This document shows, one piece after another, positions 1 through 64,000 of a DNA stretch of 64,000 nt; within the stretch, counting starts at the first letter, position 1; each line of letters opens with the position of its first letter. The stretch covers positions 434,001 through 498,000 of the forward strand of contig NZ_CP099489.1 of assembly GCF_023923225.1 (NCBI RefSeq), given 5' to 3'. This stretch comes from Ornithinimicrobium faecis. GTDB lineage: Bacteria; Actinomycetota; Actinomycetes; Actinomycetales; Dermatophilaceae. The position numbers and the translations under genes are program-made. The notes below the pieces were generated by a model. It ran no database searches. It was not told the origin of the DNA and was given only the letters and a program-made list of their open reading frames with translations.

Positions 1-2
1 TC

Positions 3-1952
3 TCCTATCGGCTGGGCTGGTATCTCGCAGGCACTGTGGTGCTGCTGTACGTAATTAACAGTCGAAAGTTCCTCACCACCGAGCGTATCGCGCGTGCCCT
101 CAGTTGGATGTTCATCGCGCTTCTTGGGGGAGGCGTCCTCGGTGTAACAATGCCAACTCTCGAATTTCCGTCCCTGCTTGAGACGCTGCTGCCCCAGAGC
201 ATCTCGAGCAATGGCTTCGTCAACTCGCTTATCCATCCTCAAGTAGCCCAGATACATACTTTCCTGGGGTATGAAGAGCCCCGCCCCAGTGCTCCCTTTG
301 CCTACACCAACGAGTGGGGGCTTGCCATCGCCTTGTCTCTCCCCTTCTTCATCGTTTCCTGGTGGCGGCAAAAGGGGCCCTGGCGGTGGATGGTTCCAGT
401 ACTCTTGACCATTGCCGTTGTGCCGATCGTTTCTTCCACGAATCGTGGGCTCTGGTTGGCGCTGATTGTCATGGCCACGTTCGCCATCTTCGTGATCGCT
501 CTCCGAGGAAACATCACGGTTGTCGCGGTGATGACGGGAGGGCTGGCGGTTGCAGCGGCCCTGATTACGATATCGCCCCTGGCGACTGTCGTGGTCGACC
601 GGCTCAACACACCGCACAGCAACGAAGGCAGGACCAACCTCGGAAGTCTCGCTGTTGGGAGCACCGCGCAGGGGTCGCCGCTCCTCGGATTTGGCACCAC
701 CCGTGATGTCGAGGGGAACTTCACCAGCATCGCTGGCGGCGCTACGGATCAATGCCCGGCGTGCGCTCCCCCAGCGCTCGGAACGCAGGGGCAACTGTGG
801 CTTCTGATCTTCGGTGCCGGTTTCGTCGGGGCGGCCCTGTTCATTTGCTTCTTAGTCGGGCAGTTGCTCAGAAACTACCGAAATAGCTCCGCCTTTTCGT
901 TGGCCGCTGCGTGCAGCGTGATCGCTGCACTGGTCACTCTCCCCGTCTATACAACGGTCGGACCATCTCTATATGTCCTCCTGATTGCCGTCGGGGTGAT
1001 GCATCGCGAAGGGAATAGATGGGGCGAACGGTTGCTGAGCTCGTTGACCGCCCCGGCACTCCGACAATGGCGTCTGGCGGTGTTCATGGGTGCCCTCGGG
1101 GCCGTGATCGGCGCGGGGCTCCAGTTCTGGACTGGGACCCCTTCGTCAGCGACTCTCTCCGTCCTCGCGCCACGGAACCTCGTGGTGGGTGATGACGAGA
1201 CTCGGCCGCTCTCGATCGACACCGAAGGCGCGCTAGCAAGGTCGGGGCGCGTCATCTCTGCAGTCCGTGAGGCGACTGGCGAGGACATCAACGCGATCCC
1301 GCAGAGCCTGCGGATCACCGCCGAGCCAAACTCCCGGATCCTCAACGTCTCCTATACCCACAAGGAAGGCCCCCTGGCCTTGGCAGGTGCGGAGGCTGCG
1401 GCATATGAGTTCCTCGCCCTACGTGCTGAGCTAGTTGCAGAGAGCGGCTCGGACCCTCTGGCGGGTGATCACGCCCAGGTGCTTCGGTCTTCGGGACCGT
1501 TAAGACTCACTGATCGCTGGGTCGTTGTCATCAGCACTGGACTGATGACCGGGGTGGCTCTGGGGCTATGCCTGGCACCTGTCGTGGACGGTCGGCTCCG
1601 CCGCCTCCGGGGAGGTACTGAAGCGGGGCTCGAGGGGCGACTCCCCACCTTGGCCAGTCTGTCAGATGGCCGCGGTGACCTTTGGTCCCAGACCGCTGAG
1701 ACACACCGTGCGCGTCAGATCGCGGAGGTGTACCTCCCTATTGCTGCGGTCCTGGCCGATGACAAGCGGGACGTGGCGGTCGCGATGGCGACAACCCTGG
1801 ACCGTGACCTTCCAGGCCCGGAAGCCTGGGGCGGCCAGCGCACCCTCCTTATCGCTTCGACGCGATCCCACCCCCGCTCCGTGAACGCCCTGTATAGATC
1901 CTGTCGGCGCGTCGGGTTAGACCCGGTCGGGCTGATCCTGATCGATGAATAA
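3..1952 (+). CDS. O-antigen polymerase/ligase-like membrane protein with Wzz-like C-terminal region (5' end outside window)
   Basis: The reading frame is open from the first bases, so the N-terminus lies outside the window. The N-terminal two thirds hold many hydrophobic segments and the motif STNRGLWLAL, typical of the Wzy/WaaL O-antigen ligase domain, which joins polysaccharide units at the outer membrane-leaflet side. A further transmembrane segment (about nt 1077-1140) is followed by a soluble stretch resembling the extracytoplasmic part of a Wzz chain-length determinant (SATLSVLAPRN, then a NSRILNVSYTH stretch), another transmembrane helix near nt 1525-1580, and a cytoplasmic tail ending in LLIASTRSHPRSVN that resembles a BY-kinase without a visible Walker A. 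The glycosyltransferases immediately downstream support an exopolysaccharide role. The polymerase call is fairly safe; the Wzz-like reading is inference from pattern. Confidence 0.75.
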   Translation, partial: SYRLGWYLAGTVVLLYVINSRKFLTTERIARALSWMFIALLGGGVLGVTMPTLEFPSLLETLLPQSISSNGFVNSLIHPQVAQIHTFLGYEEPRPSAPFAYTNEWGLAIALSLPFFIVSWWRQKGPWRWMVPVLLTIAVVPIVSSTNRGLWLALIVMATFAIFVIALRGNITVVAVMTGGLAVAAALITISPLATVVVDRLNTPHSNEGRTNLGSLAVGSTAQGSPLLGFGTTRDVEGNFTSIAGGATDQCPACAPPALGTQGQLWLLIFGAGFVGAALFICFLVGQLLRNYRNSSAFSLAAACSVIAALVTLPVYTTVGPSLYVLLIAVGVMHREGNRWGERLLSSLTAPALRQWRLAVFMGALGAVIGAGLQFWTGTPSSATLSVLAPRNLVVGDDETRPLSIDTEGALARSGRVISAVREATGEDINAIPQSLRITAEPNSRILNVSYTHKEGPLALAGAEAAAYEFLALRAELVAESGSDPLAGDHAQVLRSSGPLRLTDRWVVVISTGLMTGVALGLCLAPVVDGRLRRLRGGTEAGLEGRLPTLASLSDGRGDLWSQTAETHRARQIAEVYLPIAAVLADDKRDVAVAMATTLDRDLPGPEAWGGQRTLLIASTRSHPRSVNALYRSCRRVGLDPVGLILIDE

Positions 1953-1986
1953 GACTGCCCACCGAAACCATCCCAGTGGAGAGACA

Positions 1987-2934
1987 ATGAGTACAGAACC
2001 TGTCGGCGCCGAGTTGGCAGCCCCTGAGTTGCCGAGCGTGTGTGCCGTCATACCTGCGCACGCGCGACCAGTGGAGTTGCGAAGAGCCATTCGCTCCGTG
2101 CTCGATCAGGAGTACGACGGCTCACTGTCCGTTATTGTGGTCTTCGATCGTGCTGAACCTGATCACACCCTTGAACAGGCAGGCAAACGCCCCGTGCGTG
2201 TCCTCGAGAACAATCGGACCCCTGGGCTGGCCGGTGCCCGTAACACGGGCATCGTCGCGAGCGACACCGAACTCGTCGCCTTTTGCGATGACGATGATTA
2301 CTGGGACACCAGCAAACTGATCGCCCAAGTCGAGGCACTCGCGAACGCCCCAGAGGCGGTCTTGGCGACAACCGCGATGGTTGTCGAGTACGACACACGC
2401 TCGACCGTTCGCCTGGCCGGCACTTCGACCGTCACGCACCAGATGCTCGTCAGGTCTCGACTGTCCATGCTGCACTCGTCATCGCTGCTGTTCCGACGCA
2501 GTGCCCTTCTCGGCGATGTCGGTCTGATCAACGAGGAGATTCCCGGCAGCCAGAACGAGGACTGGGACATCCTGCTGCGAGCTGCTGAGGCGTCTCCCAT
2601 TACCCACGTCGACGAACCACTGGTGCATGTGACCTGGGGCCCGAGTTCCTTCTTCCGCCGGAAGTGGGACACGAAAGTCAGCAGTAACCTCTGGATGCTC
2701 GAGCAACATCCGTCGGTCCGGGAGGACTCAAGGGCAGCGGCGCGACTCATGGGCAAGATCGCCTTCGCGCACGCCTGCAGCAGTAATCGCAGGGAGGCTT
2801 GGAGTTGGTCTGCGCAGACCGTGCAGCGAGACCCACGACAGTGGCGTGGGTATCTAGCAGCAGGGGTGGCGGTTATGCCGCGTTCCGGAGAGCTCATCCT
2901 CAGCGCGATGAATCGGTATGGGCGCGGGGTGTGA
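1987..2934 (+). CDS. Family 2 glycosyltransferase
   Basis: Cytosolic GT-A glycosyltransferase expected to transfer a sugar from a nucleotide-sugar donor during exopolysaccharide assembly. The N-terminus has the GT2 pattern: CAVIPAHARP, then GLAGARNTGI, then the acidic CDDDDYWD that stands for the DxD metal/nucleotide-binding motif. A later NEDWD is the usual GT2 ED motif near the catalytic base. The ATG at 1987 is chosen because GGAGA sits just upstream; an in-frame ATG at 1945 would overlap the previous gene. The product is 315 residues, normal for the family. The next gene overlaps by four bases, so they are probably translated together. Donor and acceptor sugars cannot be read from the sequence. 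Confidence 0.85.
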   Translation: MSTEPVGAELAAPELPSVCAVIPAHARPVELRRAIRSVLDQEYDGSLSVIVVFDRAEPDHTLEQAGKRPVRVLENNRTPGLAGARNTGIVASDTELVAFCDDDDYWDTSKLIAQVEALANAPEAVLATTAMVVEYDTRSTVRLAGTSTVTHQMLVRSRLSMLHSSSLLFRRSALLGDVGLINEEIPGSQNEDWDILLRAAEASPITHVDEPLVHVTWGPSSFFRRKWDTKVSSNLWMLEQHPSVREDSRAAARLMGKIAFAHACSSNRREAWSWSAQTVQRDPRQWRGYLAAGVAVMPRSGELILSAMNRYGRGV

Positions 2935-3866
2935 CCCCGCATGTGCTCGCGGTCTCCTCAACTGGTGGACACCTCGACGAGCTTCTTGCGATCGCGCCGC
3001 ACTTTGCCTCTGACGGTCAGGGTCTCGTGTGGGTGACGGCCGCAACTGCTCAGTCCATGTCCATCCTGCGTGGTCAGGACGTGGAGTGGGTGCGCCAGGT
3101 CGGGGCGCGCCAAGGAGGCCGGGTCCTGTTGAGCCTTCCGCAGGCAATGCGCGTGATTAGGAGGCGCCGACCGCTCAAAGTGGTCTCCACCGGGGCCGCA
3201 CTGAGCATCTCCTACCTCGTGGCAGCCCGACTCCTGGGAATCGAGACGCATTACGTCGAGAGCGCGACAAGGCTTGAGGGACCGTCACTCACGGGAAGGA
3301 TCGCTCAAGTTCTGCCCGGAGTCACCCTCCACCGGCAAGCGGACAGTTGGCGGCACGGCGGTGGGCAGTGGCGACGCATCGATAGCGTTTTCGGTGCGTT
3401 CGAGTGGCACGGTCGCGCCGCCTCTGAATCGCTGAAGATCTTCGTCACCCTCGGCACCGAGCGCTTCCCATTCCAGAGAGCGGTGAGCGCTATAATCGAC
3501 GCCGCGCCTCAGCATGCCTCCCTCGTGTGGCAGCTGGGGCACACTCCTCCTCCGGACGGTATCCCAGGTGAGGCACGGGACTGGCTCACATTCGAGGAAA
3601 TGCAACAGGCCGTTCTCGCAGCGGACGTTGTTATCACTCACTGTGGAGTTGGAGCCGTGTTAACGGCGCTGCGTGCCGGAAAGTGCCCAGTGGTGATCCC
3701 TCGAGTGGCAGCAAACCATGAACATGTCGACGACCATCAAACGCAGCTGGCTCGTGTGCTCGGCGAATCTGGCCTGGCGTTGGTCTCCGATCCAGGCGAG
3801 ACGGATCTTGTCTCAGCGATAGACCAGGCGGCAGAACGGCAGGTATCTCGCAGGGAGTCACCCTGA
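2931..3866 (+). CDS. Fused Alg14/Alg13-type (PssD-PssE) glycosyltransferase
   Basis: The first half has the Alg14/PssD signature (LAVSSTGGHLDELLAI), the membrane-associated half of two-component glycosyltransferases. The second half resembles Alg13/PssE and the GT28 C-terminal domain: IFVTLGTERFPF, then ADVVITHCGVGAVLTALRAG and a P-R-V-A-ANHEHVDDHQ stretch that contacts the nucleotide sugar. In eukaryotes and many bacteria the halves are separate proteins; here one 311-residue chain carries both. The GTG at 2931 overlaps the upstream TGA (GTGA), which is the usual coupled arrangement and removes an upstream extension that would lie over the GT2 gene. Its likely job is adding a sugar (glucuronate or GlcNAc type) to a lipid-linked intermediate of the polysaccharide. 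Confidence 0.82.
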   Translation: MTPHVLAVSSTGGHLDELLAIAPHFASDGQGLVWVTAATAQSMSILRGQDVEWVRQVGARQGGRVLLSLPQAMRVIRRRRPLKVVSTGAALSISYLVAARLLGIETHYVESATRLEGPSLTGRIAQVLPGVTLHRQADSWRHGGGQWRRIDSVFGAFEWHGRAASESLKIFVTLGTERFPFQRAVSAIIDAAPQHASLVWQLGHTPPPDGIPGEARDWLTFEEMQQAVLAADVVITHCGVGAVLTALRAGKCPVVIPRVAANHEHVDDHQTQLARVLGESGLALVSDPGETDLVSAIDQAAERQVSRRESP

Positions 3867-3922
3867 GCGAAATCCAACAGTTCTGCGCTTCGCCCTGAGT
3901 GGTCGCCGGCGTTGAGTCCTGG

Positions 3923-5851
3923 CTAGTCCTGGAGTTCTGCCATCGCCTCGGCGTATGCTGCTCGGCTAAGTGGCATGTTCTCCATGGTGTAGTGGCCATT
4001 AGGGCCTGTGTTGCTGTGGAAATAGGTCACAAAGGATAGACCGAGTTCTTCAACAGCTTCTGGAGCCTGCTCCCAGAACGCAGCGCCTTTTGCGTCTGGG
4101 TGGCCGTTGTGAAAGCCAGTTTCGCAGATACCGTAGGTTTTTCCCTTGCCCCATGACTGGTCGTCCATCCAGTACTTAAAATCGGACCAGACCTCGAGGG
4201 GCGTCATGTCAGGAGACTTGGCCCTATTGACGTAAGCGTCCCAGCAGATTACGTCAACATAGTCATCCCCAGGGTACATTCTGGCAGTCAAATCCTTCTG
4301 CGTGCTGCTAACCCAAAAGGTGAAGTCCACATTGGGAGCTTCTTCTTTTACCAACGTTGAGATGCGGCGACTGGCGGCCGCGTAATCCTCGGGCTTCCAG
4401 CTCTTGGGGACTTTTCCTTGATTCAGTTTGACGTTGGGCTCGATGTCAAAGGCGAGGCGGACCGTGCCGTCGACGGTTGCCAGCTCCCGACCCCAGCCCC
4501 TGATCTCCTCATCGTGAACGCCAGCCGCAATATCTGCCCAGGCCATGTATGAGTCTGGGCCCCCTTCGTTCCAGTCCTTCGATGCCATGCCCATGAGTAG
4601 GGTCATTCCTGAGTCGATGCGTTCCACGTCGCGTGCCTTGAGGCCCCAGCGGAAGTTTCCCGACGTGTAGTAAGACGACCCGTGGCCGAGGTCGATCCCT
4701 CCGACGAGGTCGCTGAAATCTTGGTCGGCGGTCGGGGCCCCCTGGTTGTAGGCGCCCGCGCTGAAACCCTCAGGGGATGGTGGTTCGGGGGCGGGTGGCT
4801 CAGGGGCAGGCGGGGGCGGGTTTCCGGGGTCGGCCAACTGTCCGACGACGCCCTCAGAGACTGCCTCCGGGCCACCGACCACAAAGATGCGGTTCGGGTC
4901 GAGGTGGTTGAGTGCTTCACGAGTGCCACTCGCAACCCGGTCGGCGGGCGTCAGAACGACTGGCACCTCGTCGCGGGCCGCCAGCGCACTGACGACAAGA
5001 GCATCTGCGTAGTCAAGGCCGGAGGCGACATAGCCTGGCGTGAGATCGGTAGAGAACTCTTTTGCCACAGCGGCTGAAGTCTTGTAACGGTCGGTCCCGG
5101 CAACCCGGTGATAGTTCCCGCTCGTGGAATAGGTCGCAGCCTCCTTGGCGACGGCATCGCCGATCGCCTGGGGGCCACCAACGACCACAACCTGCCCGGG
5201 GGCGAGGCGCTCGAGTTGCTTGGCGACCTCGGACGGGAGCTGTCCGGGCTTGGTGAGGAGCAGGGGCTCGTGCTCGGCGCCGGCGACGGCTGCTGCCGAC
5301 AGCGCGTCGGGGTAGTCCTCGCCGCTGGCGAGGAAGACCCGGTCACGGCCCTTGGTGTATTGCGCCGCAATGCGCGCGGACGTGGCGTATCTGTTCTCTC
5401 CAGTCAGACGCTCGACACCCTCGTCGCCGGCGTAGGAGCCGAGCTCGGAAAGGACCGTGTTGGACACGGAACCCTCGCCACCGATCACCGTGATGCGCTT
5501 TGGCTTCAGACGCTCAAGAGCTGAGACTGTCTCACTGGGGAGGTGGTCCGACTTCGTCAGCAAGACCGGCGAGTTGAAGACGCCTGCGCGGGATGCTGCA
5601 CCCAACGCGTCAGGGAAGTTGTGTCCGCTGACGATGTAGACACGCTTGCCGGTGGCCGACCATTGATCGGACACCTCTGTCGCAGTCTCATAACGGTTCT
5701 TTCCAGCCAAGCGCTGGACGGTGACGGCCGAGGGGGACTCGGCTGTCTGGCTTGAGGATGAATCGTCGCTGGGGCTGGCGACAACAGGGGCAACGCTGAC
5801 CGTGGCGGCCAGCGCGACGGCACTCAGGAGGCTGAGGGCGTTTCGGGACAT
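3923..5851 (-). CDS. Secreted protein with three cell-wall-binding type 2 repeats and a glycoside-hydrolase-like domain
   Basis: 642 residues. The ATG at 5851 is chosen because AGGAGA lies about eight bases upstream and it begins directly with a signal peptide (MSRNALSLLSAVALAATVSV). Three cell-wall-binding repeats 2 follow at about residues 41-135, 140-235 and 240-335, each with a DRY/NRY motif, an ASG/VSG-x-x-xPDAL segment and a VVGG/VIGG segment. A proline-rich linker (about 340-357) joins a TIM-barrel-like C-terminal domain. That domain has LAFDIEPN (Glu about 471) and GICETGFHN (Glu about 577), spaced like a retaining glycosidase acid/base and nucleophile pair; family GH26 is possible but unproven. 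The repeats should hold the enzyme on the cell wall. Convergent with the glycosyltransferases, it may trim or release the polysaccharide made next door. Confidence 0.82.
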   Translation of the reverse strand: MSRNALSLLSAVALAATVSVAPVVASPSDDSSSSQTAESPSAVTVQRLAGKNRYETATEVSDQWSATGKRVYIVSGHNFPDALGAASRAGVFNSPVLLTKSDHLPSETVSALERLKPKRITVIGGEGSVSNTVLSELGSYAGDEGVERLTGENRYATSARIAAQYTKGRDRVFLASGEDYPDALSAAAVAGAEHEPLLLTKPGQLPSEVAKQLERLAPGQVVVVGGPQAIGDAVAKEAATYSTSGNYHRVAGTDRYKTSAAVAKEFSTDLTPGYVASGLDYADALVVSALAARDEVPVVLTPADRVASGTREALNHLDPNRIFVVGGPEAVSEGVVGQLADPGNPPPPAPEPPAPEPPSPEGFSAGAYNQGAPTADQDFSDLVGGIDLGHGSSYYTSGNFRWGLKARDVERIDSGMTLLMGMASKDWNEGGPDSYMAWADIAAGVHDEEIRGWGRELATVDGTVRLAFDIEPNVKLNQGKVPKSWKPEDYAAASRRISTLVKEEAPNVDFTFWVSSTQKDLTARMYPGDDYVDVICWDAYVNRAKSPDMTPLEVWSDFKYWMDDQSWGKGKTYGICETGFHNGHPDAKGAAFWEQAPEAVEELGLSFVTYFHSNTGPNGHYTMENMPLSRAAYAEAMAELQD

Positions 5852-6226
5852 GGGGCATCTCCTGCACACATCGGGGGATGTCTCCATGGTGAGGTTCTGC
5901 GTGTGCCCTGATGCCGGTTCAGAGGAACCTGGTGACGTCTCTTGACCAAGGGTTGGACGGCCAGCCAGTCTCAGTGCGTGGATCGCGAGAAAACTGGAGA
6001 ATCCACACCGTGGTGCACGACACAGCGCGCTCGGCCCGTGGAATCTGCGGTCAACGCCCCCAGCGGCCGCAGCAGTCAGGCCACCCTACGCCGAGTTTCT
6101 CTGAGAAGTTGCCATCTCCTGTTGCATTAGGCAATGATTAGGTAAGATTATGGTAAAGAGTCTCTAAACAGTGGGGGACCTCGCCGAGGGCGACTAGCCG
6201 CTGTTGTCAGCCCTGAGGAGTGTTGC
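5852..6226. promoter_or_regulatory. Divergent intergenic region with candidate promoter for the response-regulator gene
   Basis: This 375-base gap separates divergent genes. No convincing coding sequence is visible. Bases 6120-6165 are notably AT-rich for this genome: TTGCAT (6122-6127) and TAAGAT (6143-6148) are spaced 15 bases apart, and an alternative -10-like TATGGT lies at 6149-6154. Either could drive the rightward gene. The ribosome-binding site of that gene, GAGGAG, lies just before the ATG at 6227. No operator-like palindrome was recognised. Confidence 0.35.
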
Positions 6227-6964
6227 ATGCGCCCGATCGCGGTGCTTCCGTCGACTGCTGGGCACGCGACAGCCCAGATGGTCTTCCAGGTGCTCATCCA
6301 GCAGCGCCTGGAATACGACGTGCTGTCCACCGCTGAGTTCACACGCGCTCAGCGGGCCAACCGTGCCTCGCTGGTGGTCGCCCTGGTGCGTGGGCTCGAC
6401 ATCCCCGCCATTGAGCTGGTGCGCAGCCTGCGGGAGCAGCTGGTCCCGACCTTTCTGGTGGCCGAGGAGCTCAGCGAGACTGACGAGGTCACCCTGCTCC
6501 ACTCCGGCGTCTACGACGTGGTCCGCGCCAGCGCGTCCCCGCAACTGATCGGCGCGCGCCTGCGCACCATGTTCCACCACGTGCACGAGGGCGAGCCGAC
6601 CCGCACGCCCTATCAGTTCGCCAACGTCACCGTGCGGCCCGACCACCACGAGGTCCACGTGGACGACAACGTGGTGCCGGTGACGCGGACCGAGTTCCGC
6701 CTGCTGGTCCTGCTCGCGCAGCAGCCCGACCAGGTGGTCAGCAAGGATGTGTTGGCCGAGCTCCTGGGCGACTCCCGCCGGATGGCTCCGCACGCCGTCG
6801 AGAGTCACGTCAGCCGGCTGCGCAACAAGATCACGGCAGCAGGCGGGCCACGTCTGATCGAGTCCGTGCGAGGCGTGGGATACCGACTGAAGGCCAACGG
6901 CAACGGCAATCAGCCGATGGTGGGCTCGAGCTCGAGCCCTACAGTGCCTCACGCAGAGCGCTGA
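6227..6964 (+). CDS. Winged-helix response-regulator-like transcription factor with degenerate receiver
   Basis: 245 residues. The C-terminal half (about 128-222) is a clear OmpR/PhoB DNA-binding domain: VTRTEFRLLVLLAQQPDQVV, then VESHVSRLRNKI and SVRGVGYRLKAN, the recognition helix and wing. The N-terminal 120 residues have the length and alternating strand/helix pattern of a receiver domain, but the acidic pocket after strand 1 is missing (it begins MRPIAVLPSTAGHA) and no Asp sits at the expected phosphorylation place, where VVALVRGLDIP is found. It may therefore work without phosphorylation, and no histidine kinase is adjacent. The ATG follows GAGGAG. It overlaps the convergent gene by 26 bases. 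Confidence 0.8.
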   Translation: MRPIAVLPSTAGHATAQMVFQVLIQQRLEYDVLSTAEFTRAQRANRASLVVALVRGLDIPAIELVRSLREQLVPTFLVAEELSETDEVTLLHSGVYDVVRASASPQLIGARLRTMFHHVHEGEPTRTPYQFANVTVRPDHHEVHVDDNVVPVTRTEFRLLVLLAQQPDQVVSKDVLAELLGDSRRMAPHAVESHVSRLRNKITAAGGPRLIESVRGVGYRLKANGNGNQPMVGSSSSPTVPHAER

Positions 6965-7571
6965 CCGCATCCGCAGGACCAGAGACCTCCACCGCGGCCA
7001 CGCGCATCCGGCCGAACAGCGCCATCACCAGCTCAGCCGGGGTGCCGGTCAGCACTGCCGTGCCCACGCCCGTCGGGGCCTTCACCGCTGAGCGACCGTG
7101 GCCCGGCGCGACCAGGACGATCCCCGTCGGCAGCCGCCGGGTCAGCAACTTGGCGACCTTCTTCAGTTGCCGCCACAGCGCAGACTCAAGCTCGGCAGGG
7201 ATCTCGCGCTGCGGCCCGACCTGGCCCTCGCCGCGCAGGATGTCCTCGTGGTGGATGAAGAACTCGGTGAGGTTGGCGACCTCGTCCACGAACGGCATAC
7301 GGGTCGGGGACCACGCCGGCGGCCCGGTGCGCACCAGGTGCACCAGCTGCCCCCACGGCCTGGTCGCATATTCCTCCATCCCGCGCTCCAGCCTCCCAGC
7401 CAGCGGCGGCACAGCAACGCCGAGCGCGAGGTCCGGGCGGGAGTCGCGGATCACCAGATGGGCAGCGAGCTCCGCGGTCGACCACGGGTCGCAGAGGGTG
7501 GGTGCGGAGGGCCCGACCCGCTCCAGGGTGTCGCAGAGCGCCTGGCGCTCGAGGGCGGCGTGACCAGCCAC
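6939..7571 (-). CDS. TIGR03085-type DinB/maleylpyruvate-isomerase-like metal-binding protein
   Basis: 210 residues. The four-helix DinB/MDMPI pattern is seen in LCDPWSTAELAAHLVIRDSRPD near the N-terminus and ANLTEFFIHHEDILRG near residue 110; the His and Asp residues of these motifs are the expected metal ligands. This actinobacterial family is related to mycothiol-dependent enzymes, but its reaction is unknown. The GTG at 7571 begins two bases after the peptide deformylase stop, so the two genes are probably co-transcribed; an upstream start would overlap that gene. The family assignment is good and the function is open. Confidence 0.78.
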   Translation of the reverse strand: MAGHAALERQALCDTLERVGPSAPTLCDPWSTAELAAHLVIRDSRPDLALGVAVPPLAGRLERGMEEYATRPWGQLVHLVRTGPPAWSPTRMPFVDEVANLTEFFIHHEDILRGEGQVGPQREIPAELESALWRQLKKVAKLLTRRLPTGIVLVAPGHGRSAVKAPTGVGTAVLTGTPAELVMALFGRMRVAAVEVSGPADAVSALREAL

Positions 7572-7573
7572 GA

Positions 7574-8143
7574 TCAGACGTCCTCGGCCTTGCCAGCGGA
7601 CGGGTCCCACTTGGTGATGCCTCGCTCGGCCCAGCCGCGGTCCTTGGCGGCCTCGCGGGCCTCGCGCTTCAGCGGGCCGATCAGCTTGTCGACATAGAGC
7701 GTGCCGTCCAGGTGGTCGGTCTCGTGCTGCAGGCAGCGGGCCAGCAGCCCCTCGCCCTCGATGACGACCTCGTTGCCGTCCAGGTCGGTGCCGGTGACGC
7801 GGGCCTGCGGGTGACGGGCCAGCGGGAAATACTCCCCGGGCACCGACAGGCAGCCCTCGCCGTCCTCCTCCTCGTCCAGCGGCGCAGGGGTGCCCAGACG
7901 CTCGAGCACGGGGTTGATCACCAGGCCACGCGCGTTCGGGCCGTCCGGCACTGGGCAGTCATAGACAAAGATCCGCAGCCGCGCACCGACCTGGTTGGCC
8001 GCCAGACCGACGCCCTCGGCCGCCTCCATCGTGTCGAACATGTCCGCCACGAGGGTGCGCACCTCGTCGGTCACCTCGCGCACCCGCTTGGTGGGCTGGT
8101 GCAGCGCCTGGTGGCCCTGGACGGTGATTTCGCGGACGGTCAC
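7574..8143 (-). CDS. def: Peptide deformylase
   Basis: Removes the N-formyl group from nascent proteins in the cytosol. All three deformylase motifs are present: GVGLAANQVG (residues 44-53), EGCLS with the metal-binding Cys98, and QHETDHLDG (139-147), which supplies the two His ligands and catalytic Glu. The GTG at 8143 is chosen because AAGGAG lies eight bases upstream; an ATG at 8164 has no ribosome-binding site. This gives 189 residues, normal for the family. An acidic insertion (DEEEDGE) just before motif 2 is common in actinobacterial enzymes. It is followed at once by the DinB-like gene. Confidence 0.95.
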   Translation of the reverse strand: MTVREITVQGHQALHQPTKRVREVTDEVRTLVADMFDTMEAAEGVGLAANQVGARLRIFVYDCPVPDGPNARGLVINPVLERLGTPAPLDEEEDGEGCLSVPGEYFPLARHPQARVTGTDLDGNEVVIEGEGLLARCLQHETDHLDGTLYVDKLIGPLKREAREAAKDRGWAERGITKWDPSAGKAEDV

Positions 8144-8223
8144 GAGCTGGTCTCCTTCGGACATGACGGACTGAGCTGATGCTGCCCGTCGATCCTAATG
8201 GGGGAGGGCCCTGCGACCAGCAG

Positions 8224-8952
8224 TCACTTCCGCCGCGGCCGCGGGATGGGGCCGGTGATGTCCGGGTCCTCCCAGAAGCCCGCCGGGGCATAGGGCGCGG
8301 CGTCTTCGCGGGAGACCTCCCAGACCGGCCCCTCCTGGGAGTCCGGCTCGTCCTGGTCGTCGGTCTCCTCCCAGCTGTCGTATGCCGAGGCGCCAGTCTC
8401 CGGCGCCCGCTCGCCGAAGGGGTCGTCATCTGGGTCGCGGCCCTCCGGGCCGAAGATGGTGTCGCAGATCCGTCGATAGGTGTCATCGGGGTCCGGCACC
8501 CAGTTGATCTCGCGCATCGCCTGGTCCTGCCCGGCGGACTCCATGATGAACTGCCCGTAGCCCAGCACCCGCCCCAGCGGGGAGCGCGCATAGTTCATGT
8601 CGGTGACCTTGCGCAGCGGCATCATCGCGACCTTGTGCGTGATCAGGCCATAGGTCATCAGCAGCCGCTTGTCGGTCGCCACGAACCACTCGTTGCGCCA
8701 CTCCAGGGCCTTCCAGAGCAGCCGCAGCACCAGGGCAAACCACAGCCACCACAGCACGAGCGGCAGGGCCGAGGCCTCAATGGGAGCGTTCGTGGAGATC
8801 CAGGACGCGACGAGCAGCCCGATCAGGGTGGTGAGGACGGGCTCGATCATCCGGCCCCAGTGGTGGCGGATCGCGACCACGACCTGTTCGTCGCGCAGGA
8901 CATAACGGTCCAGGATGCGGCTGTGCACACGCCTCTCGCGCACCGGGCTCAC
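8224..8952 (-). CDS. Bacterial PH-domain (YdbS/YdbT-like) membrane protein
   Basis: 242 residues. Two hydrophobic segments (about residues 38-52 and 62-82) are followed by a bacterial PH-like domain: RNEWFVATDKRLLMTYGLITHKVAMMPLRKVTDM shows its strands (quoted here only as a region, about residues 85-118), then LGRVLGYGQFIMESAG. The C-terminal 75 residues are acidic, low in complexity and probably disordered. Such proteins are membrane-associated; their role is not established. The GTG at 8952 is the only plausible start because an ATG slightly upstream soon hits a stop. Confidence 0.72.
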   Translation of the reverse strand: MSPVRERRVHSRILDRYVLRDEQVVVAIRHHWGRMIEPVLTTLIGLLVASWISTNAPIEASALPLVLWWLWFALVLRLLWKALEWRNEWFVATDKRLLMTYGLITHKVAMMPLRKVTDMNYARSPLGRVLGYGQFIMESAGQDQAMREINWVPDPDDTYRRICDTIFGPEGRDPDDDPFGERAPETGASAYDSWEETDDQDEPDSQEGPVWEVSREDAAPYAPAGFWEDPDITGPIPRPRRK

Positions 8953-8983
8953 CGGCTCGTCAGCACGCGGTTCGGGCTCATGG

Positions 8984-9151
8984 TCACTCCATCAGTGAGG
9001 AGAAGAACTCGCCGATGTTCTTGAAGCCGGTGGCGATGATGTCCCAGACCGCCTGCACGATGTCCGCCGCACGCTCCGGGCTGGTGATGATCGCATAGAC
9101 GATGAACCCGAACAGCAGCCAGATCAGGATCTGCTTGATGTTCTTGGGCAT
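8984..9151 (-). CDS. Small single-span membrane protein
   Basis: 55 residues beginning MPKNIKQILIWLLFGF. The ATG at 9151 is preceded by GAGGAG at good spacing; a longer version starting at 9202 lacks this. One transmembrane helix (about residues 7-22) is followed by an amphipathic tail (AADIVQAVWDIIATGFKNI) that could lie on the membrane. Short proteins of this shape are common in actinobacteria, but no function is known to me. It precedes the PH-domain gene by 31 bases and may share its transcript. Confidence 0.65.
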   Translation of the reverse strand: MPKNIKQILIWLLFGFIVYAIITSPERAADIVQAVWDIIATGFKNIGEFFSSLME

Positions 9152-9377
9152 CAGGGACTCCTCGGACGGGGCAGGCAGGTGGTCACACTCGTCCAGCATC
9201 ATGGCAGCCGATTCGGCACGCGCCGGTGTGCCACGCCGCGAGTTGCGCGGCCCGGCGGCTGGTTCCTCACCTGCCCCAGGTGCCTCACATGCCCCACTGG
9301 CTGTCTGCTAGCGTCCCGACGGGCTCGCCGCTGGTGGGCCTCATCATGACTGCTCGGGGCGCAAGCAAGGAGCAAGC

Positions 9378-10589
9378 ATGAAGTTTGGTCTTCTGCCACG
9401 GATCATCGTGGCCATCCTCGCGGGGGTGGGCCTGGGGCTCATCCTCCCCGACTCGATCCTGGGCATCACAGAGTCGTTGCGGGTCCTGCTGAGCGGGCTG
9501 CTGAAGTTCTTCATCCCGCTCATCGTGCTGGCCTTCATCGGCGCAGGGATCGCCGACTTCCGCGGCAAGGTCGGCAAACTCTTGTCAACCAGCGTGATCC
9601 TGGCCTATGTCGACACCGTCATCGGCATCGCGCTCGCCGTGGTGGTCGCCGTCCTGGTGATCCCGCAGATCACCAGCCAGGGCGACCCCTCCAAGGCTGG
9701 CAACGAACTACCTGAGCCGTTCTTCGAGATGATCATTGACCCGCCGCTGGCGATCCTGACCGCGCTGCTCCTGGCCTTCATCCTCGGCATCGGGGCGACC
9801 TGGGACTCGTCCACGGTGATCCGCGACGGGCTGCTCCAGTTCCGCGACATCGTGCTGTGGTCGATCCGGGCGATCGTGCTGCCGGTCATCCCGTTCTTCA
9901 TCGGACTGACCTTCATCAAGCTCGCTGCCGAGGGCGAGATCTTCAACAACATCCCCGTCTTCCTGGGCATGTTCCTGCTCATCGTCGTGATGCAGTGGGT
10001 CTGGCTCGCGATCGAATACGGCGTGGCGGGTGCAGTGTCGCGGCAGAACCCGTTGCGGATGATCAAGGCGATGATCCCGGCCTACTTCACCGGGATGGGG
10101 ACCATGTCGAGCGCCGTGACCATGCCCGTCGCCCTCAAGCAGGTCCACTCATCAAAGATGATCGATGACGACGTCACCGATTTCGCGATCCCGCTGTTCA
10201 ACACGGTGCACCAGGCGGCCGCCGGCATCGGCATCGCGGTCGCGGCCATGACCGTGTCCGTGCTCACCACCGGGAGCCTGCCGGACACCGGCTCGATCGT
10301 GGCGTTCGTGATCCTCCTGGCCGTCATCGAGGTCGGGGCAGTGGGCATCCCCGGCGGCTCGATCCTGGCCTCCTTGGGCATCTTGCAGAGCACCCTGGGC
10401 TTCGGTGAGGCCGAGCTCGGTCTCATGCTGACCCTGTTTGCCATCCAGGACAGCTTCGCGACCGCCGGCAACGTGACAGGCGACGGTGCCCTGACGATGA
10501 TCGTCAACAAGTGGTTCGGCAAGGGTCCGGGGTCCTCGGACACCGACCGCCCGGCAGCAGACCAGGAGAGTGCTGATGTCAGTGACTAG
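9378..10589 (+). CDS. Dicarboxylate/amino acid:cation symporter (DAACS family)
   Basis: 403 residues with about eight membrane-spanning segments and two re-entrant loops. The family pattern is visible in LLKFFIPLIVLAFIGAGIADF, in the serine-rich hairpin region GMGTMSSAVTMPVALKQV and in the substrate-site region VGIPGGSILASLGILQS followed by QDSFATAGNVTGDGALTMIVN. Members take up glutamate, aspartate, C4-dicarboxylates or serine/threonine with Na+ or H+. The ATG follows AAGGAG. The threonine aldolase gene overlaps its last 14 bases, which suggests an amino acid (serine or threonine) substrate; this is inference from context. Confidence 0.88.
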   Translation: MKFGLLPRIIVAILAGVGLGLILPDSILGITESLRVLLSGLLKFFIPLIVLAFIGAGIADFRGKVGKLLSTSVILAYVDTVIGIALAVVVAVLVIPQITSQGDPSKAGNELPEPFFEMIIDPPLAILTALLLAFILGIGATWDSSTVIRDGLLQFRDIVLWSIRAIVLPVIPFFIGLTFIKLAAEGEIFNNIPVFLGMFLLIVVMQWVWLAIEYGVAGAVSRQNPLRMIKAMIPAYFTGMGTMSSAVTMPVALKQVHSSKMIDDDVTDFAIPLFNTVHQAAAGIGIAVAAMTVSVLTTGSLPDTGSIVAFVILLAVIEVGAVGIPGGSILASLGILQSTLGFGEAELGLMLTLFAIQDSFATAGNVTGDGALTMIVNKWFGKGPGSSDTDRPAADQESADVSD

Positions 10590-11622
10590 TCAGATCGACC
10601 TGCGCAGCGACACGGCCATCCAGCCGACACCGGCGATGCTCGAGGCGATTCAGTCCGTGCAGTTCCGCGATGACCTCCTGCGTGAGGACAAGTCGACCAA
10701 CGCCCTCGTCGAGATGACCTGCGATGTGCTGGGGACGGCCGATGCGGTGATCACACCCTCCGGGACGATGTCGAACCAGATCGCTGTCATGGCGCTCACC
10801 TCGCCCGGGGAGGAGGTGATCCTCGGACCCGCCTCCCACGTGCGCAACCTCGAGGGTGCCGGACTCGCAGCGAACGCGGGAGTCCAGATCAGGTGCATCC
10901 CGGTCGACCGAGGGATCTATGACACGGATGCTCTGGCCGCTGCCCTGCGGACCAGCAGCCTGCAGGTGGCGCGGACGGGTCTGATCAGCCTGGAGGCGAC
11001 CTACGACCTCAACTCTGGCTTCGTCACACCGATCGACAACTATCGGGACATCCGGCGCCTTGCCGACCACCACGAGGTCCCGGTCTTCCTGGACGGGGCC
11101 CGACTGTTCAACTCCGCGCACGCCCTCGGCGTCGACCCGGCCGAGATCACGCAGCACGTCGACGCGGTGCAGTTCTGTCTGAACAAGGGCCTCGGGGCTC
11201 CCCTGGGGTCGATGCTGGCCGGCAGCAAGGAGTTCATCGAGCACGCACGCCGCCTGCGCCAGCGGCTGGGCGGCGGCATGCGGCACACCGGTCTGCTCGC
11301 CGCTCCGGGGCTCATTGCCCTCGCGCAGTGGCGCGACACGATCGCCGCGGATCACCTGGCGGCGCAGCGGGTCGCGGAGCGGCTCGGTGCCGTTCCGGGT
11401 CTCGCGGTGGTCAACGGGCCCATCGAGACCAACATCGTCTCCCTCTCCGTGGACGCTGCCGTGATGCCGGTCGAGCAGTTCATCGGCGAGCTTGCGGGCA
11501 GGGGTGTTCACGTCAAGCGCATCGCGGACGACCGCGTGCGGCTCGTCACTCACCGCTCCGCCACCGCCGAGCACCTGGAGATGGCGTGCGACGTGATCGA
11601 GCAGACTGTTCGACCCCGCTAG
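10576..11622 (+). CDS. Threonine aldolase family PLP enzyme
   Basis: 348 residues; a fold-type I PLP enzyme that cleaves (allo-)threonine to glycine and acetaldehyde, or a related beta-hydroxy amino acid. It starts IDLRSDTAIQPTPAML, typical of the family, and has the Lys that binds PLP in FCLNKGLGAPLGSML. Other family features are TPSGTMSNQIAVMALTSPGE and FLDGARLFN. The ATG at 10576 is preferred over the GTG at 10570 because AGGAGA is correctly spaced. It overlaps the symporter gene by 14 bases, so uptake and cleavage of the substrate are probably coupled. Confidence 0.88.
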   Translation: MSVTSQIDLRSDTAIQPTPAMLEAIQSVQFRDDLLREDKSTNALVEMTCDVLGTADAVITPSGTMSNQIAVMALTSPGEEVILGPASHVRNLEGAGLAANAGVQIRCIPVDRGIYDTDALAAALRTSSLQVARTGLISLEATYDLNSGFVTPIDNYRDIRRLADHHEVPVFLDGARLFNSAHALGVDPAEITQHVDAVQFCLNKGLGAPLGSMLAGSKEFIEHARRLRQRLGGGMRHTGLLAAPGLIALAQWRDTIAADHLAAQRVAERLGAVPGLAVVNGPIETNIVSLSVDAAVMPVEQFIGELAGRGVHVKRIADDRVRLVTHRSATAEHLEMACDVIEQTVRPR

Positions 11623-11669
11623 TCCTGGTTATCACTCTTGACCGACTTCCATGGCAATGAGTGATAAGC

Positions 11670-11824
11670 GCCCCCGGTGCTACCCTCAAAGCACTCCCAC
11701 GACGCTGCAGGGGAAGCCGGTCAAACTCCGGCGCTGACCCGCAACGGTAGGCCGCTCACACAGCGGCGAGCCCGATCATCCCGCAGCCGAGTTGGACTCC
11801 ACGACCCCCGCCGAGGACTGCGGG
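11670..11824 (+). ncRNA. Cobalamin (B12) riboswitch
   Basis: The B12-box core is directly readable at about 11711-11748: GGGAAGCCGGT, then CAAACTCCGGCGC, then GACCCGCAACGGTA, the conserved kissing-loop and core elements of adenosylcobalamin riboswitches. Flanking helices are present, including GGCCGCTCACACAGCGGC (11750-11767) and a possible switching stem CCCGCAG (11780-11786) with CTGCGGG (11818-11824). It ends about 75 bases before the start of a four-gene ECF transporter operon, so bound cobalamin should reduce expression of that uptake system. The exact 5' limit is approximate. Confidence 0.9.
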
Positions 11825-11899
11825 CCGGAGCCCGGGCACCGGCAGATCAGCGGTGGCCGGCCGGTCCAGTCACCGGCCAGAGACCAGGAGCCGCAGGCG

Positions 11900-13060
11900 A
11901 TGCGCACCATCACAGCCCAAGCCGTATGCCGTGTGCTCGCCGTCCTCTCCCTCGTCGCGGCGGGCCTGTGGTCCCCTTCCCTGGCGTCAGCGGACACCAC
12001 CCCGCAGAGCTATGCCGGACCCTGCACGGACGACCTCGGTGTCACGGTCGTGATCGACTTCCAGGACCTCGGCGGGTCCACGGTGGTGCGGTGCGCCCCC
12101 GGCAGCGGCGGCGCACCGTTCCAGGGTTCCGGGGTGGACGCCTTCCAGGCCGCCGGGATCCAGCTCGCGGGCACCAGCCAGCACGGACTGTCGGTGGTTT
12201 GTCGCGTCAACGGCCGACCGGCAGCCGACGAGCCGCTGCCGATTTCGGGGGACGAGGGCTACACCGAGCAGTGCACCAAGATGCCCCCCGGAACTGCGTT
12301 CTGGTCCTACTGGCAGGCGGACAACAACGGCAGCTGGGCCTTCAGCTTGCGTGGTGCAGCGAGCAGCACGGCCCGGGCCGGCGGCTTCGAGGCGCTGTCC
12401 TTCTCGCTGAACTCCACCTCGACCCCGCCGCGCACCGCCCCGAGCCGGCCAGCCCCGGAGCCGCCGCCCACGCAGGACCCTGAGCCCACCCCTCCGCCCG
12501 AGCCGACGCCTCCGCCGAGCGACGACCCCGAGCCAGCGCCTGCCCCGCCTCCTGTGCCGACACCGCCACCGTCTCAGGACCCGGCTCCGTCCCTCGCGCC
12601 CAGTCCGCAGCCGCCCAGTGACCCGGGGCCCAGCGATCGGGAGCCGAGCGAGCCCGCGCCACCGACATCAGAGCAGCCGACGTCAGCAGGGCCCGGCCCC
12701 AGCGACGCCGCGACCAACCCGGAGCCGACGAGCGACCCCACGTCCACATCGGACGACCCGGAGACCGCCTCCGCGACGAGCAGCCCCGGGCCCCGCGCCA
12801 GTGAGGCCGAAGCCAGCGCGACCACCGCCGGACCGGAGGCCGCGGCCGACGACGAGGCGGCGACCACCACGCCAGCCGATGAGCCGGGCGAGCCCACCGG
12901 CAACTCGGCCAGTGATCAGTTCACTGACTCTGCCGACGACGGTGGGGGAGCCGGTGCACTGTGGGTGACTGTCGGCATACTCCTGCTGTTGGGAGGCCTC
13001 GCCTTCTTCGCCTCGCGCCGCCGTCGCGACCCGGACATCACCCACCAGGTGGAGCCGTGA
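11900..13060 (+). CDS. Secreted, C-terminally anchored protein of the cobalamin-riboswitch operon
   Basis: 386 residues. The ATG at 11900 has AGGAG upstream and opens a signal peptide that ends near ASADT. Residues about 35-165 form a globular domain with several Cys and a tryptophan-rich FWSYWQADNNGSWAF segment, resembling the DUF4430/transcobalamin-like fold seen in exported proteins of B12 uptake loci; this resemblance is a reading of the pattern only. Residues about 170-350 are a proline, serine and glutamate-rich stalk. A transmembrane helix (LWVTVGILLLLGGLAFF) and RRRR finish the chain; there is no LPXTG. It is the first gene after the riboswitch and overlaps the EcfT gene, so a role as surface receptor for cobalamin or its precursors is likely but unproven. 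Confidence 0.72.
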   Translation: MRTITAQAVCRVLAVLSLVAAGLWSPSLASADTTPQSYAGPCTDDLGVTVVIDFQDLGGSTVVRCAPGSGGAPFQGSGVDAFQAAGIQLAGTSQHGLSVVCRVNGRPAADEPLPISGDEGYTEQCTKMPPGTAFWSYWQADNNGSWAFSLRGAASSTARAGGFEALSFSLNSTSTPPRTAPSRPAPEPPPTQDPEPTPPPEPTPPPSDDPEPAPAPPPVPTPPPSQDPAPSLAPSPQPPSDPGPSDREPSEPAPPTSEQPTSAGPGPSDAATNPEPTSDPTSTSDDPETASATSSPGPRASEAEASATTAGPEAAADDEAATTTPADEPGEPTGNSASDQFTDSADDGGGAGALWVTVGILLLLGGLAFFASRRRRDPDITHQVEP

Positions 13061-14220
13061 CCGACAGCCCGGCCCTGCGGTGGCGCACCTATCACCTGCC
13101 GCGCGCCCTGCACCCTGGCGCGTGGTGGGTCTGGGCGCTCGGCCTGGCCGTGGCCGCCAGCCGCACCACCAACCCGCTCCTGCTCGCGCTGATCCTGGCC
13201 GTCGCGTGCACCGTCGTCGTCGCCCGCCGAGGGGATGCACCCTGGGCCCTGGCGTTCCGGCTCTACCTCTATGTCGCCGCGTTCATCGTCATCATGCGGG
13301 TGGCCTTCCGGATCGTGTTCGGTGGCAACACCGGCGGCACGATCCTGTTCACGCTGCCGACCATTCCGCTGCCGGACTGGCTGGCCGGCATCCGCCTGCT
13401 CGGGGAGGTCTCGGCCGAGTCGGTGCTCGGCGGGTTCTATGACGGGCTGCGGCTGGCCACCATGATCGTCTGCATCGGCGCGGCCAACGCGTTGGCCAAC
13501 CCCAAGCGGTTGCTCAAGACCGTGCCCAGTGCGCTCTATGACGTGGGCTCGGCCATCGTTGTCGCGCTCTCGGTCTTCCCTCAGCTGGCCGAGTCGGTGC
13601 AGCGGGTGCGGCGCGCGCGGCGGCTGCGCGGTGGCTCGGGCAAAGGACTGAAGGCGCTGCGCGGCATCATCATCCCGGTGCTCGAGGACGCCCTGGACCG
13701 CTCGCTGCTGCTGGCCTCGGCGATGGACTCGCGCGGTTATGGCCGCTCCGCACAAGTGCCCCGCGGCACGCGCGCGCTCGCGGGTGCCTGCACGCTGCTG
13801 GGGCTGATCGGCGTCTGTGTCGGGGTCTATGGCGTGCTCGACGGCACGGCTCCCGGCGCCCTCGGGCTGCCGATGCTGGCCGTCGGTCTGGCGCTGGCTG
13901 CCGGTGGCTTCGTGCTGACCGGGCGGCGGGTGCAGCGCAGCCGCTATCGCCCCGACCCCTGGGGCCTGGCCGAGTGCCTGGTCGCAGGCTCCGGCATCGC
14001 GGTCGGCCTCCTGCTCTCTGTCCTGCTCTCCGTCGACCCGACCGACCTGCACCCCTCGCTCTTCCCGCTCACCTGGCCCCAGGCCGAGCTGCCCGCCGTG
14101 CTCGCGATCCTGGTCGGGGCCCTGCCCGCGGTGCTCGCCCCGCCGACCCCGCTGACGGCCGAGGAGATCCGCGCGGCCTCGCCCCGGCACGCCCCCGAGC
14201 TCGTGGAGGCTGGCCGATGA
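13057..14220 (+). CDS. ECF transporter transmembrane T component
   Basis: 387 residues, membrane-embedded scaffold of an energy-coupling factor importer. It has about seven hydrophobic segments. The two coupling-helix motifs that contact the ATPases are visible: RRARRLRGGSG (about residue 187) and AMDSRGYGRSA (about residue 225). The GTG at 13057 overlaps the upstream TGA, and the stop overlaps the ATG of the ATPase gene, so the operon is tightly coupled. The C-terminal extension with two further hydrophobic stretches is longer than the usual 230-270 residues of EcfT. Substrate is set by the S component and, here, suggested by the B12 riboswitch. Confidence 0.88.
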   Translation: MTDSPALRWRTYHLPRALHPGAWWVWALGLAVAASRTTNPLLLALILAVACTVVVARRGDAPWALAFRLYLYVAAFIVIMRVAFRIVFGGNTGGTILFTLPTIPLPDWLAGIRLLGEVSAESVLGGFYDGLRLATMIVCIGAANALANPKRLLKTVPSALYDVGSAIVVALSVFPQLAESVQRVRRARRLRGGSGKGLKALRGIIIPVLEDALDRSLLLASAMDSRGYGRSAQVPRGTRALAGACTLLGLIGVCVGVYGVLDGTAPGALGLPMLAVGLALAAGGFVLTGRRVQRSRYRPDPWGLAECLVAGSGIAVGLLLSVLLSVDPTDLHPSLFPLTWPQAELPAVLAILVGALPAVLAPPTPLTAEEIRAASPRHAPELVEAGR

Positions 14221-15995
14221 TCCGCTTCGAGGACGTCTCTGTCACCTATGTCGACGCCGACCGCCCCGCCCTGCGCGACGTCAACCTGACCCTGCCCGAG
14301 GGGGAGCTGACGCTGGTCGTCGGTCGCACCGGCGCCGGCAAGTCCACGCTGCTGCGCGCGATCAACGGGTTGGTGCCGCACTTCACCGGCGGCCACCTCG
14401 AGGGCCGGGTCACCGTCGATGGGCTGGACACCCGAGACCACCCGCCGCGCGAGCTCGCCCACGTCGTCGGCATGGTCGGGCAGGACCCGCTCGCCGGCTT
14501 CGTCACCGACACGGTGGAGGAGGAGCTGGCCTATGGCATGGAGCAGCTCGCGACCCCGCCCGACGTGATGCGCAAGCGCGTCGAGGAGACGTTGGACCTG
14601 CTGGGCATCGCCGAGCTGCGCCGCCGCCCGCTGCGCACCCTCTCTGGCGGGCAGCAGCAGCGGGTCGCGATCGGCTCGGTGCTCACGATGGGTCCGCGCG
14701 TGCTGGTGCTCGACGAGCCAACCTCAGCCCTCGACCCCACGGCCGCCGAGGAGGCGCTCGCCGCGATCACCCGCCTGGTCCATGACCTGGGGGTGACGGT
14801 GGTCGTGGCCGAGCACCGCATGGAGCGCGTCGTGCAATATGCCGATCGCGTCGTCCTCCTCCCCGGCGACGGAGTCGTCGTCTCGGGTGACCCGGCCCAG
14901 GTGCTGGCTGACTCTCCCGTCGCCCCGCCGGTCGTTGAGCTGGGCCGGGTCGCTGGCTGGTCCCCGCTGCCGCTCTCGGTCCGCGACGCGCGCCGCCTCG
15001 CCGCCCCCCTCCGCGCCGAACTCGCCGCGGCACTTTCCTCCCGACCGAGCGCACCGGGTGGCGAGATTTCCGGCGACCGAGCGCGTGAGCGCCTGACCTC
15101 AACCCCGACCGAGCGCGTGAGCGCCCGAGATTCTGGTCGACCGGACGCGCCTTCGAGCGATCCGGCCCTGGTCGCCCGCAAGATCGTGGTCCGCTATGGC
15201 GACGTGCTCGCCGTCCGCGGCGTCGACCTCACTCTCGAGTCGGGCACGGTGACCGCGCTGATGGGCCGCAATGGCTCGGGCAAGTCCTCGCTGCTGTGGG
15301 CGCTGCAGGGCTCGGGCCCGCGGCACTCCGGGACGGTCGACGTCCAGGGGCAGGACCCCGGCGCGGTGTCTGCCAAGGTTGCCCGTGAGTTGGTCGGCCT
15401 GGTGCCCCAGTCGGCCTCCGACCTGCTCTATCTCGAGACCGTCGACGCCGAGTGTGCTGCGGCCGACGCCGAGTCCGACCGAGAGGCGGGGGCCACTCGC
15501 GCCCTGCTGGATCGCATCGCCCCTGGCATCGACGGCGGCCGCCATCCCCGAGACCTGTCCGAGGGGCAGCGCCTCAGCCTTGTGCTCGCCGTGCAACTCG
15601 TGGCGGCTCCGGACGTGCTGATGCTCGATGAGCCCACCCGTGGCCTGGACTATCGCGCCAAGGAAGAGTTGGCCCGCATCGTCGGTGAGCTGGCCGCCAC
15701 GGGCAAGGCAGTCGTGGTCGCCACCCACGACGTGGAGTTTGTCGCCACCGTCGCGCAACGGGCCATCGTCATGGCCGAGGGTGAGATCGTCGCCGACGGC
15801 ACCGCCGCCGAGGTGATTGGTGCCTCCCCGATGTTCGCGCCGCAGGTGGCCAAGATCCTCGGCCAACCCTGGCTCACGGTGAGCCAGGTGGTGCAGGCGC
15901 GCCTTGGCATACCTGCTGCTGACCCGACCAGCGGTGACGTGCAACACCGGTCACCGGTGACCCGTGCTGCACGACGCAACGGGGCCGAGAGGTGA
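14217..15995 (+). CDS. ECF transporter fused A1A2 ATPase
   Basis: 592 residues holding two ABC ATPase domains in one chain. Domain 1 has Walker A GRTGAGKST, signature LSGGQQQRVAI and Walker B VLVLDEPTSALD. Domain 2 has GRNGSGKSS, a modified signature LSEGQRLSLVL and VLMLDEPTRGLD. The linker between them (about residues 260-310) contains a 19-base direct repeat (15075-15093 and 15107-15125) and looks unstructured. The ATG at 14217 overlaps the EcfT stop. It powers import by the T and S proteins encoded on either side. The signature of domain 2 (SEGQ rather than SGGQ) suggests the two sites are not equivalent. Confidence 0.92.
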   Translation: MIRFEDVSVTYVDADRPALRDVNLTLPEGELTLVVGRTGAGKSTLLRAINGLVPHFTGGHLEGRVTVDGLDTRDHPPRELAHVVGMVGQDPLAGFVTDTVEEELAYGMEQLATPPDVMRKRVEETLDLLGIAELRRRPLRTLSGGQQQRVAIGSVLTMGPRVLVLDEPTSALDPTAAEEALAAITRLVHDLGVTVVVAEHRMERVVQYADRVVLLPGDGVVVSGDPAQVLADSPVAPPVVELGRVAGWSPLPLSVRDARRLAAPLRAELAAALSSRPSAPGGEISGDRARERLTSTPTERVSARDSGRPDAPSSDPALVARKIVVRYGDVLAVRGVDLTLESGTVTALMGRNGSGKSSLLWALQGSGPRHSGTVDVQGQDPGAVSAKVARELVGLVPQSASDLLYLETVDAECAAADAESDREAGATRALLDRIAPGIDGGRHPRDLSEGQRLSLVLAVQLVAAPDVLMLDEPTRGLDYRAKEELARIVGELAATGKAVVVATHDVEFVATVAQRAIVMAEGEIVADGTAAEVIGASPMFAPQVAKILGQPWLTVSQVVQARLGIPAADPTSGDVQHRSPVTRAARRNGAER

Positions 15996-16894
15996 GCGCC
16001 ACCGCAACCAGCCGCCCGTGGCGCACGTTCGGCACCAACGCCGCCCGCACCGCGGCCGTTCGGATCGGTCCGCGGTCGGCGCTGGCGATCGCCCTGGTGA
16101 GCATGGTCGGGCTGGCGATGTTCCTGTGGCCGCTGTTCATCCCCGCCCAGCCGACCGTGATGCAGCACACGGTCGACGCCCCGTTCGTGTTCATGGCCGT
16201 GCTGCCGATGCTCGTGCTGATCGTGCTCGCCGAGATCAGCGAGGGCGGCATGGACTCCAAGGCCCTGGCGATGCTCGGCGTGCTCTCCGCGGTCAACGCC
16301 GCACTGCGGCCGCTGGGCGCGGGCACGGCCGGGATCGAGGTGGTCTTCTTCGTGATGGTGCTCGCGGGGCGGGTCTTCGGGCCGGGCTTCGGCTTCGTGC
16401 TCGGGTGCACCTCGATGTTCGCCTCGGCGCTGCTGACCGCAGGTGTCGGGCCGTGGCTGCCCTTCCAGATGCTGACCTCGGCCTGGATCGGACTCTTCGC
16501 GGGCCTGCTGCCCCGGAGGGTGACCGGCAAGGCCGAGATCGCGATGCTGGCGGTTTATGGCGTGGTCGTGGCGTATCTGTTCGGCGCCCTGATGAACATG
16601 TGGTTCTGGCCGTTCGTGACCGGTGTCCAGGTCTCTGGTGTCGAGGGGTCGCTGGGCTACGAGCCGGGTGCGCCCATCGGGGAGAACCTGCACCGGTTCC
16701 TGATCTTCACCTTCTTCACCTCCACGCTCGGTTGGGACACCGGGCGGGCGGTGACCAATGCCCTGCTGATCGTGCTGGTCGGGCCCGCGCTGCTCGCGAC
16801 GCTGCGGCGAGCGAGTCGGCGGGCGTCGTTCGGGGTGCGGGGTACCTTCGGGCGGCGTGCTGTGGCCGGTGAGGCAGAGAGCGGCCCACGCTGA
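15992..16894 (+). CDS. ECF transporter substrate-binding S component (probable cobalamin/corrinoid)
   Basis: 300 residues, about six transmembrane helices, with the alanine and glycine-rich packing typical of S components. Conserved-looking membrane segments include EISEGGMDSKALAMLGVL, FFVMVLAGRVFGPGFGF and LMNMWFWPF. The GTG at 15992 overlaps the ATPase stop, and it closes the operon. S components are poorly conserved in sequence, so the substrate is deduced from the upstream B12 riboswitch. A C-terminal basic tail (RRASRRASFGVRG) lies in the cytosol. A different vitamin cannot be excluded from the sequence alone. Confidence 0.82.
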   Translation: MSATATSRPWRTFGTNAARTAAVRIGPRSALAIALVSMVGLAMFLWPLFIPAQPTVMQHTVDAPFVFMAVLPMLVLIVLAEISEGGMDSKALAMLGVLSAVNAALRPLGAGTAGIEVVFFVMVLAGRVFGPGFGFVLGCTSMFASALLTAGVGPWLPFQMLTSAWIGLFAGLLPRRVTGKAEIAMLAVYGVVVAYLFGALMNMWFWPFVTGVQVSGVEGSLGYEPGAPIGENLHRFLIFTFFTSTLGWDTGRAVTNALLIVLVGPALLATLRRASRRASFGVRGTFGRRAVAGEAESGPR

Positions 16895-16948
16895 GTCTCC
16901 GGCCACACGGCCCGGCCGCCAGCATGCCGTCTCAGGAGACGTGACACT

Positions 16949-17030
16949 GGTGCGCGGAGACGCACCACCGGAACCATTGGTGTCCGGAGGTGCACCATCG
17001 GAACCATTGGTGCGCCCGGGGACACCAATG
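16949..17030. repeat. 30-bp tandem repeat, about 2.7 units
   Basis: Units begin at 16949, 16979 and 17009. Each starts GGTG and the first two end CGGAACCATT; the third is diverged after its first 20 bases. Each unit also pairs with itself (GGTGCG with CGCACC in unit 1). The whole block is flanked by CGTGACACTGG on the left and CCAATGTCACG on the right, which are near-complementary, so it could fold as a long hairpin. It lies after the ECF operon, where no gene is evident. Confidence 0.7.
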
Positions 17031-17270
17031 TCACGTGCCTGGCAGGGAGCCAGCACAGAGGCCGCTCCGCTCACCTCCTGTACGCGAGGTGCGGCCCCGG
17101 CGAGGGAGCTCGCCTCGGCTATGTCCCGGATCCGTTGGTTGAGCATGTCCACCGGATCGCTGCGCTGGAGCACGACCTCGTGGTCGAGCGGGTCAACCCA
17201 CCGGAGGCGGGCGTCCACATGCGGCTCCTCGTCACCCTGAAGGGCCACCTGCCTGGCTAACATCGCTAGC

Positions 17271-17298
17271 TCCGGCGGAGCCGGACTGGTCCGCCGGA
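17271..17298. terminator. Hairpin TCCGGCGGA-N10-TCCGCCGGA
   Basis: Perfect 9-bp inverted repeat with a 10-base loop, just beyond the stop codon of the hydrolase remnant on the minus strand. No T-tract follows, so it is only terminator-like. The rest of 16895-17538 holds the tandem repeat, this hairpin, the remnant and the vapBC operator. A minus-strand stretch at about 17070-17263 (reading from an ATG at 17263) has protein-like composition but no stop of its own before the ECF genes, so it is not called as a gene. Confidence 0.4.
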
Positions 17299-17313
17299 AC
17301 AGCGCGAGCCTGC

Positions 17314-17430
17314 TCAACCCTGTGCCAGCACGTCGCGCAGCCGCACCGCAAACGCACCGGCCTGCCCGGGCCACGGTCCGTCCTCGACGCTGAACCCGCC
17401 GTGGTGGCCCGGGAAGACCGTGACCTCTCC
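17314..17430 (-). pseudogene. C-terminal remnant of an alpha/beta hydrolase
   Basis: The translation FPGHHGGFSVEDGPWPGQ, followed by AGAFAVRLRDVL, matches almost residue for residue the C-terminus of the intact alpha/beta hydrolase at 18193-19062 (FPSHHGGFSAEDAQWPGQ, then AGAFAVRLREVL). It includes the catalytic His region. Upstream of about 17430 the match stops, and no start or catalytic serine region is present. The vapBC module now lies between the remnant and the intact gene. It is best read as a decayed duplicate. Confidence 0.72.
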
Positions 17431-17504
17431 ACGGCCCTCGATCGGTGGTGGACGGATCGTCCACAGGGACCCGATCGTGAGCCAGGCGTCCACAAAGCGC
17501 GCTG

Positions 17505-17521
17505 GTGCTACCGTGTAGCAC
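17505..17521. promoter_or_regulatory. Palindromic operator of vapBC
   Basis: GTGCTAC-CGT-GTAGCAC is a perfect 7-bp inverted repeat with a 3-base spacer, ending 17 bases before the antitoxin ATG. Phd/VapB antitoxins repress their own operon by binding such short palindromes, so this is the likely autoregulatory site. Confidence 0.7.
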
Positions 17522-17538
17522 ATAGGAGGTGCGGCACC

Positions 17539-17814
17539 ATGTCGAGTGTGGGGATCAGGGAGTTGAGGCAGAGCGCGTCCGCAGTCGTCGCCCGTGCGGC
17601 AGCAGGCGAGACCATCACGATCACGGACCGGGGGCGACCGGTGGCCCAGATCGGACCACGCACGCCGAACGGGCTGCACGCACTCCGGGAGCAGGGGGTG
17701 GTGCGGGAGCCGCGGGCCTCAGCTGCGGATCTCCCCCTGCCCGCGCCACTGCCCGACGGAGCTCCGAGCCTGGGCCAGCTCCTGGAGTCTGACCGCGAGG
17801 AGCGGCTGACGTGA
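17539..17814 (+). CDS. vapB: Phd/VapB-type antitoxin
   Basis: 91 residues. The N-terminal part (MSSVGIRELRQSASAVVARAAAGETITITDRGRPVAQI) covers residues 1-38 and has the Phd/YefM DNA-binding and dimer fold; the core motif is VGIRELRQ. The C-terminal half is proline-rich and acidic and would wrap the toxin. AGGAGG lies nine bases before the ATG, a strong ribosome-binding site that fits the excess of antitoxin these systems need. Its stop overlaps the toxin start (GTGA), and a palindromic operator lies just upstream. Confidence 0.9.
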   Translation: MSSVGIRELRQSASAVVARAAAGETITITDRGRPVAQIGPRTPNGLHALREQGVVREPRASAADLPLPAPLPDGAPSLGQLLESDREERLT

Positions 17815-18209
17815 CGGCGCTGTATGTCGATTCATCCGCCCTGTGCAAGCTGGTGGCGCAGGAGGAGCACACCGCGGCCATGCACCGGCTCTGGACGACC
17901 CATGACGGTGACCTCGTGTCAAGCGACCTGGCGCGCACCGAGGTGATGCGCCAGGCTGGCCGGTGCGACCCGCCGCGCTCGACCGAGGCCCGGGCTGTGC
18001 TGGATGCCTTGGTCCTGGTCCCCGTCCTGACCAGGATCGCGCAGGGGGCAGGGACGCTTGGGCCGCCCTCCCTGCGCAGTCTGGACGCGTTGCACCTGAT
18101 GACGGCTCTTGAACTGGGCGACGATCTCGCGGGTGTCGTCACTTACGACGACCGGCAGGCCGAGGCCGCACGGCACCTTGGACTGCCGGTGGTCACGCCC
18201 CGCTCGTGA
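17811..18209 (+). CDS. vapC: VapC-type PIN-domain ribonuclease toxin
   Basis: 132 residues. The acidic PIN active site is complete: Asp7 in LYVDSSAL, Glu44 in ARTEVMR, Asp92 in SLDALHL and Asp113/Asp114 in VTYDDR. VapC toxins cut specific RNAs such as initiator tRNA or rRNA when the antitoxin is lost. The GTG at 17811 overlaps the antitoxin stop by four bases. The 3' end overlaps the convergent hydrolase gene by 17 bases. RNA target cannot be read from the sequence. Confidence 0.92.
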   Translation: MTALYVDSSALCKLVAQEEHTAAMHRLWTTHDGDLVSSDLARTEVMRQAGRCDPPRSTEARAVLDALVLVPVLTRIAQGAGTLGPPSLRSLDALHLMTALELGDDLAGVVTYDDRQAEAARHLGLPVVTPRS

Positions 18210-19062
18210 GCACCTCGCGCAGCCGCACCGCGAACGCGCCAGCCTGCCCCGGCCACTGAGCATCCTCGGCGCTGAAACCGCCGTGGTGACTCGGGAACTC
18301 CACCGACTCCTGACCGAGCAGGGCGGCGACGGCCTGGGCGCCGCGGGCCATCATCACCTCGGCCGACTCCGTGCCGTGGGCCAGCACGATCCGCGTCGGA
18401 GCGGCCTGGAGTGCTGCCACGTCCGGTCGATAGGTGGTGATCGCCTCGGACCGGTCGGACAGCAACGGATCGTCGCGCGATCCGTCGTCCTGCGTCGGCA
18501 ACCCGAACTGTGCCGGGTCCGGCACCGACTGCGCGAAGTACTCGTCCGTGAACGGCCCCTGCCAATTGCTCATCGCCATGAATGCCGCCATGCCCGCACC
18601 CCACCCGCGGGTTGCATACACCTCCTGGAATGTGGTGGTGGCGCGCCGGGCGGCCTCCGCATCGGGGAGCACCCCGACCAGCGGGGGCTCGTGGGCCACC
18701 AAGGTGCGGACGTCCTCGGGGTATGCCGTGACGAGCGCGAGTGCGCTCACGGCACCTCCGCTGCTGGCGAAGAGATCGACGGGGCCCCCGACGGCCTCGA
18801 TGACGGCGTGGATGTCACCCGCCTGGACCTCTGGATCGTTGGTCACCAGACCGTCGGAGCGGGTGCTGCGACTCATCCCGCGCGGGTCATAGGTCACGAC
18901 CGTGCGCTCGGGGAAGTGGGAGGCCAGGGCGGTGAACCCGGACGCGTCCATCGGCTGGCCGATCATCATTAGGGGCGGCGTGCCGTCGGCTGTGGGCAGC
19001 TCGCCGTGCACGTCGTAGGCGATCTGGGCCCCATCGGTCTCAAGCGTGTGCGTTGTGGCCAT
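18193..19062 (-). CDS. Alpha/beta hydrolase
   Basis: 289 residues from the ATG at 19062 (MATTHTLETDGAQIAYDV); no good ribosome-binding site is visible for it or for the upstream TTG at 19089. The fold is shown by the oxyanion strand PPLMMIGQPMDASGF, the nucleophile elbow LFASSGGAVSAL and the C-terminal catalytic His in FPSHHGGFSAED. This resembles non-heme haloperoxidase/esterase-like hydrolases that act on small esters or amides. A remnant of a paralogue lies beyond the vapBC module. Substrate unknown. Confidence 0.82.
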   Translation of the reverse strand: MATTHTLETDGAQIAYDVHGELPTADGTPPLMMIGQPMDASGFTALASHFPERTVVTYDPRGMSRSTRSDGLVTNDPEVQAGDIHAVIEAVGGPVDLFASSGGAVSALALVTAYPEDVRTLVAHEPPLVGVLPDAEAARRATTTFQEVYATRGWGAGMAAFMAMSNWQGPFTDEYFAQSVPDPAQFGLPTQDDGSRDDPLLSDRSEAITTYRPDVAALQAAPTRIVLAHGTESAEVMMARGAQAVAALLGQESVEFPSHHGGFSAEDAQWPGQAGAFAVRLREVLTSGA

Positions 19063-19126
19063 GGTCGTGTTGACCCGACGGATCCTCAAGATTCATCGGC
19101 CTCAGGCTCCAGGGGAGTCGTCTTAG

Positions 19127-19182
19127 AGCACCGAACGGTTCTGGCAGCTCGCCGTGGCAGGCTGCCAGAACCGCGAGGTGCT
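19127..19182. terminator. Long interrupted hairpin downstream of the aminotransferase gene
   Basis: GGTTCTGGCAG (19137-19147) pairs perfectly with CTGCCAGAACC (19162-19172) around a 14-base loop, and AGCACC (19127-19132) pairs with GGTGCT (19177-19182) outside a small internal loop. It lies between the aminotransferase stop and the hydrolase start, both on the minus strand. It may end the aminotransferase transcript; no T-run follows. Confidence 0.5.
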
Positions 19183-19205
19183 GTCAGTCGGACTGTGGCG
19201 GCATG

Positions 19206-19260
19206 GACCGACGAAACCACTACAAGAATCCGGGTTCGACCGACGAAACCACTACAAGAA
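19206..19260. repeat. 23-bp direct repeat covering the aminotransferase stop codon
   Basis: The same 23 bases, beginning GACCGACGAAACC, occur at 19206-19228 and 19238-19260 (period 32). The right copy contains the TAG stop of the minus-strand aminotransferase gene and its last codons, so the left copy is a duplicate of the gene's 3' end lying outside it. Confidence 0.85.
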
Positions 19261-20400
19261 ATGCTGTAGCCGGTCGAGCGCCTCGTCGATCTCCTCGGTG
19301 CCGCCGGCAAAGCTGAGCCGCATCCACTGGCGCCCGTGCGCGGTGTCGAAGTCCACGCCCGGGGTGAGCGCTACCCCGGTCGCGGCGAGCACGTCCTGGC
19401 ACCACTGCACCGAGTCGTCGGTCAGGTGCGAGATGTCGCACCACGCATAGAACGCGCCGTCCGGGGGAGCGAAGCTGCCCAGCCCCAATTCGGGGAGGCG
19501 ACGCAGGAGGAGATCCCGGTTCACGGCATACCGCTGGACGTGGCTGTCCAGCTCCTCCTTGGCCGCGGGGGAGAAGGCGACCAGCGCGGCATACTGCGTG
19601 ATCGCCGGCGGGCAGATGTTGAGGTTCTGGGTCAGCACCTCCATGGGCCGACGCAGTGACTCGGGCACGATCGCCCAGCCGAGACGCCACCCGGTCATCG
19701 AGAAGTACTTGCTGACCGAGCCGACCACCACGGACTCGCGGCTGGTCTGCCAGGCGCTCGCGACTGGTCGGCCGAACGTCACGCCGTGATAGATCTCGTC
19801 GCTGATCAGCAGGCAGCCGACCTGCTCGCACCAGCGCGCAATGGCAGCCAGCTCGTCGGGGTCGATGATCGTGCCGGTCGGGTTGGCCGGGCTCGCCACG
19901 ATCAGGCCCTTCGGCGGCTGCGGCAGCGCCTCGAGCATCGCCACTGTCGGCTGATAGCGGGTCTCGGGGCCACAGTCGAGCTCGAGCACCTCGCAGCCGA
20001 GGGCGGCCAGGGTGTTGCGATAGGCCGGATAGCCGGGCCGGGTCATCGCCACCTGGTCGCCGGCCTCGAACGCAGCGAGGAAGAGCGTTGTGAAAGCACC
20101 GGAGCTGCCGGTCATCACGATCACGTCAGCCGGGTCGACGGCCACGTCATAGGTCGTGCGGTGGTGGGCGGCGATGGCCTCGCGCAGCGGCAGGATGCCG
20201 GTCGCCTCCGTGTAGCCGAGGACCTCGCCGGACAGCGCGGCCACAGCGGCGTCCCGCACCGCCTGGGGCGCTGGCGTCGAGGGCTGTCCGGCGCACAGGA
20301 AGATCGCGTCGCCGTGGGTGCGCTGACGCTCGGCGGCGGCGCCCAGCACCTCCATGACATGGAAGGGCTCGACGTTGCTGCGTGAAGACGGTGTGGCCAT
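19252..20400 (-). CDS. Class I/II pyridoxal-phosphate aminotransferase
   Basis: 382 residues from the ATG at 20400. The PLP lysine is Lys231 in GSVSKYFSMTGWRLGW. Other fold-type I features are GYTEATGILPLREAI near the N-terminus, TGSSGAFTTLF around the phosphate site, ASPANPTG, and the C-terminal Arg in MRLSFAGG that binds the substrate carboxylate. It would move an amino group between an amino acid and a 2-oxo acid; aspartate or aromatic/alanine type is possible but not distinguishable here. No operon partner is evident. The stop codon lies in a duplicated 23-base segment. Confidence 0.87.
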   Translation of the reverse strand: MATPSSRSNVEPFHVMEVLGAAAERQRTHGDAIFLCAGQPSTPAPQAVRDAAVAALSGEVLGYTEATGILPLREAIAAHHRTTYDVAVDPADVIVMTGSSGAFTTLFLAAFEAGDQVAMTRPGYPAYRNTLAALGCEVLELDCGPETRYQPTVAMLEALPQPPKGLIVASPANPTGTIIDPDELAAIARWCEQVGCLLISDEIYHGVTFGRPVASAWQTSRESVVVGSVSKYFSMTGWRLGWAIVPESLRRPMEVLTQNLNICPPAITQYAALVAFSPAAKEELDSHVQRYAVNRDLLLRRLPELGLGSFAPPDGAFYAWCDISHLTDDSVQWCQDVLAATGVALTPGVDFDTAHGRQWMRLSFAGGTEEIDEALDRLQHFL

Positions 20401-20483
20401 GCACGGCAACCTATCCGGAGGTGCTCAGGCCACCGACACCCCACCCGCAGGGCACCGGACTGAGCCGGCCCTCGGCATACGGC

Positions 20484-21122
20484 TCAGATCACGCCGTAGA
20501 GGCGATCGCCCGCGTCGCCGAGGCCGGGCACGATGTAGCCGTGCTCGTTGAGCCGCTCGTCGATCGAGCCGGTGACCAGCGTGACCGGTGGGGTGATCTC
20601 CGCCAGGTCGCGCTCCAACAACTCGATGCCCTCGGGGGCGCTGAGCAGGGTGATCGCAGTGATGTCGTGGGCGCCGCGCTCGGCGAGGAAGTGGACCGCC
20701 GCGGCGAGGGTGCCGCCGGTCGCGAGCATCGGGTCCAGGACATAGCACTGCCGGTTGGACAGGTCGTCGGGAAGCCGGTTGGTGTAGGTGTGCGCCTGGA
20801 GGGTCTCCTCGTTGCGGACCATGCCGAGGAAGCCGACCTCGGCGGTGGGCAGCATCCGCATCATGCCGTCGAGCATGCCCAGGCCGGCGCGCAGGATCGG
20901 CACGACCAGCGGCTTCGGGTTGGACAGGTGGATGCCCGTGGTCGGCCCGACCGGGGTCTCGATATCGAACGGGGTGGTGCGCACGTCGCGGGTGGCCTCA
21001 TAGGCCAGCAGCGTCACCAGCTCGTCCGCCAACCGCCGGAAGGTCGGGGTGTCGGTCCGCTTGTCACGCAGATAGGTGAGCTTGTGGGCGATCAGTGGGT
21101 GGTCGGCAACATGGACGCGCAT
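20484..21122 (-). CDS. upp: Uracil phosphoribosyltransferase
   Basis: 212 residues, cytosolic salvage enzyme that makes UMP from uracil and PRPP. The start [20 protein letters not shown] is typical of Upp, as are [21 protein letters not shown] and the PRPP-binding [11 protein letters not shown]. The uracil site [15 protein letters not shown] is complete at the C-terminus. The ATG at 21122 is chosen by family length (about 208). It lies 10 bases after the WYL regulator stop, so the pair may be co-transcribed. Confidence 0.95.
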
Positions 21123-21132
21123 GCCCCCGAAC

Positions 21133-22095
21133 CTACAGGCTCGGACTGTCGGCGACGAGCCCGTGGGCGCGGACCAACTCGGCGCCAATGGAGGCGAGCT
21201 CGGCCCGGACGGCCTCGGGCTCGAGCACCTGCACCGCCGCGCCGAAGCCCGCCAGTTGCTCGGCGACCGAGCGCGCCGTGTGCGCGGCGACCCGCAGGCG
21301 GGTGCGGTCGCCATCGCGGCCGACCGCGGCACCGTTGCGCCCGAACTGGTCGAGCACAACGGGTGCGAGCCGGTCAGCGACCAGCACATCGGCCGACACC
21401 AGGGAGCGACGCTCCTCCATGGTGTCGACCACCTCGTCCCAGGCCTGCTGCAGGTCGAAGTCGTCGGGCCGCGCTGCTTCCTCGGCAGTCAGTGTCGCCT
21501 CCTGGATCCGGTCGACGCGGAAGGTCCGGCGGCCGCGATCCGTCCCGGCGATGAGATACCAGAGGCCGTCCTTGTCGACCAGACCCCAGGGGGCAACCGA
21601 GCGCTCGCCCTGGCCGCTGGTCCGCCCGGCGTAGCGGATCCGCACGACGCGCCGCCGGATGATCGCGGTCTGCAGCAGCTCGACCCACTCCGGCCGCGGG
21701 GACGGTGTCTGGCCCCAACCCTGCGCGTCGACGACGATCGAGTCGGCAGCCGCTGCGGCCTCCGCGCGGAAGGTCTCTGGCAGGGCCCGGAGCAGTTTGC
21801 GCAGCGCCGAGCGGGTCTCGGGTGCCTTCGTCGCACTGGGACCGAGGAGCAGGAAGAGCGCCCGCGCCTCGGACTCGTTCAGGCCGCTCAGGTTGGTCCG
21901 CGCCTGACCGAGCAACTGCCAGCCGCCGCCCCGGCCGGGTTGTGAATAGACCGGGATCCCGGCCGTGGACAGGGCCTCCAGGTCACGGCGGGCGGTGGCC
22001 ACCGACACCTCGAGCTCGGTCGCGAGCTCGGCGGCGGTCACCGAGCCGCGAGCCTGCAGCACCAGCAGGGCTGCCACCAGTCGGTCTGCGCGCAT
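21133..22095 (-). CDS. WYL-domain (YafY/PafC-like) transcriptional regulator
   Basis: 320 residues. An N-terminal winged helix (residues about 1-60: [24 protein letters not shown]) is followed by the WYL domain, with [31 protein letters not shown] around residue 150-180 (core PWGLV and WYLIAG) and a C-terminal extension. WYL domains sense nucleic-acid or small ligands in bacterial regulators. An unusually good palindrome lies 19-43 bases upstream of its start in the divergent gap shared with the VOC gene, the likely operator. ATG at 22095 preferred over GTG at 22101. Confidence 0.9.
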
Positions 22096-22113
22096 GCCCA
22101 CAGTCTCGCAAAC

Positions 22114-22138
22114 AAAGTGCTCATAAGGTGAACACTTT
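22114..22138. promoter_or_regulatory. Operator for the WYL regulator in the divergent gap
   Basis: AAAGTGCTCA-N5-TGAACACTTT pairs at nine of ten positions in each arm. It sits between the WYL regulator start (22095, minus) and the VOC gene start (22202, plus), close to both, and is AT-rich compared with its surroundings. The likely reading is one site through which the regulator controls itself and the VOC gene. Confidence 0.65.
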
Positions 22139-22201
22139 AAGGAGGAAAGTGGTCATCAGCAGGTCGGCGACGGGCTGACCGCACACGAGAGGACCCGCAC
22201 C

Positions 22202-22630
22202 ATGTTGCACGCCATGACCACCCTGAACCTCCCCGTGGCCGACGTCGCGGCCGCCCGCGACTGGTATGCGCAGGTGCTCGGCATCGATGCCTACTTCCAG
22301 CAGCCCGACGCCGAGAACCCGGCCTATGCGGAGTTCCGCATCGGTCCGCAGCAGGACGAGCTCGGCCTGATCGACGCGCGTTACACCGCCCAGGGGCTCG
22401 CGGACCGCCCGGCGGGCGCGACGATCTATTGGCATGTCGACGACGTCACGGTCGCGGTGGAGGAATTGGTCGCCCTGGGTGCCACGGCCCACGACCCGGT
22501 GGTCGTGCGTGGTGACGAGGGCTTCGTCACCGCCTCCGTGGTCGACCCGTTCGGAAACGTCCTGGGCCTGATGCACAGCCCCCACTACCTCCAGCAGCAG
22601 GCAGGCAGCGGGGCTGACCTGGCGGTCTGA
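22202..22630 (+). CDS. VOC (glyoxalase/bleomycin-resistance fold) protein
   Basis: 142 residues. The paired beta-alpha-beta-beta-beta pattern is clear: LNLPVADVAAARDWYAQVLGI in the first half and IYWHVDDVTVAVEELVALGA in the second, ending VVDPFGNVLGLMHSP. The metal-ligand positions are plausible (His in WHVDD, Glu/Asp near the end) but not certain. Members include glyoxalases, dioxygenases and drug-binding proteins. It is divergent from the WYL regulator with a palindrome between them, so it is probably that regulator's target. Confidence 0.82.
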   Translation: MLHAMTTLNLPVADVAAARDWYAQVLGIDAYFQQPDAENPAYAEFRIGPQQDELGLIDARYTAQGLADRPAGATIYWHVDDVTVAVEELVALGATAHDPVVVRGDEGFVTASVVDPFGNVLGLMHSPHYLQQQAGSGADLAV

Positions 22631-22681
22631 TCGGCGCGGCTGGAGGCGCTACGATCCCAGGCAACATCGGAGGTGATCGAC

Positions 22682-22750
22682 GTGGCCGACCGGCTCACGA
22701 GCAGCACGGCAGCGTCGCCCACGGTTGGGTGGGGGCTGGGGTCATGGTGA
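22682..22750 (+). CDS. Possible 22-codon upstream ORF overlapping the tadA start
   Basis: A GTG at 22682 with GGAGGTG about eight bases upstream opens a 22-codon frame (MADRLTSSTAASPTVGWGLG, then SW) that ends at TGA 22748-22750. The stop overlaps the tadA ATG at 22744. tadA itself has a poor ribosome-binding site, so ribosomes finishing this frame could restart there. It could equally be the original tadA start separated by a frameshift. Confidence 0.35.
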   Translation: MADRLTSSTAASPTVGWGLGSW

Positions 22751-23229
22751 TCTCCCGGATCACCTGGGGGACAGGGGAGTATGCCGCATGGATGCGTCAG
22801 GCTCTCGACCTCGCCGCGGGTGCGGAGCAGGCTGGGGATGTGCCGATCGGTGCCCTGGTCATCTCCCCCGAGGGAGCGATCATCGGCCGCGGGTTCAATG
22901 TGCGCGAGGCGCTGCACGACCCCACGGGCCACGCCGAGGTCGTGGCGCTGCGGGAGGCAGGGGCAGCCCTGGGGTCCTGGCGCCTGGAGGACTGCTCCCT
23001 GGTGGTGACTCTCGAGCCGTGCGCCATGTGCGCCGGCGCCTCGGTGCTGGCGAGGGTCTCCCGCATCGTCTTCGGTGCCTGGGACCCCAAGGCCGGTGCG
23101 TGCGGCTCCGTGTGGGACCTGCCCCGCGACCGGCGTGCGCTGCATCGCCCCGAGGTGATCGGCGGAGTGCTCGAGACGGAGTGTGCCGCAGCGCTTGTCA
23201 ACTTCTTCGGACCGCACCGCCGCGTGTGA
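22744..23229 (+). CDS. tadA: tRNA adenosine(34) deaminase
   Basis: 161 residues from the ATG at 22744; the true start is uncertain because only weak ribosome-binding sequence precedes it. The zinc-deaminase motif is complete: HAEVVAL (His63, Glu65) and PCAMCAG (Cys93, Cys96). TadA converts A34 of tRNA-Arg(ACG) to inosine, which is essential in most bacteria. The C-terminal VLETECAAALVNFF is typical. A short upstream frame overlaps the start. A general cytosine deaminase is less likely given the ALEPCAMC-like motif and position. Confidence 0.9.
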   Translation: MVISRITWGTGEYAAWMRQALDLAAGAEQAGDVPIGALVISPEGAIIGRGFNVREALHDPTGHAEVVALREAGAALGSWRLEDCSLVVTLEPCAMCAGASVLARVSRIVFGAWDPKAGACGSVWDLPRDRRALHRPEVIGGVLETECAAALVNFFGPHRRV

Positions 23230-23336
23230 GATCCGGCACCCACTGGGGGTGCCCTTCGGTTGCGCATCAACCGCTCGTTGCGCGTAAGGTCATCGCCGCA
23301 CGGCAGGAGTTGCCGTGATGAAGAGAGGTGTGACAC

Positions 23337-23609
23337 ATGGGTGCAGAAGTTGGTTGGATTGCTTGGGTCGTCATCGGCGGCCTGGCCGGATGGATCGGCA
23401 GCAAGATCATGGGGACCGACGCCCAGCAGGGGTTGTTCCTCAACATCGTGGTCGGCATCGTTGGCGCCTTCCTTGGCGGCTTCCTCCTGGGGGCCCTCGG
23501 CGTCGACATTGAGGGTGCCGGCTACTTCTTTAGCTTCCTGACGGCCTTGCTCGGGGCATGCATCCTGCTGTTCCTGGTCAAGCTGGTCACCGGCCGCAAC
23601 AAGGCGTGA
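23337..23609 (+). CDS. GlsB/YeaQ/YmgE family membrane protein
   Basis: 90 residues with three hydrophobic segments rich in glycine: WIAWVVIGGLAGWIGSKIMG, LFLNIVVGIVGAFLGGFLL and FFSFLTALLGACILLFLV. The pattern GLAGWIGSKIMG and the NIVVGIVGAFLGG segment are the family hallmark. These small proteins (transglycosylase-associated in name only) respond to stress in several bacteria; their function is unclear. The ATG at 23337 is preceded by AGAGG. Confidence 0.88.
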   Translation: MGAEVGWIAWVVIGGLAGWIGSKIMGTDAQQGLFLNIVVGIVGAFLGGFLLGALGVDIEGAGYFFSFLTALLGACILLFLVKLVTGRNKA

Positions 23610-23622
23610 CCGCGGCCTGGTC

Positions 23623-23647
23623 GGGGCTGCTCAATTTCTTGAGCCCC
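23623..23647. terminator. Bulged hairpin after the GlsB-like gene
   Basis: GGGGCT (23623-23628) and CTCAA pair with TTGAGCCCC around a TTTC loop, with a three-base bulge. It lies 14 bases after the stop codon and before the tRNA. Terminator-like, without a long T-run. Confidence 0.4.
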
Positions 23648-23672
23648 GGCAGACTCGGGTAACCTGCCTGGC

Positions 23673-23762
23673 GGTGGCGTGTCCGAGCGGCCGAAGGAGC
23701 GCGCCTCGAAAGCGCGTGAGGGTGCAAATCCTCCGTGGGTTCAAATCCCACCGCCACCGCCA
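23673..23762 (+). tRNA. tRNA-Ser (anticodon CGA)
   Basis: The acceptor stem GGTGGCG (23673-23679) pairs with CGCCACC (23752-23758), followed by discriminator G and an encoded CCA. The anticodon arm is CGCGC-CTCGAAA-GCGCG, giving anticodon CGA, which reads UCG serine codons. The long variable arm (GTGAGGGTGCAAATCCTCC region) marks a class II tRNA, and the T-loop GGTTCAAATCC is standard. Confidence 0.97.
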
Positions 23763-23774
23763 TGCCTGAACAGG

Positions 23775-23816
23775 CGAAACGTCGGTCCTCCCCGAACGGG
23801 GAGGACCGACGTTTCG
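23775..23816. terminator. Perfect 19-bp hairpin after tRNA-Ser
   Basis: Bases 23775-23793 (CGAAACGTCGGTCCTCCCC) are exactly complementary to 23798-23816 around a GAAC loop. It sits 12 bases after the tRNA and 20 bases before the stop of the convergent XRE/ImmA gene, so it can end transcription from both sides. Confidence 0.8.
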
Positions 23817-23835
23817 CGTGTCTGAGACGACGCCG

Positions 23836-24879
23836 TCAGTTGACGGCGTGCAAGCTTCTGCCCTGAGGGAGGGGCCGGTTGTTGTTGAGTGAGCGGTACC
23901 CGGCCAGTTGTGCCACTTCTGTTTCGTTGAGGCCGGTCTTTCGCAGGTGGTCATTGATGTGGTCGAGAAGCTCAGCTTTCTCGGGCGCGATCTCGTCGCT
24001 GGCGGGTTCACGCACGCGCCAGCCCCGTGCGGACAGTTGCTTGAACAAACTGGTGCGACGCGCATCGCTCAGCGTGCCCAACTGATGGGCGCGCTGGACC
24101 AAGGAAGCAATGGAGACGCCCCACTCCCGTTTCAGGTCGACGGCCTTGCCAAGGGTCAGATTGGCCAACTCGGGGCGGATCAGGATCGCGGGCATCAGGA
24201 ACTCGGCGGCGAAAGCGTCAGCCTGGCGCTCCATATCATCGGTCGCGTCTTCGCGGTGCAGCACCAGGTGCCCGATCTCGTGGGCCAAGGTCCACCGGAT
24301 GCGGTCGGTCGGATGGGCCGAATTGGCCACGATCACCGGGTGGTCCGCGGTCCACTGGGACAGTCCGTCGACTCGGATATTGCCGAGGTCTGTCATGAGG
24401 ACGACGCTTCCTGCAGCCTCGGCCCAGCGAACGATTGAGCGGGCCGGCCCGGACGGCATCTGCCACTGTGTGCGCGTCAACCGTGCCGCGTCAGCGGGGT
24501 CGACAGTGAACGGGTCGAACCCCGGCATGACGAGCGTCGCTGCGAGAGCCACCTCCTCGCGGAGGAAGTCCGAGTGCATGCGCAACATGTTTAACCGCGC
24601 CTCCATTTGCCGCCAGACTGTCGGCTTGGCGGTGGCCCGGCGCCGCATGTGCGCGTCCACTGCCAGTGCGGCGGACGGGCGGCTGGCGCGTCGCATGAAC
24701 CGAACTGTGACGTCGAAGACGCCGGCGATTCGATCGACGGTTTCCTCGTCGGGTTCCCGGAGGTCGTTCTCGTAGCGTGACAGCGCCGCCTGGGTGACGC
24801 CGATGGCGTTCGCAAGGTCTTCCTGGGTCATGCCTGCCGCGATGCGACCAGTGATGATGAGCTCACCAATGCTGCTCAT
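23836..24879 (-). CDS. XRE-family regulator with ImmA/IrrE-type metallopeptidase domain
   Basis: 347 residues. Residues 5-60 form a helix-turn-helix (MTQEDLANAIGVTQAALSRYE). The centre carries an ImmA/IrrE peptidase domain with the zinc motif LAHEIGHLVLH (His200, Glu201, His204) and AFAAEFLMP, whose acidic residue completes the site. Such proteins cleave repressors after DNA damage or on mobile elements, or act as antitoxin-like regulators. It lies next to a tRNA gene, a frequent integration site, but no integrase is present. Its ATG overlaps the stop of a possible 36-codon gene just upstream. Confidence 0.88.
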   Translation of the reverse strand: MSSIGELIITGRIAAGMTQEDLANAIGVTQAALSRYENDLREPDEETVDRIAGVFDVTVRFMRRASRPSAALAVDAHMRRRATAKPTVWRQMEARLNMLRMHSDFLREEVALAATLVMPGFDPFTVDPADAARLTRTQWQMPSGPARSIVRWAEAAGSVVLMTDLGNIRVDGLSQWTADHPVIVANSAHPTDRIRWTLAHEIGHLVLHREDATDDMERQADAFAAEFLMPAILIRPELANLTLGKAVDLKREWGVSIASLVQRAHQLGTLSDARRTSLFKQLSARGWRVREPASDEIAPEKAELLDHINDHLRKTGLNETEVAQLAGYRSLNNNRPLPQGRSLHAVN

Positions 24880-24986
24880 TCGACCCCGCTGTCCTTTTCG
24901 ATCTCGACGGACTCTATGACCTGCGGAAGTGGTGGCAGGGTGCCACCAAGAGCCTCAACCAACCGAATGTGTATTTCGTGGGTCAA
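24876..24986 (-). CDS. Possible 36-residue protein coupled to the XRE/ImmA gene
   Basis: A short frame reads MTHEIHIRLVEALGG, then TLPPLPQVIESVEIEKDSGVE, and stops at a TGA overlapping the XRE/ImmA ATG (ATGA). The composition is protein-like. The only start is a TTG at 24986 without a clear ribosome-binding site; an AT-rich TATGAT directly before it resembles a -10 box, so the message could be nearly leaderless. A stop codon lies just upstream, so the frame cannot be longer. Function unknown. Confidence 0.42.
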   Translation of the reverse strand: MTHEIHIRLVEALGGTLPPLPQVIESVEIEKDSGVE

Positions 24987-25035
24987 TCATACCGAAAAAT
25001 ATACCATCTCGGACGGTGCTGGGTTTCTGGCTAGA

Positions 25036-25902
25036 TCAGCTGACGAAGGTCTCCTCGATGTGCCGCACGATCTCGGAGCGTGCGGTCCCAGCCTCGGGGA
25101 TCGGCAACAGCGGGAAGACGTGAGGCAGTCCCTGGCCGATACGCAGTCGCACGCTCGCACCGGCGCGTTCGGCCAGCACTTCGCAGTCCGGCAGGCAGAC
25201 ATCGCGGTCGCCGACCACGACCAGCGTCGGAGGCAACAGCTCGAGGTCGCCGAACAGCGGACTGACCGCCGGGTCGGTCAGGTCACGGCCCTGAGCCCAG
25301 GACCTGGCTGCTGGACGCACCCCCGCCCGAGAGAGCCAGGGGTCGTGGGGCTCGATCGCATCGATCCCGGGGTTGCTCATCGACAGGTCCAGCCACGGCG
25401 CGAGCAGGGTCAGGCCGACGACTCTCTCGCGGTGCCGCTGCCCCTGAAGGAGAGCGAGATTGCCCCCGGCCGAGTCGCCGAGGACATGGACTGGCAGATC
25501 CGTGGGCACGGCGTCGAGCACCTCACCCAGCAGTGCCAGGGCCTCGTCCACGTGGTGGTCGGGGGCCAGTCCATACTCCGGCACCAGCACCTCCCGTCCT
25601 GTCGCGGTCGCGAGATGGTCGATCAGGCCCCAGTGCTGCTTGGCGATCCCGCTGATGAATGCTCCGCCGTGCCAATAGACCAAGGGGCCACTGCCAGGTT
25701 GACCCCCGCCCGCCGCCGCGAGCCGGTGCAGCCGGCCACTCGGCATACGCTGCTCGGTCATCCTGTCCCGGAGGCGATCTGGCGGTGCTGCGGGGGCCAG
25801 GCCGTTGGCCAGTGAGCGCTCGCCGGCCTCGACGGTGCGATATCTGCGTTTGCGGGTGGCGCGCAGATAGAGCGAGACTGCGCGTGCCTGCCAGCTGGTC
25901 AC
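25036..25902 (-). CDS. Alpha/beta hydrolase of the hormone-sensitive-lipase family
   Basis: 288 residues. The family IV esterase signature is complete: oxyanion motif WHGGAF, nucleophile GDSAGGN, Asp in VVVGDRDVCLPD and His in GLPHVFPLL. These enzymes hydrolyse short to medium acyl esters in the cytosol. The GTG at 25902 overlaps the stop of the YdeI-like gene (GTGA), so they are co-translated. The first 23 codons are repeated as a truncated copy at 46400-46468. Confidence 0.9.
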   Translation of the reverse strand: MTSWQARAVSLYLRATRKRRYRTVEAGERSLANGLAPAAPPDRLRDRMTEQRMPSGRLHRLAAAGGGQPGSGPLVYWHGGAFISGIAKQHWGLIDHLATATGREVLVPEYGLAPDHHVDEALALLGEVLDAVPTDLPVHVLGDSAGGNLALLQGQRHRERVVGLTLLAPWLDLSMSNPGIDAIEPHDPWLSRAGVRPAARSWAQGRDLTDPAVSPLFGDLELLPPTLVVVGDRDVCLPDCEVLAERAGASVRLRIGQGLPHVFPLLPIPEAGTARSEIVRHIEETFVS

Positions 25903-26477
25903 CCGACCTCAATGAGCTTGCCGCTCCTGGAGAGCTCAGGGTCGGTGCAGGAGGAGAGGTCGAAGCAGCAGGGGCGGCGCTTGCCGTCCTCCAACTTGGA
26001 GATGGTGACCTCGACGCGGCGCTCGCGCGTCTGCGGGCTGCGGGTCGACTGGACCCAGCGCACCCACTCCCAGCGGGCCATCGGGGTCAGGCTGGCCCAC
26101 GTCTCGGCGAGCTCGGGGGCGTCGGCCAGGGCGGCGTCGAGATCGCTGGGCAACTGTGGCTCCGGCCAGGCCTTGGTCGGCGTGAGCTGACCGGTGACGC
26201 TGGCGCCGTCGGTCAGGGACAGGGCCTCCTGGAGTGCCTCGTCGACCGCGACCCAGTGGCCCTTGCGGCCGTCCGGCTCGAGCACCATCGTGCGGCTGTG
26301 GCCGTTGAGCTCAGCCTCGACCGCGACCTGACCGCGGGAGGGCAACTCCTGGCTGGCCTCCTGTGGCAACGGCACGATGAGCCGGTCGCCGATGCGCTGC
26401 GTCTGTGCCTCGAAGGTGATGGTCATGCTGACCAAACTAATGCGTTGTCTCGGGGGTGGCTTCTTTGATCCTGATCA
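25834..26477. repeat. 644-bp segmental duplication, copy A
   Basis: This segment aligns without a single insertion or deletion to 46400-47043 (constant offset 20,566). It spans the 5' end of the hydrolase gene, the whole YdeI-like gene and about 50 bases upstream of it. The only clustered differences are about ten bases in the non-coding part around 26440-26458. Copy A has the complete hydrolase partner and is likely the source. Confidence 0.95.
25899..26426 (-). CDS. YdeI/DUF1905-type protein, copy A
   Basis: 175 residues from the ATG at 26426. It begins MTITFEAQTQRIGDRLIVPL, the DUF1905 beta-barrel, and ends with the YdeI/OmpD-associated helical region (LAETWASLTPMARWEWVRWVQ, then ARs and KLEDGKRRPCCFDL). 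Members have been linked to peptide or bacteriocin resistance but their action is unknown. The protein is identical in sequence to copy B at 46465-46992; the two genes differ by about a dozen bases, all silent. Confidence 0.88.
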   Translation of the reverse strand: MTITFEAQTQRIGDRLIVPLPQEASQELPSRGQVAVEAELNGHSRTMVLEPDGRKGHWVAVDEALQEALSLTDGASVTGQLTPTKAWPEPQLPSDLDAALADAPELAETWASLTPMARWEWVRWVQSTRSPQTRERRVEVTISKLEDGKRRPCCFDLSSCTDPELSRSGKLIEVG

Positions 26478-26560
26478 GGTGTTGAACGGCATGGGGCGTG
26501 TACAAAGTGGTCCACCATGCCGGGCGTTCTGGTGTCGTGCCCTGACCTGCTCGCCCCGGC

Positions 26561-27355
26561 TCAGCGCACCAAGCTGTTGCCCTGGGCCGCTGCGAGCCTA
26601 GCCTTGACGCTGAGCAGCGTCTCGATGATGAAGTCCTCGCGCCCGTCGCCGAGACGACTGATCGGCACGGCAACGCTGAGGGCGTCCTCCCCCCTGCGGC
26701 CGAGGGGGAGCGCCACGCCGAAGCACCGCACACCCAGGCACGACTCCTCGCTCTCCGTGGCGTAACCCTGGACAGCGGCGCGTTCGATGATCTCGAGGAC
26801 GGCACTCTTGTCCGTGGTGGTGTTGGGGGTAATGGCCGCGATCGACTCCGGGACAAAGGTGCCGCGCTGGTCAGCTGGCAACTCGGCGAGCAGTGCGCGG
26901 CCCAGGGACGTGGCGTAGGCCGGCAGCCGGCGACCGACCGCGGAGTGCATGCGCAGCGGGTGCACGGACTCGCGCTTGGCGGTGTAGATCACCTCGGCAG
27001 CGTCCCGGCGTCCCAGGTGCACGGTCTCACCGGTGGCGGCAGACACCTCGTCCAGGATCGTCGCAGCGCGGGCGAGCACGGGGTCGGCGTCGAGGTATGC
27101 CGAACTGACCACGAGGGAGTGGATGCCGAGTTGGTAGACGGTCCCGGTGGGATCGGTCTGGAGCCAGCCACGGTCGGTCATCGTGCGCAGCAGAGCGTGC
27201 AGGCTGCTCTTGGGGATGTGCAGGCGCGTGGACAGCTGCATCTGCGTGCCCGGCCCGTTGGCCGCGATCTCATCGAGCAGGTCGAGCGCCCGGGCTGCGG
27301 ACTTGACCGGTCCCGCCGAGCTCCTGGAGTCCTTCTGAATCTTGGTGTCGAGCAC
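26561..27355 (-). CDS. IclR-family regulator of the uronate operon
   Basis: 264 residues from the GTG at 27355, chosen for family length and an AGAGG upstream. The N-terminal winged helix (about 17-75: TQMQLSTRLHIPKSSLHALLRTM) binds DNA. The effector domain (about 90-260) has the family core ETVHLGRRDAAEVIYTAK and ESCLGVRCFGVALPLG. It is divergent from kduI. IclR proteins of the KdgR branch repress uronate and pectin genes and respond to 2-keto-3-deoxygluconate; by context the same is likely here. Two overlapping palindromes at the kduI start are its probable site. Confidence 0.88.
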   Translation of the reverse strand: MLDTKIQKDSRSSAGPVKSAARALDLLDEIAANGPGTQMQLSTRLHIPKSSLHALLRTMTDRGWLQTDPTGTVYQLGIHSLVVSSAYLDADPVLARAATILDEVSAATGETVHLGRRDAAEVIYTAKRESVHPLRMHSAVGRRLPAYATSLGRALLAELPADQRGTFVPESIAAITPNTTTDKSAVLEIIERAAVQGYATESEESCLGVRCFGVALPLGRRGEDALSVAVPISRLGDGREDFIIETLLSVKARLAAAQGNSLVR

Positions 27356-27444
27356 AGCGCCTCTTCTCACTGGTCTCGAGGCGGTGCGCCCCGGGAGGAC
27401 ATCAGCGTAGCCCGGTTCGCATACATGGACAGAATTTTGCCCCT

Positions 27445-27473
27445 TGACCAGGGGCGTGCGCCGCGCTAGTGTC
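27445..27473 (+). promoter_or_regulatory. Promoter of the kduI operon
   Basis: TTGACC at 27445-27450 and TAGTGT at 27468-27473 are 17 bases apart, a good sigma-70-type match. The predicted start near 27480 coincides with the IclR-type palindromes. Confidence 0.6.
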
Positions 27474-27480
27474 CTCACTG

Positions 27481-27505
27481 TTCACATGAGTGAACGTAGT
27501 TCACA
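27481..27505. promoter_or_regulatory. IclR-type operator, two overlapping palindromes
   Basis: GTTCAC-ATGA-GTGAAC (27481-27496) and GTGAAC-GTA-GTTCAC (27491-27505) share the middle half-site. Both are perfect. Placed at the predicted transcription start of kduI, binding here should block transcription. Confidence 0.72.
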
Positions 27506-27520
27506 AGTCTAGGAGTCCGA

Positions 27521-28342
27521 GTGATCCAGGTTCGACACGCGAGTTCTCCGTCCGGCGCCGAGACGGCCACGATGACGGAGCTCCGAGAGACGTACCTCGT
27601 GGGTGACCTCTTCGCGAGCGGAGAGGTCCGGGGCACCTACACCCACGAGGACCGGATGCTCATCGGCGGGGCACTGCCCAACGGTGGTCCGCTGGAGCTG
27701 CCGGCCTGGGCGGAGGTGCTGGGGACTGAGTCACACCTGGAGGGTCGTGAACTCGGGGTCATCAACGTCGGAGCTCCCGGCTACGTCCTCGTCGAGGGCG
27801 AGGAGTTTGAGCTCGAGCACCTCGACGGGCTCTTTGTCGGGCGGGGGACCCAGGAGGTGTCCTTTGCCGGTGACGGTGCCGCGTTCTACCTCGTCTCGGC
27901 GCCGGCCCACGCGACCTACCCGACCCAGTTGCTGCGGCACGTCGAGGTCGAGCCGGTCGCCCTCGGCTCTGGCGAGGCAGCCAACGAGCGCGAACTGTTC
28001 AGATATGCGTGGGGCCAGGACGTGCAGACCGCGGTGCTCCAGTTCGGGGTGACGGTGATCGCCAACGGATCAGTGTGGAACACCTACCCGCCGCACCTGC
28101 ACCAGCGACGGACCGAGATCTACTGCTACGTCGACCTGGACGAGGCGGACCGCGTCTTCCACTTCATGGGTCAGCCCGGAGCCACCCGTCACCTCATCCT
28201 CCGCAACCGGGAGGCCGTGATCTCCCCGCCGTGGTCCATCCACTCGGGGGCGGGCACGGGCTCCTATGCCTTCATCTGGGCGATGGCGGGCGAGAACAAC
28301 TGCTACACCGACCTGCGCCCCGTCGCGGTGGAGGACCTGTGA
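27521..28342 (+). CDS. kduI: 5-keto-4-deoxyuronate isomerase (4-deoxy-L-threo-5-hexosulose-uronate ketol-isomerase)
   Basis: 273 residues, a double cupin that converts 5-keto-4-deoxyuronate to 2,5-diketo-3-deoxygluconate, downstream of unsaturated uronates released by polysaccharide lyases. The zinc site is complete: His192, His194 and Glu199 in PPHLHQRRTEIY, and His241 in PPWSIHSGAG. The protein ends DLRPVAVEDL. GTG start at 27521 with AGGAG upstream. First gene of the operon and 4-base overlap with kduD. E. coli KduI and KduD have also been reported to act on hexuronates themselves. Confidence 0.93.
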   Translation: MIQVRHASSPSGAETATMTELRETYLVGDLFASGEVRGTYTHEDRMLIGGALPNGGPLELPAWAEVLGTESHLEGRELGVINVGAPGYVLVEGEEFELEHLDGLFVGRGTQEVSFAGDGAAFYLVSAPAHATYPTQLLRHVEVEPVALGSGEAANERELFRYAWGQDVQTAVLQFGVTVIANGSVWNTYPPHLHQRRTEIYCYVDLDEADRVFHFMGQPGATRHLILRNREAVISPPWSIHSGAGTGSYAFIWAMAGENNCYTDLRPVAVEDL

Positions 28343-29166
28343 CCAGTCCGGCAGGCACCGTGACGGGCTCCGGCAGCACGACGGCCACGGGCACCGCGGC
28401 GGCCGCACCCGCACGCTCGCCCTTTGACATGAACGGCAGGCGCGCCCTGGTTACCGGTGCCGGCCGCGGACTCGGGAGCGCGATCGCCCTCGGGCTGGCC
28501 AGCGCCGGTGCGGACCTGGTCCTCATGGGCCGACCCGGCAGCCAAGACGGCACGGCCTCGCGCGTCGCCGAGCTCGGCGGCCACGCCGAGGTCGTCGACC
28601 TGGACGTCAGCGACCTGGGGTCCATCGAGTCGACCTGCGCCGAACTCCTCGCCGGTCGCCGGGTGGACGTGGTGGTCAACAATGCCGGCATCATCGACCG
28701 TGAGGACACCGTCTCGGTGAGCCGTGAGGCCTGGCAGCGGGTGCTGGACGTCAACCTCAACGGCCTGTTCCTGCTCTGCCAACACTTGGGACGCCCGATG
28801 GTCGAGCGCGGCCACGGCAAGATCGTCAACATCGCGAGTCTCCTGTCCTTCCAGGGCGGGCTGCGCGTGGCCTCGTATGCAGCCAGCAAGCACGGTGTCG
28901 CAGGCGTCACCAAGGCCCTGGCCAACGAGTGGGGGCCGCACGGCGTCCAGGTGAACGCGATTGCGCCGGGCTATATGGTCACCGACAACACCGCAGCACT
29001 GCGGGACGACGTCGAGCGATCCCGGTCCATCCTGGACCGGATTCCCGCGGGGCGCTGGGGGACTGCCAAGGACATCGCGGGGGCAGTGGTCTTCCTCAGT
29101 TCATCGGCCGCCGATTACGTCAACGGCCACGTCCTGGTCGTCGACGGGGGCTGGATGGCCAGGTAG
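28339..29166 (+). CDS. kduD: 2-dehydro-3-deoxy-D-gluconate 5-dehydrogenase (SDR family)
   Basis: 275 residues, cytosolic NAD(P)-dependent short-chain dehydrogenase. The glycine motif TGAGRGLG, the NNAG motif, the catalytic Ser in NIASLLSFQ, and YAASK with Tyr and Lys are all present; it ends VNGHVLVVDGGWMAR, typical of KduD. It reduces 2,5-diketo-3-deoxygluconate to 2-keto-3-deoxygluconate, the substrate of the kinase at the operon's end. The GTG at 28339 overlaps the kduI stop. An alanine and threonine-rich N-terminal tail of about 28 residues precedes the fold and is unusual. Confidence 0.9.
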   Translation: MTSPAGTVTGSGSTTATGTAAAAPARSPFDMNGRRALVTGAGRGLGSAIALGLASAGADLVLMGRPGSQDGTASRVAELGGHAEVVDLDVSDLGSIESTCAELLAGRRVDVVVNNAGIIDREDTVSVSREAWQRVLDVNLNGLFLLCQHLGRPMVERGHGKIVNIASLLSFQGGLRVASYAASKHGVAGVTKALANEWGPHGVQVNAIAPGYMVTDNTAALRDDVERSRSILDRIPAGRWGTAKDIAGAVVFLSSSAADYVNGHVLVVDGGWMAR

Positions 29167-29184
29167 CAGCGCAGTGACACCGGC

Positions 29185-29206
29185 GCTGCAGCCACCTGGC
29201 TGCAGC
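29185..29206 (+). terminator. Intercistronic hairpin between kduD and the binding-protein gene
   Basis: GCTGCAGCC-ACCT-GGCTGCAGC is a perfect 9-bp stem with a tetraloop. It may be an attenuator or an mRNA-stability element that lets the binding protein be made in larger amounts than kduID. Confidence 0.5.
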
Positions 29207-29267
29207 ACCACCCGCAGGAGTCAGCCCCACCCGCCGGACCCCGGCACGACAGAATGAGGATCGACCA

Positions 29268-30365
29268 ATGAAGCTCATCACTCAGCCGATCGCCGCCGTC
29301 ATCGGCCTAGCCCTGGCCGCGACCGCTCTCACCGCCTGCAGCGAGGATGTGGGCGGTGGTGGTGGCGGGGACGCCGCCGACGCCGCCGACGCCGCCGCCT
29401 GCGCCCCCGAGGACGTGACCCTCGTGGGCCAGGTGCGCAACGAGTCCAACCCCTACGAGGCCTCCTGGCTGGACGGCGGTGACGCCTTCGCCGAGCAGGT
29501 CGGGCTCACCCAGGACCGTCTCACCTACGACGGCGACTCCACCCGCCAGCAGGAGCAGATCAGCCAGCTGCTCGCGGGCAACACCGACTGCCTGGTCATG
29601 AACATCCTGCCCAACGGTGACTCCGACACCCCGCCGATCGTCGAGGGCGCACAGGAGGCCGGTGCCTACCTCGTCACCCAGTGGAACAAGCCGGCCGACC
29701 TCACCGTCACCGACTATGACCAGTGGCTGAGCCACCTCACCTACGACGGTGTCGACTCCGGCCAGCAGATCGGCGACGCGCTGGCCGAGTCCATCGGTGG
29801 CTCGGGCGGCATCATCGCCCTCCAAGGCATCCTCGACACCGGTGCCGCCAAGGACCGCTTCGCCGGCCTCGAGGCGTCCCTGGAGGCCAACCCTGACGTC
29901 GAGCTGCTCGACCAGCAGACCGCCAACTTCTCCCGTGCCGAGGCGCTCGAGGTGACCAAGACGCTGCTGACCAAGCACGGTGACGACGTCAAGGGCATCT
30001 GGGCCGCGAACGATGACATGGCGCTCGGGGCGCTTGAGGCCCTCGAGCAGGCCGGGCGCACGGACGTGGCCGTGGTCGGCATCGACGCGGTGCCCGACGC
30101 ACTCACCGCCATCGAGGACGGCACGATGACCGCCACCGTCTCCAGCGACGGCCCCTGGCAGGGTGGCATCGGCCTGGCCATCGGCTACTGCGTGGCGACC
30201 GGCGAGCTAGCCCTCGACGACATCGCCGACGAGGACCGCGCCTGGTTTGCCGAGCAGTTCCTGATCACCAGCGACAACGTCGCCGACTTCACCTCGCCCT
30301 CGGTCGAGGAGTCGGAGTTCGAGTGCGGCAACCTCTTCAGCCGCTCGCAGGGCGCCATCTCGTGA
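29268..30365 (+). CDS. Sugar ABC transporter substrate-binding lipoprotein (ribose/galactose type)
   Basis: 365 residues. A lipoprotein signal peptide ends at the lipobox LTAC, so it is anchored on the outer face of the membrane. After a glycine/alanine-rich spacer the type 1 periplasmic-binding fold follows (VTLVGQVRNESNPYEASW, then GIIALQGILDTGAAKDR and GIWAANDDMALGALEALEQ, which are RbsB/LacI-like). By operon context it binds a uronate or oligouronide-derived sugar acid rather than ribose. It is separated from kduD by a hairpin. Confidence 0.88.
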   Translation: MKLITQPIAAVIGLALAATALTACSEDVGGGGGGDAADAADAAACAPEDVTLVGQVRNESNPYEASWLDGGDAFAEQVGLTQDRLTYDGDSTRQQEQISQLLAGNTDCLVMNILPNGDSDTPPIVEGAQEAGAYLVTQWNKPADLTVTDYDQWLSHLTYDGVDSGQQIGDALAESIGGSGGIIALQGILDTGAAKDRFAGLEASLEANPDVELLDQQTANFSRAEALEVTKTLLTKHGDDVKGIWAANDDMALGALEALEQAGRTDVAVVGIDAVPDALTAIEDGTMTATVSSDGPWQGGIGLAIGYCVATGELALDDIADEDRAWFAEQFLITSDNVADFTSPSVEESEFECGNLFSRSQGAIS

Positions 30366-31384
30366 CCATGACATCCCTCGCCGACGCCGACGCCGAGGAG
30401 TTCGTGGCCCCGTCACGCCCTCGGCCTCGGCGGGGGGTGCCCCTCCGGGACACCGGCCCGCTGCTGGCCCTGATCGCAATCGTCGTGGTCTTCAGCCTGC
30501 TGAGCTCGGACTTCCGGGCGATCGGCAACCTGCAGAACATCATGGACGCGGCCGCGATCCTCGCGGTGGCCACGTGCGGCGTCACCTTCGTGCTGATGAT
30601 GGGCTCGATCGATCTGTCGGTTCCCGGAGTGATGGGTGCCTCGGCGATCGCCGTCGCCCTCCTGGTGGAGAACAACCGCAACGACAACGATTTCGGGCTG
30701 CTCGGCATACTCCTCGCCGTGCTGCTCGCCAGCACCCTCGGCGGCCTGAGCGGGCTCGCCCTGGTGACCCTGAAGGTGCCCTCCTTCATGACGACCCTCG
30801 GGGTGTCGGCCGTGGGCCTGGGGATCGCGACCCTGATGTTCTCGGGCGTCCAGCCCAACATCTCCGACAACCTGCTGGACAGCCTGGCGGTGAGCCGCTT
30901 CCTCGGGCTGGCCTACTCCACCTGGATCGCGGTCGTGTGCGTCCTCATCGGCTGGCTGATCCAGCGCTACTCGCGGCTGGGCCGGTATGCGCGGGCCATC
31001 GGTGGCGCGGAGGAAGTGCTCGCGCTGTCTGGTGTCCGGGTTGCCCCCTACAAGGTGGCCGTGTTCACGCTCGCCGGCACGTTCTATGGGCTGGCGGGGG
31101 TGCTGGTCACCAGCCAGCTCAGCGCCGGTCTGGTGCAGGCCGGCCGTGGCTACGACTTCGCGGCCATCACTGCCGCGGTGGTCGGCGGCACCCTGCTCAC
31201 CGGTGGCCGGGGAGGGGTTCTCCACTCGGCCGTCGGAGTCCTGATCGTCACCGTCCTGACCAACGGATTGGTGCAGGTCGGCGTCAGCCCCTACTGGCAG
31301 GGTGGCGTGCAGGGCTTCATCGTCGTCGCGGCCGTCGCTGCCGCGGTCTTCCCGCAACGTCGCAGGAATCAGGTGACCAAATGA
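30362..31384 (+). CDS. Ribose-type ABC transporter permease, first copy
   Basis: 340 residues, about eight to ten transmembrane helices. The family motif is seen in MMGSIDLSVPGVMGASAI and LVTLKVPSFMTTLGVSAVGLG, with the coupling region AIGGAEEVLALSGVRVAPYKV. GTG at 30362 overlaps the binding-protein stop; an ATG two codons later is possible. A second, diverged permease is encoded after the ATPase, so the channel is probably a heterodimer. Confidence 0.88.
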   Translation: MTMTSLADADAEEFVAPSRPRPRRGVPLRDTGPLLALIAIVVVFSLLSSDFRAIGNLQNIMDAAAILAVATCGVTFVLMMGSIDLSVPGVMGASAIAVALLVENNRNDNDFGLLGILLAVLLASTLGGLSGLALVTLKVPSFMTTLGVSAVGLGIATLMFSGVQPNISDNLLDSLAVSRFLGLAYSTWIAVVCVLIGWLIQRYSRLGRYARAIGGAEEVLALSGVRVAPYKVAVFTLAGTFYGLAGVLVTSQLSAGLVQAGRGYDFAAITAAVVGGTLLTGGRGGVLHSAVGVLIVTVLTNGLVQVGVSPYWQGGVQGFIVVAAVAAAVFPQRRRNQVTK

Positions 31385-32943
31385 CCATCAGTCTGCAGCC
31401 CTCAGCTTCCCCATTGGCGGGGGATGCCCCGCCGGCCCTTGAGGTGCGAGGTCTCGTCAAGCACTACCCGGGCGTCAAGGCCCTCGACGGGGTCGACCTG
31501 TTCGTGCGCGAGCACGAGGTGCTGGGCCTGGCGGGCGAGAACGGCGCCGGGAAGTCGACGCTCCTCAAGGCTCTCGTCGGGATTGTCCGACCGGACGCGG
31601 GCGAGATCTGGGTGCGCGGGGAGAAGGTCAAGCTCCGGAGCGTGGTCGATGCCGCCAACCACGGCATCGGCATGGTCTTCCAGGAGCAGTCCCTCGTGCC
31701 CAACCTCACCGCCGCGGAGAACATCGTGCTCGGCAGCGAGGGACCCGGTGTGCGACGGGGCCTCTACCGCTGGGACACCATGCGCAGGCTGGCCCAGGAA
31801 CAGCTCGACAAGATCGGCTCCCCCATCGACCCACTGGCGCGGACCGACACGCTGAGCTTCGCCGACCGGCAGATGGTCGAGATCGCCAAGGTGCTCCGGA
31901 TCGAGGAACGCACCTCACACCCGCCCGTGATTATCCTCGACGAGCCCACCTCGGTGCTGGAGTCCAAGGAGATCGAGACGCTCTTCACCCAGGTCCGGCG
32001 GCTGCGGGAGTTCGCCTCCGTCATCTTCGTCTCGCACCGACTCGATGAGGTGCTCGACGTCTGTGACCGGGTGGCCGTCCTCCGCGGCGGCCAGTCGGTC
32101 GGTGAGGTGCCCACGCACGGTGCCGACCCAGGGGTCCTGCACCAGATGATGATCGGCTCGACCGGGTCGGAGGACCACTACCACGACACCGCGATCGAGC
32201 GGCCCGGTGAGCGGCGCGAGCCCCGGTTGGTCGTCCGCGGACTCTCTGGCAAGACCTTCCAGGATGTGAACTTCGAGGTCGGCGCCGGAGAGATCCTCGG
32301 CATCGTCGGGGTCCACGGATCGGGCCGTGAGGATGTCTGCCGGGCGCTGTTCGGCGCCGAGCCAACCAGTTGCGGCGAGGTCACCCTCGACGGTCGCAAG
32401 CTCGAGTTGACCGGCACGCGGGCCGCCTGTGCGGCCGGCGTGGGCTACATCCCCTCCGAGCGCAAGGTCGAGGGCATGGTCGGGCCGATGTCCGTGGCCG
32501 ACAACATGACCCTGAGCAAGCAGAAGTCGCGGTGCGCCGGCCCCATCGTCGTGCCACGGAAGCAGGCCGCCCTCGTGGACAGCTGGATCGAGCGGCTGTC
32601 CATCCGCACCCCCAACCGGGGAACCGCGATCCAGCGACTCTCCGGCGGCAACCAGCAAAAGGTGGTCCTCGCCCGCTGGCTGGTCGCCGGTGACGTCCGG
32701 CTCCTGCTGCTCGATCACCCCACTCGAGGCCTGGACATCGGCGCCCGCTCGGAGGTCTATCGCCTGATGCGTGAACTGGCCAACGCCGGCGTGGCCACCG
32801 TGCTCCTCGCCGACAGCCTGGAGGAGGCCATCGGCATGTCCGACCGGATCCTGGTGATGAGCGACGGGCGCGCGACGACAGAGGTGGCCTGCCCCTCGGG
32901 TGGCAAGCCGACCCCGCTCGACCTGGTGCGGGAGATGGTCTGA
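31381..32943 (+). CDS. Ribose-type ABC transporter ATPase with two nucleotide-binding domains
   Basis: 520 residues. Domain 1 has Walker A GENGAGKST, a modified signature FADRQMVEIAKVL and Walker B VIILDEPTSVLES. Domain 2 has the degenerate Walker A GVHGSGRED usual in this family, signature LSGGNQQKVVLARWL, and LLLLDHPTRGLD, where His446 replaces the catalytic Glu of Walker B. The first site also departs from LSGGQ. So hydrolysis probably depends on one composite site. The ATG at 31381 overlaps the permease stop (ATGA); longer upstream frames lie over the permease. Confidence 0.9.
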   Translation: MTISLQPSASPLAGDAPPALEVRGLVKHYPGVKALDGVDLFVREHEVLGLAGENGAGKSTLLKALVGIVRPDAGEIWVRGEKVKLRSVVDAANHGIGMVFQEQSLVPNLTAAENIVLGSEGPGVRRGLYRWDTMRRLAQEQLDKIGSPIDPLARTDTLSFADRQMVEIAKVLRIEERTSHPPVIILDEPTSVLESKEIETLFTQVRRLREFASVIFVSHRLDEVLDVCDRVAVLRGGQSVGEVPTHGADPGVLHQMMIGSTGSEDHYHDTAIERPGERREPRLVVRGLSGKTFQDVNFEVGAGEILGIVGVHGSGREDVCRALFGAEPTSCGEVTLDGRKLELTGTRAACAAGVGYIPSERKVEGMVGPMSVADNMTLSKQKSRCAGPIVVPRKQAALVDSWIERLSIRTPNRGTAIQRLSGGNQQKVVLARWLVAGDVRLLLLDHPTRGLDIGARSEVYRLMRELANAGVATVLLADSLEEAIGMSDRILVMSDGRATTEVACPSGGKPTPLDLVREMV

Positions 32944-32945
32944 GC

Positions 32946-33935
32946 ATGACGACGCCCCTCCTTCCCCGGCCCACGGCCGAGTCCGTCGCGGACGGCGCGA
33001 CCGCCGGGCAGCGGCTGACCTCGCTCATGCCGGTGATCGCCCTGGTCACGCTCCTGGCGGCCCTCGTGATCGCCGACCCCGACTTCTCCACCGTGCGCAG
33101 TCTCACGGCCGTCGTCCGCACCGCCGCGCCCCTGATGGTGCTGGCCGCGGGCGCCACGCTCGTGGTGCTCTGCGGTGGCATCGACCTGTCCATCGCCGCG
33201 ATGTGCTCGCTGTCGACGGTGTTCTTCGCCCTGTGGCTGCCCAACCTCGGTGGCGTGACGATCCTGGTCGTGATTGCCGTCGCGGGCGCCCTCGGTGCGC
33301 TGCAGGGCCTCGCCCACGTGGTGCTCCGGATCCCGTCGTTCATCGTCACCCTCGGTGGCATGAGCATCTTCTCCGCGATCGCGCTGGTGATCTCCGGGGC
33401 CGGGCCGATCCGCGTCGTCGACCGGGACGCCACCAACTGGCTCAACCTCTATGTCGGCGGGTTCGTGCCGATGTCCTTCCTGATGGCCCTGATTGTGGTC
33501 ACCGCCATCTCCCTGGTCCTGAGGTTCACACCGCTGGAGAGCTGGGTGCAGGCGACCGGCTACTCGGAGGCGGCGGCGCGCCTGGCGGGCACGCCGGTGG
33601 ACCGGGTCAAGGTCCTCGCCTTCACCATCTCGGGCGCCTGCGCTGGCCTGGCCGCCGTGCTGCTGGTGTCGCGCAACTTCAGCGGCAGCCCGACCATGGC
33701 CGACAACCTGCTCCTGCCGGCGATCGCCGCGATCGTCGTCGGCGGCACCGCGATCACCGGCGGCCACGGCTCCCTGTGGCGAAGCCTGACTGGCGCCCTC
33801 GTCGTGACCCTGCTGCGCGTCGGCCTGCCCATCGTCGGGGTGCCCTCGGCCTGGGAGCAGATCCTCTACGGCGTGATCATCGTCGCCGCCGTCGCCCTGA
33901 CCCTCGACCGCTCGAAGGTGTTGATCATCAAGTAG
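32946..33935 (+). CDS. Ribose-type ABC transporter permease, second copy
   Basis: 329 residues. Membrane segments include LVVLCGGIDLSIAAMCSLST, the family's GGIDLS motif, and RIPSFIVTLGGMSIFSAIALV, followed by ATGYSEAAARLAGTPVDRVKV as the ATPase-coupling loop and VVGGTAITGGHGSLWRSLTG. It differs clearly from the first permease, so the two probably form a heterodimer. It begins two bases after the ATPase stop. The following 104 bases to the dehydrogenase hold no recognised feature beyond the ribosome-binding site. Confidence 0.88.
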   Translation: MTTPLLPRPTAESVADGATAGQRLTSLMPVIALVTLLAALVIADPDFSTVRSLTAVVRTAAPLMVLAAGATLVVLCGGIDLSIAAMCSLSTVFFALWLPNLGGVTILVVIAVAGALGALQGLAHVVLRIPSFIVTLGGMSIFSAIALVISGAGPIRVVDRDATNWLNLYVGGFVPMSFLMALIVVTAISLVLRFTPLESWVQATGYSEAAARLAGTPVDRVKVLAFTISGACAGLAAVLLVSRNFSGSPTMADNLLLPAIAAIVVGGTAITGGHGSLWRSLTGALVVTLLRVGLPIVGVPSAWEQILYGVIIVAAVALTLDRSKVLIIK

Positions 33936-34039
33936 CACCGACGAGCGAACCAACCGCACCAGAGCTCCCGGACGGCGATCCGCCACCGACGAGCTCCGCA
34001 CCACGCCCCGCACTGACCGCACCTCACGGAAGGCCACCC

Positions 34040-35530
34040 ATGTCCCAGAACCCCCAGATCCTGCCCGCCGTCTCAGAGTTCCTGTCCTCGCCCCGGCAAC
34101 TGCTCATCGACGGTGAGTTCGTCGACGCGGCGGACGGCCAGACCTTCGACACCATCAACCCCGCGACAGAGCGGGTCCTGGTCAGCGTCGCCCGGGCCTC
34201 GGTCGTCGACGCCGACCGTGCGGTCTCCGCCGCCCGCAAGGCGTTCGAGGCCGGGTCGCCCTGGTCGATGATGACCCCGCGGGAGCGCTCGCACCTGTTG
34301 TGGCGGATCGGTGACCTCGTCGAGGAGCACACCGAGGAGTTCGCGCAGCTCGAGTCCCTCGACAACGGCAAGAGCCTGGCCTCCGCCCGCGGTGACGTCG
34401 GTGTGGCCGCAGAGCTGTTCCGCTACTTCGCCGGCTGGGCGACCAAGATCGAGGGCACCACGATCCCGATGTCGGTGCCGGGTCGGGACTTCCACGCCTA
34501 CACCCGGCGGGAGGCGATCGGTGTGGTCGCCGGGATCGTCCCCTGGAACTTCCCGCTCACGATGGCCGCGTTCAAGGTCATCCCGTCGATCACCGCCGGC
34601 AACACCGTCGTCCTCAAGCCAGCCGAACAGACGCCGCTCACGGCCCTGCGCCTCGGGCAGCTCCTGCTCGAGGCGGGTCTGCCCGCCGGCGTGGTCAACG
34701 TGCTGCCCGGGTTCGGTGACGCCGGAGCTGCGCTGGTGGACCACGCCGGGGTCGACAAGGTGGCGTTCACCGGCTCGACCGAGGTGGGCAAGCTCATCGC
34801 GGCCGGCGCCTCCAAGAACCTCAAGAAGGTTTCCCTCGAGCTCGGGGGCAAGGCGCCGAACATCATCTTCAACGACGCCGACCTCGAGGCGGCCGTTGCA
34901 GGTGCCGCCCTCGCCGGCTACTTCAATGAGGGCCAGTGCTGCGTCAACGGCTCCCGGCTCTACGTCCAGCGCGGCGTCTTCGACGAGGTCATCGCCGGGG
35001 TGGCCGAGGCCGCCAAGGCGATCCGGGTTGGCGACGCCTTCGACCCAGCCACCACGATGGGTCCGCTCGTGTCGCAGGAGCAGCACGAGAAGGTCATGGG
35101 CTACGTCCGGGGCGCGGTGGCCGACGGCGCGACGCTCACCACCGGCAGCGCGGACCGTGCTGCCGAGCAGGGCTACTTCTTCTCTCCGACGCTGATCACG
35201 GACGTCACCGAGGACATGGCCGTCCAGACCGACGAGATCTTCGGCCCGGTCATCACCGCCATCCCCTTCGACACCGAGGACGAGGTGGTCGCCGCGGCCA
35301 ACAACACCGTCTACGGCCTGGCCGCGGGAATCTGGTCCAAGGACATCGGCACCGCCCACCGGGTCGGCAGCAAGCTGCGGGCCGGCACCGTGTGGCTCAA
35401 CACCTGGCACGCCGATGACGTCACCCTGCCTCGCGGTGGCTTCAAGCAGTCCGGCTGGGGTCGGGAGCTCGGCGCGTTCGGGCTGGACGACTACACCGAG
35501 CTCAAGACCGTCATCGCCGAGCTCCGGTGA
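34040..35530 (+). CDS. NAD(P)-dependent aldehyde dehydrogenase
   Basis: 496 residues. The fold is complete: the PWNFPL motif, GSTEVGKLI around the cofactor, Glu in LELGGKAPNIIF as general base, and the catalytic Cys in NEGQCCVNGSRLY. It ends with the conserved SGWGRELG. ATG at 34040 with GGAAGG upstream. Within a uronate operon it may oxidise a sugar-derived aldehyde, for example a 2,5-dioxopentanoate-type or C6 aldehyde; family alone does not tell. GTGA overlap with the aldolase gene shows co-translation. Confidence 0.9.
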   Translation: MSQNPQILPAVSEFLSSPRQLLIDGEFVDAADGQTFDTINPATERVLVSVARASVVDADRAVSAARKAFEAGSPWSMMTPRERSHLLWRIGDLVEEHTEEFAQLESLDNGKSLASARGDVGVAAELFRYFAGWATKIEGTTIPMSVPGRDFHAYTRREAIGVVAGIVPWNFPLTMAAFKVIPSITAGNTVVLKPAEQTPLTALRLGQLLLEAGLPAGVVNVLPGFGDAGAALVDHAGVDKVAFTGSTEVGKLIAAGASKNLKKVSLELGGKAPNIIFNDADLEAAVAGAALAGYFNEGQCCVNGSRLYVQRGVFDEVIAGVAEAAKAIRVGDAFDPATTMGPLVSQEQHEKVMGYVRGAVADGATLTTGSADRAAEQGYFFSPTLITDVTEDMAVQTDEIFGPVITAIPFDTEDEVVAAANNTVYGLAAGIWSKDIGTAHRVGSKLRAGTVWLNTWHADDVTLPRGGFKQSGWGRELGAFGLDDYTELKTVIAELR

Positions 35531-36240
35531 GCGCCCTCGTGAGTGAGTCGGCACGACTGAGCCCGACCGCCGTGCTCGGCGGTCACCGGGTCGTGCCCGT
35601 CGTCGTCCTGGACGACGTGGGTGCCGCCCCGGCGCTCAGCGAGGCCCTGCTGGCCGGAGGGCTGCCGGTCGCCGAGGTCACCTTCCGCACGCCAGCGGCT
35701 GCCGCCGTGCTCCGGCGGCTGGCCGACCGGACGGACCTCGTCGTCGGAGCTGGCACCGTGCTGACTGTCGCCCACGTCGACGAGGCTGTCCAGGCCGGGG
35801 CCCGCTTCATCGTCTCGCCCGGCCTGAGCGCGGCGGTCGTGCGGCGCTGCGTCGACCTCGGCGTGCCGGTGCTCCCGGGCGTCGCGACAGCCAGCGAAGT
35901 GATGCAGGCGCTGGACCTCGGCCTCGACACCGTGAAGTTCTTCCCGGCCGAGGCCAACGGTGGGCTGACCGCGGTCAAGGCTCTCGCGGCCGCCTTCCCG
36001 CAGGTGCGTTTCGTGCCCACCGGCGGCATCACCGTCGACTCCGCGCCGACCTACCTCGCCCACCCCGCGGTGGCTGCGGTGGGCGGCAGTTGGATGGTGG
36101 CCGCCGACCTGCTCGCCTCGGGCCGGTGGGACGAGGTGGCCGGGCGGTGCGTTGCTGCCACCAGCCTGTATGCCGTGTCGCCGGGTGATCCCGGCGCTGC
36201 CAGTGATGCCGGGGGCCCGGTGGAAGGAGTGGGCTCGTGA
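35527..36240 (+). CDS. eda: 2-dehydro-3-deoxy-phosphogluconate (KDPG) aldolase
   Basis: 237 residues, class I aldolase that splits KDPG to pyruvate and glyceraldehyde 3-phosphate. Glu50 in LPVAEVTFRT is the general acid/base and Lys137 in DTVKFFPAE forms the Schiff base; VGAGTVLT and PTGGIT are further family motifs. The GTG at 35527 overlaps the dehydrogenase stop. It takes the product of the kinase encoded next. The C-terminal about 25 residues (ASDAGGPVEGVG) extend past the usual 210-residue length. Confidence 0.93.
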   Translation: MSALVSESARLSPTAVLGGHRVVPVVVLDDVGAAPALSEALLAGGLPVAEVTFRTPAAAAVLRRLADRTDLVVGAGTVLTVAHVDEAVQAGARFIVSPGLSAAVVRRCVDLGVPVLPGVATASEVMQALDLGLDTVKFFPAEANGGLTAVKALAAAFPQVRFVPTGGITVDSAPTYLAHPAVAAVGGSWMVAADLLASGRWDEVAGRCVAATSLYAVSPGDPGAASDAGGPVEGVGS

Positions 36241-37334
36241 TCCAGACACGTCCGGAGCAGGAGTGTGAGTTCGACATCGTCGCGCTCGGCGAAGTCATGC
36301 TGCGGCTCGACCCCGGTGAGACGCGCATCCGCACCGCTCGGCGGTTCGAGGCCTGGGAGGGTGGTGGGGAGTACAACGTCGCCCGCGGCATGCGGAAGGT
36401 CTTCGGCAAGCGCGCTGCCGTGGCGACCGCCCTGGCTGACAACGAGATCGGGCACCTGGTCGAGAACCTCATCATGCAGGGCGGCGTGGACACCTCCCTG
36501 ATCCGGTGGCAGGCCTTTGACGGCATCGGGCGCACCGTGCGCAACGGGCTGAACTTCACCGAGCGCGGGTTCGGCGTCCGCGGGGCTGTCGGTGTCTCCG
36601 ACCGAGCCAACACCGCGATCGCCCAGCTGGCGCCGGGCACTGTCGACTGGGACGACCTGTTCGGTCGCCGAGGGGTGCGCTGGCTGCACACCGGCGGCAT
36701 CTACGCAGCTCTCTCGGAGAGCGCGGCGGCGGTGGCGGAGGAGGCGATGGCTGCCGCCCAGCGGCACGGCACCGTGGTCTCCTTCGACCTCAACTACCGT
36801 CCCAGCCTCTGGGCCGGGATCGGTGGGCCGGACGTCGCCCGGGACGTCAACACCCGGTTGGCCTCCCACGTCGATGTGATGATCGGCAACGAGGAGGACT
36901 TCACCGCAGCCCTCGGCTTTGAGGTCTCAGACGTCGATGAGCACCTCAGCACCCTGCCGATGGACAGCTTTGAGGCGATGGTCGGCGCCGTGGCGCAGCA
37001 GATGCCCTGGTTCAAGGTCATCGCGACGACGCTGCGCACGGTGCACACCGCCAGCGACAACGACTGGCAGGCGATTGCCTGGTCGCCCGAGACCGGCGTC
37101 CTCGCCTCCGCGCCGCGCGAGCATCTGGCGATCCACGACCGCGTCGGCGGGGGCGACGGTTTCGCGTCTGGCCTGGTCTACGGCCTGCTGGAGGGGGAGC
37201 CCTTGCAGCAGTGTCTGGAGTTCGGGGCCGCCCATGGCGCGCTGGCGATGACCACGCCGGGCGACACCTCGATGGCCACCGTGCAGGAGGTGCGTGCCCT
37301 CGCCTCTGGGGGGAGCGCTCGCGTGCGCCGGTGA
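36237..37334 (+). CDS. kdgK: 2-keto-3-deoxygluconate kinase (PfkB family)
   Basis: 365 residues, phosphorylates 2-keto-3-deoxygluconate at C6. PfkB signatures are ALGEVMLRLDPGE at the start, the GGGEYNVARG substrate motif and the catalytic Asp307 in RVGGGDGFASGLVYG. The SFDLNYRPSLW segment is characteristic of KdgK. GTG start overlaps the aldolase stop. Together kduI, kduD, kdgK and eda form the complete route from 5-keto-4-deoxyuronate to pyruvate and triose phosphate. A strong terminator follows. Confidence 0.92.
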   Translation: MIQTRPEQECEFDIVALGEVMLRLDPGETRIRTARRFEAWEGGGEYNVARGMRKVFGKRAAVATALADNEIGHLVENLIMQGGVDTSLIRWQAFDGIGRTVRNGLNFTERGFGVRGAVGVSDRANTAIAQLAPGTVDWDDLFGRRGVRWLHTGGIYAALSESAAAVAEEAMAAAQRHGTVVSFDLNYRPSLWAGIGGPDVARDVNTRLASHVDVMIGNEEDFTAALGFEVSDVDEHLSTLPMDSFEAMVGAVAQQMPWFKVIATTLRTVHTASDNDWQAIAWSPETGVLASAPREHLAIHDRVGGGDGFASGLVYGLLEGEPLQQCLEFGAAHGALAMTTPGDTSMATVQEVRALASGGSARVRR

Positions 37335-37396
37335 CGCCGCCCTCGCCGCTGACACGTCACCGTTGAGCGGCGCAGTCGCTGCCCCTCACCCCCAGC

Positions 37397-37444
37397 CAGG
37401 TCTGGGTGGTCGACCCCGTGCGGGGGATCGACCACCCAGACCTG
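37397..37444. terminator. Strong terminator after kdgK
   Basis: A perfect 17-bp stem (37397-37413 with 37428-37444, starting CAGGTCTGGG) with inner CCCC/GGGG pairing around GTGC, followed by TTCTTATT. It closes the uronate operon. The remaining 37445-37596 holds an AT-rich stretch (37449-37475) that may carry the promoter of the next gene, but no clear -35/-10 pair was chosen. Confidence 0.88.
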
Positions 37445-37596
37445 TTCTTATTCATGAACTAAGAGTAAAGATTGTTCATGGATCCGGACGAAGTTCTTGA
37501 TTCTGGTCAACCGAAGCCCCTACGATCGGAGCACCTCGAGGAGCGCCGACCGCACCTGCCGCCCGCCGAGCTCTGTTCGCCGAGCCCTAGGGATCA

Positions 37597-40500
37597 ATGA
37601 TGAACCTGCTACGTCGGTCTGTCCGTCGGCACCCGTCCACGCGCCTGAATCGTGCCGCAACGCACCTCGTGGCTCTGGTGGCCGCGCTGGCGCTTGTCGT
37701 TCCTGTCCTGGGGGGAGCAGCGCAGGCGGCACCCCCCGTCGCCGGCGTCGTTCCCGCCGCGGCGGGCTCCGTCGATGACGGCACGCTCCGGATTCTGTTG
37801 TTCTACAAGCCGAACTTCCACGCCTCCCACGTGGAGGCCCGGCAGGCCGTCCGGGACCTCGCGACCCAGCTGGGTGAGGAATATGACCAGCCGGTGGACA
37901 TCGAGGAGACCGACGACCCCGCGGCCTTCACCACCGAGAACCTGGCGACCAAGGACGCTGTGGCCTTCATGCAGACCGGAGGCGTGCTCTTCAATGAGGC
38001 GCAGCGGGCAGCTCTGGAGGCCTACATCCGCGACGGTGGCGGCTACATGGGCCAGCACTACGCCGGGTGGTCCGTGGGTCAGAGCGAGCATGACGTCAAC
38101 CCCTTCTACGCCCGCCTGGTGGGCGCGGTCTCCGAGGGCCACCCGGAGAACCCGGCCGTCCGACCGGGCCGCGTCGTGGTCTCCGACCCCGACAGCCCGC
38201 TGACCGAGGGCCTGCCGGCAGACTTTATCCGCAGCGACGAGTGGTACGACTGGCTAGTCAACCCCGCACCCAACGTGCGCACGCTGCTCGAGGTCGACGA
38301 GACGTCATACGGCATGGGTGCCAACGGCACCACCCACCCGATCACCTGGTGTCAGGAGATCGACGCTGGACGCTCCTGGTACTCCGCGATGGGACACGAG
38401 GGGACGGCCTACTCCGAGGCCTCGATCCGGACCATGATGAAGCATGGCCTCGCCTACTCGGCGGGCCTGCTCGAGGCCGACTGCTCCCCACCGGTGAAGG
38501 AAGAGCAGGGCGAGTGGAGCGGCGTCACGCCGTGGCCGTTGGTGCCGATCAACGCAGCCCTGACCTCCGACGGCATGGTCCAGTCCTTCGGGAGCGTCTC
38601 CTCGGGGTGCACCGACGAGACCCCCTACGACTTCAGCGGCAACTCGTGTGTGACCCAGGGCGGCCAGATGGAGATCGACGTGTGGGATCCTGAGGTGGCT
38701 CGCACGGCCCACAACGTCCTCGCGGGCGTGCTCCCGAATACGACCTACACGGACCTCTTCTGCGCGATGCAGGTCCAGATGCCTCATCTGCGCAGCACCA
38801 TGACCGTCGGGGGAGACGACGGGCTGGGGGGCAACGCCCCGAACGACGCCGCCATCGGTGTGACCAGCTACTCGACCAACCAGGGCCTGCGCAACGAGGC
38901 TCCGATGAACTATCCGCGGTGGTATCCGACCGGGACGACGCTGCCCGACGGCTCGGTCGTCGTGCAGGGCGGCAGCCTCAAGGGTGGCCCCGGTGGTCCC
39001 GGGGTGCTCACCCCGGAGCTCTACACGCCCGCAGAGGGCAACTCGTGGCGGCTGCTGACCGATGCGACCAGCGTCGAGGCCTACGGTGACGGCGGCTCGG
39101 GCACTCCCGACGAGAACCGCTGGTGGTATCCCCGCGCCTTCGTCGCCCCCGGCGGTGACGGGACGGTCTTCAACATCACCGGCACCCAGATGTATGACCT
39201 CGACCCCTCGGGCGATGGCACGCTGACCCTGCGCGGGACGCTGCCGGCCGACATCGCCGAGCAGGGCGATGACGGCAACCCCGTCGGCGCAACCTCGACC
39301 GCCACGATGTACCGCCCGGGACAGATCCTGCAGGTCGGCGGCGGATGGTGGGCTAATGGCGGAGGCCCCGACGGGGCCAAGGCCGGCTTCACGGTCGACA
39401 TCACCGAAGGCACCGAGGAGCCCGTCATCGCGGCCACGGAGCCGATGACGCACTCCCGCCACTGGGCCACCTCGACCGTGATGCCCGACGGGAACGTCAT
39501 AGTCACCGGGGGCAGCCGGGAGAACAACGGCAACGGTGGCTATGTGACCAACGCCGAGATCTGGAACCCGGACACTGGAGAGTGGACCGAGGTGGAGGTG
39601 CCGCACGAGCACGCCCGTCTCTACCACTCGGTGGCATTGCTGCTCCCGGACGGTCGGATCATGGTCGGCGGCGGAGGCACCCCGGGGCCGCGCAACTACA
39701 CCGACGTCGAGTTCTACGCCCCGGCCTATCTCTTCGACGGTGACGAGCTGGCAGCGCGTCCCGAGATCACCGAGGTGCCGGCGGAGATCGGCTACGACGG
39801 CGCGTTCACGGCGCAGTCCGACAGCGAGATCTCTCGAGTCACGCTGGTCCGCAACGGCTCGGTGACCCACGGCTTCAACAACGACCAGAACTTCCAGGAC
39901 CTGGCCTTCAGCCAGGAGGGTGGGACCCTCACCATTCAGACCCCGCTCGATGGCACGTATGCACCTCCCGGTGCCTACATGGTCTTCGCCTTCGACGCCG
40001 AGGGCACACCGTCGGTCGCCGAGATCGTCCAGATTGACCCGACGGTGGAGATGGACTCCCCGGCGCCGACGGTGGTCGACCAGTTCGAGTACCCGCGGCT
40101 GCCGGTGGAGTGGCGGTCCGCCAACCCGCCGGCGATCGTCGACGTTGACCCGGGCAACGGTCGTATGTCGCCCTGGGAGGTGGACACTCAGGTCCAATTG
40201 GTCCGTGGTGCCCATGCCAGCCAGGGTGGGCTCGGACTCACCGGCTACCACCTGGGGCTGGGCACGGACGGGAGCCTGACGCGCACCGTCAAGAACCTGG
40301 ACGAGGGCAGTGAATACCGCATCTCCGTGCGCTACGCCAGGGACAGCCGTTCCGCCGGAACGGCACCTGGCACCGCGCAACTGTCGATCGGCGATCTCAG
40401 TGCCGATCTGTCTGCGCCCACGACCCTGTCCTCGCAGGACCCGTTTGGCACCTACGTCGGGACCTTCACGGCGCAGGGGCGGGCGCAGGAGCTGACACTG

Positions 40501-43365
40501 AGCGCTGGCTCGTCCGGGGCCGGCATCATGCTCGACGATCTGGTGATCGTCGGGACGCAGGCCGGCACCGCTGACGTCCCGGGCCACTATCAGTTCGACG
40601 AGGGCGAGGGAGGCTCGGCAGCCAACACCGGCACCCACGCCGGCGTCGGCGCCGCCACCCTCACGGGCACGACCGGCTGGAGCCCAGAGGGCGTCTTCGG
40701 CAGCGCCGTGGACCTGCCCGGCGGGAGCAACGACAACGCGGTGGACCTGCCGGACAACCTGCTCCGGGACGAGACGGACTTCACCACCTCGTTCTGGGTG
40801 CGCCCCGAAGCGATGGCGAACTGGATCGGCCTGTTCCACATCGGTGACGGCCTCGGTGACGCCGGGAGCTTCTTCCAAGTCCAGATGCAGACCGAGGCCG
40901 CCCCCGGTGGCACCGGTTTGGCTGCCACCTTCAAGCAGAAGGGCAGCACCACCCAGGAACGGGTCTATGCGACGCCGACGAAGGATGTCGTCGCCGACCA
41001 GTGGAACCATGTGGCCTTCACCAGGACGGGGGCCACGGGCACGCTCTATCTCAACGGAGAGCAGATTGCCCAGCGCACCGACCTGACGATCACGATGGCC
41101 GACATCGGTCCGACGGCGAACAACTGGCTGGGGCGCAACGGCTACCCGGACCCCGCCTTCAACGGGCTGATGGACGACCTGCGCGTCTACACCTCGGCGC
41201 TGCCCGGGAGTGCCATCGCCGGTCTCTATGCCGACGGTGCGGCCCTCGAGACAGAAGTAGCGATCGAGGTCACGCCGCCCTCACCGTCGCCCTTCGGTGA
41301 GCCGATCACGGTCTCGGCGACCGTCACGGCACCCAGTGGAGAAGCCCCGACCGGCGTCGCCGAGCTCTGGGTCGACGGCGCCCGAGTGGGCGGGCAGCTC
41401 GAGGTCACCTCCGATGGGGTCGCCTTTCCCGAGGTCGTGCTGACCCCCAGGGCCCACGAGATCGAGGTCCGGTTCCTGGCCGACGAGGGCTGGCGTGACT
41501 CTGCCGCGACCATCACCCACACCGTGGAGCGACCTCCCGTCGGGGAGGGAGTTCCCATCCACTACACCTTCGACGAGGGCCAGGGCACCACGGCGGCCAA
41601 CACGGGCGCCGACCCGTCGGTCGGCCCGGCCACACTGCAGGGCAACGCAGGGTGGGTGCCGAGTGCCCACCACGGTGCGGGTGTCGACCTGCCCGGCTCC
41701 GGGCACGTCGCGCTGCCCGACAACATCACCGACGGCATGACGGAGGAAGTCACCCTCTCGACGTGGATCCGGCCGACGACACTGCCCAACTGGACGACCC
41801 ACGTCCAGATCGGCAAGAGCACCCAGGAGTTCCTGCTGCTCCAGTCGGAGACGATCAACGGCGAGCGTGGCTTCGCTGTCACGCTCCGCAAGGATGGTGG
41901 TGAGGAGTTCCGGATCCAGTTGCCCGGGACCACCGATCTGCCGCTCGAGGAGTGGACGCATGTCGTCGTCACCCTTGGCCCCTCGCCGACCGGCAGCGGC
42001 ACCACGGGCAAGATCTACTTCAACGGCGAGCTGATGCCCGGTGGCGTCCGGGACAACATCCCGGTCTCGATCGGTGACATCGGTGAGGGCGGCACCACCG
42101 CCAACTTCATCGGCAACACCAGTTGGAACGACCCTCGACCGACGGAGCAGGTCGACGACTTCCGGATCTACGGTTACGAATTGACTGCTGAGGACGTCCT
42201 CGAGCTGTTCGAGGGTGAACCGAATGCGGCGCCGGTCGGCGCAGCCGACGCCTACGGAGCCGTGGAGGGCGAGGTCCTCACGGTGGAGGCTCCTGGCGTG
42301 CTGGCCAACGACACCGATGCCGACGGCGACAGCCTGACGGCCACGGACCTCACGCAACCTGCTCACGGCGAGGTCACCCTCGCCGCCGATGGTTCCTTCA
42401 GTTACACGCCTGCCGACGGTTTCGTCGGTGTTGACAGCTTCACGTACCGGGCCAGTGACGGGACCGCGACCTCGGCCGCGACGACCGTCACCATCACCGT
42501 GGAGCCGGCTGAGCAGCCGCCGGACAACACGGCACCGGTGGCCGCTGACGATGCCTACGACGCGGTCGGAGGTGAACCGCTGACCCTGCCGGCACCCGGT
42601 GTGTTGGCGAACGACACGGACGCCGACGGCAACGTCTTGACCGCGACGAGCGTCACACAGCCGGCCAACGGCGAGGTGGCACTGGCCGAGGATGGGTCCT
42701 TCACCTACACCTCCGTCGAGGGGTTCGCAGGCAAGGACGTGTTCACCTACCGGGCCCACGACGGGCTGGCCTCTTCGGCGCCGGCCACGGTGACCATCAC
42801 CGTCAAGTCACCGAGGACCAGTGCCGTGGCTGGCGTCGCCCAGCCCACGGCATACGGCACGGCAGTCACGGTGTCGGTGGCGGTGTCCCCGGTCACGGCG
42901 ACCGGGGAGGTCGAACTGCGCAACGGTGACACGGTGCTCACCTCGGCCACGGTGGCTCAGGGGCAGGCCACGCTGGTGCTAGCGGCTGGCTCGCTCCCAC
43001 CGGCTGTTCACGACCTGTCGCTGAACTACCTCGGTGACGGCGACCACCAGCCCTCGTCGTCGGTTGTCAGGGTCGAGGTGCTCAAGGCGCTGCCGACCAT
43101 GGAGGTCACGGCGGTCCGGCAAGAGAACAGCCGGGCAGTCCTGGTCACGGTGGCACTGTCCGCGCCGAACGAGGTGCCGGTGGATGGCGAGGTGCGCGTG
43201 GAGATCGAACGCGGCGAGACGATGACCACGACGATCAGCAACGGTCTGGCCACGTTCGAGCTGCCCAGGGTGCCCAACTTCAATCGGCTGACGATGACCA
43301 CGACCTATCTAGGCAGTGATCTGGTGGAAGAGGCGGTGAGGACCGTGACCCTCCGAGTCACCTGA
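37597..43365 (+). CDS. Giant secreted ThuA / copper-radical-oxidase / LamG protein
   Basis: 1,922 residues. Signal peptide (about 1-47), then a ThuA-like domain (about 65-298; LRILLFYKPNFHAS, GGGYMGQHYAGW). Residues about 303-800 form a galactose-oxidase/glyoxal-oxidase kelch propeller with all copper and radical residues in place: Cys389 (LFCAMQ), Tyr443 (PRWYPT), Tyr676-His677 (ARLYHSVALLLPDG) and His758 (GSVTHGFNNDQ). A carbohydrate-binding-like domain (about 805-990), two LamG domains (about 998-1220 and 1320-1540) with an Ig-like domain between, two cadherin-like repeats (about 1548-1638 and 1647-1738; NDTDADG) and two final Ig-like domains complete it. It should oxidise a primary alcohol of a sugar outside the cell, giving an aldehyde and hydrogen peroxide. 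No cell-wall anchor is seen. Confidence 0.9.
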   Translation: MMNLLRRSVRRHPSTRLNRAATHLVALVAALALVVPVLGGAAQAAPPVAGVVPAAAGSVDDGTLRILLFYKPNFHASHVEARQAVRDLATQLGEEYDQPVDIEETDDPAAFTTENLATKDAVAFMQTGGVLFNEAQRAALEAYIRDGGGYMGQHYAGWSVGQSEHDVNPFYARLVGAVSEGHPENPAVRPGRVVVSDPDSPLTEGLPADFIRSDEWYDWLVNPAPNVRTLLEVDETSYGMGANGTTHPITWCQEIDAGRSWYSAMGHEGTAYSEASIRTMMKHGLAYSAGLLEADCSPPVKEEQGEWSGVTPWPLVPINAALTSDGMVQSFGSVSSGCTDETPYDFSGNSCVTQGGQMEIDVWDPEVARTAHNVLAGVLPNTTYTDLFCAMQVQMPHLRSTMTVGGDDGLGGNAPNDAAIGVTSYSTNQGLRNEAPMNYPRWYPTGTTLPDGSVVVQGGSLKGGPGGPGVLTPELYTPAEGNSWRLLTDATSVEAYGDGGSGTPDENRWWYPRAFVAPGGDGTVFNITGTQMYDLDPSGDGTLTLRGTLPADIAEQGDDGNPVGATSTATMYRPGQILQVGGGWWANGGGPDGAKAGFTVDITEGTEEPVIAATEPMTHSRHWATSTVMPDGNVIVTGGSRENNGNGGYVTNAEIWNPDTGEWTEVEVPHEHARLYHSVALLLPDGRIMVGGGGTPGPRNYTDVEFYAPAYLFDGDELAARPEITEVPAEIGYDGAFTAQSDSEISRVTLVRNGSVTHGFNNDQNFQDLAFSQEGGTLTIQTPLDGTYAPPGAYMVFAFDAEGTPSVAEIVQIDPTVEMDSPAPTVVDQFEYPRLPVEWRSANPPAIVDVDPGNGRMSPWEVDTQVQLVRGAHASQGGLGLTGYHLGLGTDGSLTRTVKNLDEGSEYRISVRYARDSRSAGTAPGTAQLSIGDLSADLSAPTTLSSQDPFGTYVGTFTAQGRAQELTLSAGSSGAGIMLDDLVIVGTQAGTADVPGHYQFDEGEGGSAANTGTHAGVGAATLTGTTGWSPEGVFGSAVDLPGGSNDNAVDLPDNLLRDETDFTTSFWVRPEAMANWIGLFHIGDGLGDAGSFFQVQMQTEAAPGGTGLAATFKQKGSTTQERVYATPTKDVVADQWNHVAFTRTGATGTLYLNGEQIAQRTDLTITMADIGPTANNWLGRNGYPDPAFNGLMDDLRVYTSALPGSAIAGLYADGAALETEVAIEVTPPSPSPFGEPITVSATVTAPSGEAPTGVAELWVDGARVGGQLEVTSDGVAFPEVVLTPRAHEIEVRFLADEGWRDSAATITHTVERPPVGEGVPIHYTFDEGQGTTAANTGADPSVGPATLQGNAGWVPSAHHGAGVDLPGSGHVALPDNITDGMTEEVTLSTWIRPTTLPNWTTHVQIGKSTQEFLLLQSETINGERGFAVTLRKDGGEEFRIQLPGTTDLPLEEWTHVVVTLGPSPTGSGTTGKIYFNGELMPGGVRDNIPVSIGDIGEGGTTANFIGNTSWNDPRPTEQVDDFRIYGYELTAEDVLELFEGEPNAAPVGAADAYGAVEGEVLTVEAPGVLANDTDADGDSLTATDLTQPAHGEVTLAADGSFSYTPADGFVGVDSFTYRASDGTATSAATTVTITVEPAEQPPDNTAPVAADDAYDAVGGEPLTLPAPGVLANDTDADGNVLTATSVTQPANGEVALAEDGSFTYTSVEGFAGKDVFTYRAHDGLASSAPATVTITVKSPRTSAVAGVAQPTAYGTAVTVSVAVSPVTATGEVELRNGDTVLTSATVAQGQATLVLAAGSLPPAVHDLSLNYLGDGDHQPSSSVVRVEVLKALPTMEVTAVRQENSRAVLVTVALSAPNEVPVDGEVRVEIERGETMTTTISNGLATFELPRVPNFNRLTMTTTYLGSDLVEEAVRTVTLRVT

Positions 43366-43386
43366 CCTGAGGGTCACGCACATGAC

Positions 43387-43418
43387 GCGGGCCCGGAAGA
43401 GGAATCCTCCGGGCCCGC
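43387..43418. terminator. Terminator hairpin between convergent genes
   Basis: GCGGGCCCGGA (43387-43397) pairs with TCCGGGCCCGC (43408-43418). It follows the oxidase stop by 21 bases and precedes the convergent tautomerase stop, serving both. Confidence 0.75.
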
Positions 43419-43474
43419 GCCGTGGTGTGCTCGCGTCGACGGCTGGTGCTGCGCAGTCGTCCTGCCGGCCGAGC

Positions 43475-43699
43475 TCAGCCGTCGGCCAGCGCCGAGACCA
43501 CGCCGGCTCGGCTCCCGTCCTCACTGGCGAGGACGCCACCGTTGGCGACGGTGTCGGCCGTGATCTCGGTGAAGACCATGCGGACATCCTGACGACGCGC
43601 GCCGAGGATCTCGACGGCGCTGTCTGCGACGGCCTGCGCAAATTCGCGCCGCTGCTCCAGCGACCGACCCTTGAGTAGTTCGACGGTGATGTTGGGCAT
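43475..43699 (-). CDS. 4-oxalocrotonate tautomerase family protein
   Basis: 74 residues starting MPNITVELLKGRSLEQRREF. The catalytic Pro2 directly after Met is present, and AAGGAG precedes the ATG at 43699, so a longer upstream start is wrong because it would bury Pro2. The family isomerises enols of 2-oxo acids or dehalogenates; the DVRMVFTEI segment is typical. It stands alone, without aromatic meta-cleavage genes nearby, so substrate is open. Confidence 0.88.
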   Translation of the reverse strand: MPNITVELLKGRSLEQRREFAQAVADSAVEILGARRQDVRMVFTEITADTVANGGVLASEDGSRAGVVSALADG

Positions 43700-43871
43700 G
43701 TGGGGCTCCTTCGGGGGTGGTGGCGCACGGGTGACCCCGTCGCCTAAGGGTTCATGTATGTGACCGCAGTCCTGCAATCTGGGACCACGTTAATTGACGT
43801 TCACATCCTTGACAACAGTTCTACAGGCTGAAACGATGCAGAGAACCATCGTCGTCTTCTGAGGAGCAGTC

Positions 43872-44705
43872 ATGCGCCGTCCACAGGTTGCTCAGCGGGT
43901 GGCCTTGTCCGGGGGTCTGGCGGGGTTGCTGGCTGCTGGCCTGGTCCTGGCCGCCGCCACCTCGGCTGCGGCGCACGTGACCCTGGACCCGTCGACGACC
44001 GAGGCCGGAGCCCACGCCCGGGTCACTGTGGCGGTGCCGCACGGGTGTGAGGGGTCCGGCACCACCGAGCTGTCCATCAGGATGCCGGAGGGTGTCAGCG
44101 ACCTCGAGGTCGCGGAGTCCGACGGCTGGTCGGCCTCGGCCGCGGTGGACGGTGTGACCTTCCACGCTGACGAGCCGGTCCCGGACCACGAGCACGCCAC
44201 CGTGGAGTTCTCGATCCGACTGCCCGACGAGCCGGGCGAGGTGCTCGTCTTCCCAGTGGTGCAGCGCTGCGACGTGGGCGAGGAGGCCTGGACCGAGGTC
44301 GCCGAGGATGACGCGAGCCGGGAGGCGTTGGCTCGACCGGCTCCCCTCATCGTGGTGACCGGAACGCCCGCGGCCAGTGACTCACCGGTGACCGACCCGA
44401 CGGCAGAGGTGGACGCACCCGCACAGACCGACTCAGTCGCGCAAGCCGATTCACCTGCGCAGACCGACTCAGCCCCGCAAGCCGATTCACCTGCGAAGCC
44501 CGACTCAGCCCCGCAAACCGACTCGCGCGCAGCGACCGCGACCGTCGAGGCCCCCTCGGCCGAGTCCACGCGTGAGGCCAGTGCCGCTGCGATCGAGGAA
44601 GCACCGGCTGACGGCGCCCCGGTCTGGGCGCTTGCCGCCGGCGCCTTGGTCGTGGGTGGCGCGGCAGCGGGCCTCCTCCTGCTGATCCGCCGCCGTCGCT
44701 CATGA
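43872..44705 (+). CDS. YcnI-family (DUF1775) copper-binding exported protein
   Basis: 277 residues. The signal peptide ends before His35 (AAAHVTLDPSTTEAG), so the mature protein would begin with His, as in YcnI proteins where the N-terminal His binds Cu(II) in a monohistidine brace. A beta-sandwich follows (to about residue 165), then a low-complexity stalk with near-repeats of ADSPAQTDSAPQ (about 175-220) and a C-terminal transmembrane helix with RRRRS. TTGACA at 43810-43815 may be its -35 box. Its stop overlaps the CopCD gene, so they act together in copper handling. Confidence 0.87.
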   Translation: MRRPQVAQRVALSGGLAGLLAAGLVLAAATSAAAHVTLDPSTTEAGAHARVTVAVPHGCEGSGTTELSIRMPEGVSDLEVAESDGWSASAAVDGVTFHADEPVPDHEHATVEFSIRLPDEPGEVLVFPVVQRCDVGEEAWTEVAEDDASREALARPAPLIVVTGTPAASDSPVTDPTAEVDAPAQTDSVAQADSPAQTDSAPQADSPAKPDSAPQTDSRAATATVEAPSAESTREASAAAIEEAPADGAPVWALAAGALVVGGAAAGLLLLIRRRRS

Positions 44706-46381
44706 CGTCCGCCGTGCCCCTCGGGCAGGCGAAGCTCCGTCTCGTCGCGGTGCTCAGTTGCCTGGTGGTGCTCCTCCTCGGCATGGTCCCCGCCGCCTCC
44801 GCCCACGCGACCCTGATCGGGTCGGACCCGACTGAGGGCGCCGTGCTCGACGTCGCGCCGGAGCGGATCACCTTCACCTTCAACGAGTCGGTGATCGGTG
44901 TGCCGTCGGGCACCACCGTCTTCGATGCCACCGGGGCCGAGGTGGCCTCCACCTCGACCGTGACCGGCTCACAGCTCTTTGTCGACCTGGGCGAGGAGGT
45001 GGGCGAGGGCACCCTCGTCGTGGTGTGGCGGCTCGTCTCCCGCGATGGTCACCCGATCGGCGGCTCGCTGCGCTTCAGCGTCGGTGGTCCCAGCGATGTG
45101 GTGGACATTCCGGGCGCCGCCGCCGCGGACGTCGACGCGCAGCCTCCCGTGCTGCTCACAGCGATGCGCTGGTTGGGCTACCTCGGGCTGCTCGTCGGCG
45201 CCGGCGTCGCCGCCTTCAGCGTCCTCTTCCTCCCTCGGGAGCGTGCCGCCGATGCCGCCCGGGGCAGGTTGCGCCGTCTCGTCCGCGCGGCGGTGGTCGT
45301 GGCCGCGGTCGGCTGGTGGGCGGCCGTCCCACTCGTGGCAATCTATCAGCTCGGAGTGCCGGCCTCGGCGCTCGCGGACGCCTCAACCTGGGCGGCTCTC
45401 GCCGCGTGGGAGTATGCCGTACCGTCGGCTGTCGTCGTTGGCCTCGCGCTGGCCGCGGCGCAGGTGCCGAGCGCCGCGGCGCCCGGTCGCCGGCGCGCCG
45501 CCCTGGTGCTGGCCGCTTGCGCGTTAGCGCTCGCCGCACCCGCGCTGACGGGTCACACGCGCGCGGCTTCCCCCGAGGTGCTGGCCATCGGCGCCGACGT
45601 GCTCCACCTCGTGGCCGCCGCAGTCTGGCTGGGCGGACTCGTCTCGATCGTCCTCGTGCTTGGCGACCTGGCCGCCCGGGGTGACTCCGGTGCGGTGGTG
45701 ATCGCCCGGTTCTCTGCGGGCGCGGCCTGGGTGCTCGCGGTGCTGGTCGTGGTGGGTCTCCTGCAGGCCTGGTGGATCGCCGGCTCGGTGCAGGCGCTCA
45801 TGGACACCAGCTATGGCACGGTCCTGCTCATCAAGGTGATCGTGGCCCTGGTGGCGGTGGCCATCGGCGCGTGGAACCGCCGGGTCTTGCTGCCGAGGCT
45901 GCGCGCGGCCACCCAGCGCAAGGACCGGCAGGCGAGCGCCTCCGCGCTGGTGCGGGCCACTGCCGCCGAGGCCGCCATCCTGGTGGTAGTCCTCCTCGTC
46001 ACCGCCGTGCTGGTGGACCGCAGCCCGCAGGCCGAGCTCACGGCCGCGTCGGAGGACCAGTCATCCGAGGTCAGGCAGAGCGTCCAGCTCGAGGCGATCG
46101 CCGCGGACATCGTGCTGGCCCCGGCCGCGGTTGGACCAAACACCCTGACCATCGAGATGACCGACGCCTCCGGTGCTCCCGCCGAGGGATATGAGACGCC
46201 TCGGCTTAGCGTTTCCTCGCCTGCTGTCAATCTCGGGGAGGTGGTGGTCCGCTCCCGCGCTCCGGGTGTTTACTCCGGCGACATCGTGCTGCCGACGAAC
46301 GGGGAGTGGACGGTTCACGTGTCGCTGCGGACATCGGAGTTCGACAACCCGGTGCGCACGGTGCAGATCACCGTTCCCTGA
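44702..46381 (+). CDS. CopC-CopD fusion copper protein
   Basis: 559 residues. Signal peptide cleaved before His35 (ASAHATLIGSDPTEG), giving an N-terminal His, then the CopC domain (RITFTFNESV, RLVSRDGHPIGGSLRFSVG) with its copper-ligand Asp/His region. Eight hydrophobic segments of CopD follow (about 145-440), then an exported YtkA-like beta domain (about 445-559). CopCD moves copper across the membrane, usually inward. ATGA overlap with ycnI. The pair lies just after a secreted copper enzyme. Confidence 0.9.
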   Translation: MTSAVPLGQAKLRLVAVLSCLVVLLLGMVPAASAHATLIGSDPTEGAVLDVAPERITFTFNESVIGVPSGTTVFDATGAEVASTSTVTGSQLFVDLGEEVGEGTLVVVWRLVSRDGHPIGGSLRFSVGGPSDVVDIPGAAAADVDAQPPVLLTAMRWLGYLGLLVGAGVAAFSVLFLPRERAADAARGRLRRLVRAAVVVAAVGWWAAVPLVAIYQLGVPASALADASTWAALAAWEYAVPSAVVVGLALAAAQVPSAAAPGRRRAALVLAACALALAAPALTGHTRAASPEVLAIGADVLHLVAAAVWLGGLVSIVLVLGDLAARGDSGAVVIARFSAGAAWVLAVLVVVGLLQAWWIAGSVQALMDTSYGTVLLIKVIVALVAVAIGAWNRRVLLPRLRAATQRKDRQASASALVRATAAEAAILVVVLLVTAVLVDRSPQAELTAASEDQSSEVRQSVQLEAIAADIVLAPAAVGPNTLTIEMTDASGAPAEGYETPRLSVSSPAVNLGEVVVRSRAPGVYSGDIVLPTNGEWTVHVSLRTSEFDNPVRTVQITVP

Positions 46382-46399
46382 GCACACGTGGCGCTCAGT

Positions 46400-46468
46400 G
46401 GTGCGATACCTGCGCTTGCGGGTGGCGCGCAGATAGAGCGAGACTGCGCGCGCCTGCCAGCTGGTCAC
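46400..46468 (-). pseudogene. Truncated 5' end of an HSL-family hydrolase gene
   Basis: The first 23 codons (MTSWQARAVSLYLRATRKRR and three more) repeat the start of the hydrolase at 25902, then the match ends at the duplication edge and the rest, including all catalytic residues, is missing. The GTG still overlaps the YdeI-like stop. It is a by-product of the segmental duplication. Confidence 0.88.
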
Positions 46469-46992
46469 CCGACCTCGATGAGCTTGCCGCTCCTGGAGAG
46501 CTCAGGGTCGGTGCAGGAGGAGAGGTCGAAGCAGCAGGGGCGTCGCTTGCCGTCCTCCAACTTGGAGATGGTGACCTCGACGCGGCGCTCGCGCGTCTGC
46601 GGGCTGCGGGTCGACTGGACCCAGCGCACCCACTCCCAGCGGGCCATCGGGGTCAGGCTGGCCCACGTCTCGGCGAGCTCGGGGGCATCGGCCAGGGCAG
46701 CGTCGAGGTCGCTGGGCAGCTGTGGCTCGGGCCAGGCCTTGGTCGGCGTGAGCTGACCGGTGACGCTGGCGCCGTCGGTCAGGGACAGGGCCTCCTGGAG
46801 TGCCTCGTCGACCGCGACCCAGTGGCCCTTGCGACCGTCTGGCTCGAGCACCATCGTGCGGCTGTGGCCGTTGAGCTCGGCCTCGACCGCGACCTGACCG
46901 CGAGAGGGCAACTCCTGGCTGGCCTCCTGCGGCAACGGCACGATGAGCCGGTCGCCGATGCGCTGCGTCTGTGCCTCGAAGGTGATGGTCAT
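46465..46992 (-). CDS. YdeI/DUF1905-type protein, copy B
   Basis: 175 residues from the ATG at 46992, identical residue for residue to copy A at 25899-26426. About twelve bases differ and every change is silent, which suggests that both copies are under selection or exchange sequence. Domain content is as in copy A: DUF1905 barrel followed by a YdeI-like helical region with KRRPCCFDL near the end. It lies between the copper operon and the MFS gene and has lost the hydrolase partner. Confidence 0.88.
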   Translation of the reverse strand: MTITFEAQTQRIGDRLIVPLPQEASQELPSRGQVAVEAELNGHSRTMVLEPDGRKGHWVAVDEALQEALSLTDGASVTGQLTPTKAWPEPQLPSDLDAALADAPELAETWASLTPMARWEWVRWVQSTRSPQTRERRVEVTISKLEDGKRRPCCFDLSSCTDPELSRSGKLIEVG

Positions 46993-47040
46993 GCTGACCA
47001 AACTAGTCCGTGTGCACCGTGGTGGCTTCTTCGATCCTGA

Positions 47041-48609
47041 TCATGTCTCCACCTCTGCTGGGACCCGGTCCTCGTCCGTGATCCGGGCGGTGAACACCGC
47101 GCTCAGTGCGCTGGTGACGATCATCATGACGAAAACCGCCACGAAACCCAGCTTGAGATTGTCGAAGTGCTCACTGCCCAGCGTCGCCTCATAGAACGAT
47201 GATCGCGCGTGCGCTGGCAGCAGGCTGGTTGCCAGGAACAGGCTGACCGCGGTGGCGACCGAGCCGCCGATGCCCATCACCGTGAGCCGGACGCCGTTGA
47301 CGACGCCGACCTCGCTCTGCGGGGCGCAGCCGATGATCATTGCCGAGTTGAGTGTGGAGAAGACACCGATGCCCAGGCCGAGCACCAGCAGGGGCACGAC
47401 GACGGTGGCGTAGTCGAGCTCGAAGAGCAGGGTCGGCAGCAGTGCGAGCAGCGCCAGGATGGTGGGGACGACGCTGAACACGGCAGCTCGCCGGTCCCCG
47501 AGCGCCATGGCACACCGGCTGGCCACGACCGAGCCGATCGTGACGCCGACCGCGAGGGGGATGATCTTCAGTCCCGCGTCCACTGGCGAGTCGCCCATGA
47601 CGACCTGGAAGTACAGGCCCACGAGGATCGCGGCCGTGAAGCGGGGCATGACCGCGACCAGGCCAGCCAGGTTGGCCAGGCGGAACTGGGCGTTGCCGAA
47701 CAACGCGATCGGCAGGATGGGGTCGACCGCCCGGCGCTCGACCCAGACCAGGACCGGCACGACGGCCAGGGCCACGGCCAGCCCGGCCAACACGCTGACG
47801 TGCAGGAAGCCCTCGTTCTGGACAAAGGAGAGAGCGATCAGCAGTGAGGCGAGGAAGACCAGGATCGCGAACGCCCCGAGCAGGTCGATCCGGCCCTCGC
47901 GGGGAGCTCGGGGAGGCAGTTTGCCCAGCAGGAAGGCACCGAGCACCACGCACACAACACACAGGGGGACCTGGATCCAGAAGATCCAGCGCCAGCCCAT
48001 GACGTCGGCCGCGAAACCGCCGAGCACCGGCCCGAGCAGCTGCGCCACCGAGACCCCGGCGAGATAGATCCCCATCGCAAAGTTCAGCCGGGCGCCGGTG
48101 AACACCGAGGCGACGATCGCTCCCGTGTTGCACAACAACATGGCGTCCGCCACCGCCTGCAGCGCCAGCAGGGCCAGGACGACCTCGACCGACGGGGCGA
48201 AACCGATCAGCACCGCACTGACGCCGAACAGGATCAGCCCGGCCTGGAACATGCTGCGCCGACCGAAGGTGTCCGCGAGCCGCCCGAAGGTCACCAACAG
48301 GACCGTGCTGACCAGGCCGGGCGCCAACAGCAGCCAGGTCGAGGCCAGCGCGCTCGCCTCGAACTGCCGCACCACGACCGGGACCGCGATGCTCAGGATC
48401 GTCCCCGACGACGACACCATCAGCACCGTCAGGGTGACGAGGGCGAGGATCCAGTTCTCGGTCCGGGCCGTCGTGTCCGGCAACGTCGCCAGCGACCCCT
48501 CCGGTGACCCCGCCGCCGCCACGGAAGCCGGGGGACCCGACGCCAGGGAGTCCGTCGTGACGATGGCTCGGAGCCCGCGGGTGTCTGGCGCAGGGGCGGG
48601 CTGGGTCAA
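47041..48609 (-). CDS. DHA2-type MFS drug/solute antiporter
   Basis: About 522 residues with 14 hydrophobic segments, as in the EmrB/QacA group. Motif A is seen in VTFGRLADTFGRRSMF, and GVSVAQLLGPVLGGFAAD is motif C of antiporters. The start is uncertain: the TTG at 48609 overlaps the etfA stop (TTGA), and a GTG near codon 30 is also possible; the first 50 residues are not membrane-spanning. It follows etfBA and probably exports a compound of the same pathway. Confidence 0.82.
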   Translation of the reverse strand: MTQPAPAPDTRGLRAIVTTDSLASGPPASVAAAGSPEGSLATLPDTTARTENWILALVTLTVLMVSSSGTILSIAVPVVVRQFEASALASTWLLLAPGLVSTVLLVTFGRLADTFGRRSMFQAGLILFGVSAVLIGFAPSVEVVLALLALQAVADAMLLCNTGAIVASVFTGARLNFAMGIYLAGVSVAQLLGPVLGGFAADVMGWRWIFWIQVPLCVVCVVLGAFLLGKLPPRAPREGRIDLLGAFAILVFLASLLIALSFVQNEGFLHVSVLAGLAVALAVVPVLVWVERRAVDPILPIALFGNAQFRLANLAGLVAVMPRFTAAILVGLYFQVVMGDSPVDAGLKIIPLAVGVTIGSVVASRCAMALGDRRAAVFSVVPTILALLALLPTLLFELDYATVVVPLLVLGLGIGVFSTLNSAMIIGCAPQSEVGVVNGVRLTVMGIGGSVATAVSLFLATSLLPAHARSSFYEATLGSEHFDNLKLGFVAVFVMMIVTSALSAVFTARITDEDRVPAEVET

Positions 48610-49562
48610 CTCTTCCGCGCGATCACGGCCTCGGTCGCCTGGGGCAGGACCGCGAAGAGGTCGCCGACGATGCCGTAGTCGACCAGCTCGAAGATTGGGG
48701 CCTCGGGGTCCTTGTTGACCGCGACGATCGTCTTGGAGGTCTGCATGCCGGCGCGGTGCTGGATGGCACCGGAGATGCCGGCGGCGACATAGAGCTGAGG
48801 GGAGACCTGCACGCCGGTCTGTCCGACCTGGTTGGCGTGCGGATACCACCCGGCGTCGACGGCGGCGCGGGAGGCACCAACGGCTGCACCGAGAGAGTCA
48901 GCGAACGCCTCGACCGGGTTGAAGTCACCGCCGGTGCCACGACCACCAGAGACCACGATCGCGGCCTCGGTCAGCTGCGGGCGACCGGAAGCGGCCTTCT
49001 CCTTGCGGTCCACGATCTTCGCGGCGGTGGCCTGCTCGGACAGCGAGATCGTCACGACGTCGTCCGCAGCAGGAGCCGAGATCTCCTCGGCGGCAACGGA
49101 GTTGGGCTTTACCGTGATGATCGGCGTTCCACGGGTCACCGTGGAGGTGACTGTGAAGGAGGCGGCGAAGGCGGACTGCAGCGTCTGCACACCGTCACCG
49201 CCTGCCTGCACGTCGATGGCGTCGGTGATCAGGCCGGACTCGGTCTTGATCGCCAGCCGGGCCGCAATCTCCTTGCCCTCGGCGGTGGACGGGATCAGCA
49301 CCGCGGCGGGGCTGGTGTGGGACACGAGCTGCGCCAGGATCTCGGCCGTGGGGGCCACCAGGTGGTCGGTCACCGCTGGGTCCTCGATCCGATAGACCTT
49401 GACCGCGCCGAAGCGCGCCAGGTCCTCGCGGGCGGAGTCGAAACCGGACCCCACGAAGACGGCCGACGGCTCACCGAGGCGGCGCGCTGCCGTGAGCAGC
49501 TCACCGGTGGTCTTGCGCACTGCGCCGTCGACGTGGTCGACCAGCACCAGAACTTCAGTCAT
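48606..49562 (-). CDS. etfA: Electron transfer flavoprotein subunit alpha
   Basis: 318 residues. Carries FAD and passes electrons from acyl-CoA dehydrogenases to the respiratory chain. The FAD-binding domain is clear: [61 protein letters not shown] and [18 protein letters not shown] at 49562 with GGAGAG. It is 36 bases after etfB. The acyl-CoA dehydrogenase about 11 kb away is a likely partner. Confidence 0.95.
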
Positions 49563-49598
49563 CAGGACTCTCCTTGTCTGTCGGGTGTATGCCGTGGG

Positions 49599-50381
49599 TC
49601 AGGCGAACTTGTGGGTCGCCAGGAACTGGGCCAGGGCTGTGCCGCCCTCGCCCTCGTCGGTGACGACCTGTCCGGCGGCGCGGGGCGGGCGGGCCGAGAC
49701 CTCGAGCACCCGGGTCCAGGCGGCGTCGATCCCGACCTGGCCGGCGTCGACGCCGAGGTCGGCCAGGGACCAGGTGTCCACCGGCTTCTTCTTGGCGGCC
49801 ATGATCCCCTTGAAGGAGGGATAACGAGGCTCGTTGATCCGGTCGGTCACCGACACCACGGCGGGCAGCGAGGCCTCGATGGTCTCGCTCGCGGTGTCGC
49901 CGTCCCGACGGATCTGGACCCCACTGTCGCTCAGGGTCAGTTCGGAGGCGTGCGTGGCCTGGGGGAGTCCGAGTCGCTCCGCCAACATCGCGGGCAGCAC
50001 CCCCATCGTGCCGTCGGTGGAGGCCATGCCGGTGATCACCAGATCGACCGGACCAATCTTCTTGATGGCCTCGGCCAGGATCAGCGAGGTCGCGGGGGCG
50101 TCGGATCCGGCGATCGCGTCGTCCAGGATGTGCACGCCCCTGTCGGCGCCCATCTGCAGGGCCTTCTTGATCGCGTCGGCGGCGTCGTCCGGACCGATGG
50201 TCAGGACGCTCACCTCACCACCGTCCCCCGCCTCGCTCACAGACAGGGCCGTCTCCACGGCATACTCATCCAGCTCGGAGAGCAGGCCGTCCACGGCCTC
50301 CCGGTCGGTCGTGTGGTCGGGCTCGAAACTCCGGTCGGACTGTGCGTCCGGCACGTGCTTGACACAGACAACGATGTGCAT
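49599..50381 (-). CDS. etfB: Electron transfer flavoprotein subunit beta
   Basis: 260 residues, the AMP-binding partner of EtfA. It starts MHIVVCVKHVPDAQSDRSF, has the AMP-loop region VLTIGPDDAADAIKKALQMGADRGVHI and the docking region LPAVVSVTDRINEPRYPSFKGIMAAKKK, the recognition loop for dehydrogenases. Divergent from the ABC importer operon; a TCTAGA-type palindrome lies in the shared gap. Confidence 0.95.
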   Translation of the reverse strand: MHIVVCVKHVPDAQSDRSFEPDHTTDREAVDGLLSELDEYAVETALSVSEAGDGGEVSVLTIGPDDAADAIKKALQMGADRGVHILDDAIAGSDAPATSLILAEAIKKIGPVDLVITGMASTDGTMGVLPAMLAERLGLPQATHASELTLSDSGVQIRRDGDTASETIEASLPAVVSVTDRINEPRYPSFKGIMAAKKKPVDTWSLADLGVDAGQVGIDAAWTRVLEVSARPPRAAGQVVTDEGEGGTALAQFLATHKFA

Positions 50382-50473
50382 CTGTTGCGTCCCTTCTCAG
50401 GTGTCAACCAGCCAGGCGGCACCCGGCTCTGGCCGAGACAGCCCCGCTGGAGTTAAAGGTTTGGTTCAAAGCC

Positions 50474-50501
50474 TTGACAGCCGATCCGTCCCGGCTAGAC
50501 T
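50474..50501 (+). promoter_or_regulatory. Promoter of the ABC importer operon
   Basis: A perfect -35 TTGACA (50474-50479) and -10 TAGACT (50496-50501) 16 bases apart. The operator at 50512-50530 lies at the expected transcription start. Confidence 0.65.
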
Positions 50502-50511
50502 CGCTGTCCAT

Positions 50512-50530
50512 CCTAGAGTGTCATTCTAGG
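50512..50530. promoter_or_regulatory. TetR-type operator, site 1
   Basis: CCTAGA-GTGTCAT-TCTAGG, a 6-bp inverted repeat with a 7-base spacer, starting 11 bases after the -10 box. The same architecture is found at 60411-60442 and 60577-60595, upstream of the MaoC and acyl-CoA dehydrogenase genes. It could also affect etfB on the other side. Confidence 0.75.
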
Positions 50531-50613
50531 ACCGGCTTCGGAATATGGGTCACGTCACATTTTTGACGAGGGCTCCAAGGAGTCGCCCATGACCTCAGAG
50601 TGGAGGCACCGCA

Positions 50614-51630
50614 GTGGTGAACGAGAACGGACGCGTCCTGTTGGACGTGCAGGACTTGTCAGTGGAGTTTCGCACCGGCGACGGCATGCTGGAGGCGCTC
50701 AGTGGGGTGGATTTCACCGTGCGTGAGGGCGAGGTTGTCGCCGTGGTCGGCGAGTCCGGCTCCGGCAAGAGCGTGACGGCACTGGGGATCATGGGTCTGC
50801 TGGGCAACGGTCGGGTCAGCGGCGGACGCATCATGTGGGACGGCCTCACCGACCTGGCGACGGCTAAGCCCAAGAACTTCCGGGCGATCCGCGGCAACGA
50901 CATCGCGATGATCTTCCAGGACCCGATGACCTCGCTCGACCCGCTCTACACCATCGGCAACCAGCTCTGCGAGACGCTGCGCCTGCACCGGCGCATGAGC
51001 CGTCGTGAGGCGCGCACCCAGGCCATCGAGCTGCTGGGCATGGTCGGGATCCCCGACCCCGACTCCAAGGTGGACGCCTATCCGCACGAGATGTCCGGTG
51101 GCCAGCGGCAGCGCGTGATGATCGCCATCGCCCTGGCCTGCTCCCCGCGCCTGCTCATCGCCGACGAGCCGACGACGGCGCTCGACGTCACGGTCGAGGC
51201 GCAGGTGCTGGCCCTGCTGCGGGACCTGCAGCGCGACAAGAACGTCAGCCTGATGCTGATCACCCACGACATGGGCGTGGTCGCCGAGATGGCCGACCGG
51301 GTCGTCGTCTTCTATGCCGGGCGGGTCGCCGAGCAGGGGAGCGTTGACGACATCCTGCAGAACCCGCGCCACCCCTACACCCAGGCTCTGCTCCAGGCGA
51401 TCCCGCGGCCGACCACACCGCGTGACGAGCCGATGCCGGCCATCGCGGGCAACGTGCCCGCCCTGCACGAGATGCCGTCCGGCTGCCGTTTCGCGGCCCG
51501 CTGTCCGCTGGCGCACGACGCCTGCGAGGAGCAGCCGCCGCCCGTGGCCATCACGGCAGAGCACTCGGCCGCCTGCTGGCTGGCCGCCGATGACCGCGCG
51601 TCCGTCGTCCTCGAAGGGAGCCCGGCATGA
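50614..51630 (+). CDS. Peptide/nickel-type ABC transporter ATPase (DppD/OppD-like)
   Basis: 338 residues. Walker [11 protein letters not shown]-loop [12 protein letters not shown], signature [15 protein letters not shown] and Walker [13 protein letters not shown] are complete; the C-terminal oligopeptide extension has cysteines ([19 protein letters not shown]) typical of the [4Fe-4S]-bearing OppD/DppD tail. GTG at 50614 after GGAGG. First of five importer genes that are fused by overlaps to acyl-CoA enzyme genes, so the cargo may be a carboxylic acid or conjugate and not a peptide. Confidence 0.92.
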
Positions 51631-52652
51631 CCTTGTCAGCCACGGCCGACAGTGCCACCGATCGGCAGGGCGTCGCCCCGCTGCTCGAGGTCACTGACCT
51701 GGTCAAGCACTTCCCCGTCGGGGGTGGGCTGTTCCGCAAGGAGTCTCCTCCGGTGCGGGCGGTCGACGGCGTCTCGTTCTCGATCGGTCGCGGTGAGACC
51801 CTCGGGCTGGTCGGTGAGTCGGGCTCGGGCAAGTCGACCCTGGGGCGGCTCGTGCTGCGCCTGCTCGACCCCACCAGCGGCACGGTGACCTTTGACGGTC
51901 AGGACATCACGACGGCACGGCAGTCGCAGGTCAAGCCGTTGCGGCGGCGGATGCAGCTGATCTTTCAGGACCCGGTGAGCTCGTTCAACCCGCGGATGAC
52001 GATCGAGGACCTCCTCATGGAGCCGATGGTCGTGCACGGCATTGGGACCCCCGCCGAGCGCAAGCGCCGCTGCGCCGAGCTCCTGGACCAGGTCGGTCTC
52101 GCCTCCAGCGCCCTGGCGAAGTATCCGCACCAGTTCTCCGGCGGTCAGGCCCAGCGCATCGGCATCGCCCGCGCCCTGACCACCGACCCGGACCTGCTGG
52201 TCTGTGACGAGGCGGTCAGCGCCCTCGACGTGTCGATCCAGGCGCAGGTGCTCAACCTGCTCAAGTCGATCCAGCAGGAGCAGGGCATCAGCTATCTGTT
52301 CATCGCCCACGACCTCAACGTGGTCCGCTATATCTCGGACCGGGTCTGCGTGATGTATCTCGGCAAGCTCGCCGAGGTGGGCGGGAGCGACCGGATCATG
52401 GCCGACCCGCTGCACCCCTACACCCAGGCGCTGATCCGCTCCATTCCGGCGGTGACCGCCAGCTCCAGCCGCGTCGAGCGCATCCCGCTGCAGGGCGAGA
52501 TCCCCAACCCGAGCAAGCCGCCCGCCGGTTGCCGCTTCCACACCCGCTGCCCGCTGAAGTTCGACCTCTGCGAGCAGGAGGAGCCGCAGCTGCACGAGCG
52601 CGACGGCTCACTGACGGCCTGCCACCTCTACCGCCCGGAGGCCTCCGCATGA
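51627..52652 (+). CDS. Peptide/nickel-type ABC transporter ATPase (DppF/OppF-like)
   Basis: 341 residues, partner of the previous ATPase. Walker [22 protein letters not shown], signature [15 protein letters not shown] and Walker [13 protein letters not shown], where Ala stands in place of the usual Pro after Glu. The C-terminal cysteine cluster ([19 protein letters not shown]) is the same kind as in its partner. ATGA overlap on both sides. Confidence 0.92.
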
Positions 52653-53599
52653 TCGGCTATTCGATCCGACGCACGCTCTATGGGCTGCTCGTGCTGTTGA
52701 TGGTCACCACGTTTGTCTTTGTCGTGCTGCGCCTCATCCCCGGCGACGTGGTGCGCCTGCAGCTGGCCGACGCCCCCGGGGTGACCCAGGCACAGGTCGA
52801 CGCCCTCGCCGCCGAGCTCGGCCTCGACCAACCCGTGTTCACCCAGTTCTTCTCCTTCATGTCCGGGGCACTGACCGGTGACCTGGGCACGTCCTTTGAG
52901 ACGCGGCTGCCGGTCACCGAGATGATCGTCGAGCGGCTGCCGGCCACCCTGGAGCTCGGCGCTCTGGCCATCATCTTCAGCGTCCTGCTGGGCGTCCCGC
53001 TCGGTGTCATCTCGGCGATGCGCAGCAACTCCGTGCTGGACCAGTCGCTGCGGTTGGTGTCGGTCGCCGGCATCTCGGTGCCGAACTTCTGGCTGGCGCT
53101 GCTGCTGATCACCTATCTGTCGATCTGGTTCGGCTGGTCCCAACCGCTGGTCTATGCCACGCCCTGGCAGGACCTCTCGACCAACTTGTCGATCATGATC
53201 ATCCCGGCGCTGGCGCTCGGCACCTCCGCGATGGCGGCGGTCTCGCGGATGCTGCGCTCCTCGATGCTCGAGGTGACCCAGTCCAACTTTGTGCGCACCG
53301 TCCGCTCCCGCGGAGCATCCGAGGGGCTGGTCATCCTCAAGCACGCCGGTCGCAACTCGATCCTGCCGGTCTTCACCCTGCTCGGTCTGCAGGTCGGTCA
53401 CATCCTGGGCGGGACGGTGATTCTGGAGTCGATCTTCTCGATCCCGGGCATGGGATCGCTGATCTTCACCTCGGTCCAGATGCGTGACTATCCGGTCGTC
53501 CTGGGCTGCGTCATCTTCTATGGCGCCGTCTTCATCCTGGTCAACCTGCTGGTGGACCTTGTCTACGCCGTCATCGACCCTCGCATCCGATACTCCTGA
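52649..53599 (+). CDS. Peptide-type ABC transporter permease (DppB-like)
   Basis: 316 residues, six transmembrane helices. The first helix follows [13 protein letters not shown], typical of DppB; the binding-protein-dependent transport motif around RTVRSRGASEGLVILKHAGRNSILP is the EAA loop contacting the ATPase. The ATG at 52649 overlaps the upstream stop. Confidence 0.92.
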   Translation: MIGYSIRRTLYGLLVLLMVTTFVFVVLRLIPGDVVRLQLADAPGVTQAQVDALAAELGLDQPVFTQFFSFMSGALTGDLGTSFETRLPVTEMIVERLPATLELGALAIIFSVLLGVPLGVISAMRSNSVLDQSLRLVSVAGISVPNFWLALLLITYLSIWFGWSQPLVYATPWQDLSTNLSIMIIPALALGTSAMAAVSRMLRSSMLEVTQSNFVRTVRSRGASEGLVILKHAGRNSILPVFTLLGLQVGHILGGTVILESIFSIPGMGSLIFTSVQMRDYPVVLGCVIFYGAVFILVNLLVDLVYAVIDPRIRYS

Positions 53600-53612
53600 G
53601 GAGATCTCCGCC

Positions 53613-54539
53613 ATGTCGATCGTTCAGCAATCCGATGCCACCGAGGCGCACGATGCCGTCATCGCCGACGGGACCATCCCGCCACCCGTGGAGCGGCCAC
53701 CCAGGCGGCGTGCCTTCCGCCGGTTCGCCCGGCAGCAACCCTTTGGGTTGGCCGCACTGGTGCTCATCGTGGCCTTCGTGGCGATGGCCGCGCTCTGTCC
53801 CTGGCTCGCGCCCTATGACCCCCTGGAGCAACAGCGGGGCAGCATCATGATGCCACCCAGCCCGGACCACCTGATGGGCACCGATGACCTGGGTCGGGAC
53901 GTGCTGAGCAGGACCCTGTATGGCGCACGCACCAGTTTGTTGGTCGCCGTCGCCACCCTGGGGCTGGGTGGGGTGGTCGGCATCCTGCTGGGCACCCTGT
54001 CGGGTTATCTGGGGGGCAGTTGGGTGGACACCATCATCCAGCGGGTGATGGACACGCTGATGGCGATCCCGTCGATCGTCCTGCTGCTCTTTGTCGCAGC
54101 GCTGCTCGGCCCGAGCATCCGCAACACGGTGATTGCCCTCAGCCTGTTGGTCATCCCGCAGTTCAACCGAGTCACCCGCGGGGAGATGCTGCGCATCCGT
54201 GAGGAGACCTACGTCGAGGCCGCCCGTGCCATCGGGTGCAGTCCGTGGCGCATCCTGTCGCGTTATGGCCTGCCCAACCTGATGGCGCCCCTGTTTGTGC
54301 TGGGCTCCCTGGTCTTCGCGGGCATGATGATCGCCGAGTCGGCCCTCAGCTTCCTCGGCATCGGCACGCCGCCGCCGACCCCGTCCTGGGGGCGGATGCT
54401 CAGCGAGGGGTCGTCCTCCCTGGAGATCGCACCGTGGATCGCCTTCTATCCGGGCCTGGCCCTGTCCGTCTCCGTCCTCGCGTTCAACCTGCTCGGTGAT
54501 GCGATGCGCGACTTCCTCGACCCCAAACAACGCCGCTGA
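53613..54539 (+). CDS. Peptide-type ABC transporter permease (DppC-like)
   Basis: 308 residues. A charged N-terminal cytoplasmic tail (PPVERPPRRRAFRRFARQQP) leads to six helices; GTDDLGRDVLSRTLYGARTSL is the DppC hallmark and YVEAARAIGCSPWRILSRYGLPN the EAA loop. GAGGAG precedes the ATG. Pairs with the DppB-like permease. Confidence 0.92.
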   Translation: MSIVQQSDATEAHDAVIADGTIPPPVERPPRRRAFRRFARQQPFGLAALVLIVAFVAMAALCPWLAPYDPLEQQRGSIMMPPSPDHLMGTDDLGRDVLSRTLYGARTSLLVAVATLGLGGVVGILLGTLSGYLGGSWVDTIIQRVMDTLMAIPSIVLLLFVAALLGPSIRNTVIALSLLVIPQFNRVTRGEMLRIREETYVEAARAIGCSPWRILSRYGLPNLMAPLFVLGSLVFAGMMIAESALSFLGIGTPPPTPSWGRMLSEGSSSLEIAPWIAFYPGLALSVSVLAFNLLGDAMRDFLDPKQRR

Positions 54540-54608
54540 GGCACCCAGAACAGCTCTGTCAGCACCGTTTCATCCCTCGCCGCCCTGGCACCTTTCCTAG
54601 GAGAAATG

Positions 54609-56273
54609 ATGAGCACAGCCCGCAGCAGGACCCGACTATTGATCGCGGGTGTCGCCGTGGTCGCCACGACCAGCGCCTGCTTTGGGGGTGCGAGCGGTCA
54701 GAGTGGCGCCAACGACAACGCCGGCTCCTCGGCCAGCGCCAACCTGCCCGAGGAGGATGCCGGCGACCCGGTGCCCGGTGGCATCCTGGAGATGGCCACT
54801 CCCTCGGATGCGCGCTCGCTGGACCCCCACCGCGAGGCGTCCTACAACACGCACGGCGCCATCGGCTCGGTGTACAGCCGGCTGACCGCCTTCAAGACCG
54901 GTGAGGACGTCGAATACGGCACCACGGAGGTTGAGGGCGACCTCGCCGAGGAGTGGGAGGCCAATGAGGACAGCACCGAGTGGACCTTCCACCTGCGCGA
55001 GGGCGTGAAGTTCCACAACAAGCCGCCGGTCAATGGCCGCGAGTTCACCTCCGCGGATGTGTTGTGCACCATCGACCGCATCCAGACCCTGCCCGGTCAC
55101 CAGCTCACCCTGATCAGCGACGTCACGGACCTCGCCGCGCCGGACGACTACACGGTCACCTTCTCGCTCGCGTCGCCCAACGTCGACTTCGACCGGGTGC
55201 TCGCCAACCCGTTCCTGGTGATCCTGCCGTGCGAGGCCACGGAGGGTGACGTCGACCTCGACACCGACGCCATCGGCACCGGTGCCTTCGTGCTCGACAG
55301 CTGGACCCGGGACCGCGAGCGGGTCCTCAGCGCCAACCCCGACTACTTCATCGAGGACCGCCCCTATCTGGACGGCTATCACGTCACGATCATGCCGGAC
55401 GCCCAGTCGCAGCAGGCCGCCCTGCGCAGCGGCAAGCTGGACCTGATGGCCGGCCTGTCCATCGACGCCCGCCAGGTCGACACCCTGCTCTCCCAGGTCG
55501 AGGGCCTCCGCCTGCGCCAGGAGGGTGGGTCCACCCAGACCCGCATCTATCTCAACACCAACGAGGAGCCGTTCGACGACCTCAACGTCCGCCGTGCCGT
55601 GGCGCTGGCCATCGACCGCGAGGGCATGATCGAGGGCCTGCGCGCGGGTGGCAGCCTCACCGGACCGGTGACCCCGTCCTTCGAGGGGGCCCTGACCTCG
55701 GAAGAGGTCGGCGAGTTGACGCCCTACGACCCCGAGCAGGCCAAGGAGCTGCTGGCTGAGGCCGGTTTCCCCGACGGCTTCTCGGCCGAGATGAAGGTGA
55801 CCGACGGCTACGGCGGGACCGTGGTCAAGGAGGCCCAGTGGGTCCAGCAGGACCTGGCCGAGGTCGGCATCGACGTCGACATCAAGATGGAGGACTACGC
55901 CACCTATTACGGCGACTCGTGGGCCCAGGAGAACTACACCATCGCCTACGGCCTGCAGACCCCGATGCTGTCGGCCGACGAATACCTGACCTCTGAGTAT
56001 CTCTCCGACGGCGGACGCAACTGGAACGGTGTGGACGACCCGAAGCTCGACGAGATGATCAAGGAGCAGCGCACGATCACCGATGCCGCGGAGCGAGACG
56101 CTGCGCTCCAGGAGATCCAGCGCTACATCATCACCGAGGTCGCTGCGCCCCTGAGTCTGTATGTCTACGACGGTCAGACGATGCTCTCCGGTGCGGTGCA
56201 GGGTTACTACCCGCACCCGGACTACTCCTCGCGCGAGTACATGGACATCTGGCTGGTCGATGGTGGTGAGTGA
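54609..56273 (+). CDS. Family 5 ABC substrate-binding lipoprotein (DppA-like)
   Basis: 554 residues. Lipobox TSAC after a short hydrophobic signal gives an anchored lipoprotein; the SBP_bac_5 fold follows (DARSLDPHREASYNTHGAIGSVYSRL, then EWTFHLREGVKFHNKPPVNGREFTSADVL with core FHLREGVKFH). The ATG at 54609 is preferred over 54606 because AGGAG would be too close to the latter. Family members bind peptides, nickel, glutathione, opines or plant compounds. The tight link to acyl-CoA genes argues for a non-peptide ligand. Confidence 0.92.
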   Translation: MSTARSRTRLLIAGVAVVATTSACFGGASGQSGANDNAGSSASANLPEEDAGDPVPGGILEMATPSDARSLDPHREASYNTHGAIGSVYSRLTAFKTGEDVEYGTTEVEGDLAEEWEANEDSTEWTFHLREGVKFHNKPPVNGREFTSADVLCTIDRIQTLPGHQLTLISDVTDLAAPDDYTVTFSLASPNVDFDRVLANPFLVILPCEATEGDVDLDTDAIGTGAFVLDSWTRDRERVLSANPDYFIEDRPYLDGYHVTIMPDAQSQQAALRSGKLDLMAGLSIDARQVDTLLSQVEGLRLRQEGGSTQTRIYLNTNEEPFDDLNVRRAVALAIDREGMIEGLRAGGSLTGPVTPSFEGALTSEEVGELTPYDPEQAKELLAEAGFPDGFSAEMKVTDGYGGTVVKEAQWVQQDLAEVGIDVDIKMEDYATYYGDSWAQENYTIAYGLQTPMLSADEYLTSEYLSDGGRNWNGVDDPKLDEMIKEQRTITDAAERDAALQEIQRYIITEVAAPLSLYVYDGQTMLSGAVQGYYPHPDYSSREYMDIWLVDGGE

Positions 56274-56277
56274 CACC

Positions 56278-57102
56278 GTGAGTGACACCCAGGAAGAGGT
56301 GGCGACCAGCCAGCTCTGGCTGGAAGGCAGCCCCCCACCCAGGCCAGGCATCCCGCTCACCCTGCGCAACGGCATACAGCTCTTCCTGGCCAACAACCCC
56401 AGCTCGTGGACCTTTGAGGGCACGAACACCTGGGTCCTCACCGACGCCGGTCACGCCATCGTCATCGACCCCGGGCCGGAGGACGAGCCCCACCAGCGGG
56501 CGGTCGCCGACTGGATCCGGGCGCGCGAGTTGCGCCTGGAGCACCTGGTGATCTCGCACGGGCACTGGGACCACTCCGGCGGCCTCAAGGCGTTGGCGGC
56601 GCTGACCGGGGTCGCCGGTGTCACCGATCTGCGGGGCAGTGCAGACGGGGCCTCGCTGCCCTTCGGTGCCAACAGCGACCAGGAGCTGCTCGTCTATCGC
56701 ACCCCCGGCCACACCAGCGACGGCATCACGCTGCTGTGGCCGCGCCACAAGGTCGCCTTTGTCGGGGACAGTGCGATGGCTCGGGTCAACCCCTACATCC
56801 ACCACCCCGACGGGACGATCACCGACATCTTGGAGTCGATGGACAAGATGGCCGGCCTGGTCGACGACTCCTGGCTCCTGCTCTCCGGGCACGGGCCGGT
56901 CATCACCTCTCCGCGCACCCACCTGGTGCGCCGGATGGAGTCGCGTCAGCGACGCATCGCGGAGGTGCGCGGCCACCACGAGAACGGTCTCGACGAGGCC
57001 CAGATCGTCGCAGCCATGTATGGCGACCGCGGTGAGCAGACGCAACGCGCCGCCGCCGCGACCGTCAGCGCGCTGCTCGCCCACATCACTGAAAGGAACT
57101 GA
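56278..57102 (+). CDS. Metallo-beta-lactamase-fold hydrolase
   Basis: 274 residues from the GTG at 56278; GTGs at 56263 and 56266 are alternatives. The metal site is complete: SHGHWDHSGG (HxHxDH), His in RTPGHTSDGI, Asp in VAFVGDSAMAR and His in LLLSGHGPVI. The GTNTWVLTDAGHAIVIDPGPE start resembles LACTB2 and glyoxalase II-like enzymes. Lying four bases after the binding-protein stop, it may hydrolyse a thioester or lactone in the pathway. Substrate unknown. Confidence 0.88.
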   Translation: MSDTQEEVATSQLWLEGSPPPRPGIPLTLRNGIQLFLANNPSSWTFEGTNTWVLTDAGHAIVIDPGPEDEPHQRAVADWIRARELRLEHLVISHGHWDHSGGLKALAALTGVAGVTDLRGSADGASLPFGANSDQELLVYRTPGHTSDGITLLWPRHKVAFVGDSAMARVNPYIHHPDGTITDILESMDKMAGLVDDSWLLLSGHGPVITSPRTHLVRRMESRQRRIAEVRGHHENGLDEAQIVAAMYGDRGEQTQRAAAATVSALLAHITERN

Positions 57103-57105
57103 TCG

Positions 57106-57528
57106 TTGAGCACACCACCCAAGTTCGTGCCACAGGCCACCCCGGAGACCCAGCCCTACTGGGACGGCACGGCGGCGAGGGAGCTGCGGATCCAGCAGTG
57201 CGTCCCCGAGCAGCACACCTATTTTTATCCGCGCACCAGCTGCCCCGTCTGTGGCACGGAGGAGGTGAAGTGGGTGACGGCCTCGGGTCGGGCCCAGCTG
57301 CACACCTACGTCATCTCGCACCGCCCGGCGCCGGGCTTCACCCCGCCCTATGTCATCGCGGTGGTCGAGCTCGAGGAGGGGCCACGGATGATGACCAACC
57401 TGGTCGGGGTCGAGCCCGACCCGGAGCACCTCGAGCTGGACATGGACCTGGTCGTCGACTTCGAGGCACGTGGCGACGATGTCTTGGTGCCGGTCTTCCG
57501 CCCCGCCGACAGTGAGGCGGCAGCATGA
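57106..57528 (+). CDS. DUF35 OB-fold acyl-CoA-associated protein (ChsH2 C-terminal type)
   Basis: 140 residues from a TTG at 57106 with AAGGA upstream. The family has a rubredoxin-like zinc finger and an OB fold: CVPEQHTYFYPRTSCPVCG (residues 32-50) then LHTYVISHRPAPGFTPPYVIAVVEL. Only three of the usual four cysteines are present (Cys32, Cys46, Cys49), with Glu35 where the second Cys is expected. In steroid degradation such proteins pair with Ltp2 to form a retro-aldolase. Here the thiolase-like gene follows with a four-base overlap. Confidence 0.88.
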   Translation: MSTPPKFVPQATPETQPYWDGTAARELRIQQCVPEQHTYFYPRTSCPVCGTEEVKWVTASGRAQLHTYVISHRPAPGFTPPYVIAVVELEEGPRMMTNLVGVEPDPEHLELDMDLVVDFEARGDDVLVPVFRPADSEAAA

Positions 57529-58673
57529 GCGACGTCGTCATCATGGGCGCTGCCGAGACCGATCAGCTCGGCAAGCTCCCCGACATCAGCACCCTCGAGC
57601 TGCACCTGCAGTCCGCCCGCAACGCGCTGCGTGACGCCGGGTTGGGCATCGAGGACATCGACGGGATCGCCTCCGTCTCGGCGCCGGGGCCGGTGACGAT
57701 CGCCCACGCCCTGGGGATCACCCCGCGCTGGGTCGACACCACCTCGGTGGGCGGGGCGTCGTTCTTGTTCCACGTGCGTCACGCGGTCGCGGCCATCAGG
57801 GCCGGTCACGCCAACGCCGTCCTGGTCACCCACGGAGAGTCCGGCCGCTCCCGGGTTGGGGCACCGCCATGGGCGATGGCCAAGGACTCCCTCTCGGGAC
57901 AGTTCGAGTTTCCGTTCGGCGTGCTCGGCCCGCCGACGACCTTCAGCCTGCCGGTCATGCGCTTCATGAAGGAGACCGGCACGACCATCGAGCAGCTCGC
58001 CGAGGTGGCCGTCGCCCAGCGGCGGTGGTCCTCGCAGAACCCGCGAGCGATGTTCCAGGAGGAGGTCACCGTCTCGGACGTGCTCGACTCCCGGCCGGTC
58101 GCCAGCCCACTCACCCTGCTCATGTGCTGCCTGGTCACGGACGGGGGCGGTGCCCTCGTGGTCACCTCGCGCGAGTTCGCCGAGTCCCGCGGCACCGACC
58201 ACCCGCTGGTCTCCGTGCTGGGGACCGGTGAGTGCGCGACCACACCGATGATTTCGCAGATGGCGGATATGACCCGCTGCGAGCAGTTTGAGGTCTCGAG
58301 TCGGCACGCCTTGCAGGAAGCGCGCATGACGACCAGCGATATCGACCACCTGATGATTTATGACGCTTTTGCGCACGTGCCGCTCTTTGGGCTCGAGGAC
58401 ATGGGCTTTGTCGGGCGTGGGGAGGCCGGTGCCTTTGTCGCCGAAGGCAACACCTCACCCGGCGGATCGCTGCCGATGAATACCAACGGAGGAGGGCTGT
58501 CCTACACCCACACCGGGATGTATGGCATGTTCGCGATCCAGGAGGCGGTCCGTCAACTGCGTGGTGAGGCGGCTGCCCAGGTGCCCGATGTCAGCACCAG
58601 CCTGGTGCTGGGCAACGGCGGAATGTTTATGAGCGCAGCGACCCTCGTGCTCGGAAACGAGGCGGCCGCCTGA
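57525..58673 (+). CDS. Thiolase-like protein lacking the nucleophilic cysteine (Ltp2-type aldolase candidate)
   Basis: 382 residues, thiolase fold (LQSARNALRDAGLGIEDIDGIASV at the start; LVTHGESGRSR; IYDAFAHVPLFGLEDMGFV). The catalytic Cys of true thiolases is replaced in the TTSVGGASF segment (residues 72-80). The C-terminal NTNGGGLSYTHTGMYGM also departs from the thiolase GHPxGA. This is the pattern of SCP2/Ltp2 proteins that cleave beta-hydroxyacyl-CoAs by retro-aldol chemistry with a DUF35 partner, which is encoded directly upstream. ATG overlap is four bases. A strong hairpin follows. Confidence 0.88.
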   Translation: MSDVVIMGAAETDQLGKLPDISTLELHLQSARNALRDAGLGIEDIDGIASVSAPGPVTIAHALGITPRWVDTTSVGGASFLFHVRHAVAAIRAGHANAVLVTHGESGRSRVGAPPWAMAKDSLSGQFEFPFGVLGPPTTFSLPVMRFMKETGTTIEQLAEVAVAQRRWSSQNPRAMFQEEVTVSDVLDSRPVASPLTLLMCCLVTDGGGALVVTSREFAESRGTDHPLVSVLGTGECATTPMISQMADMTRCEQFEVSSRHALQEARMTTSDIDHLMIYDAFAHVPLFGLEDMGFVGRGEAGAFVAEGNTSPGGSLPMNTNGGGLSYTHTGMYGMFAIQEAVRQLRGEAAAQVPDVSTSLVLGNGGMFMSAATLVLGNEAAA

Positions 58674-58686
58674 CCGAATCTTTCGC

Positions 58687-58719
58687 GACCGTCGGACCCG
58701 CAGTGCGGGTTCGACGGTC
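58687..58719 (+). terminator. Terminator after the thiolase-like gene
   Basis: GACCGTCG (58687-58694) and ACCCGC (58696-58701) pair with GCGGGT and CGACGGTC (58705-58719) around a three-base loop, with one G-T pair in the middle. It lies 14 bases after the stop and ends the eight-gene importer operon. Confidence 0.78.
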
Positions 58720-58845
58720 CTGCGCACCCATTACCCTGTTAAATGCCACCGGTCAGGGAAGCCGGTTTCGGGCTAGGCTCCGTTGCCACCACAACGGGGA
58801 TGCCCGACACCAATCCAGACCCGTGAATGGAGAGGATGGCATTGC

Positions 58846-59487
58846 ATGACTATCTTGAATGAGGAAGACGAAGCGGGCCAGACGCCGGCCCCGGCAAGCA
58901 CTCGCCAGTGGGGCAAGACCAATGACACCCGGCGGACCATTCTGTCCGCAGCCGAGGACGTCTTCGTCGATCTGGGCTACTGGCAGTCCAACATCTCCGA
59001 CATCGTCGAGCGGTCCGGCTCCAGCGTCGGCAGCATCTATCACCACTTTGGCGGCAAGGCCGAGTTGTTCACGGCGCTCTGGGAGAACTACTCCCAGACC
59101 ATGGGAGGCGTGGCCAACGAGGCCAGCCAGGCCCACCTGACCGAGCACCCGGACGATCTGCCCATCGATGCCTTCTGCGCTGGCGCCCGCGCCTATTGCC
59201 TGCACACGTGGGGAAGTCGGCGCGGACTGAGCCTGTTCTACTCCGGCGACACTCCGCCGGGCTATGAGAAGTTGCGCCGCAAGGGCAACAGCCGGTGGTT
59301 GCGGCGCAACGCCAAGTTGCTGGACCTGGGCGACAACCGGGGAGACGCCCTGGTCACGATGTCACTCACCGCTGTCATCGCCGAGGCCTGCCGCGTGATC
59401 ATCGAGGTGGACACCGAGGAGGAGGCACGCCGCGTGACCGAGGTCGCCGTCGGACTGCTGAAGGGCCTCTACGACGCCCGGCCCTGA
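58846..59487 (+). CDS. TetR-family regulator, likely controller of the acyl-CoA regulon
   Basis: 213 residues. The helix-turn-helix is NISDIVERSGSSVGSIYHHFG (residues about 47-67, core SVGSIYHHF) after ILSAAEDVFVDLGY. The C-terminal ligand-binding domain includes CLHTWGSRRGLSLFYSGDTP. It is encoded between the two parts of the regulon, and three promoter regions nearby carry the same 19-base palindrome. TetR proteins of this type are released from DNA by acyl-CoA ligands. No copy of the palindrome was seen before its own start. Confidence 0.9.
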   Translation: MTILNEEDEAGQTPAPASTRQWGKTNDTRRTILSAAEDVFVDLGYWQSNISDIVERSGSSVGSIYHHFGGKAELFTALWENYSQTMGGVANEASQAHLTEHPDDLPIDAFCAGARAYCLHTWGSRRGLSLFYSGDTPPGYEKLRRKGNSRWLRRNAKLLDLGDNRGDALVTMSLTAVIAEACRVIIEVDTEEEARRVTEVAVGLLKGLYDARP

Positions 59488-59529
59488 GATCGACGCCCGC
59501 CCTGAGACCGACGCCCGGGCCCTGAGGTC
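59473..59529. repeat. Three imperfect 19-bp repeats at the tetR 3' end
   Basis: Units starting GACGCCCGG at 59473, 59492 and 59510, each followed by CCTGAG. The first holds the tetR stop codon and the others lie between tetR and the convergent MaoC gene. No function is evident; probably slippage. Confidence 0.7.
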
Positions 59530-59532
59530 GAC

Positions 59533-60393
59533 TCAGACCCGGGCGGTGCCGCGGTCGAAGCACACCGTGCCGTCGCTGCGCAGCGTCTGGAACGTGACAT
59601 CGCCGTCGTCGCTGCGCCAGGCGCGGACCGTCAGGGTGTCACCGGGAGTGACGGGCGCGGAGAAGCGCCCGCCGATCGCGGTCAGGGCGCTGACCTCGCC
59701 GTCGGCCAGCCCGGAGATCAGGGCGCGGGCGCTGATGCCGTAGGTGCACAACCCGTGCAGGATCGGGCGCTCGAAGTTGCCGCGGGCGGCGAACACCGGG
59801 TCGGAGTGCAGGGGGTTGCGGTCTCCGCTGAGGCGATAGACCAGCGCCTGACCTGGCCACGTCGGCATCTCGGCGACGAGGTCGGGCTCGCGCTCGGGCA
59901 GGACCCACTCGTGTGCCGGGGCGGGTGAGCCCCCGGTCGTGCCGTCGCTGAAGCCACCCTCGCCGCGGATGAAGATCTGGCTGCGCGAGAGCACCAGGTC
60001 CTCGCCCGTTGCCACATCGACGGCCCGACTCTCGGAGGAGATCAGGGCGCCCGAGCGCTTGTCCTCGATGCCGGTGATGACACTGGTCACCTCGACCTCA
60101 CCCTCGACCGGCAGCGGTCGGCTCAGCTCAACCTCCTGGCCGCCATGGACCAGCATCGCCGGGTTGAAGTCGCCCAGCTTGCGGCCCCCGCCGCCAGAGG
60201 CAACGAGGACGCCATAGGTGGGCAGCACCTGCTGGGCGATGTCGTGGCTGTTCTCCGTTGTCAGGGAGAGTTCCGCCAAGGGATCGTCGTGTCCTGCACC
60301 GCAACCCACGGCATACAGCAGGGTGTCCTTGCTGGTCCACGAGCGGCGCACCGCCTCTGAGGGGACACCGATGAGGTCGTGGTTGAGGGACAT
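59533..60393 (-). CDS. MaoC-family enoyl-CoA hydratase
   Basis: 286 residues with two hot-dog domains. The N-terminal one (about 1-140) is degenerate; the C-terminal one has the hydratase-2 motif YRLSGDRNPLHSDPVFA with its Asp and His, followed by RPILHGLCTYG. It would hydrate a trans-2-enoyl-CoA to a 3-hydroxyacyl-CoA, the substrate for the Ltp2-type aldolase. ATG at 60393 with GGAGG. Its promoter and operator are in the divergent gap. Confidence 0.92.
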   Translation of the reverse strand: MSLNHDLIGVPSEAVRRSWTSKDTLLYAVGCGAGHDDPLAELSLTTENSHDIAQQVLPTYGVLVASGGGGRKLGDFNPAMLVHGGQEVELSRPLPVEGEVEVTSVITGIEDKRSGALISSESRAVDVATGEDLVLSRSQIFIRGEGGFSDGTTGGSPAPAHEWVLPEREPDLVAEMPTWPGQALVYRLSGDRNPLHSDPVFAARGNFERPILHGLCTYGISARALISGLADGEVSALTAIGGRFSAPVTPGDTLTVRAWRSDDGDVTFQTLRSDGTVCFDRGTARV

Positions 60394-60410
60394 GTGGGCC
60401 TCCGGTTAGA

Positions 60411-60442
60411 TCTAGAGTGGAATTCTAGAGCAACGTTCTAGT
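60411..60442. promoter_or_regulatory. TetR-type operator, site 2 (two overlapping palindromes)
   Basis: TCTAGA-GTGGAAT-TCTAGA (60411-60429) and TCTAGA-GCAACGT-TCTAGT (60424-60442) share the middle half-site, giving three half-sites at a 13-base period. On the minus strand this overlaps the -10 box and start of the MaoC transcript. Confidence 0.8.
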
Positions 60443-60463
60443 ACGGATGTGTCGCGCTGTCAA
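60435..60463 (-). promoter_or_regulatory. Promoter of the MaoC gene
   Basis: On the minus strand TTGACA (60463-60458) and TAGAAC (60440-60435) are 17 bases apart. The -10 box overlaps the outer operator half-site. Confidence 0.68.
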
Positions 60464-60535
60464 TCCCTGGGGTCTCGCGTGACCAGGTGGCGGCGACCAT
60501 CAGGATCGCGTTCGGCAAAGTTTTGGAAAAGGGTC

Positions 60536-60564
60536 TTGACGGGGTCGCAGCCGTCAGGCATGCT
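60536..60564 (+). promoter_or_regulatory. Promoter of the acyl-CoA dehydrogenase operon
   Basis: TTGACG (60536-60541) and CATGCT (60559-60564) are 17 bases apart. The operator begins 12 bases after the -10 box, as in the importer promoter. Confidence 0.62.
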
Positions 60565-60576
60565 CAACCCCAGGAT

Positions 60577-60595
60577 TCTAGAGGATGATTCTAGA
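60577..60595. promoter_or_regulatory. TetR-type operator, site 3
   Basis: TCTAGA-GGATGAT-TCTAGA, a perfect 6-bp palindrome with a 7-base spacer, just after the predicted transcription start of the dehydrogenase operon. Confidence 0.8.
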
Positions 60596-60625
60596 AACGC
60601 GTTCGACACGAGCAAAGGAGCTGGG

Positions 60626-61798
60626 ATGGTCGACTTCTCCCTCACTGAGGAGCAGCGGGACGTTCGGAATGCAGTGCGGTCCTTCATCGAGAAGGAGGTC
60701 ATGCCGTTCGAGGCTGAGGTGCTGCGCAACGAGCGCGAGGGCCGGCCGAGCCTGGAGCCCGGCGTGCTCAAGGAGCTGCAGCAGAAGGCGCGCAAGCACG
60801 GCTACTGGGGCATCAACACCCCGGAGGACTACGGCGGCATGGCTGTCGGACCCGTGCTCAGCGCCATCATCGCCGGCGAGGCGGGCCGGACCTATGTCCC
60901 GTTCCGCTTCGGTGGCTCCGCCGACAACATTCTGTATGCCGGCACCAAGGAGCAGCAGGAGGAGTTTCTGCTGCCGACGATCGAGGGCGAGCGGCGCAGC
61001 TGCTTTGCGATCACCGAGCCCGGTGCGGGCTCCGACGCCCGCAGCATCCAGACCAAGGCCGTCCAGGACGGCGACGACTGGATCATCAGCGGCGAGAAGA
61101 TCTTCATCACCAACGGCAACGAGGCCGACTTCGTCATGGTCTTCGCGGTCACCGACAAGGAGAAGGGCGCCGACGGCGGCGTCACCTGCTTCCTGGTCGA
61201 CCGCGCCATGGGCTGGACCTCCGACCCGATCGCCACGATGGGCGAGTGGGGACCGGCGTCCCTGCACTTCGACAACGTCCGCGTCCCGAGCCGCAACATC
61301 CTCGGTGAGGTCGGCAAGGGCTTCGAGCTGGCCATGCGCTGGATCGGTCAGGGCCGCTACATGATCCCGGCCGGTGCGTTGGGCGGCGCCGAGCGCATGC
61401 TCGAGATGGCGATCGACTATGCAAACACGCGCCACTCGATGGGTCGCCCCATCGCCGAGTATCAGGGCATCCAGTGGCACATCGCCGACAGCGCCGTCGA
61501 GCTCGAGGCCGCGCGCTGGCTGACCCTGTTCGCCGCCTGGCAGGTCCAGGAGGGCAAGGACGCCCGGCAGGCCTCCTCGATCGCCAAGCTGAGCGGCACG
61601 ACCATGGCCAACAAGGTGGTCGACCGCGTGCTGCAGATCCACGGCGGCATGGGCTACACCAAGGAGCTCCCACTCGAGCGCTGGTATCGCGAGCTGCGCC
61701 TCCTGCGCATCTTTGAAGGCACCGACGAGATCCAGAAGCGCACCATCGCGCGCAACCTGCTCAAGGGGCACGTCAAGGTTGGTGACTCGCTGCGATGA
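60626..61798 (+). CDS. Acyl-CoA dehydrogenase
   Basis: 390 residues, FAD enzyme that introduces the 2,3 double bond of an acyl-CoA and hands electrons to ETF. Motifs: FAITEPGAGSDA at the FAD/substrate site, GEKIFITNGNEADFVMVFA, and the catalytic Glu364 in LRIFEGTDEIQKRTIARNLL. ATG at 60626 with AAAGGAG. Its stop overlaps the start of the ADP-forming ligase gene. A partner ETF is encoded at 48606-50381. Confidence 0.95.
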   Translation: MVDFSLTEEQRDVRNAVRSFIEKEVMPFEAEVLRNEREGRPSLEPGVLKELQQKARKHGYWGINTPEDYGGMAVGPVLSAIIAGEAGRTYVPFRFGGSADNILYAGTKEQQEEFLLPTIEGERRSCFAITEPGAGSDARSIQTKAVQDGDDWIISGEKIFITNGNEADFVMVFAVTDKEKGADGGVTCFLVDRAMGWTSDPIATMGEWGPASLHFDNVRVPSRNILGEVGKGFELAMRWIGQGRYMIPAGALGGAERMLEMAIDYANTRHSMGRPIAEYQGIQWHIADSAVELEAARWLTLFAAWQVQEGKDARQASSIAKLSGTTMANKVVDRVLQIHGGMGYTKELPLERWYRELRLLRIFEGTDEIQKRTIARNLLKGHVKVGDSLR

Positions 61799-63975
61799 CC
61801 ACCATGGACGGGTTCTTCACGCCGAGCAGCGTCGCGCTGGTCGGGGCCACGGACAAGTCCGGCTGGTCACTCAGCACCTTCAACAACCTGCGCGACCCCG
61901 AGCACGGTTATCCGGGCGAGGTGTATCTGGTCAACCCGCGCACCGAGGTGGTGCACGACACCGCGGCCTATCCGAGCCTGACGGCCATCGGCAAGCCGGT
62001 GGACCTGGCCTATGTGATGACCCCGGTCTCGGTTGTGCCCCAGGTGCTGCGCGAGGGTGCTGCCCTCGGCACCCGGCACTATGTCGTGCTGACCGCAGGC
62101 TATGGCGAGGTCGGCGGCGAGGGTGCGGTGCGCGAGCAGGAGCTCGCGGACCTGGCCGAGGAGCTCGACCTGGTCGTGCTCGGGCCCAACGGCAACGGCT
62201 TCATCAATGCTGCGATGAAGACCAACCCCTACGGGTTGCCGATCCCCAAGCCGTTGATCTCGGGCAACGTCGGCGTCGTGCTGCAGAGCGGTGGGTTGGC
62301 CAGCAACGTGCTGGCCTTCGCCCAGGCCCGCAACATCGGCGTCAGCCTGCTCACGTCGATGGGCAACGAGACCGTCGTCAGTGTCACCGACGTCGTCTCC
62401 GCCCTCGTCGACGACCCAAACACCAAGAGCATCGCGCTCTTCCTGGAGGCGATCCGCAACCCGGAGGAGTTCCGTGAGGTGGCGAACCGAGCGCTCGCCG
62501 CCGGCAAGCCGATCGTGGCGCTCAAGGTCGGGCGCAGCGAGAAGGCCTCTCGGACAGCGCAGGCGCACACCGGTGCGCTGGTGGGCGACGACAAGACCAT
62601 CGATGCGGTCTTCAAGCAGCTCGGTGTCGTGCGGGTGGAGTCGTTGGAGGACCTCATGGTCACCGCAGGCCTGCTGGCTGAGACCGGACCGCTGCCGGGC
62701 AACCGCATCGGCGTGGTGACCCCCTCCGGAGGTGCCTCGGAGATCATCGCCGACCGGGCGGATATGGAGGGGCTGGACCTGCCCGACTTCTCCCCGGAGA
62801 TCACCGCCGAGCTGAAGGCGATCGTGCCGGAGTTCGCGACGGTCGCCAACCCGTTGGACGTCACCGGCTTCGTGCTGCTCGACCGCACCCTGCTGGGGCG
62901 GGCGGCCGAGGCTGCAGCCAAGGAGCCGGCGATCGACCTGGTGGTCCTCCTGCAGGACCTGCCCAAGTCGACGCCCTCGATGGACGACACGGTGGCGGCC
63001 TTCACTGCCAACGCCGAGATCCTGGCCAAGTCACCGGTCCCGGTGGTGATCATGGGCAACGTGCTCACCGACATCAACGAGGTCGGGCGTGAGGTCACCA
63101 GACGGAGCAACTATCCGATGATCCTTGGTGGCATCGAGCACGGCATGGCTGCCATCGGGCACGCCGTTCGGTGGAGTGAGACCTATCGGCGGGCTCAGGA
63201 GCGCCGGGGCACCGGCGACGGCGGGTCCGTGGTCCGGTTGCCCACCACGGATGCCTCGGGTGTCTGGGCCGAGCATCGCGCCGGGTCCTTCCTGCGCGAG
63301 CACGGCGTGCCGATTGTGCCGACCGAGCTGGTCTCCGATGCCGACGCTGCGGCTGCGGCGGCGGACGAGGTGGGCTATCCGGTGGTCCTCAAGGCTGCTG
63401 CCGAGGGACTGGCGCACAAGAGCGACATCGGTGGGGTGCATCTCGGCCTGGCCAGTGCCGACGCGGTCCGAGAGGCCTTCGGGTCGATGCAGGCCAGCCT
63501 CGCTGAGCACGGGCACCCGGAGTCACAGGCGATCATCCAGCCGATGCGGTCCTCCGGGACCGAGCTGCTGGTCGGGGTTGTGCGGGACCCGCAGTGGGGC
63601 CCCACCCTCGCTGTGGCGATGGGTGGCATCTGGGTCGAGGTCATGGCCGACTCGGCCCTGCGGGTGCTGCCGGTTGACCGGCAGGAGGTCCGTGAGGCGA
63701 TCGAGGAGTTGCGCGGCGTCGGCATGCTGCGGGGGGCCCGCGGCACGCCGGCCACGGATCTCGACGCGCTGGCGGCGGTGATCCACCAGGTCGGCGAGAT
63801 CGCTGTCGGGCTGGGCGATGACCTCGAGTCCCTGGAGATCAACCCGTTGCTCGTCCACGGCGACCGGATCGAGGCGCTCGACGCGTTGATCACCTGGCGC
63901 TCGGACGGCGAGCCCAATGGCGGTCAGGGCGCCTCCACCCCATCCGACGACGAGGTCAGTCGGCGCGGAGCCTGA
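61795..63975 (+). CDS. ADP-forming acyl-CoA ligase (acetate-CoA ligase family, fused subunits)
   Basis: 726 residues joining both subunits. Residues about 5-100 are the CoA-binding Rossmann domain (SVALVGATDKSGWSLSTFNNL), about 145-290 and 300-450 the succinyl-CoA-synthetase-like domains (VLQSGGLASNVLAFAQARNIG, VVTPSGGASEIIADRADMEG), and about 490-720 the ATP-grasp domain (YPVVLKAAAEGLAHKSDIGGVHLGL, core LAHKSDIGGV). It makes acyl-CoA from acid, CoA and ATP, releasing ADP and phosphate. In this operon it should activate the imported acid. ATGA overlap with the dehydrogenase gene. Confidence 0.93.
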   Translation: MTTMDGFFTPSSVALVGATDKSGWSLSTFNNLRDPEHGYPGEVYLVNPRTEVVHDTAAYPSLTAIGKPVDLAYVMTPVSVVPQVLREGAALGTRHYVVLTAGYGEVGGEGAVREQELADLAEELDLVVLGPNGNGFINAAMKTNPYGLPIPKPLISGNVGVVLQSGGLASNVLAFAQARNIGVSLLTSMGNETVVSVTDVVSALVDDPNTKSIALFLEAIRNPEEFREVANRALAAGKPIVALKVGRSEKASRTAQAHTGALVGDDKTIDAVFKQLGVVRVESLEDLMVTAGLLAETGPLPGNRIGVVTPSGGASEIIADRADMEGLDLPDFSPEITAELKAIVPEFATVANPLDVTGFVLLDRTLLGRAAEAAAKEPAIDLVVLLQDLPKSTPSMDDTVAAFTANAEILAKSPVPVVIMGNVLTDINEVGREVTRRSNYPMILGGIEHGMAAIGHAVRWSETYRRAQERRGTGDGGSVVRLPTTDASGVWAEHRAGSFLREHGVPIVPTELVSDADAAAAAADEVGYPVVLKAAAEGLAHKSDIGGVHLGLASADAVREAFGSMQASLAEHGHPESQAIIQPMRSSGTELLVGVVRDPQWGPTLAVAMGGIWVEVMADSALRVLPVDRQEVREAIEELRGVGMLRGARGTPATDLDALAAVIHQVGEIAVGLGDDLESLEINPLLVHGDRIEALDALITWRSDGEPNGGQGASTPSDDEVSRRGA

Positions 63976-63981
63976 CGTCTC

Positions 63982-64000
63982 ATGACCACGGACCTGTTGG
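63982..64000 (+). CDS. Start of a further gene, cut by the window end
   Basis: An ATG at 63982, with GGAG about 11 bases upstream, opens a frame (MTTDLL) six bases after the ligase stop. Only six codons are visible, so nothing can be said of its product except that it probably belongs to the same operon. Confidence 0.45.

Follow-up and report, generated by a model that had tools for sequence, protein, structure and literature searches.

The locus occupies part of a window of 64,000 nucleotides (the whole stretch of DNA analysed, to which all positions refer) from a soil-type actinobacterium with a compact gene set, probably for acid breakdown. Profile comparison recovered every gene named in a preliminary description of the window (importer, MBL-fold, DUF35, thiolase-like, TetR, MaoC, acyl-CoA dehydrogenase, ligase and ETF genes) with the expected Pfam families, and only small corrections were required. 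That description had overlooked the MFS gene at 47041-48483, the continuation of the last operon, the operator-like palindrome and a candidate third active-site type, all considered below. The features are as follows.

47041-48483: MFS gene
48606..49562, minus strand: ETF alpha subunit (PF00766, 107 bits; PF01012), divergent from dppD with an operator between them
49599..50381, minus strand: ETF beta subunit, etfB (PF01012, 142 bits)
50513..50529, no strand: operator-like palindrome CTAGAGTGTCATTCTAG, 84 bp before dppD and 131 bp before etfB
50614..51630, plus strand: dppD-like ATPase (ABC_tran, oligo_HPY)
51627..52652, plus strand: dppF-like ATPase (ABC_tran, oligo_HPY)
52649..53599, plus strand: dppB-like permease (BPD_transp_1)
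53613..54539, plus strand: dppC-like permease (BPD_transp_1, OppC_N)
54606..56273, plus strand: family-5 solute-binding protein (SBP) with a lipoprotein-like N-terminus (SBP_bac_5, 252 bits)
56260..57102, plus strand: MBL-fold hydrolase (Lactamase_B)
57106..57528, plus strand: DUF35 partner, zinc ribbon/OB-fold (OB_ChsH2_C, 70 bits; zf-ChsH2)
57525..58673, plus strand: thiolase-like protein (thl), proposed retro-aldolase (Thiolase_C_1, 199 bits; Gly77, Y279-D-A-F282, His329)
58684..58724, plus strand: strong hairpin after thl (-32.8 kcal/mol, no T-run), possible end of the dpp-thl transcript
58846..59487, plus strand: TetR-family regulator, proposed palindrome binder (TetR_N, 47 bits)
59533..60393, minus strand: two-domain MaoC, a hydratase-2-type enoyl-CoA hydratase (Pfam; PDB 3khp and hydratase-2 enzymes)
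60412..60428, no strand: operator-like palindrome, 18 bp before maoC
60425..60441, no strand: operator-like palindrome overlapping the preceding one, 31 bp before maoC
60578..60594, no strand: operator-like palindrome, 31 bp before acad
60626..61798, plus strand: acyl-CoA dehydrogenase, acad (Pfam; best PDB matches are short/medium-chain ACADs)
61795..63975, plus strand: ADP-forming acyl-CoA ligase, acs (Pfam), in an operon that runs on outside the window

The two ATPases, two permeases and family-5 SBP make up a complete Dpp/Opp importer. Overlaps of 4 bp join dppD to dppF, dppF to dppB and the DUF35 gene to thl, and the SBP and MBL frames also overlap. As a strong hairpin sits 3' of thl, tetR is probably a unit of its own. 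Beyond the window, the acad-acs run continues with an MFS gene, two SDR genes and a canonical thiolase gene (L086:1080-5320). The best PDB match of the MBL-fold protein was human LACTB2 (named BETA-LACTAMASE-LIKE PROTEIN 2) at 46 bits; it may act as a thioesterase or lactonase.

A palindrome common to the promoters

Exact copies of CTAGA-N7-TCTAG occurred at only four places in the 4.62 Mb host genome, all in promoters of the locus (window positions 50513, 60412, 60425 and 60578), and the reversed pattern, searched as a control, gave none. With at most one mismatch allowed, the window held four matches against a shuffle mean of 0.30, and 0 of 100 shuffles reached four. The regulated promoters thus have a palindromic site in common, the pattern by which we recognise a TetR regulon.

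Comparison with related loci extended this pattern. Across 48 actinobacterial relatives we found 85 exact sites in 36 loci, every one of them intergenic with respect to called genes, and no site in the remaining 32 of the 80 loci compared. The palindrome ranked first among all 5-mer inverted repeats with gaps of 0-12 in the 48 actinobacterial loci, where none of the other 59 letter permutations exceeded three sites. Exact sites lay at most 300 bp upstream of acad in 20 loci, tetR in 18, VOC in 18, duf35 in 17 and MFS in 15, and more rarely of dppD (3), maoC (3), mbl (2) and etfB (2); an exact operator stands 75 bp upstream of etfB in Streptomyces carpinensis (L030) too. A TetR relative was called in 29 of the 36 site-bearing loci, and TetR without an exact site in three loci; the window's own tetR had no palindrome upstream. 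We propose the TetR protein as the putative palindrome binder.

Some module genes unlinked to the locus were marked as well, including maoC, SDR and MBL genes in S. carpinensis, VOC and MFS genes in Thermocatellispora, and one importer. Within the genomes of 14 relatives, 35 of 72 exact sites lay inside the module locus. We inspected 18 regions outside module loci for extra palindromes; several of the outside sites adjoin unrelated genes (L108, L109, L113, L116, L119, L120 and L125), and in large genomes the reversed-pattern control reached counts of the same order as the palindrome. A nineteenth region, L126, carries no palindrome and belongs to the flank of the O. murale locus. The MBL gene was rejected as a general unlinked member of the regulon: its best relatives in several Streptosporangiales genomes mostly lacked a site and adjoined another conserved gene in a different setting. 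We therefore restrict operator linkage of this gene to S. carpinensis, Blastococcus and R. corynebacterioides, where an exact site lies at most 300 bp upstream, and to R. ruber, as judged by position.

The preliminary description had held the importer and acyl-CoA genes to be co-regulated, and the common, nearly exclusive palindrome supports their assignment to one predicted regulon. A linked importer was found in only 5 of the 48 actinobacterial loci; relatives of dppC stood at 91% (L001), 74% (L002), 75% (L003), 37% (L040), 41% (L035) and 44% (L056). An unlinked Dpp importer of Streptosporangium sp. KLBMP 9127 lies about 0.14 kb from a palindrome, and its SBP outranks every other SBP relative there (452 bits, the next 139). 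The best importer relative in Thermocatellispora had no palindrome at up to two mismatches. A less likely reading is that the importer, though co-regulated, lies outside the acid pathway and would take up peptides or some other nutrient. Among solved SBPs, the nearest have peptides, haem, opines or nickel as ligands, and in most relatives no importer is linked and MFS genes are used instead; against this, importer genes carry the palindrome in Ornithinimicrobium, in Nocardioides and, away from the locus, in Streptosporangium, and in two Rhodococcus loci an SBP gene diverges from acad with a palindrome between. A limited literature search found no description of this regulon.

Active site of the thiolase-like protein

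By sequence match, the thiolase-like protein has the thiolase fold (381 bits to solved 4u4e, 153 bits to 6ok1), with identities over aligned residues of 51% to 4u4e, 34% to TcLtp2 (6ok1) and 32% to CtSal (9myr). It had been called Cys-less, which holds for its catalytic positions: the nucleophilic Cys of canonical thiolases is replaced by Gly77 and the second, C-terminal catalytic Cys by Asn364-Gly365. Elsewhere Cys201-Cys202 is retained. Among the matches listed, Gly77, YDAF and His329 were invariant across all 80 loci and all 120 database proteins; the source names of those 120 include 'thiolase' and 'acetyl-CoA acetyltransferase' in spite of the missing catalytic Cys. Proteins that resemble the thiolase-like protein number at least 8000, the count that was scored.

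Two known aldolases share the fold, a DUF35 partner, Gly at the nucleophile position and a catalytic Tyr: TcLtp2-ChsH2, which cleaves the cholesterol side chain, and CtSal-CtShy, which acts on the bile-acid side chain (PMC12329534). The DUF35 partner is separate in the TcLtp2 system, as here, whereas in the CtSal system, which likewise works with a MaoC hydratase, it is fused to MaoC. Unlike that of TcLtp2, the gene context here is non-steroid. Tyr279 and His329 align with Tyr294 and Tyr344, the catalytic pair of TcLtp2; the Tyr of the YDxF motif is essential in both known aldolases, and changing the essential Cys304 of CtSal to Ala abolished activity (PMC12329534). Since His329 and Ala281 are found instead of Ltp2 Tyr344 and Sal Cys304, we class the protein as neither Ltp2 nor Sal. 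Because TcLtp2 has YDHF/Tyr344 and CtSal YDCY/Gln352, Gly77-YDAF-His329 is, as judged from the alignment, a third active-site type on the DUF35-thiolase scaffold. Ala at position 304 inactivates CtSal and Ala occurs here, so an acid other than Cys304 would be needed, for which we propose His329.

PDB 4u4e ('Thiolase'), which we take to come from Sphaerobacter, conserves the Gly, Tyr and His but has YDSF. It formed a clade of its own with the thiolase-like family (99/96), to which Ltp2 was adjacent at only 84/64 in a tree flagged for long branches. BbsAB benzoylsuccinyl-CoA thiolase and the archaeal thiolase/DUF35 complex (7pxp, 6esq) are alike in fold, DUF35 partner and His at position 329, but carry HDxF in place of YDxF. 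In the alignment the nucleophilic Cys is present in 6esq, whereas the N-terminal half of 7pxp lies outside the aligned region. The DUF35 gene was directly upstream of thl in all 80 loci. Its relatives had four Cys in 76 of 80 cases, C3H in one and another pattern in three, and a Shy-like zinc finger was rejected as a family trait on this count.

In the loss of the nucleophilic Cys (Gly77) together with the retained YDxF Tyr (Tyr279), the active site resembles the known retro-aldolases on this fold, and the earlier view of a thiolase-like/DUF35 pair that lacks a Cys nucleophile is upheld. Retro-aldol cleavage appears the likeliest chemistry. It seems unlikely that the pair is instead a Cys-free acyl-CoA decarboxylase, acyl transfer or hydrolytic enzyme in a regulon of otherwise ordinary beta-oxidation. 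TbSLP, a Cys-lacking homologue, does show weak malonyl-CoA decarboxylase activity (PMC12329534), Ala replaces the essential Cys of CtSal, and the canonical thiolase, SDRs and hydratase already provide a full cycle; yet the Tyr essential in both aldolases is invariant here, and DUF35-linked true thiolases in the alignment have His at that position.

Proposed pathway and its products

Our preferred reading, held with moderate confidence, is that the locus would be an organic-acid catabolic regulon under a TetR repressor, with acid import and retro-aldol cleavage; the CoA-dependent pathway envisaged earlier is supported. The TetR-family repressor would switch the regulon via CTAGA-N7-TCTAG, and the peptide-type ABC importer would take up the acid or an acid conjugate. 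The ADP-forming ligase would convert the acid to its CoA ester, from which the acyl-CoA dehydrogenase, passing electrons to ETF, and the MaoC hydratase would produce a beta-hydroxyacyl-CoA. Cleavage of this intermediate by the thiolase-like/DUF35 pair, with Tyr279 as base and His329 as likely acid, would release a carbonyl compound, more probably a ketone, and a short acyl-CoA, leaving the remainder to ordinary beta-oxidation by the SDRs and canonical thiolase. The substrate would belong to the beta-branched or alicyclic acids.

Two Planotetraspora loci hint at a ketone product: on the same strand, DUF35-thl is followed by genes for a PHP protein, an Abhydrolase_3 esterase and a Baeyer-Villiger monooxygenase (BVMO). 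On the other side, BVMO fingerprints were confined to 3 of 80 loci, two from the same genus, and all six FMO-like matches of the host genome lay outside the window. Also counting against the preferred reading, 26 further genomes of the family have ACAD relatives at 65-68% but no thl gene.

An alpha-branched or aryl-alkanoic acid (e.g. 2-ethylhexanoate or phenylpropanoate), cleaved via a secondary beta-hydroxyacyl-CoA, would yield an aldehyde instead. Aldehyde dehydrogenase (ALDH) genes lie near the module on a Sphingomonas and a Rhodococcus plasmid and, in Nonomuraea thailandensis, 31 bp after a palindrome. According to the accessible portion of one report, Rhodococcus AH-ZY2 breaks down phthalate esters, DEHP among them (PMC13188901). 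The acid derived from the DEHP side chain is 2-ethylhexanoate. However, that portion of the report does not mention the AH-ZY2 genes, the strain's cluster adjoins LysR genes, its ALDH may serve the alcohol side, and the window's regulon as read contains no ALDH; we consider aldehyde release improbable.

Steroid or bile-acid side chains, the substrates of the known aldolases with this fold, are very unlikely and were not retained as the main reading, because KshA_C, the one steroid-ring profile run on the host genome, gave a single weak match, in a 503-aa frame, barely above cut-off (25.7 versus 23.3 bits) and spanning 160 of 207 positions, and the genome encodes at another place a second DUF35/thiolase-like pair, of Sal type, that is a better candidate. 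The same match makes the earlier statement that steroid-ring genes are absent too strong, although steroids stay disfavoured.

A non-steroid parallel is IpfDE, of which IpfE is presumably a DUF35 protein. The accessible part of a report on ibuprofen catabolism attributes the retro-aldolase step to ipfDE, the thiolase-like protein cleaving a hydroxylated, non-steroid acyl-CoA (PMC9195938). IpfDE differs in acting downstream of a ring dioxygenase, and the likeness is one of description. Because ibuprofen degradation, as portrayed there, is an earlier non-steroid case, the suggestion of a new use for this module was overstated.

Tentatively, and as a rather speculative extension, the pair could serve bacteria in general as a lyase, built on a Tyr-His dyad, by which beta-oxidation stalled at a beta-branch or ring carbon is rescued, converting tertiary beta-hydroxyacyl-CoA to ketone and acetyl-CoA, with Baeyer-Villiger oxidation of the ketone in some hosts. 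(1-Hydroxycyclohexan-1-yl)acetyl-CoA lyase (EC 4.1.3.35) would match in the type of reaction, the splitting of a tertiary hydroxyacyl-CoA into a ketone and acetyl-CoA, a link we offer purely as an idea. Its activity reportedly occurs in Arthrobacter and, to our knowledge, has no assigned gene. A literature search on this number found no gene in the accessible portions of the texts, which treat cyclohexanecarboxylate or tabulate the number.

If the thiolase-like proteins are aldolases, a common branch of acid breakdown carries wrong labels. The palindrome offers a sequence handle that predicts regulon members in each genome, so that inducer, substrate and enzyme become directly testable; as the same palindrome occurs in many related bacteria, a large family labelled 'thiolase' can be tested for another job. 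Should the Tyr-His lyase reading be true, activities such as EC 4.1.3.35 would gain a gene, and thousands of 'thiolase' annotations would be reassigned.

Gene content of the locus and recurrence of the palindrome

The window spans bases 434001-498000 of a single-contig genome (4.62 Mb, 99.9% complete). Among named organisms, Ornithinimicrobium murale is the closest at this locus, its thiolase-like protein (Thl) being 97% identical. The gene set named in the preliminary description was confirmed: etfA/etfB, a Dpp-type importer, tetR, maoC, acad, acs (ADP-forming ligase), an MBL gene and the proposed retro-aldolase with its partner. The acad-acs run extends beyond the window to an MFS transporter, two SDRs and a canonical thiolase. 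Another MFS gene (window 47041-48483) adjoins etfA, and members of its cluster recur in 22 of 80 relatives' loci.

57106..57528, + strand: DUF35 partner
57525..58673, + strand: Thl, the proposed retro-aldolase

A search of three intergenic regions revealed an operator-like palindrome, CTAGA-N7-TCTAG, common to two of them. The whole genome contains four copies (one in the etfB/dppD gap, two close before maoC and one 31 bp before acad) and no match to a reversed-pattern control. The region upstream of tetR in the window carries no copy. Among 148 other genomes of the family, 8 exact sites were spread over 7 genomes, and Thl was absent from all at E<=1e-100.

Of 588 confirmed relatives, the best 80 were used to compare loci. 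Forty-eight of these (L001-L048), almost all actinobacterial, contained 85 exact sites in 36 loci, every one outside called genes. When 60 letter permutations were tested in the same loci, the runner-up had 3 sites; among inverted 5-mer repeats (gap 0-12), the palindrome ranked top, followed by its other registers. The remaining 32 loci had neither a palindrome site nor a called TetR relative. We interpret the base frequencies as a wider consensus, TTCTAGA(A/G)T-NNN-A(C/T)TCTAGAA.

Across whole genomes of 14 relatives, coordinate comparison placed 35 of 72 exact sites in the module locus, including all sites in six genomes (O. murale, Blastococcus, Microbispora bryophytorum, two Rhodococcus and one MAG). 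Inspection of 18 regions outside module loci located the palindrome at unlinked maoC, SDR and MBL genes in S. carpinensis, at an unlinked Dpp-type importer in Streptosporangium sp. KLBMP 9127, and at unlinked VOC and MFS genes in Thermocatellispora (82% and 84% identical to their module counterparts). Some regions held it at unrelated genes; as the reversed control reached up to 5 sites in large genomes, chance sites exist there. The Thermocatellispora importer most similar to that of the window lacked a site, which counts against a general importer-regulon link. In three of the 18 regions (L108, L109, L113), the palindrome sits beside TetR genes other than that of the module and beside an MFS gene; a second regulator might thus recognise a similar site.

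Composition of the module

DUF35 directly preceded thl in all 80 loci. Other genes were counted over the 48 loci, including those truncated by contig ends.

Module genes in the 48 loci
acad, at least 60% identical: 25
acs, at least 50% identical: 24
maoC, at least 45% identical: 27
tetR, at least 38% identical: 34
MBL, at least 27% identical: 6
dppA and dppB, at least 28% identical: 5 each
ETF, detected: 2

At the same thresholds, the other 32 loci had none of acad, acs, maoC, tetR, MBL, dppA or dppB, apart from dppB in one. From the counts across the 48 loci, the predicted core of the module is acid activation, dehydrogenation and hydration together with the DUF35/Thl pair, with the importer an occasional part. 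ACAD relatives 65-68% identical occurred in 26 of the 148 family genomes, which lack thl; ACAD by itself is thus not diagnostic.

The zinc ribbon of the DUF35 protein (window 57106-57528) reads C-x4-H-x8-C-x2-C (Cys3His), as in O. murale. Four Cys were present in 76 of 80 relatives, and the available text of PMC12329534 reports Cys3His only for Shy.

Active site of the thiolase-like protein

Alignment with solved chains placed Gly at the nucleophile position in 80 of 80 loci, with YDAF and His329 equally invariant. As one of the six search peptides for these loci contained YDAF, the count was redone on the 120 best database proteins (the window's own included), with the same invariance. Position 78, one residue off the nucleophile column, is Ala in the window and Cys in 38 of 80 loci; none of the 120 proteins had Cys there.

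Tyr279 aligns with Tyr294 of the cholesterol side-chain retro-aldolase TcLtp2 (6ok1; numbering checked) and Tyr302 of the bile-acid aldolase CtSal (9myr), while His329 aligns with TcLtp2 Tyr344 and CtSal Gln352. Catalytic residues described in the accessible part of PMC12329534 are Tyr294/Tyr344 for TcLtp2 and Tyr302/Cys304 for CtSal, where Cys304Ala abolished activity. If Thl is an aldolase, a different acid would therefore be needed, and His329, a residue retained by thiolases, is the candidate.

In the tree, the Thl family and 4u4e (a solved Sphaerobacter 'Thiolase') formed their own clade apart from Sal, with Ltp2 nearby at weak support; long branches were flagged. Sal grouped with the genome's second pair (support 100/96). 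That second thiolase-like/DUF35 pair (L087:7982-9618; G000:C1 about 1403981-1405617) has Sal-type residues, YDCY and Gln, and adjoins a CoA ligase, a thiolase, a MaoC half and an MFS gene.

Candidate substrates and novelty

Gene neighbourhoods offered only hints of product and substrate. Planotetraspora silvatica and P. mira carry three genes downstream of the pair in the same orientation: PHP, an Abhydrolase_3 esterase and a monooxygenase. Among solved proteins, this monooxygenase is most similar to Baeyer-Villiger enzymes (steroid, phenylacetone, OTEMO, cyclohexanone). In a Blastococcus locus, a truncated BVMO-like frame adjoins an Abhydrolase_3-type esterase and a P450, the latter sharing 67% identity with a P450 found in Nonomuraea thailandensis next to a palindrome-ALDH pair. 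BVMO-like and esterase genes lie 6 and about 22 kb from the pair on the Sphingomonas MM-1 and Rhodococcus AH-ZY2 plasmids; none was within view in two of four plasmid stretches inspected (one of the two without annotation). The BVMO fingerprint occurred in only 3 of 80 loci, and all six FMO-like matches in the own genome were far from the locus. A companion VOC gene of the regulon resembles methylmalonyl-CoA epimerase, below cut-off (70 of 115 bits).

The AH-ZY2 plasmid (L150:8775-14716) carries the run MBL-SDR-MaoC-DUF35-thl-AMP ligase beside LysR genes; its Thl has YDAF and His as in the window, and the plasmid also bears numerous acyl-CoA genes as well as transport genes of the Mce type. 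On Sphingomonas sp. MM-1 pISP0 (L151), a P450-MaoC-CoA transferase-ALDH-SDR-DUF35-thl-TonB receptor cluster lies near a TetR gene. Rhodococcus AH-ZY2 is described as a degrader of phthalate esters in the available text of PMC13188901, which suggests 2-ethylhexanoate as one candidate substrate. Alicyclic and isoprenoid acids are further candidates.

Precedents exist for the thiolase scaffold, for its partnering with DUF35 and for its retro-aldol use, and the part of PMC9195938 consulted describes a retro-aldolase step on a non-steroid, ibuprofen. Judged from sequence, the new elements are the predicted Tyr-His site, a defined regulon that bears the palindrome, and its link, present only in some cases, to an importer of the peptide type.
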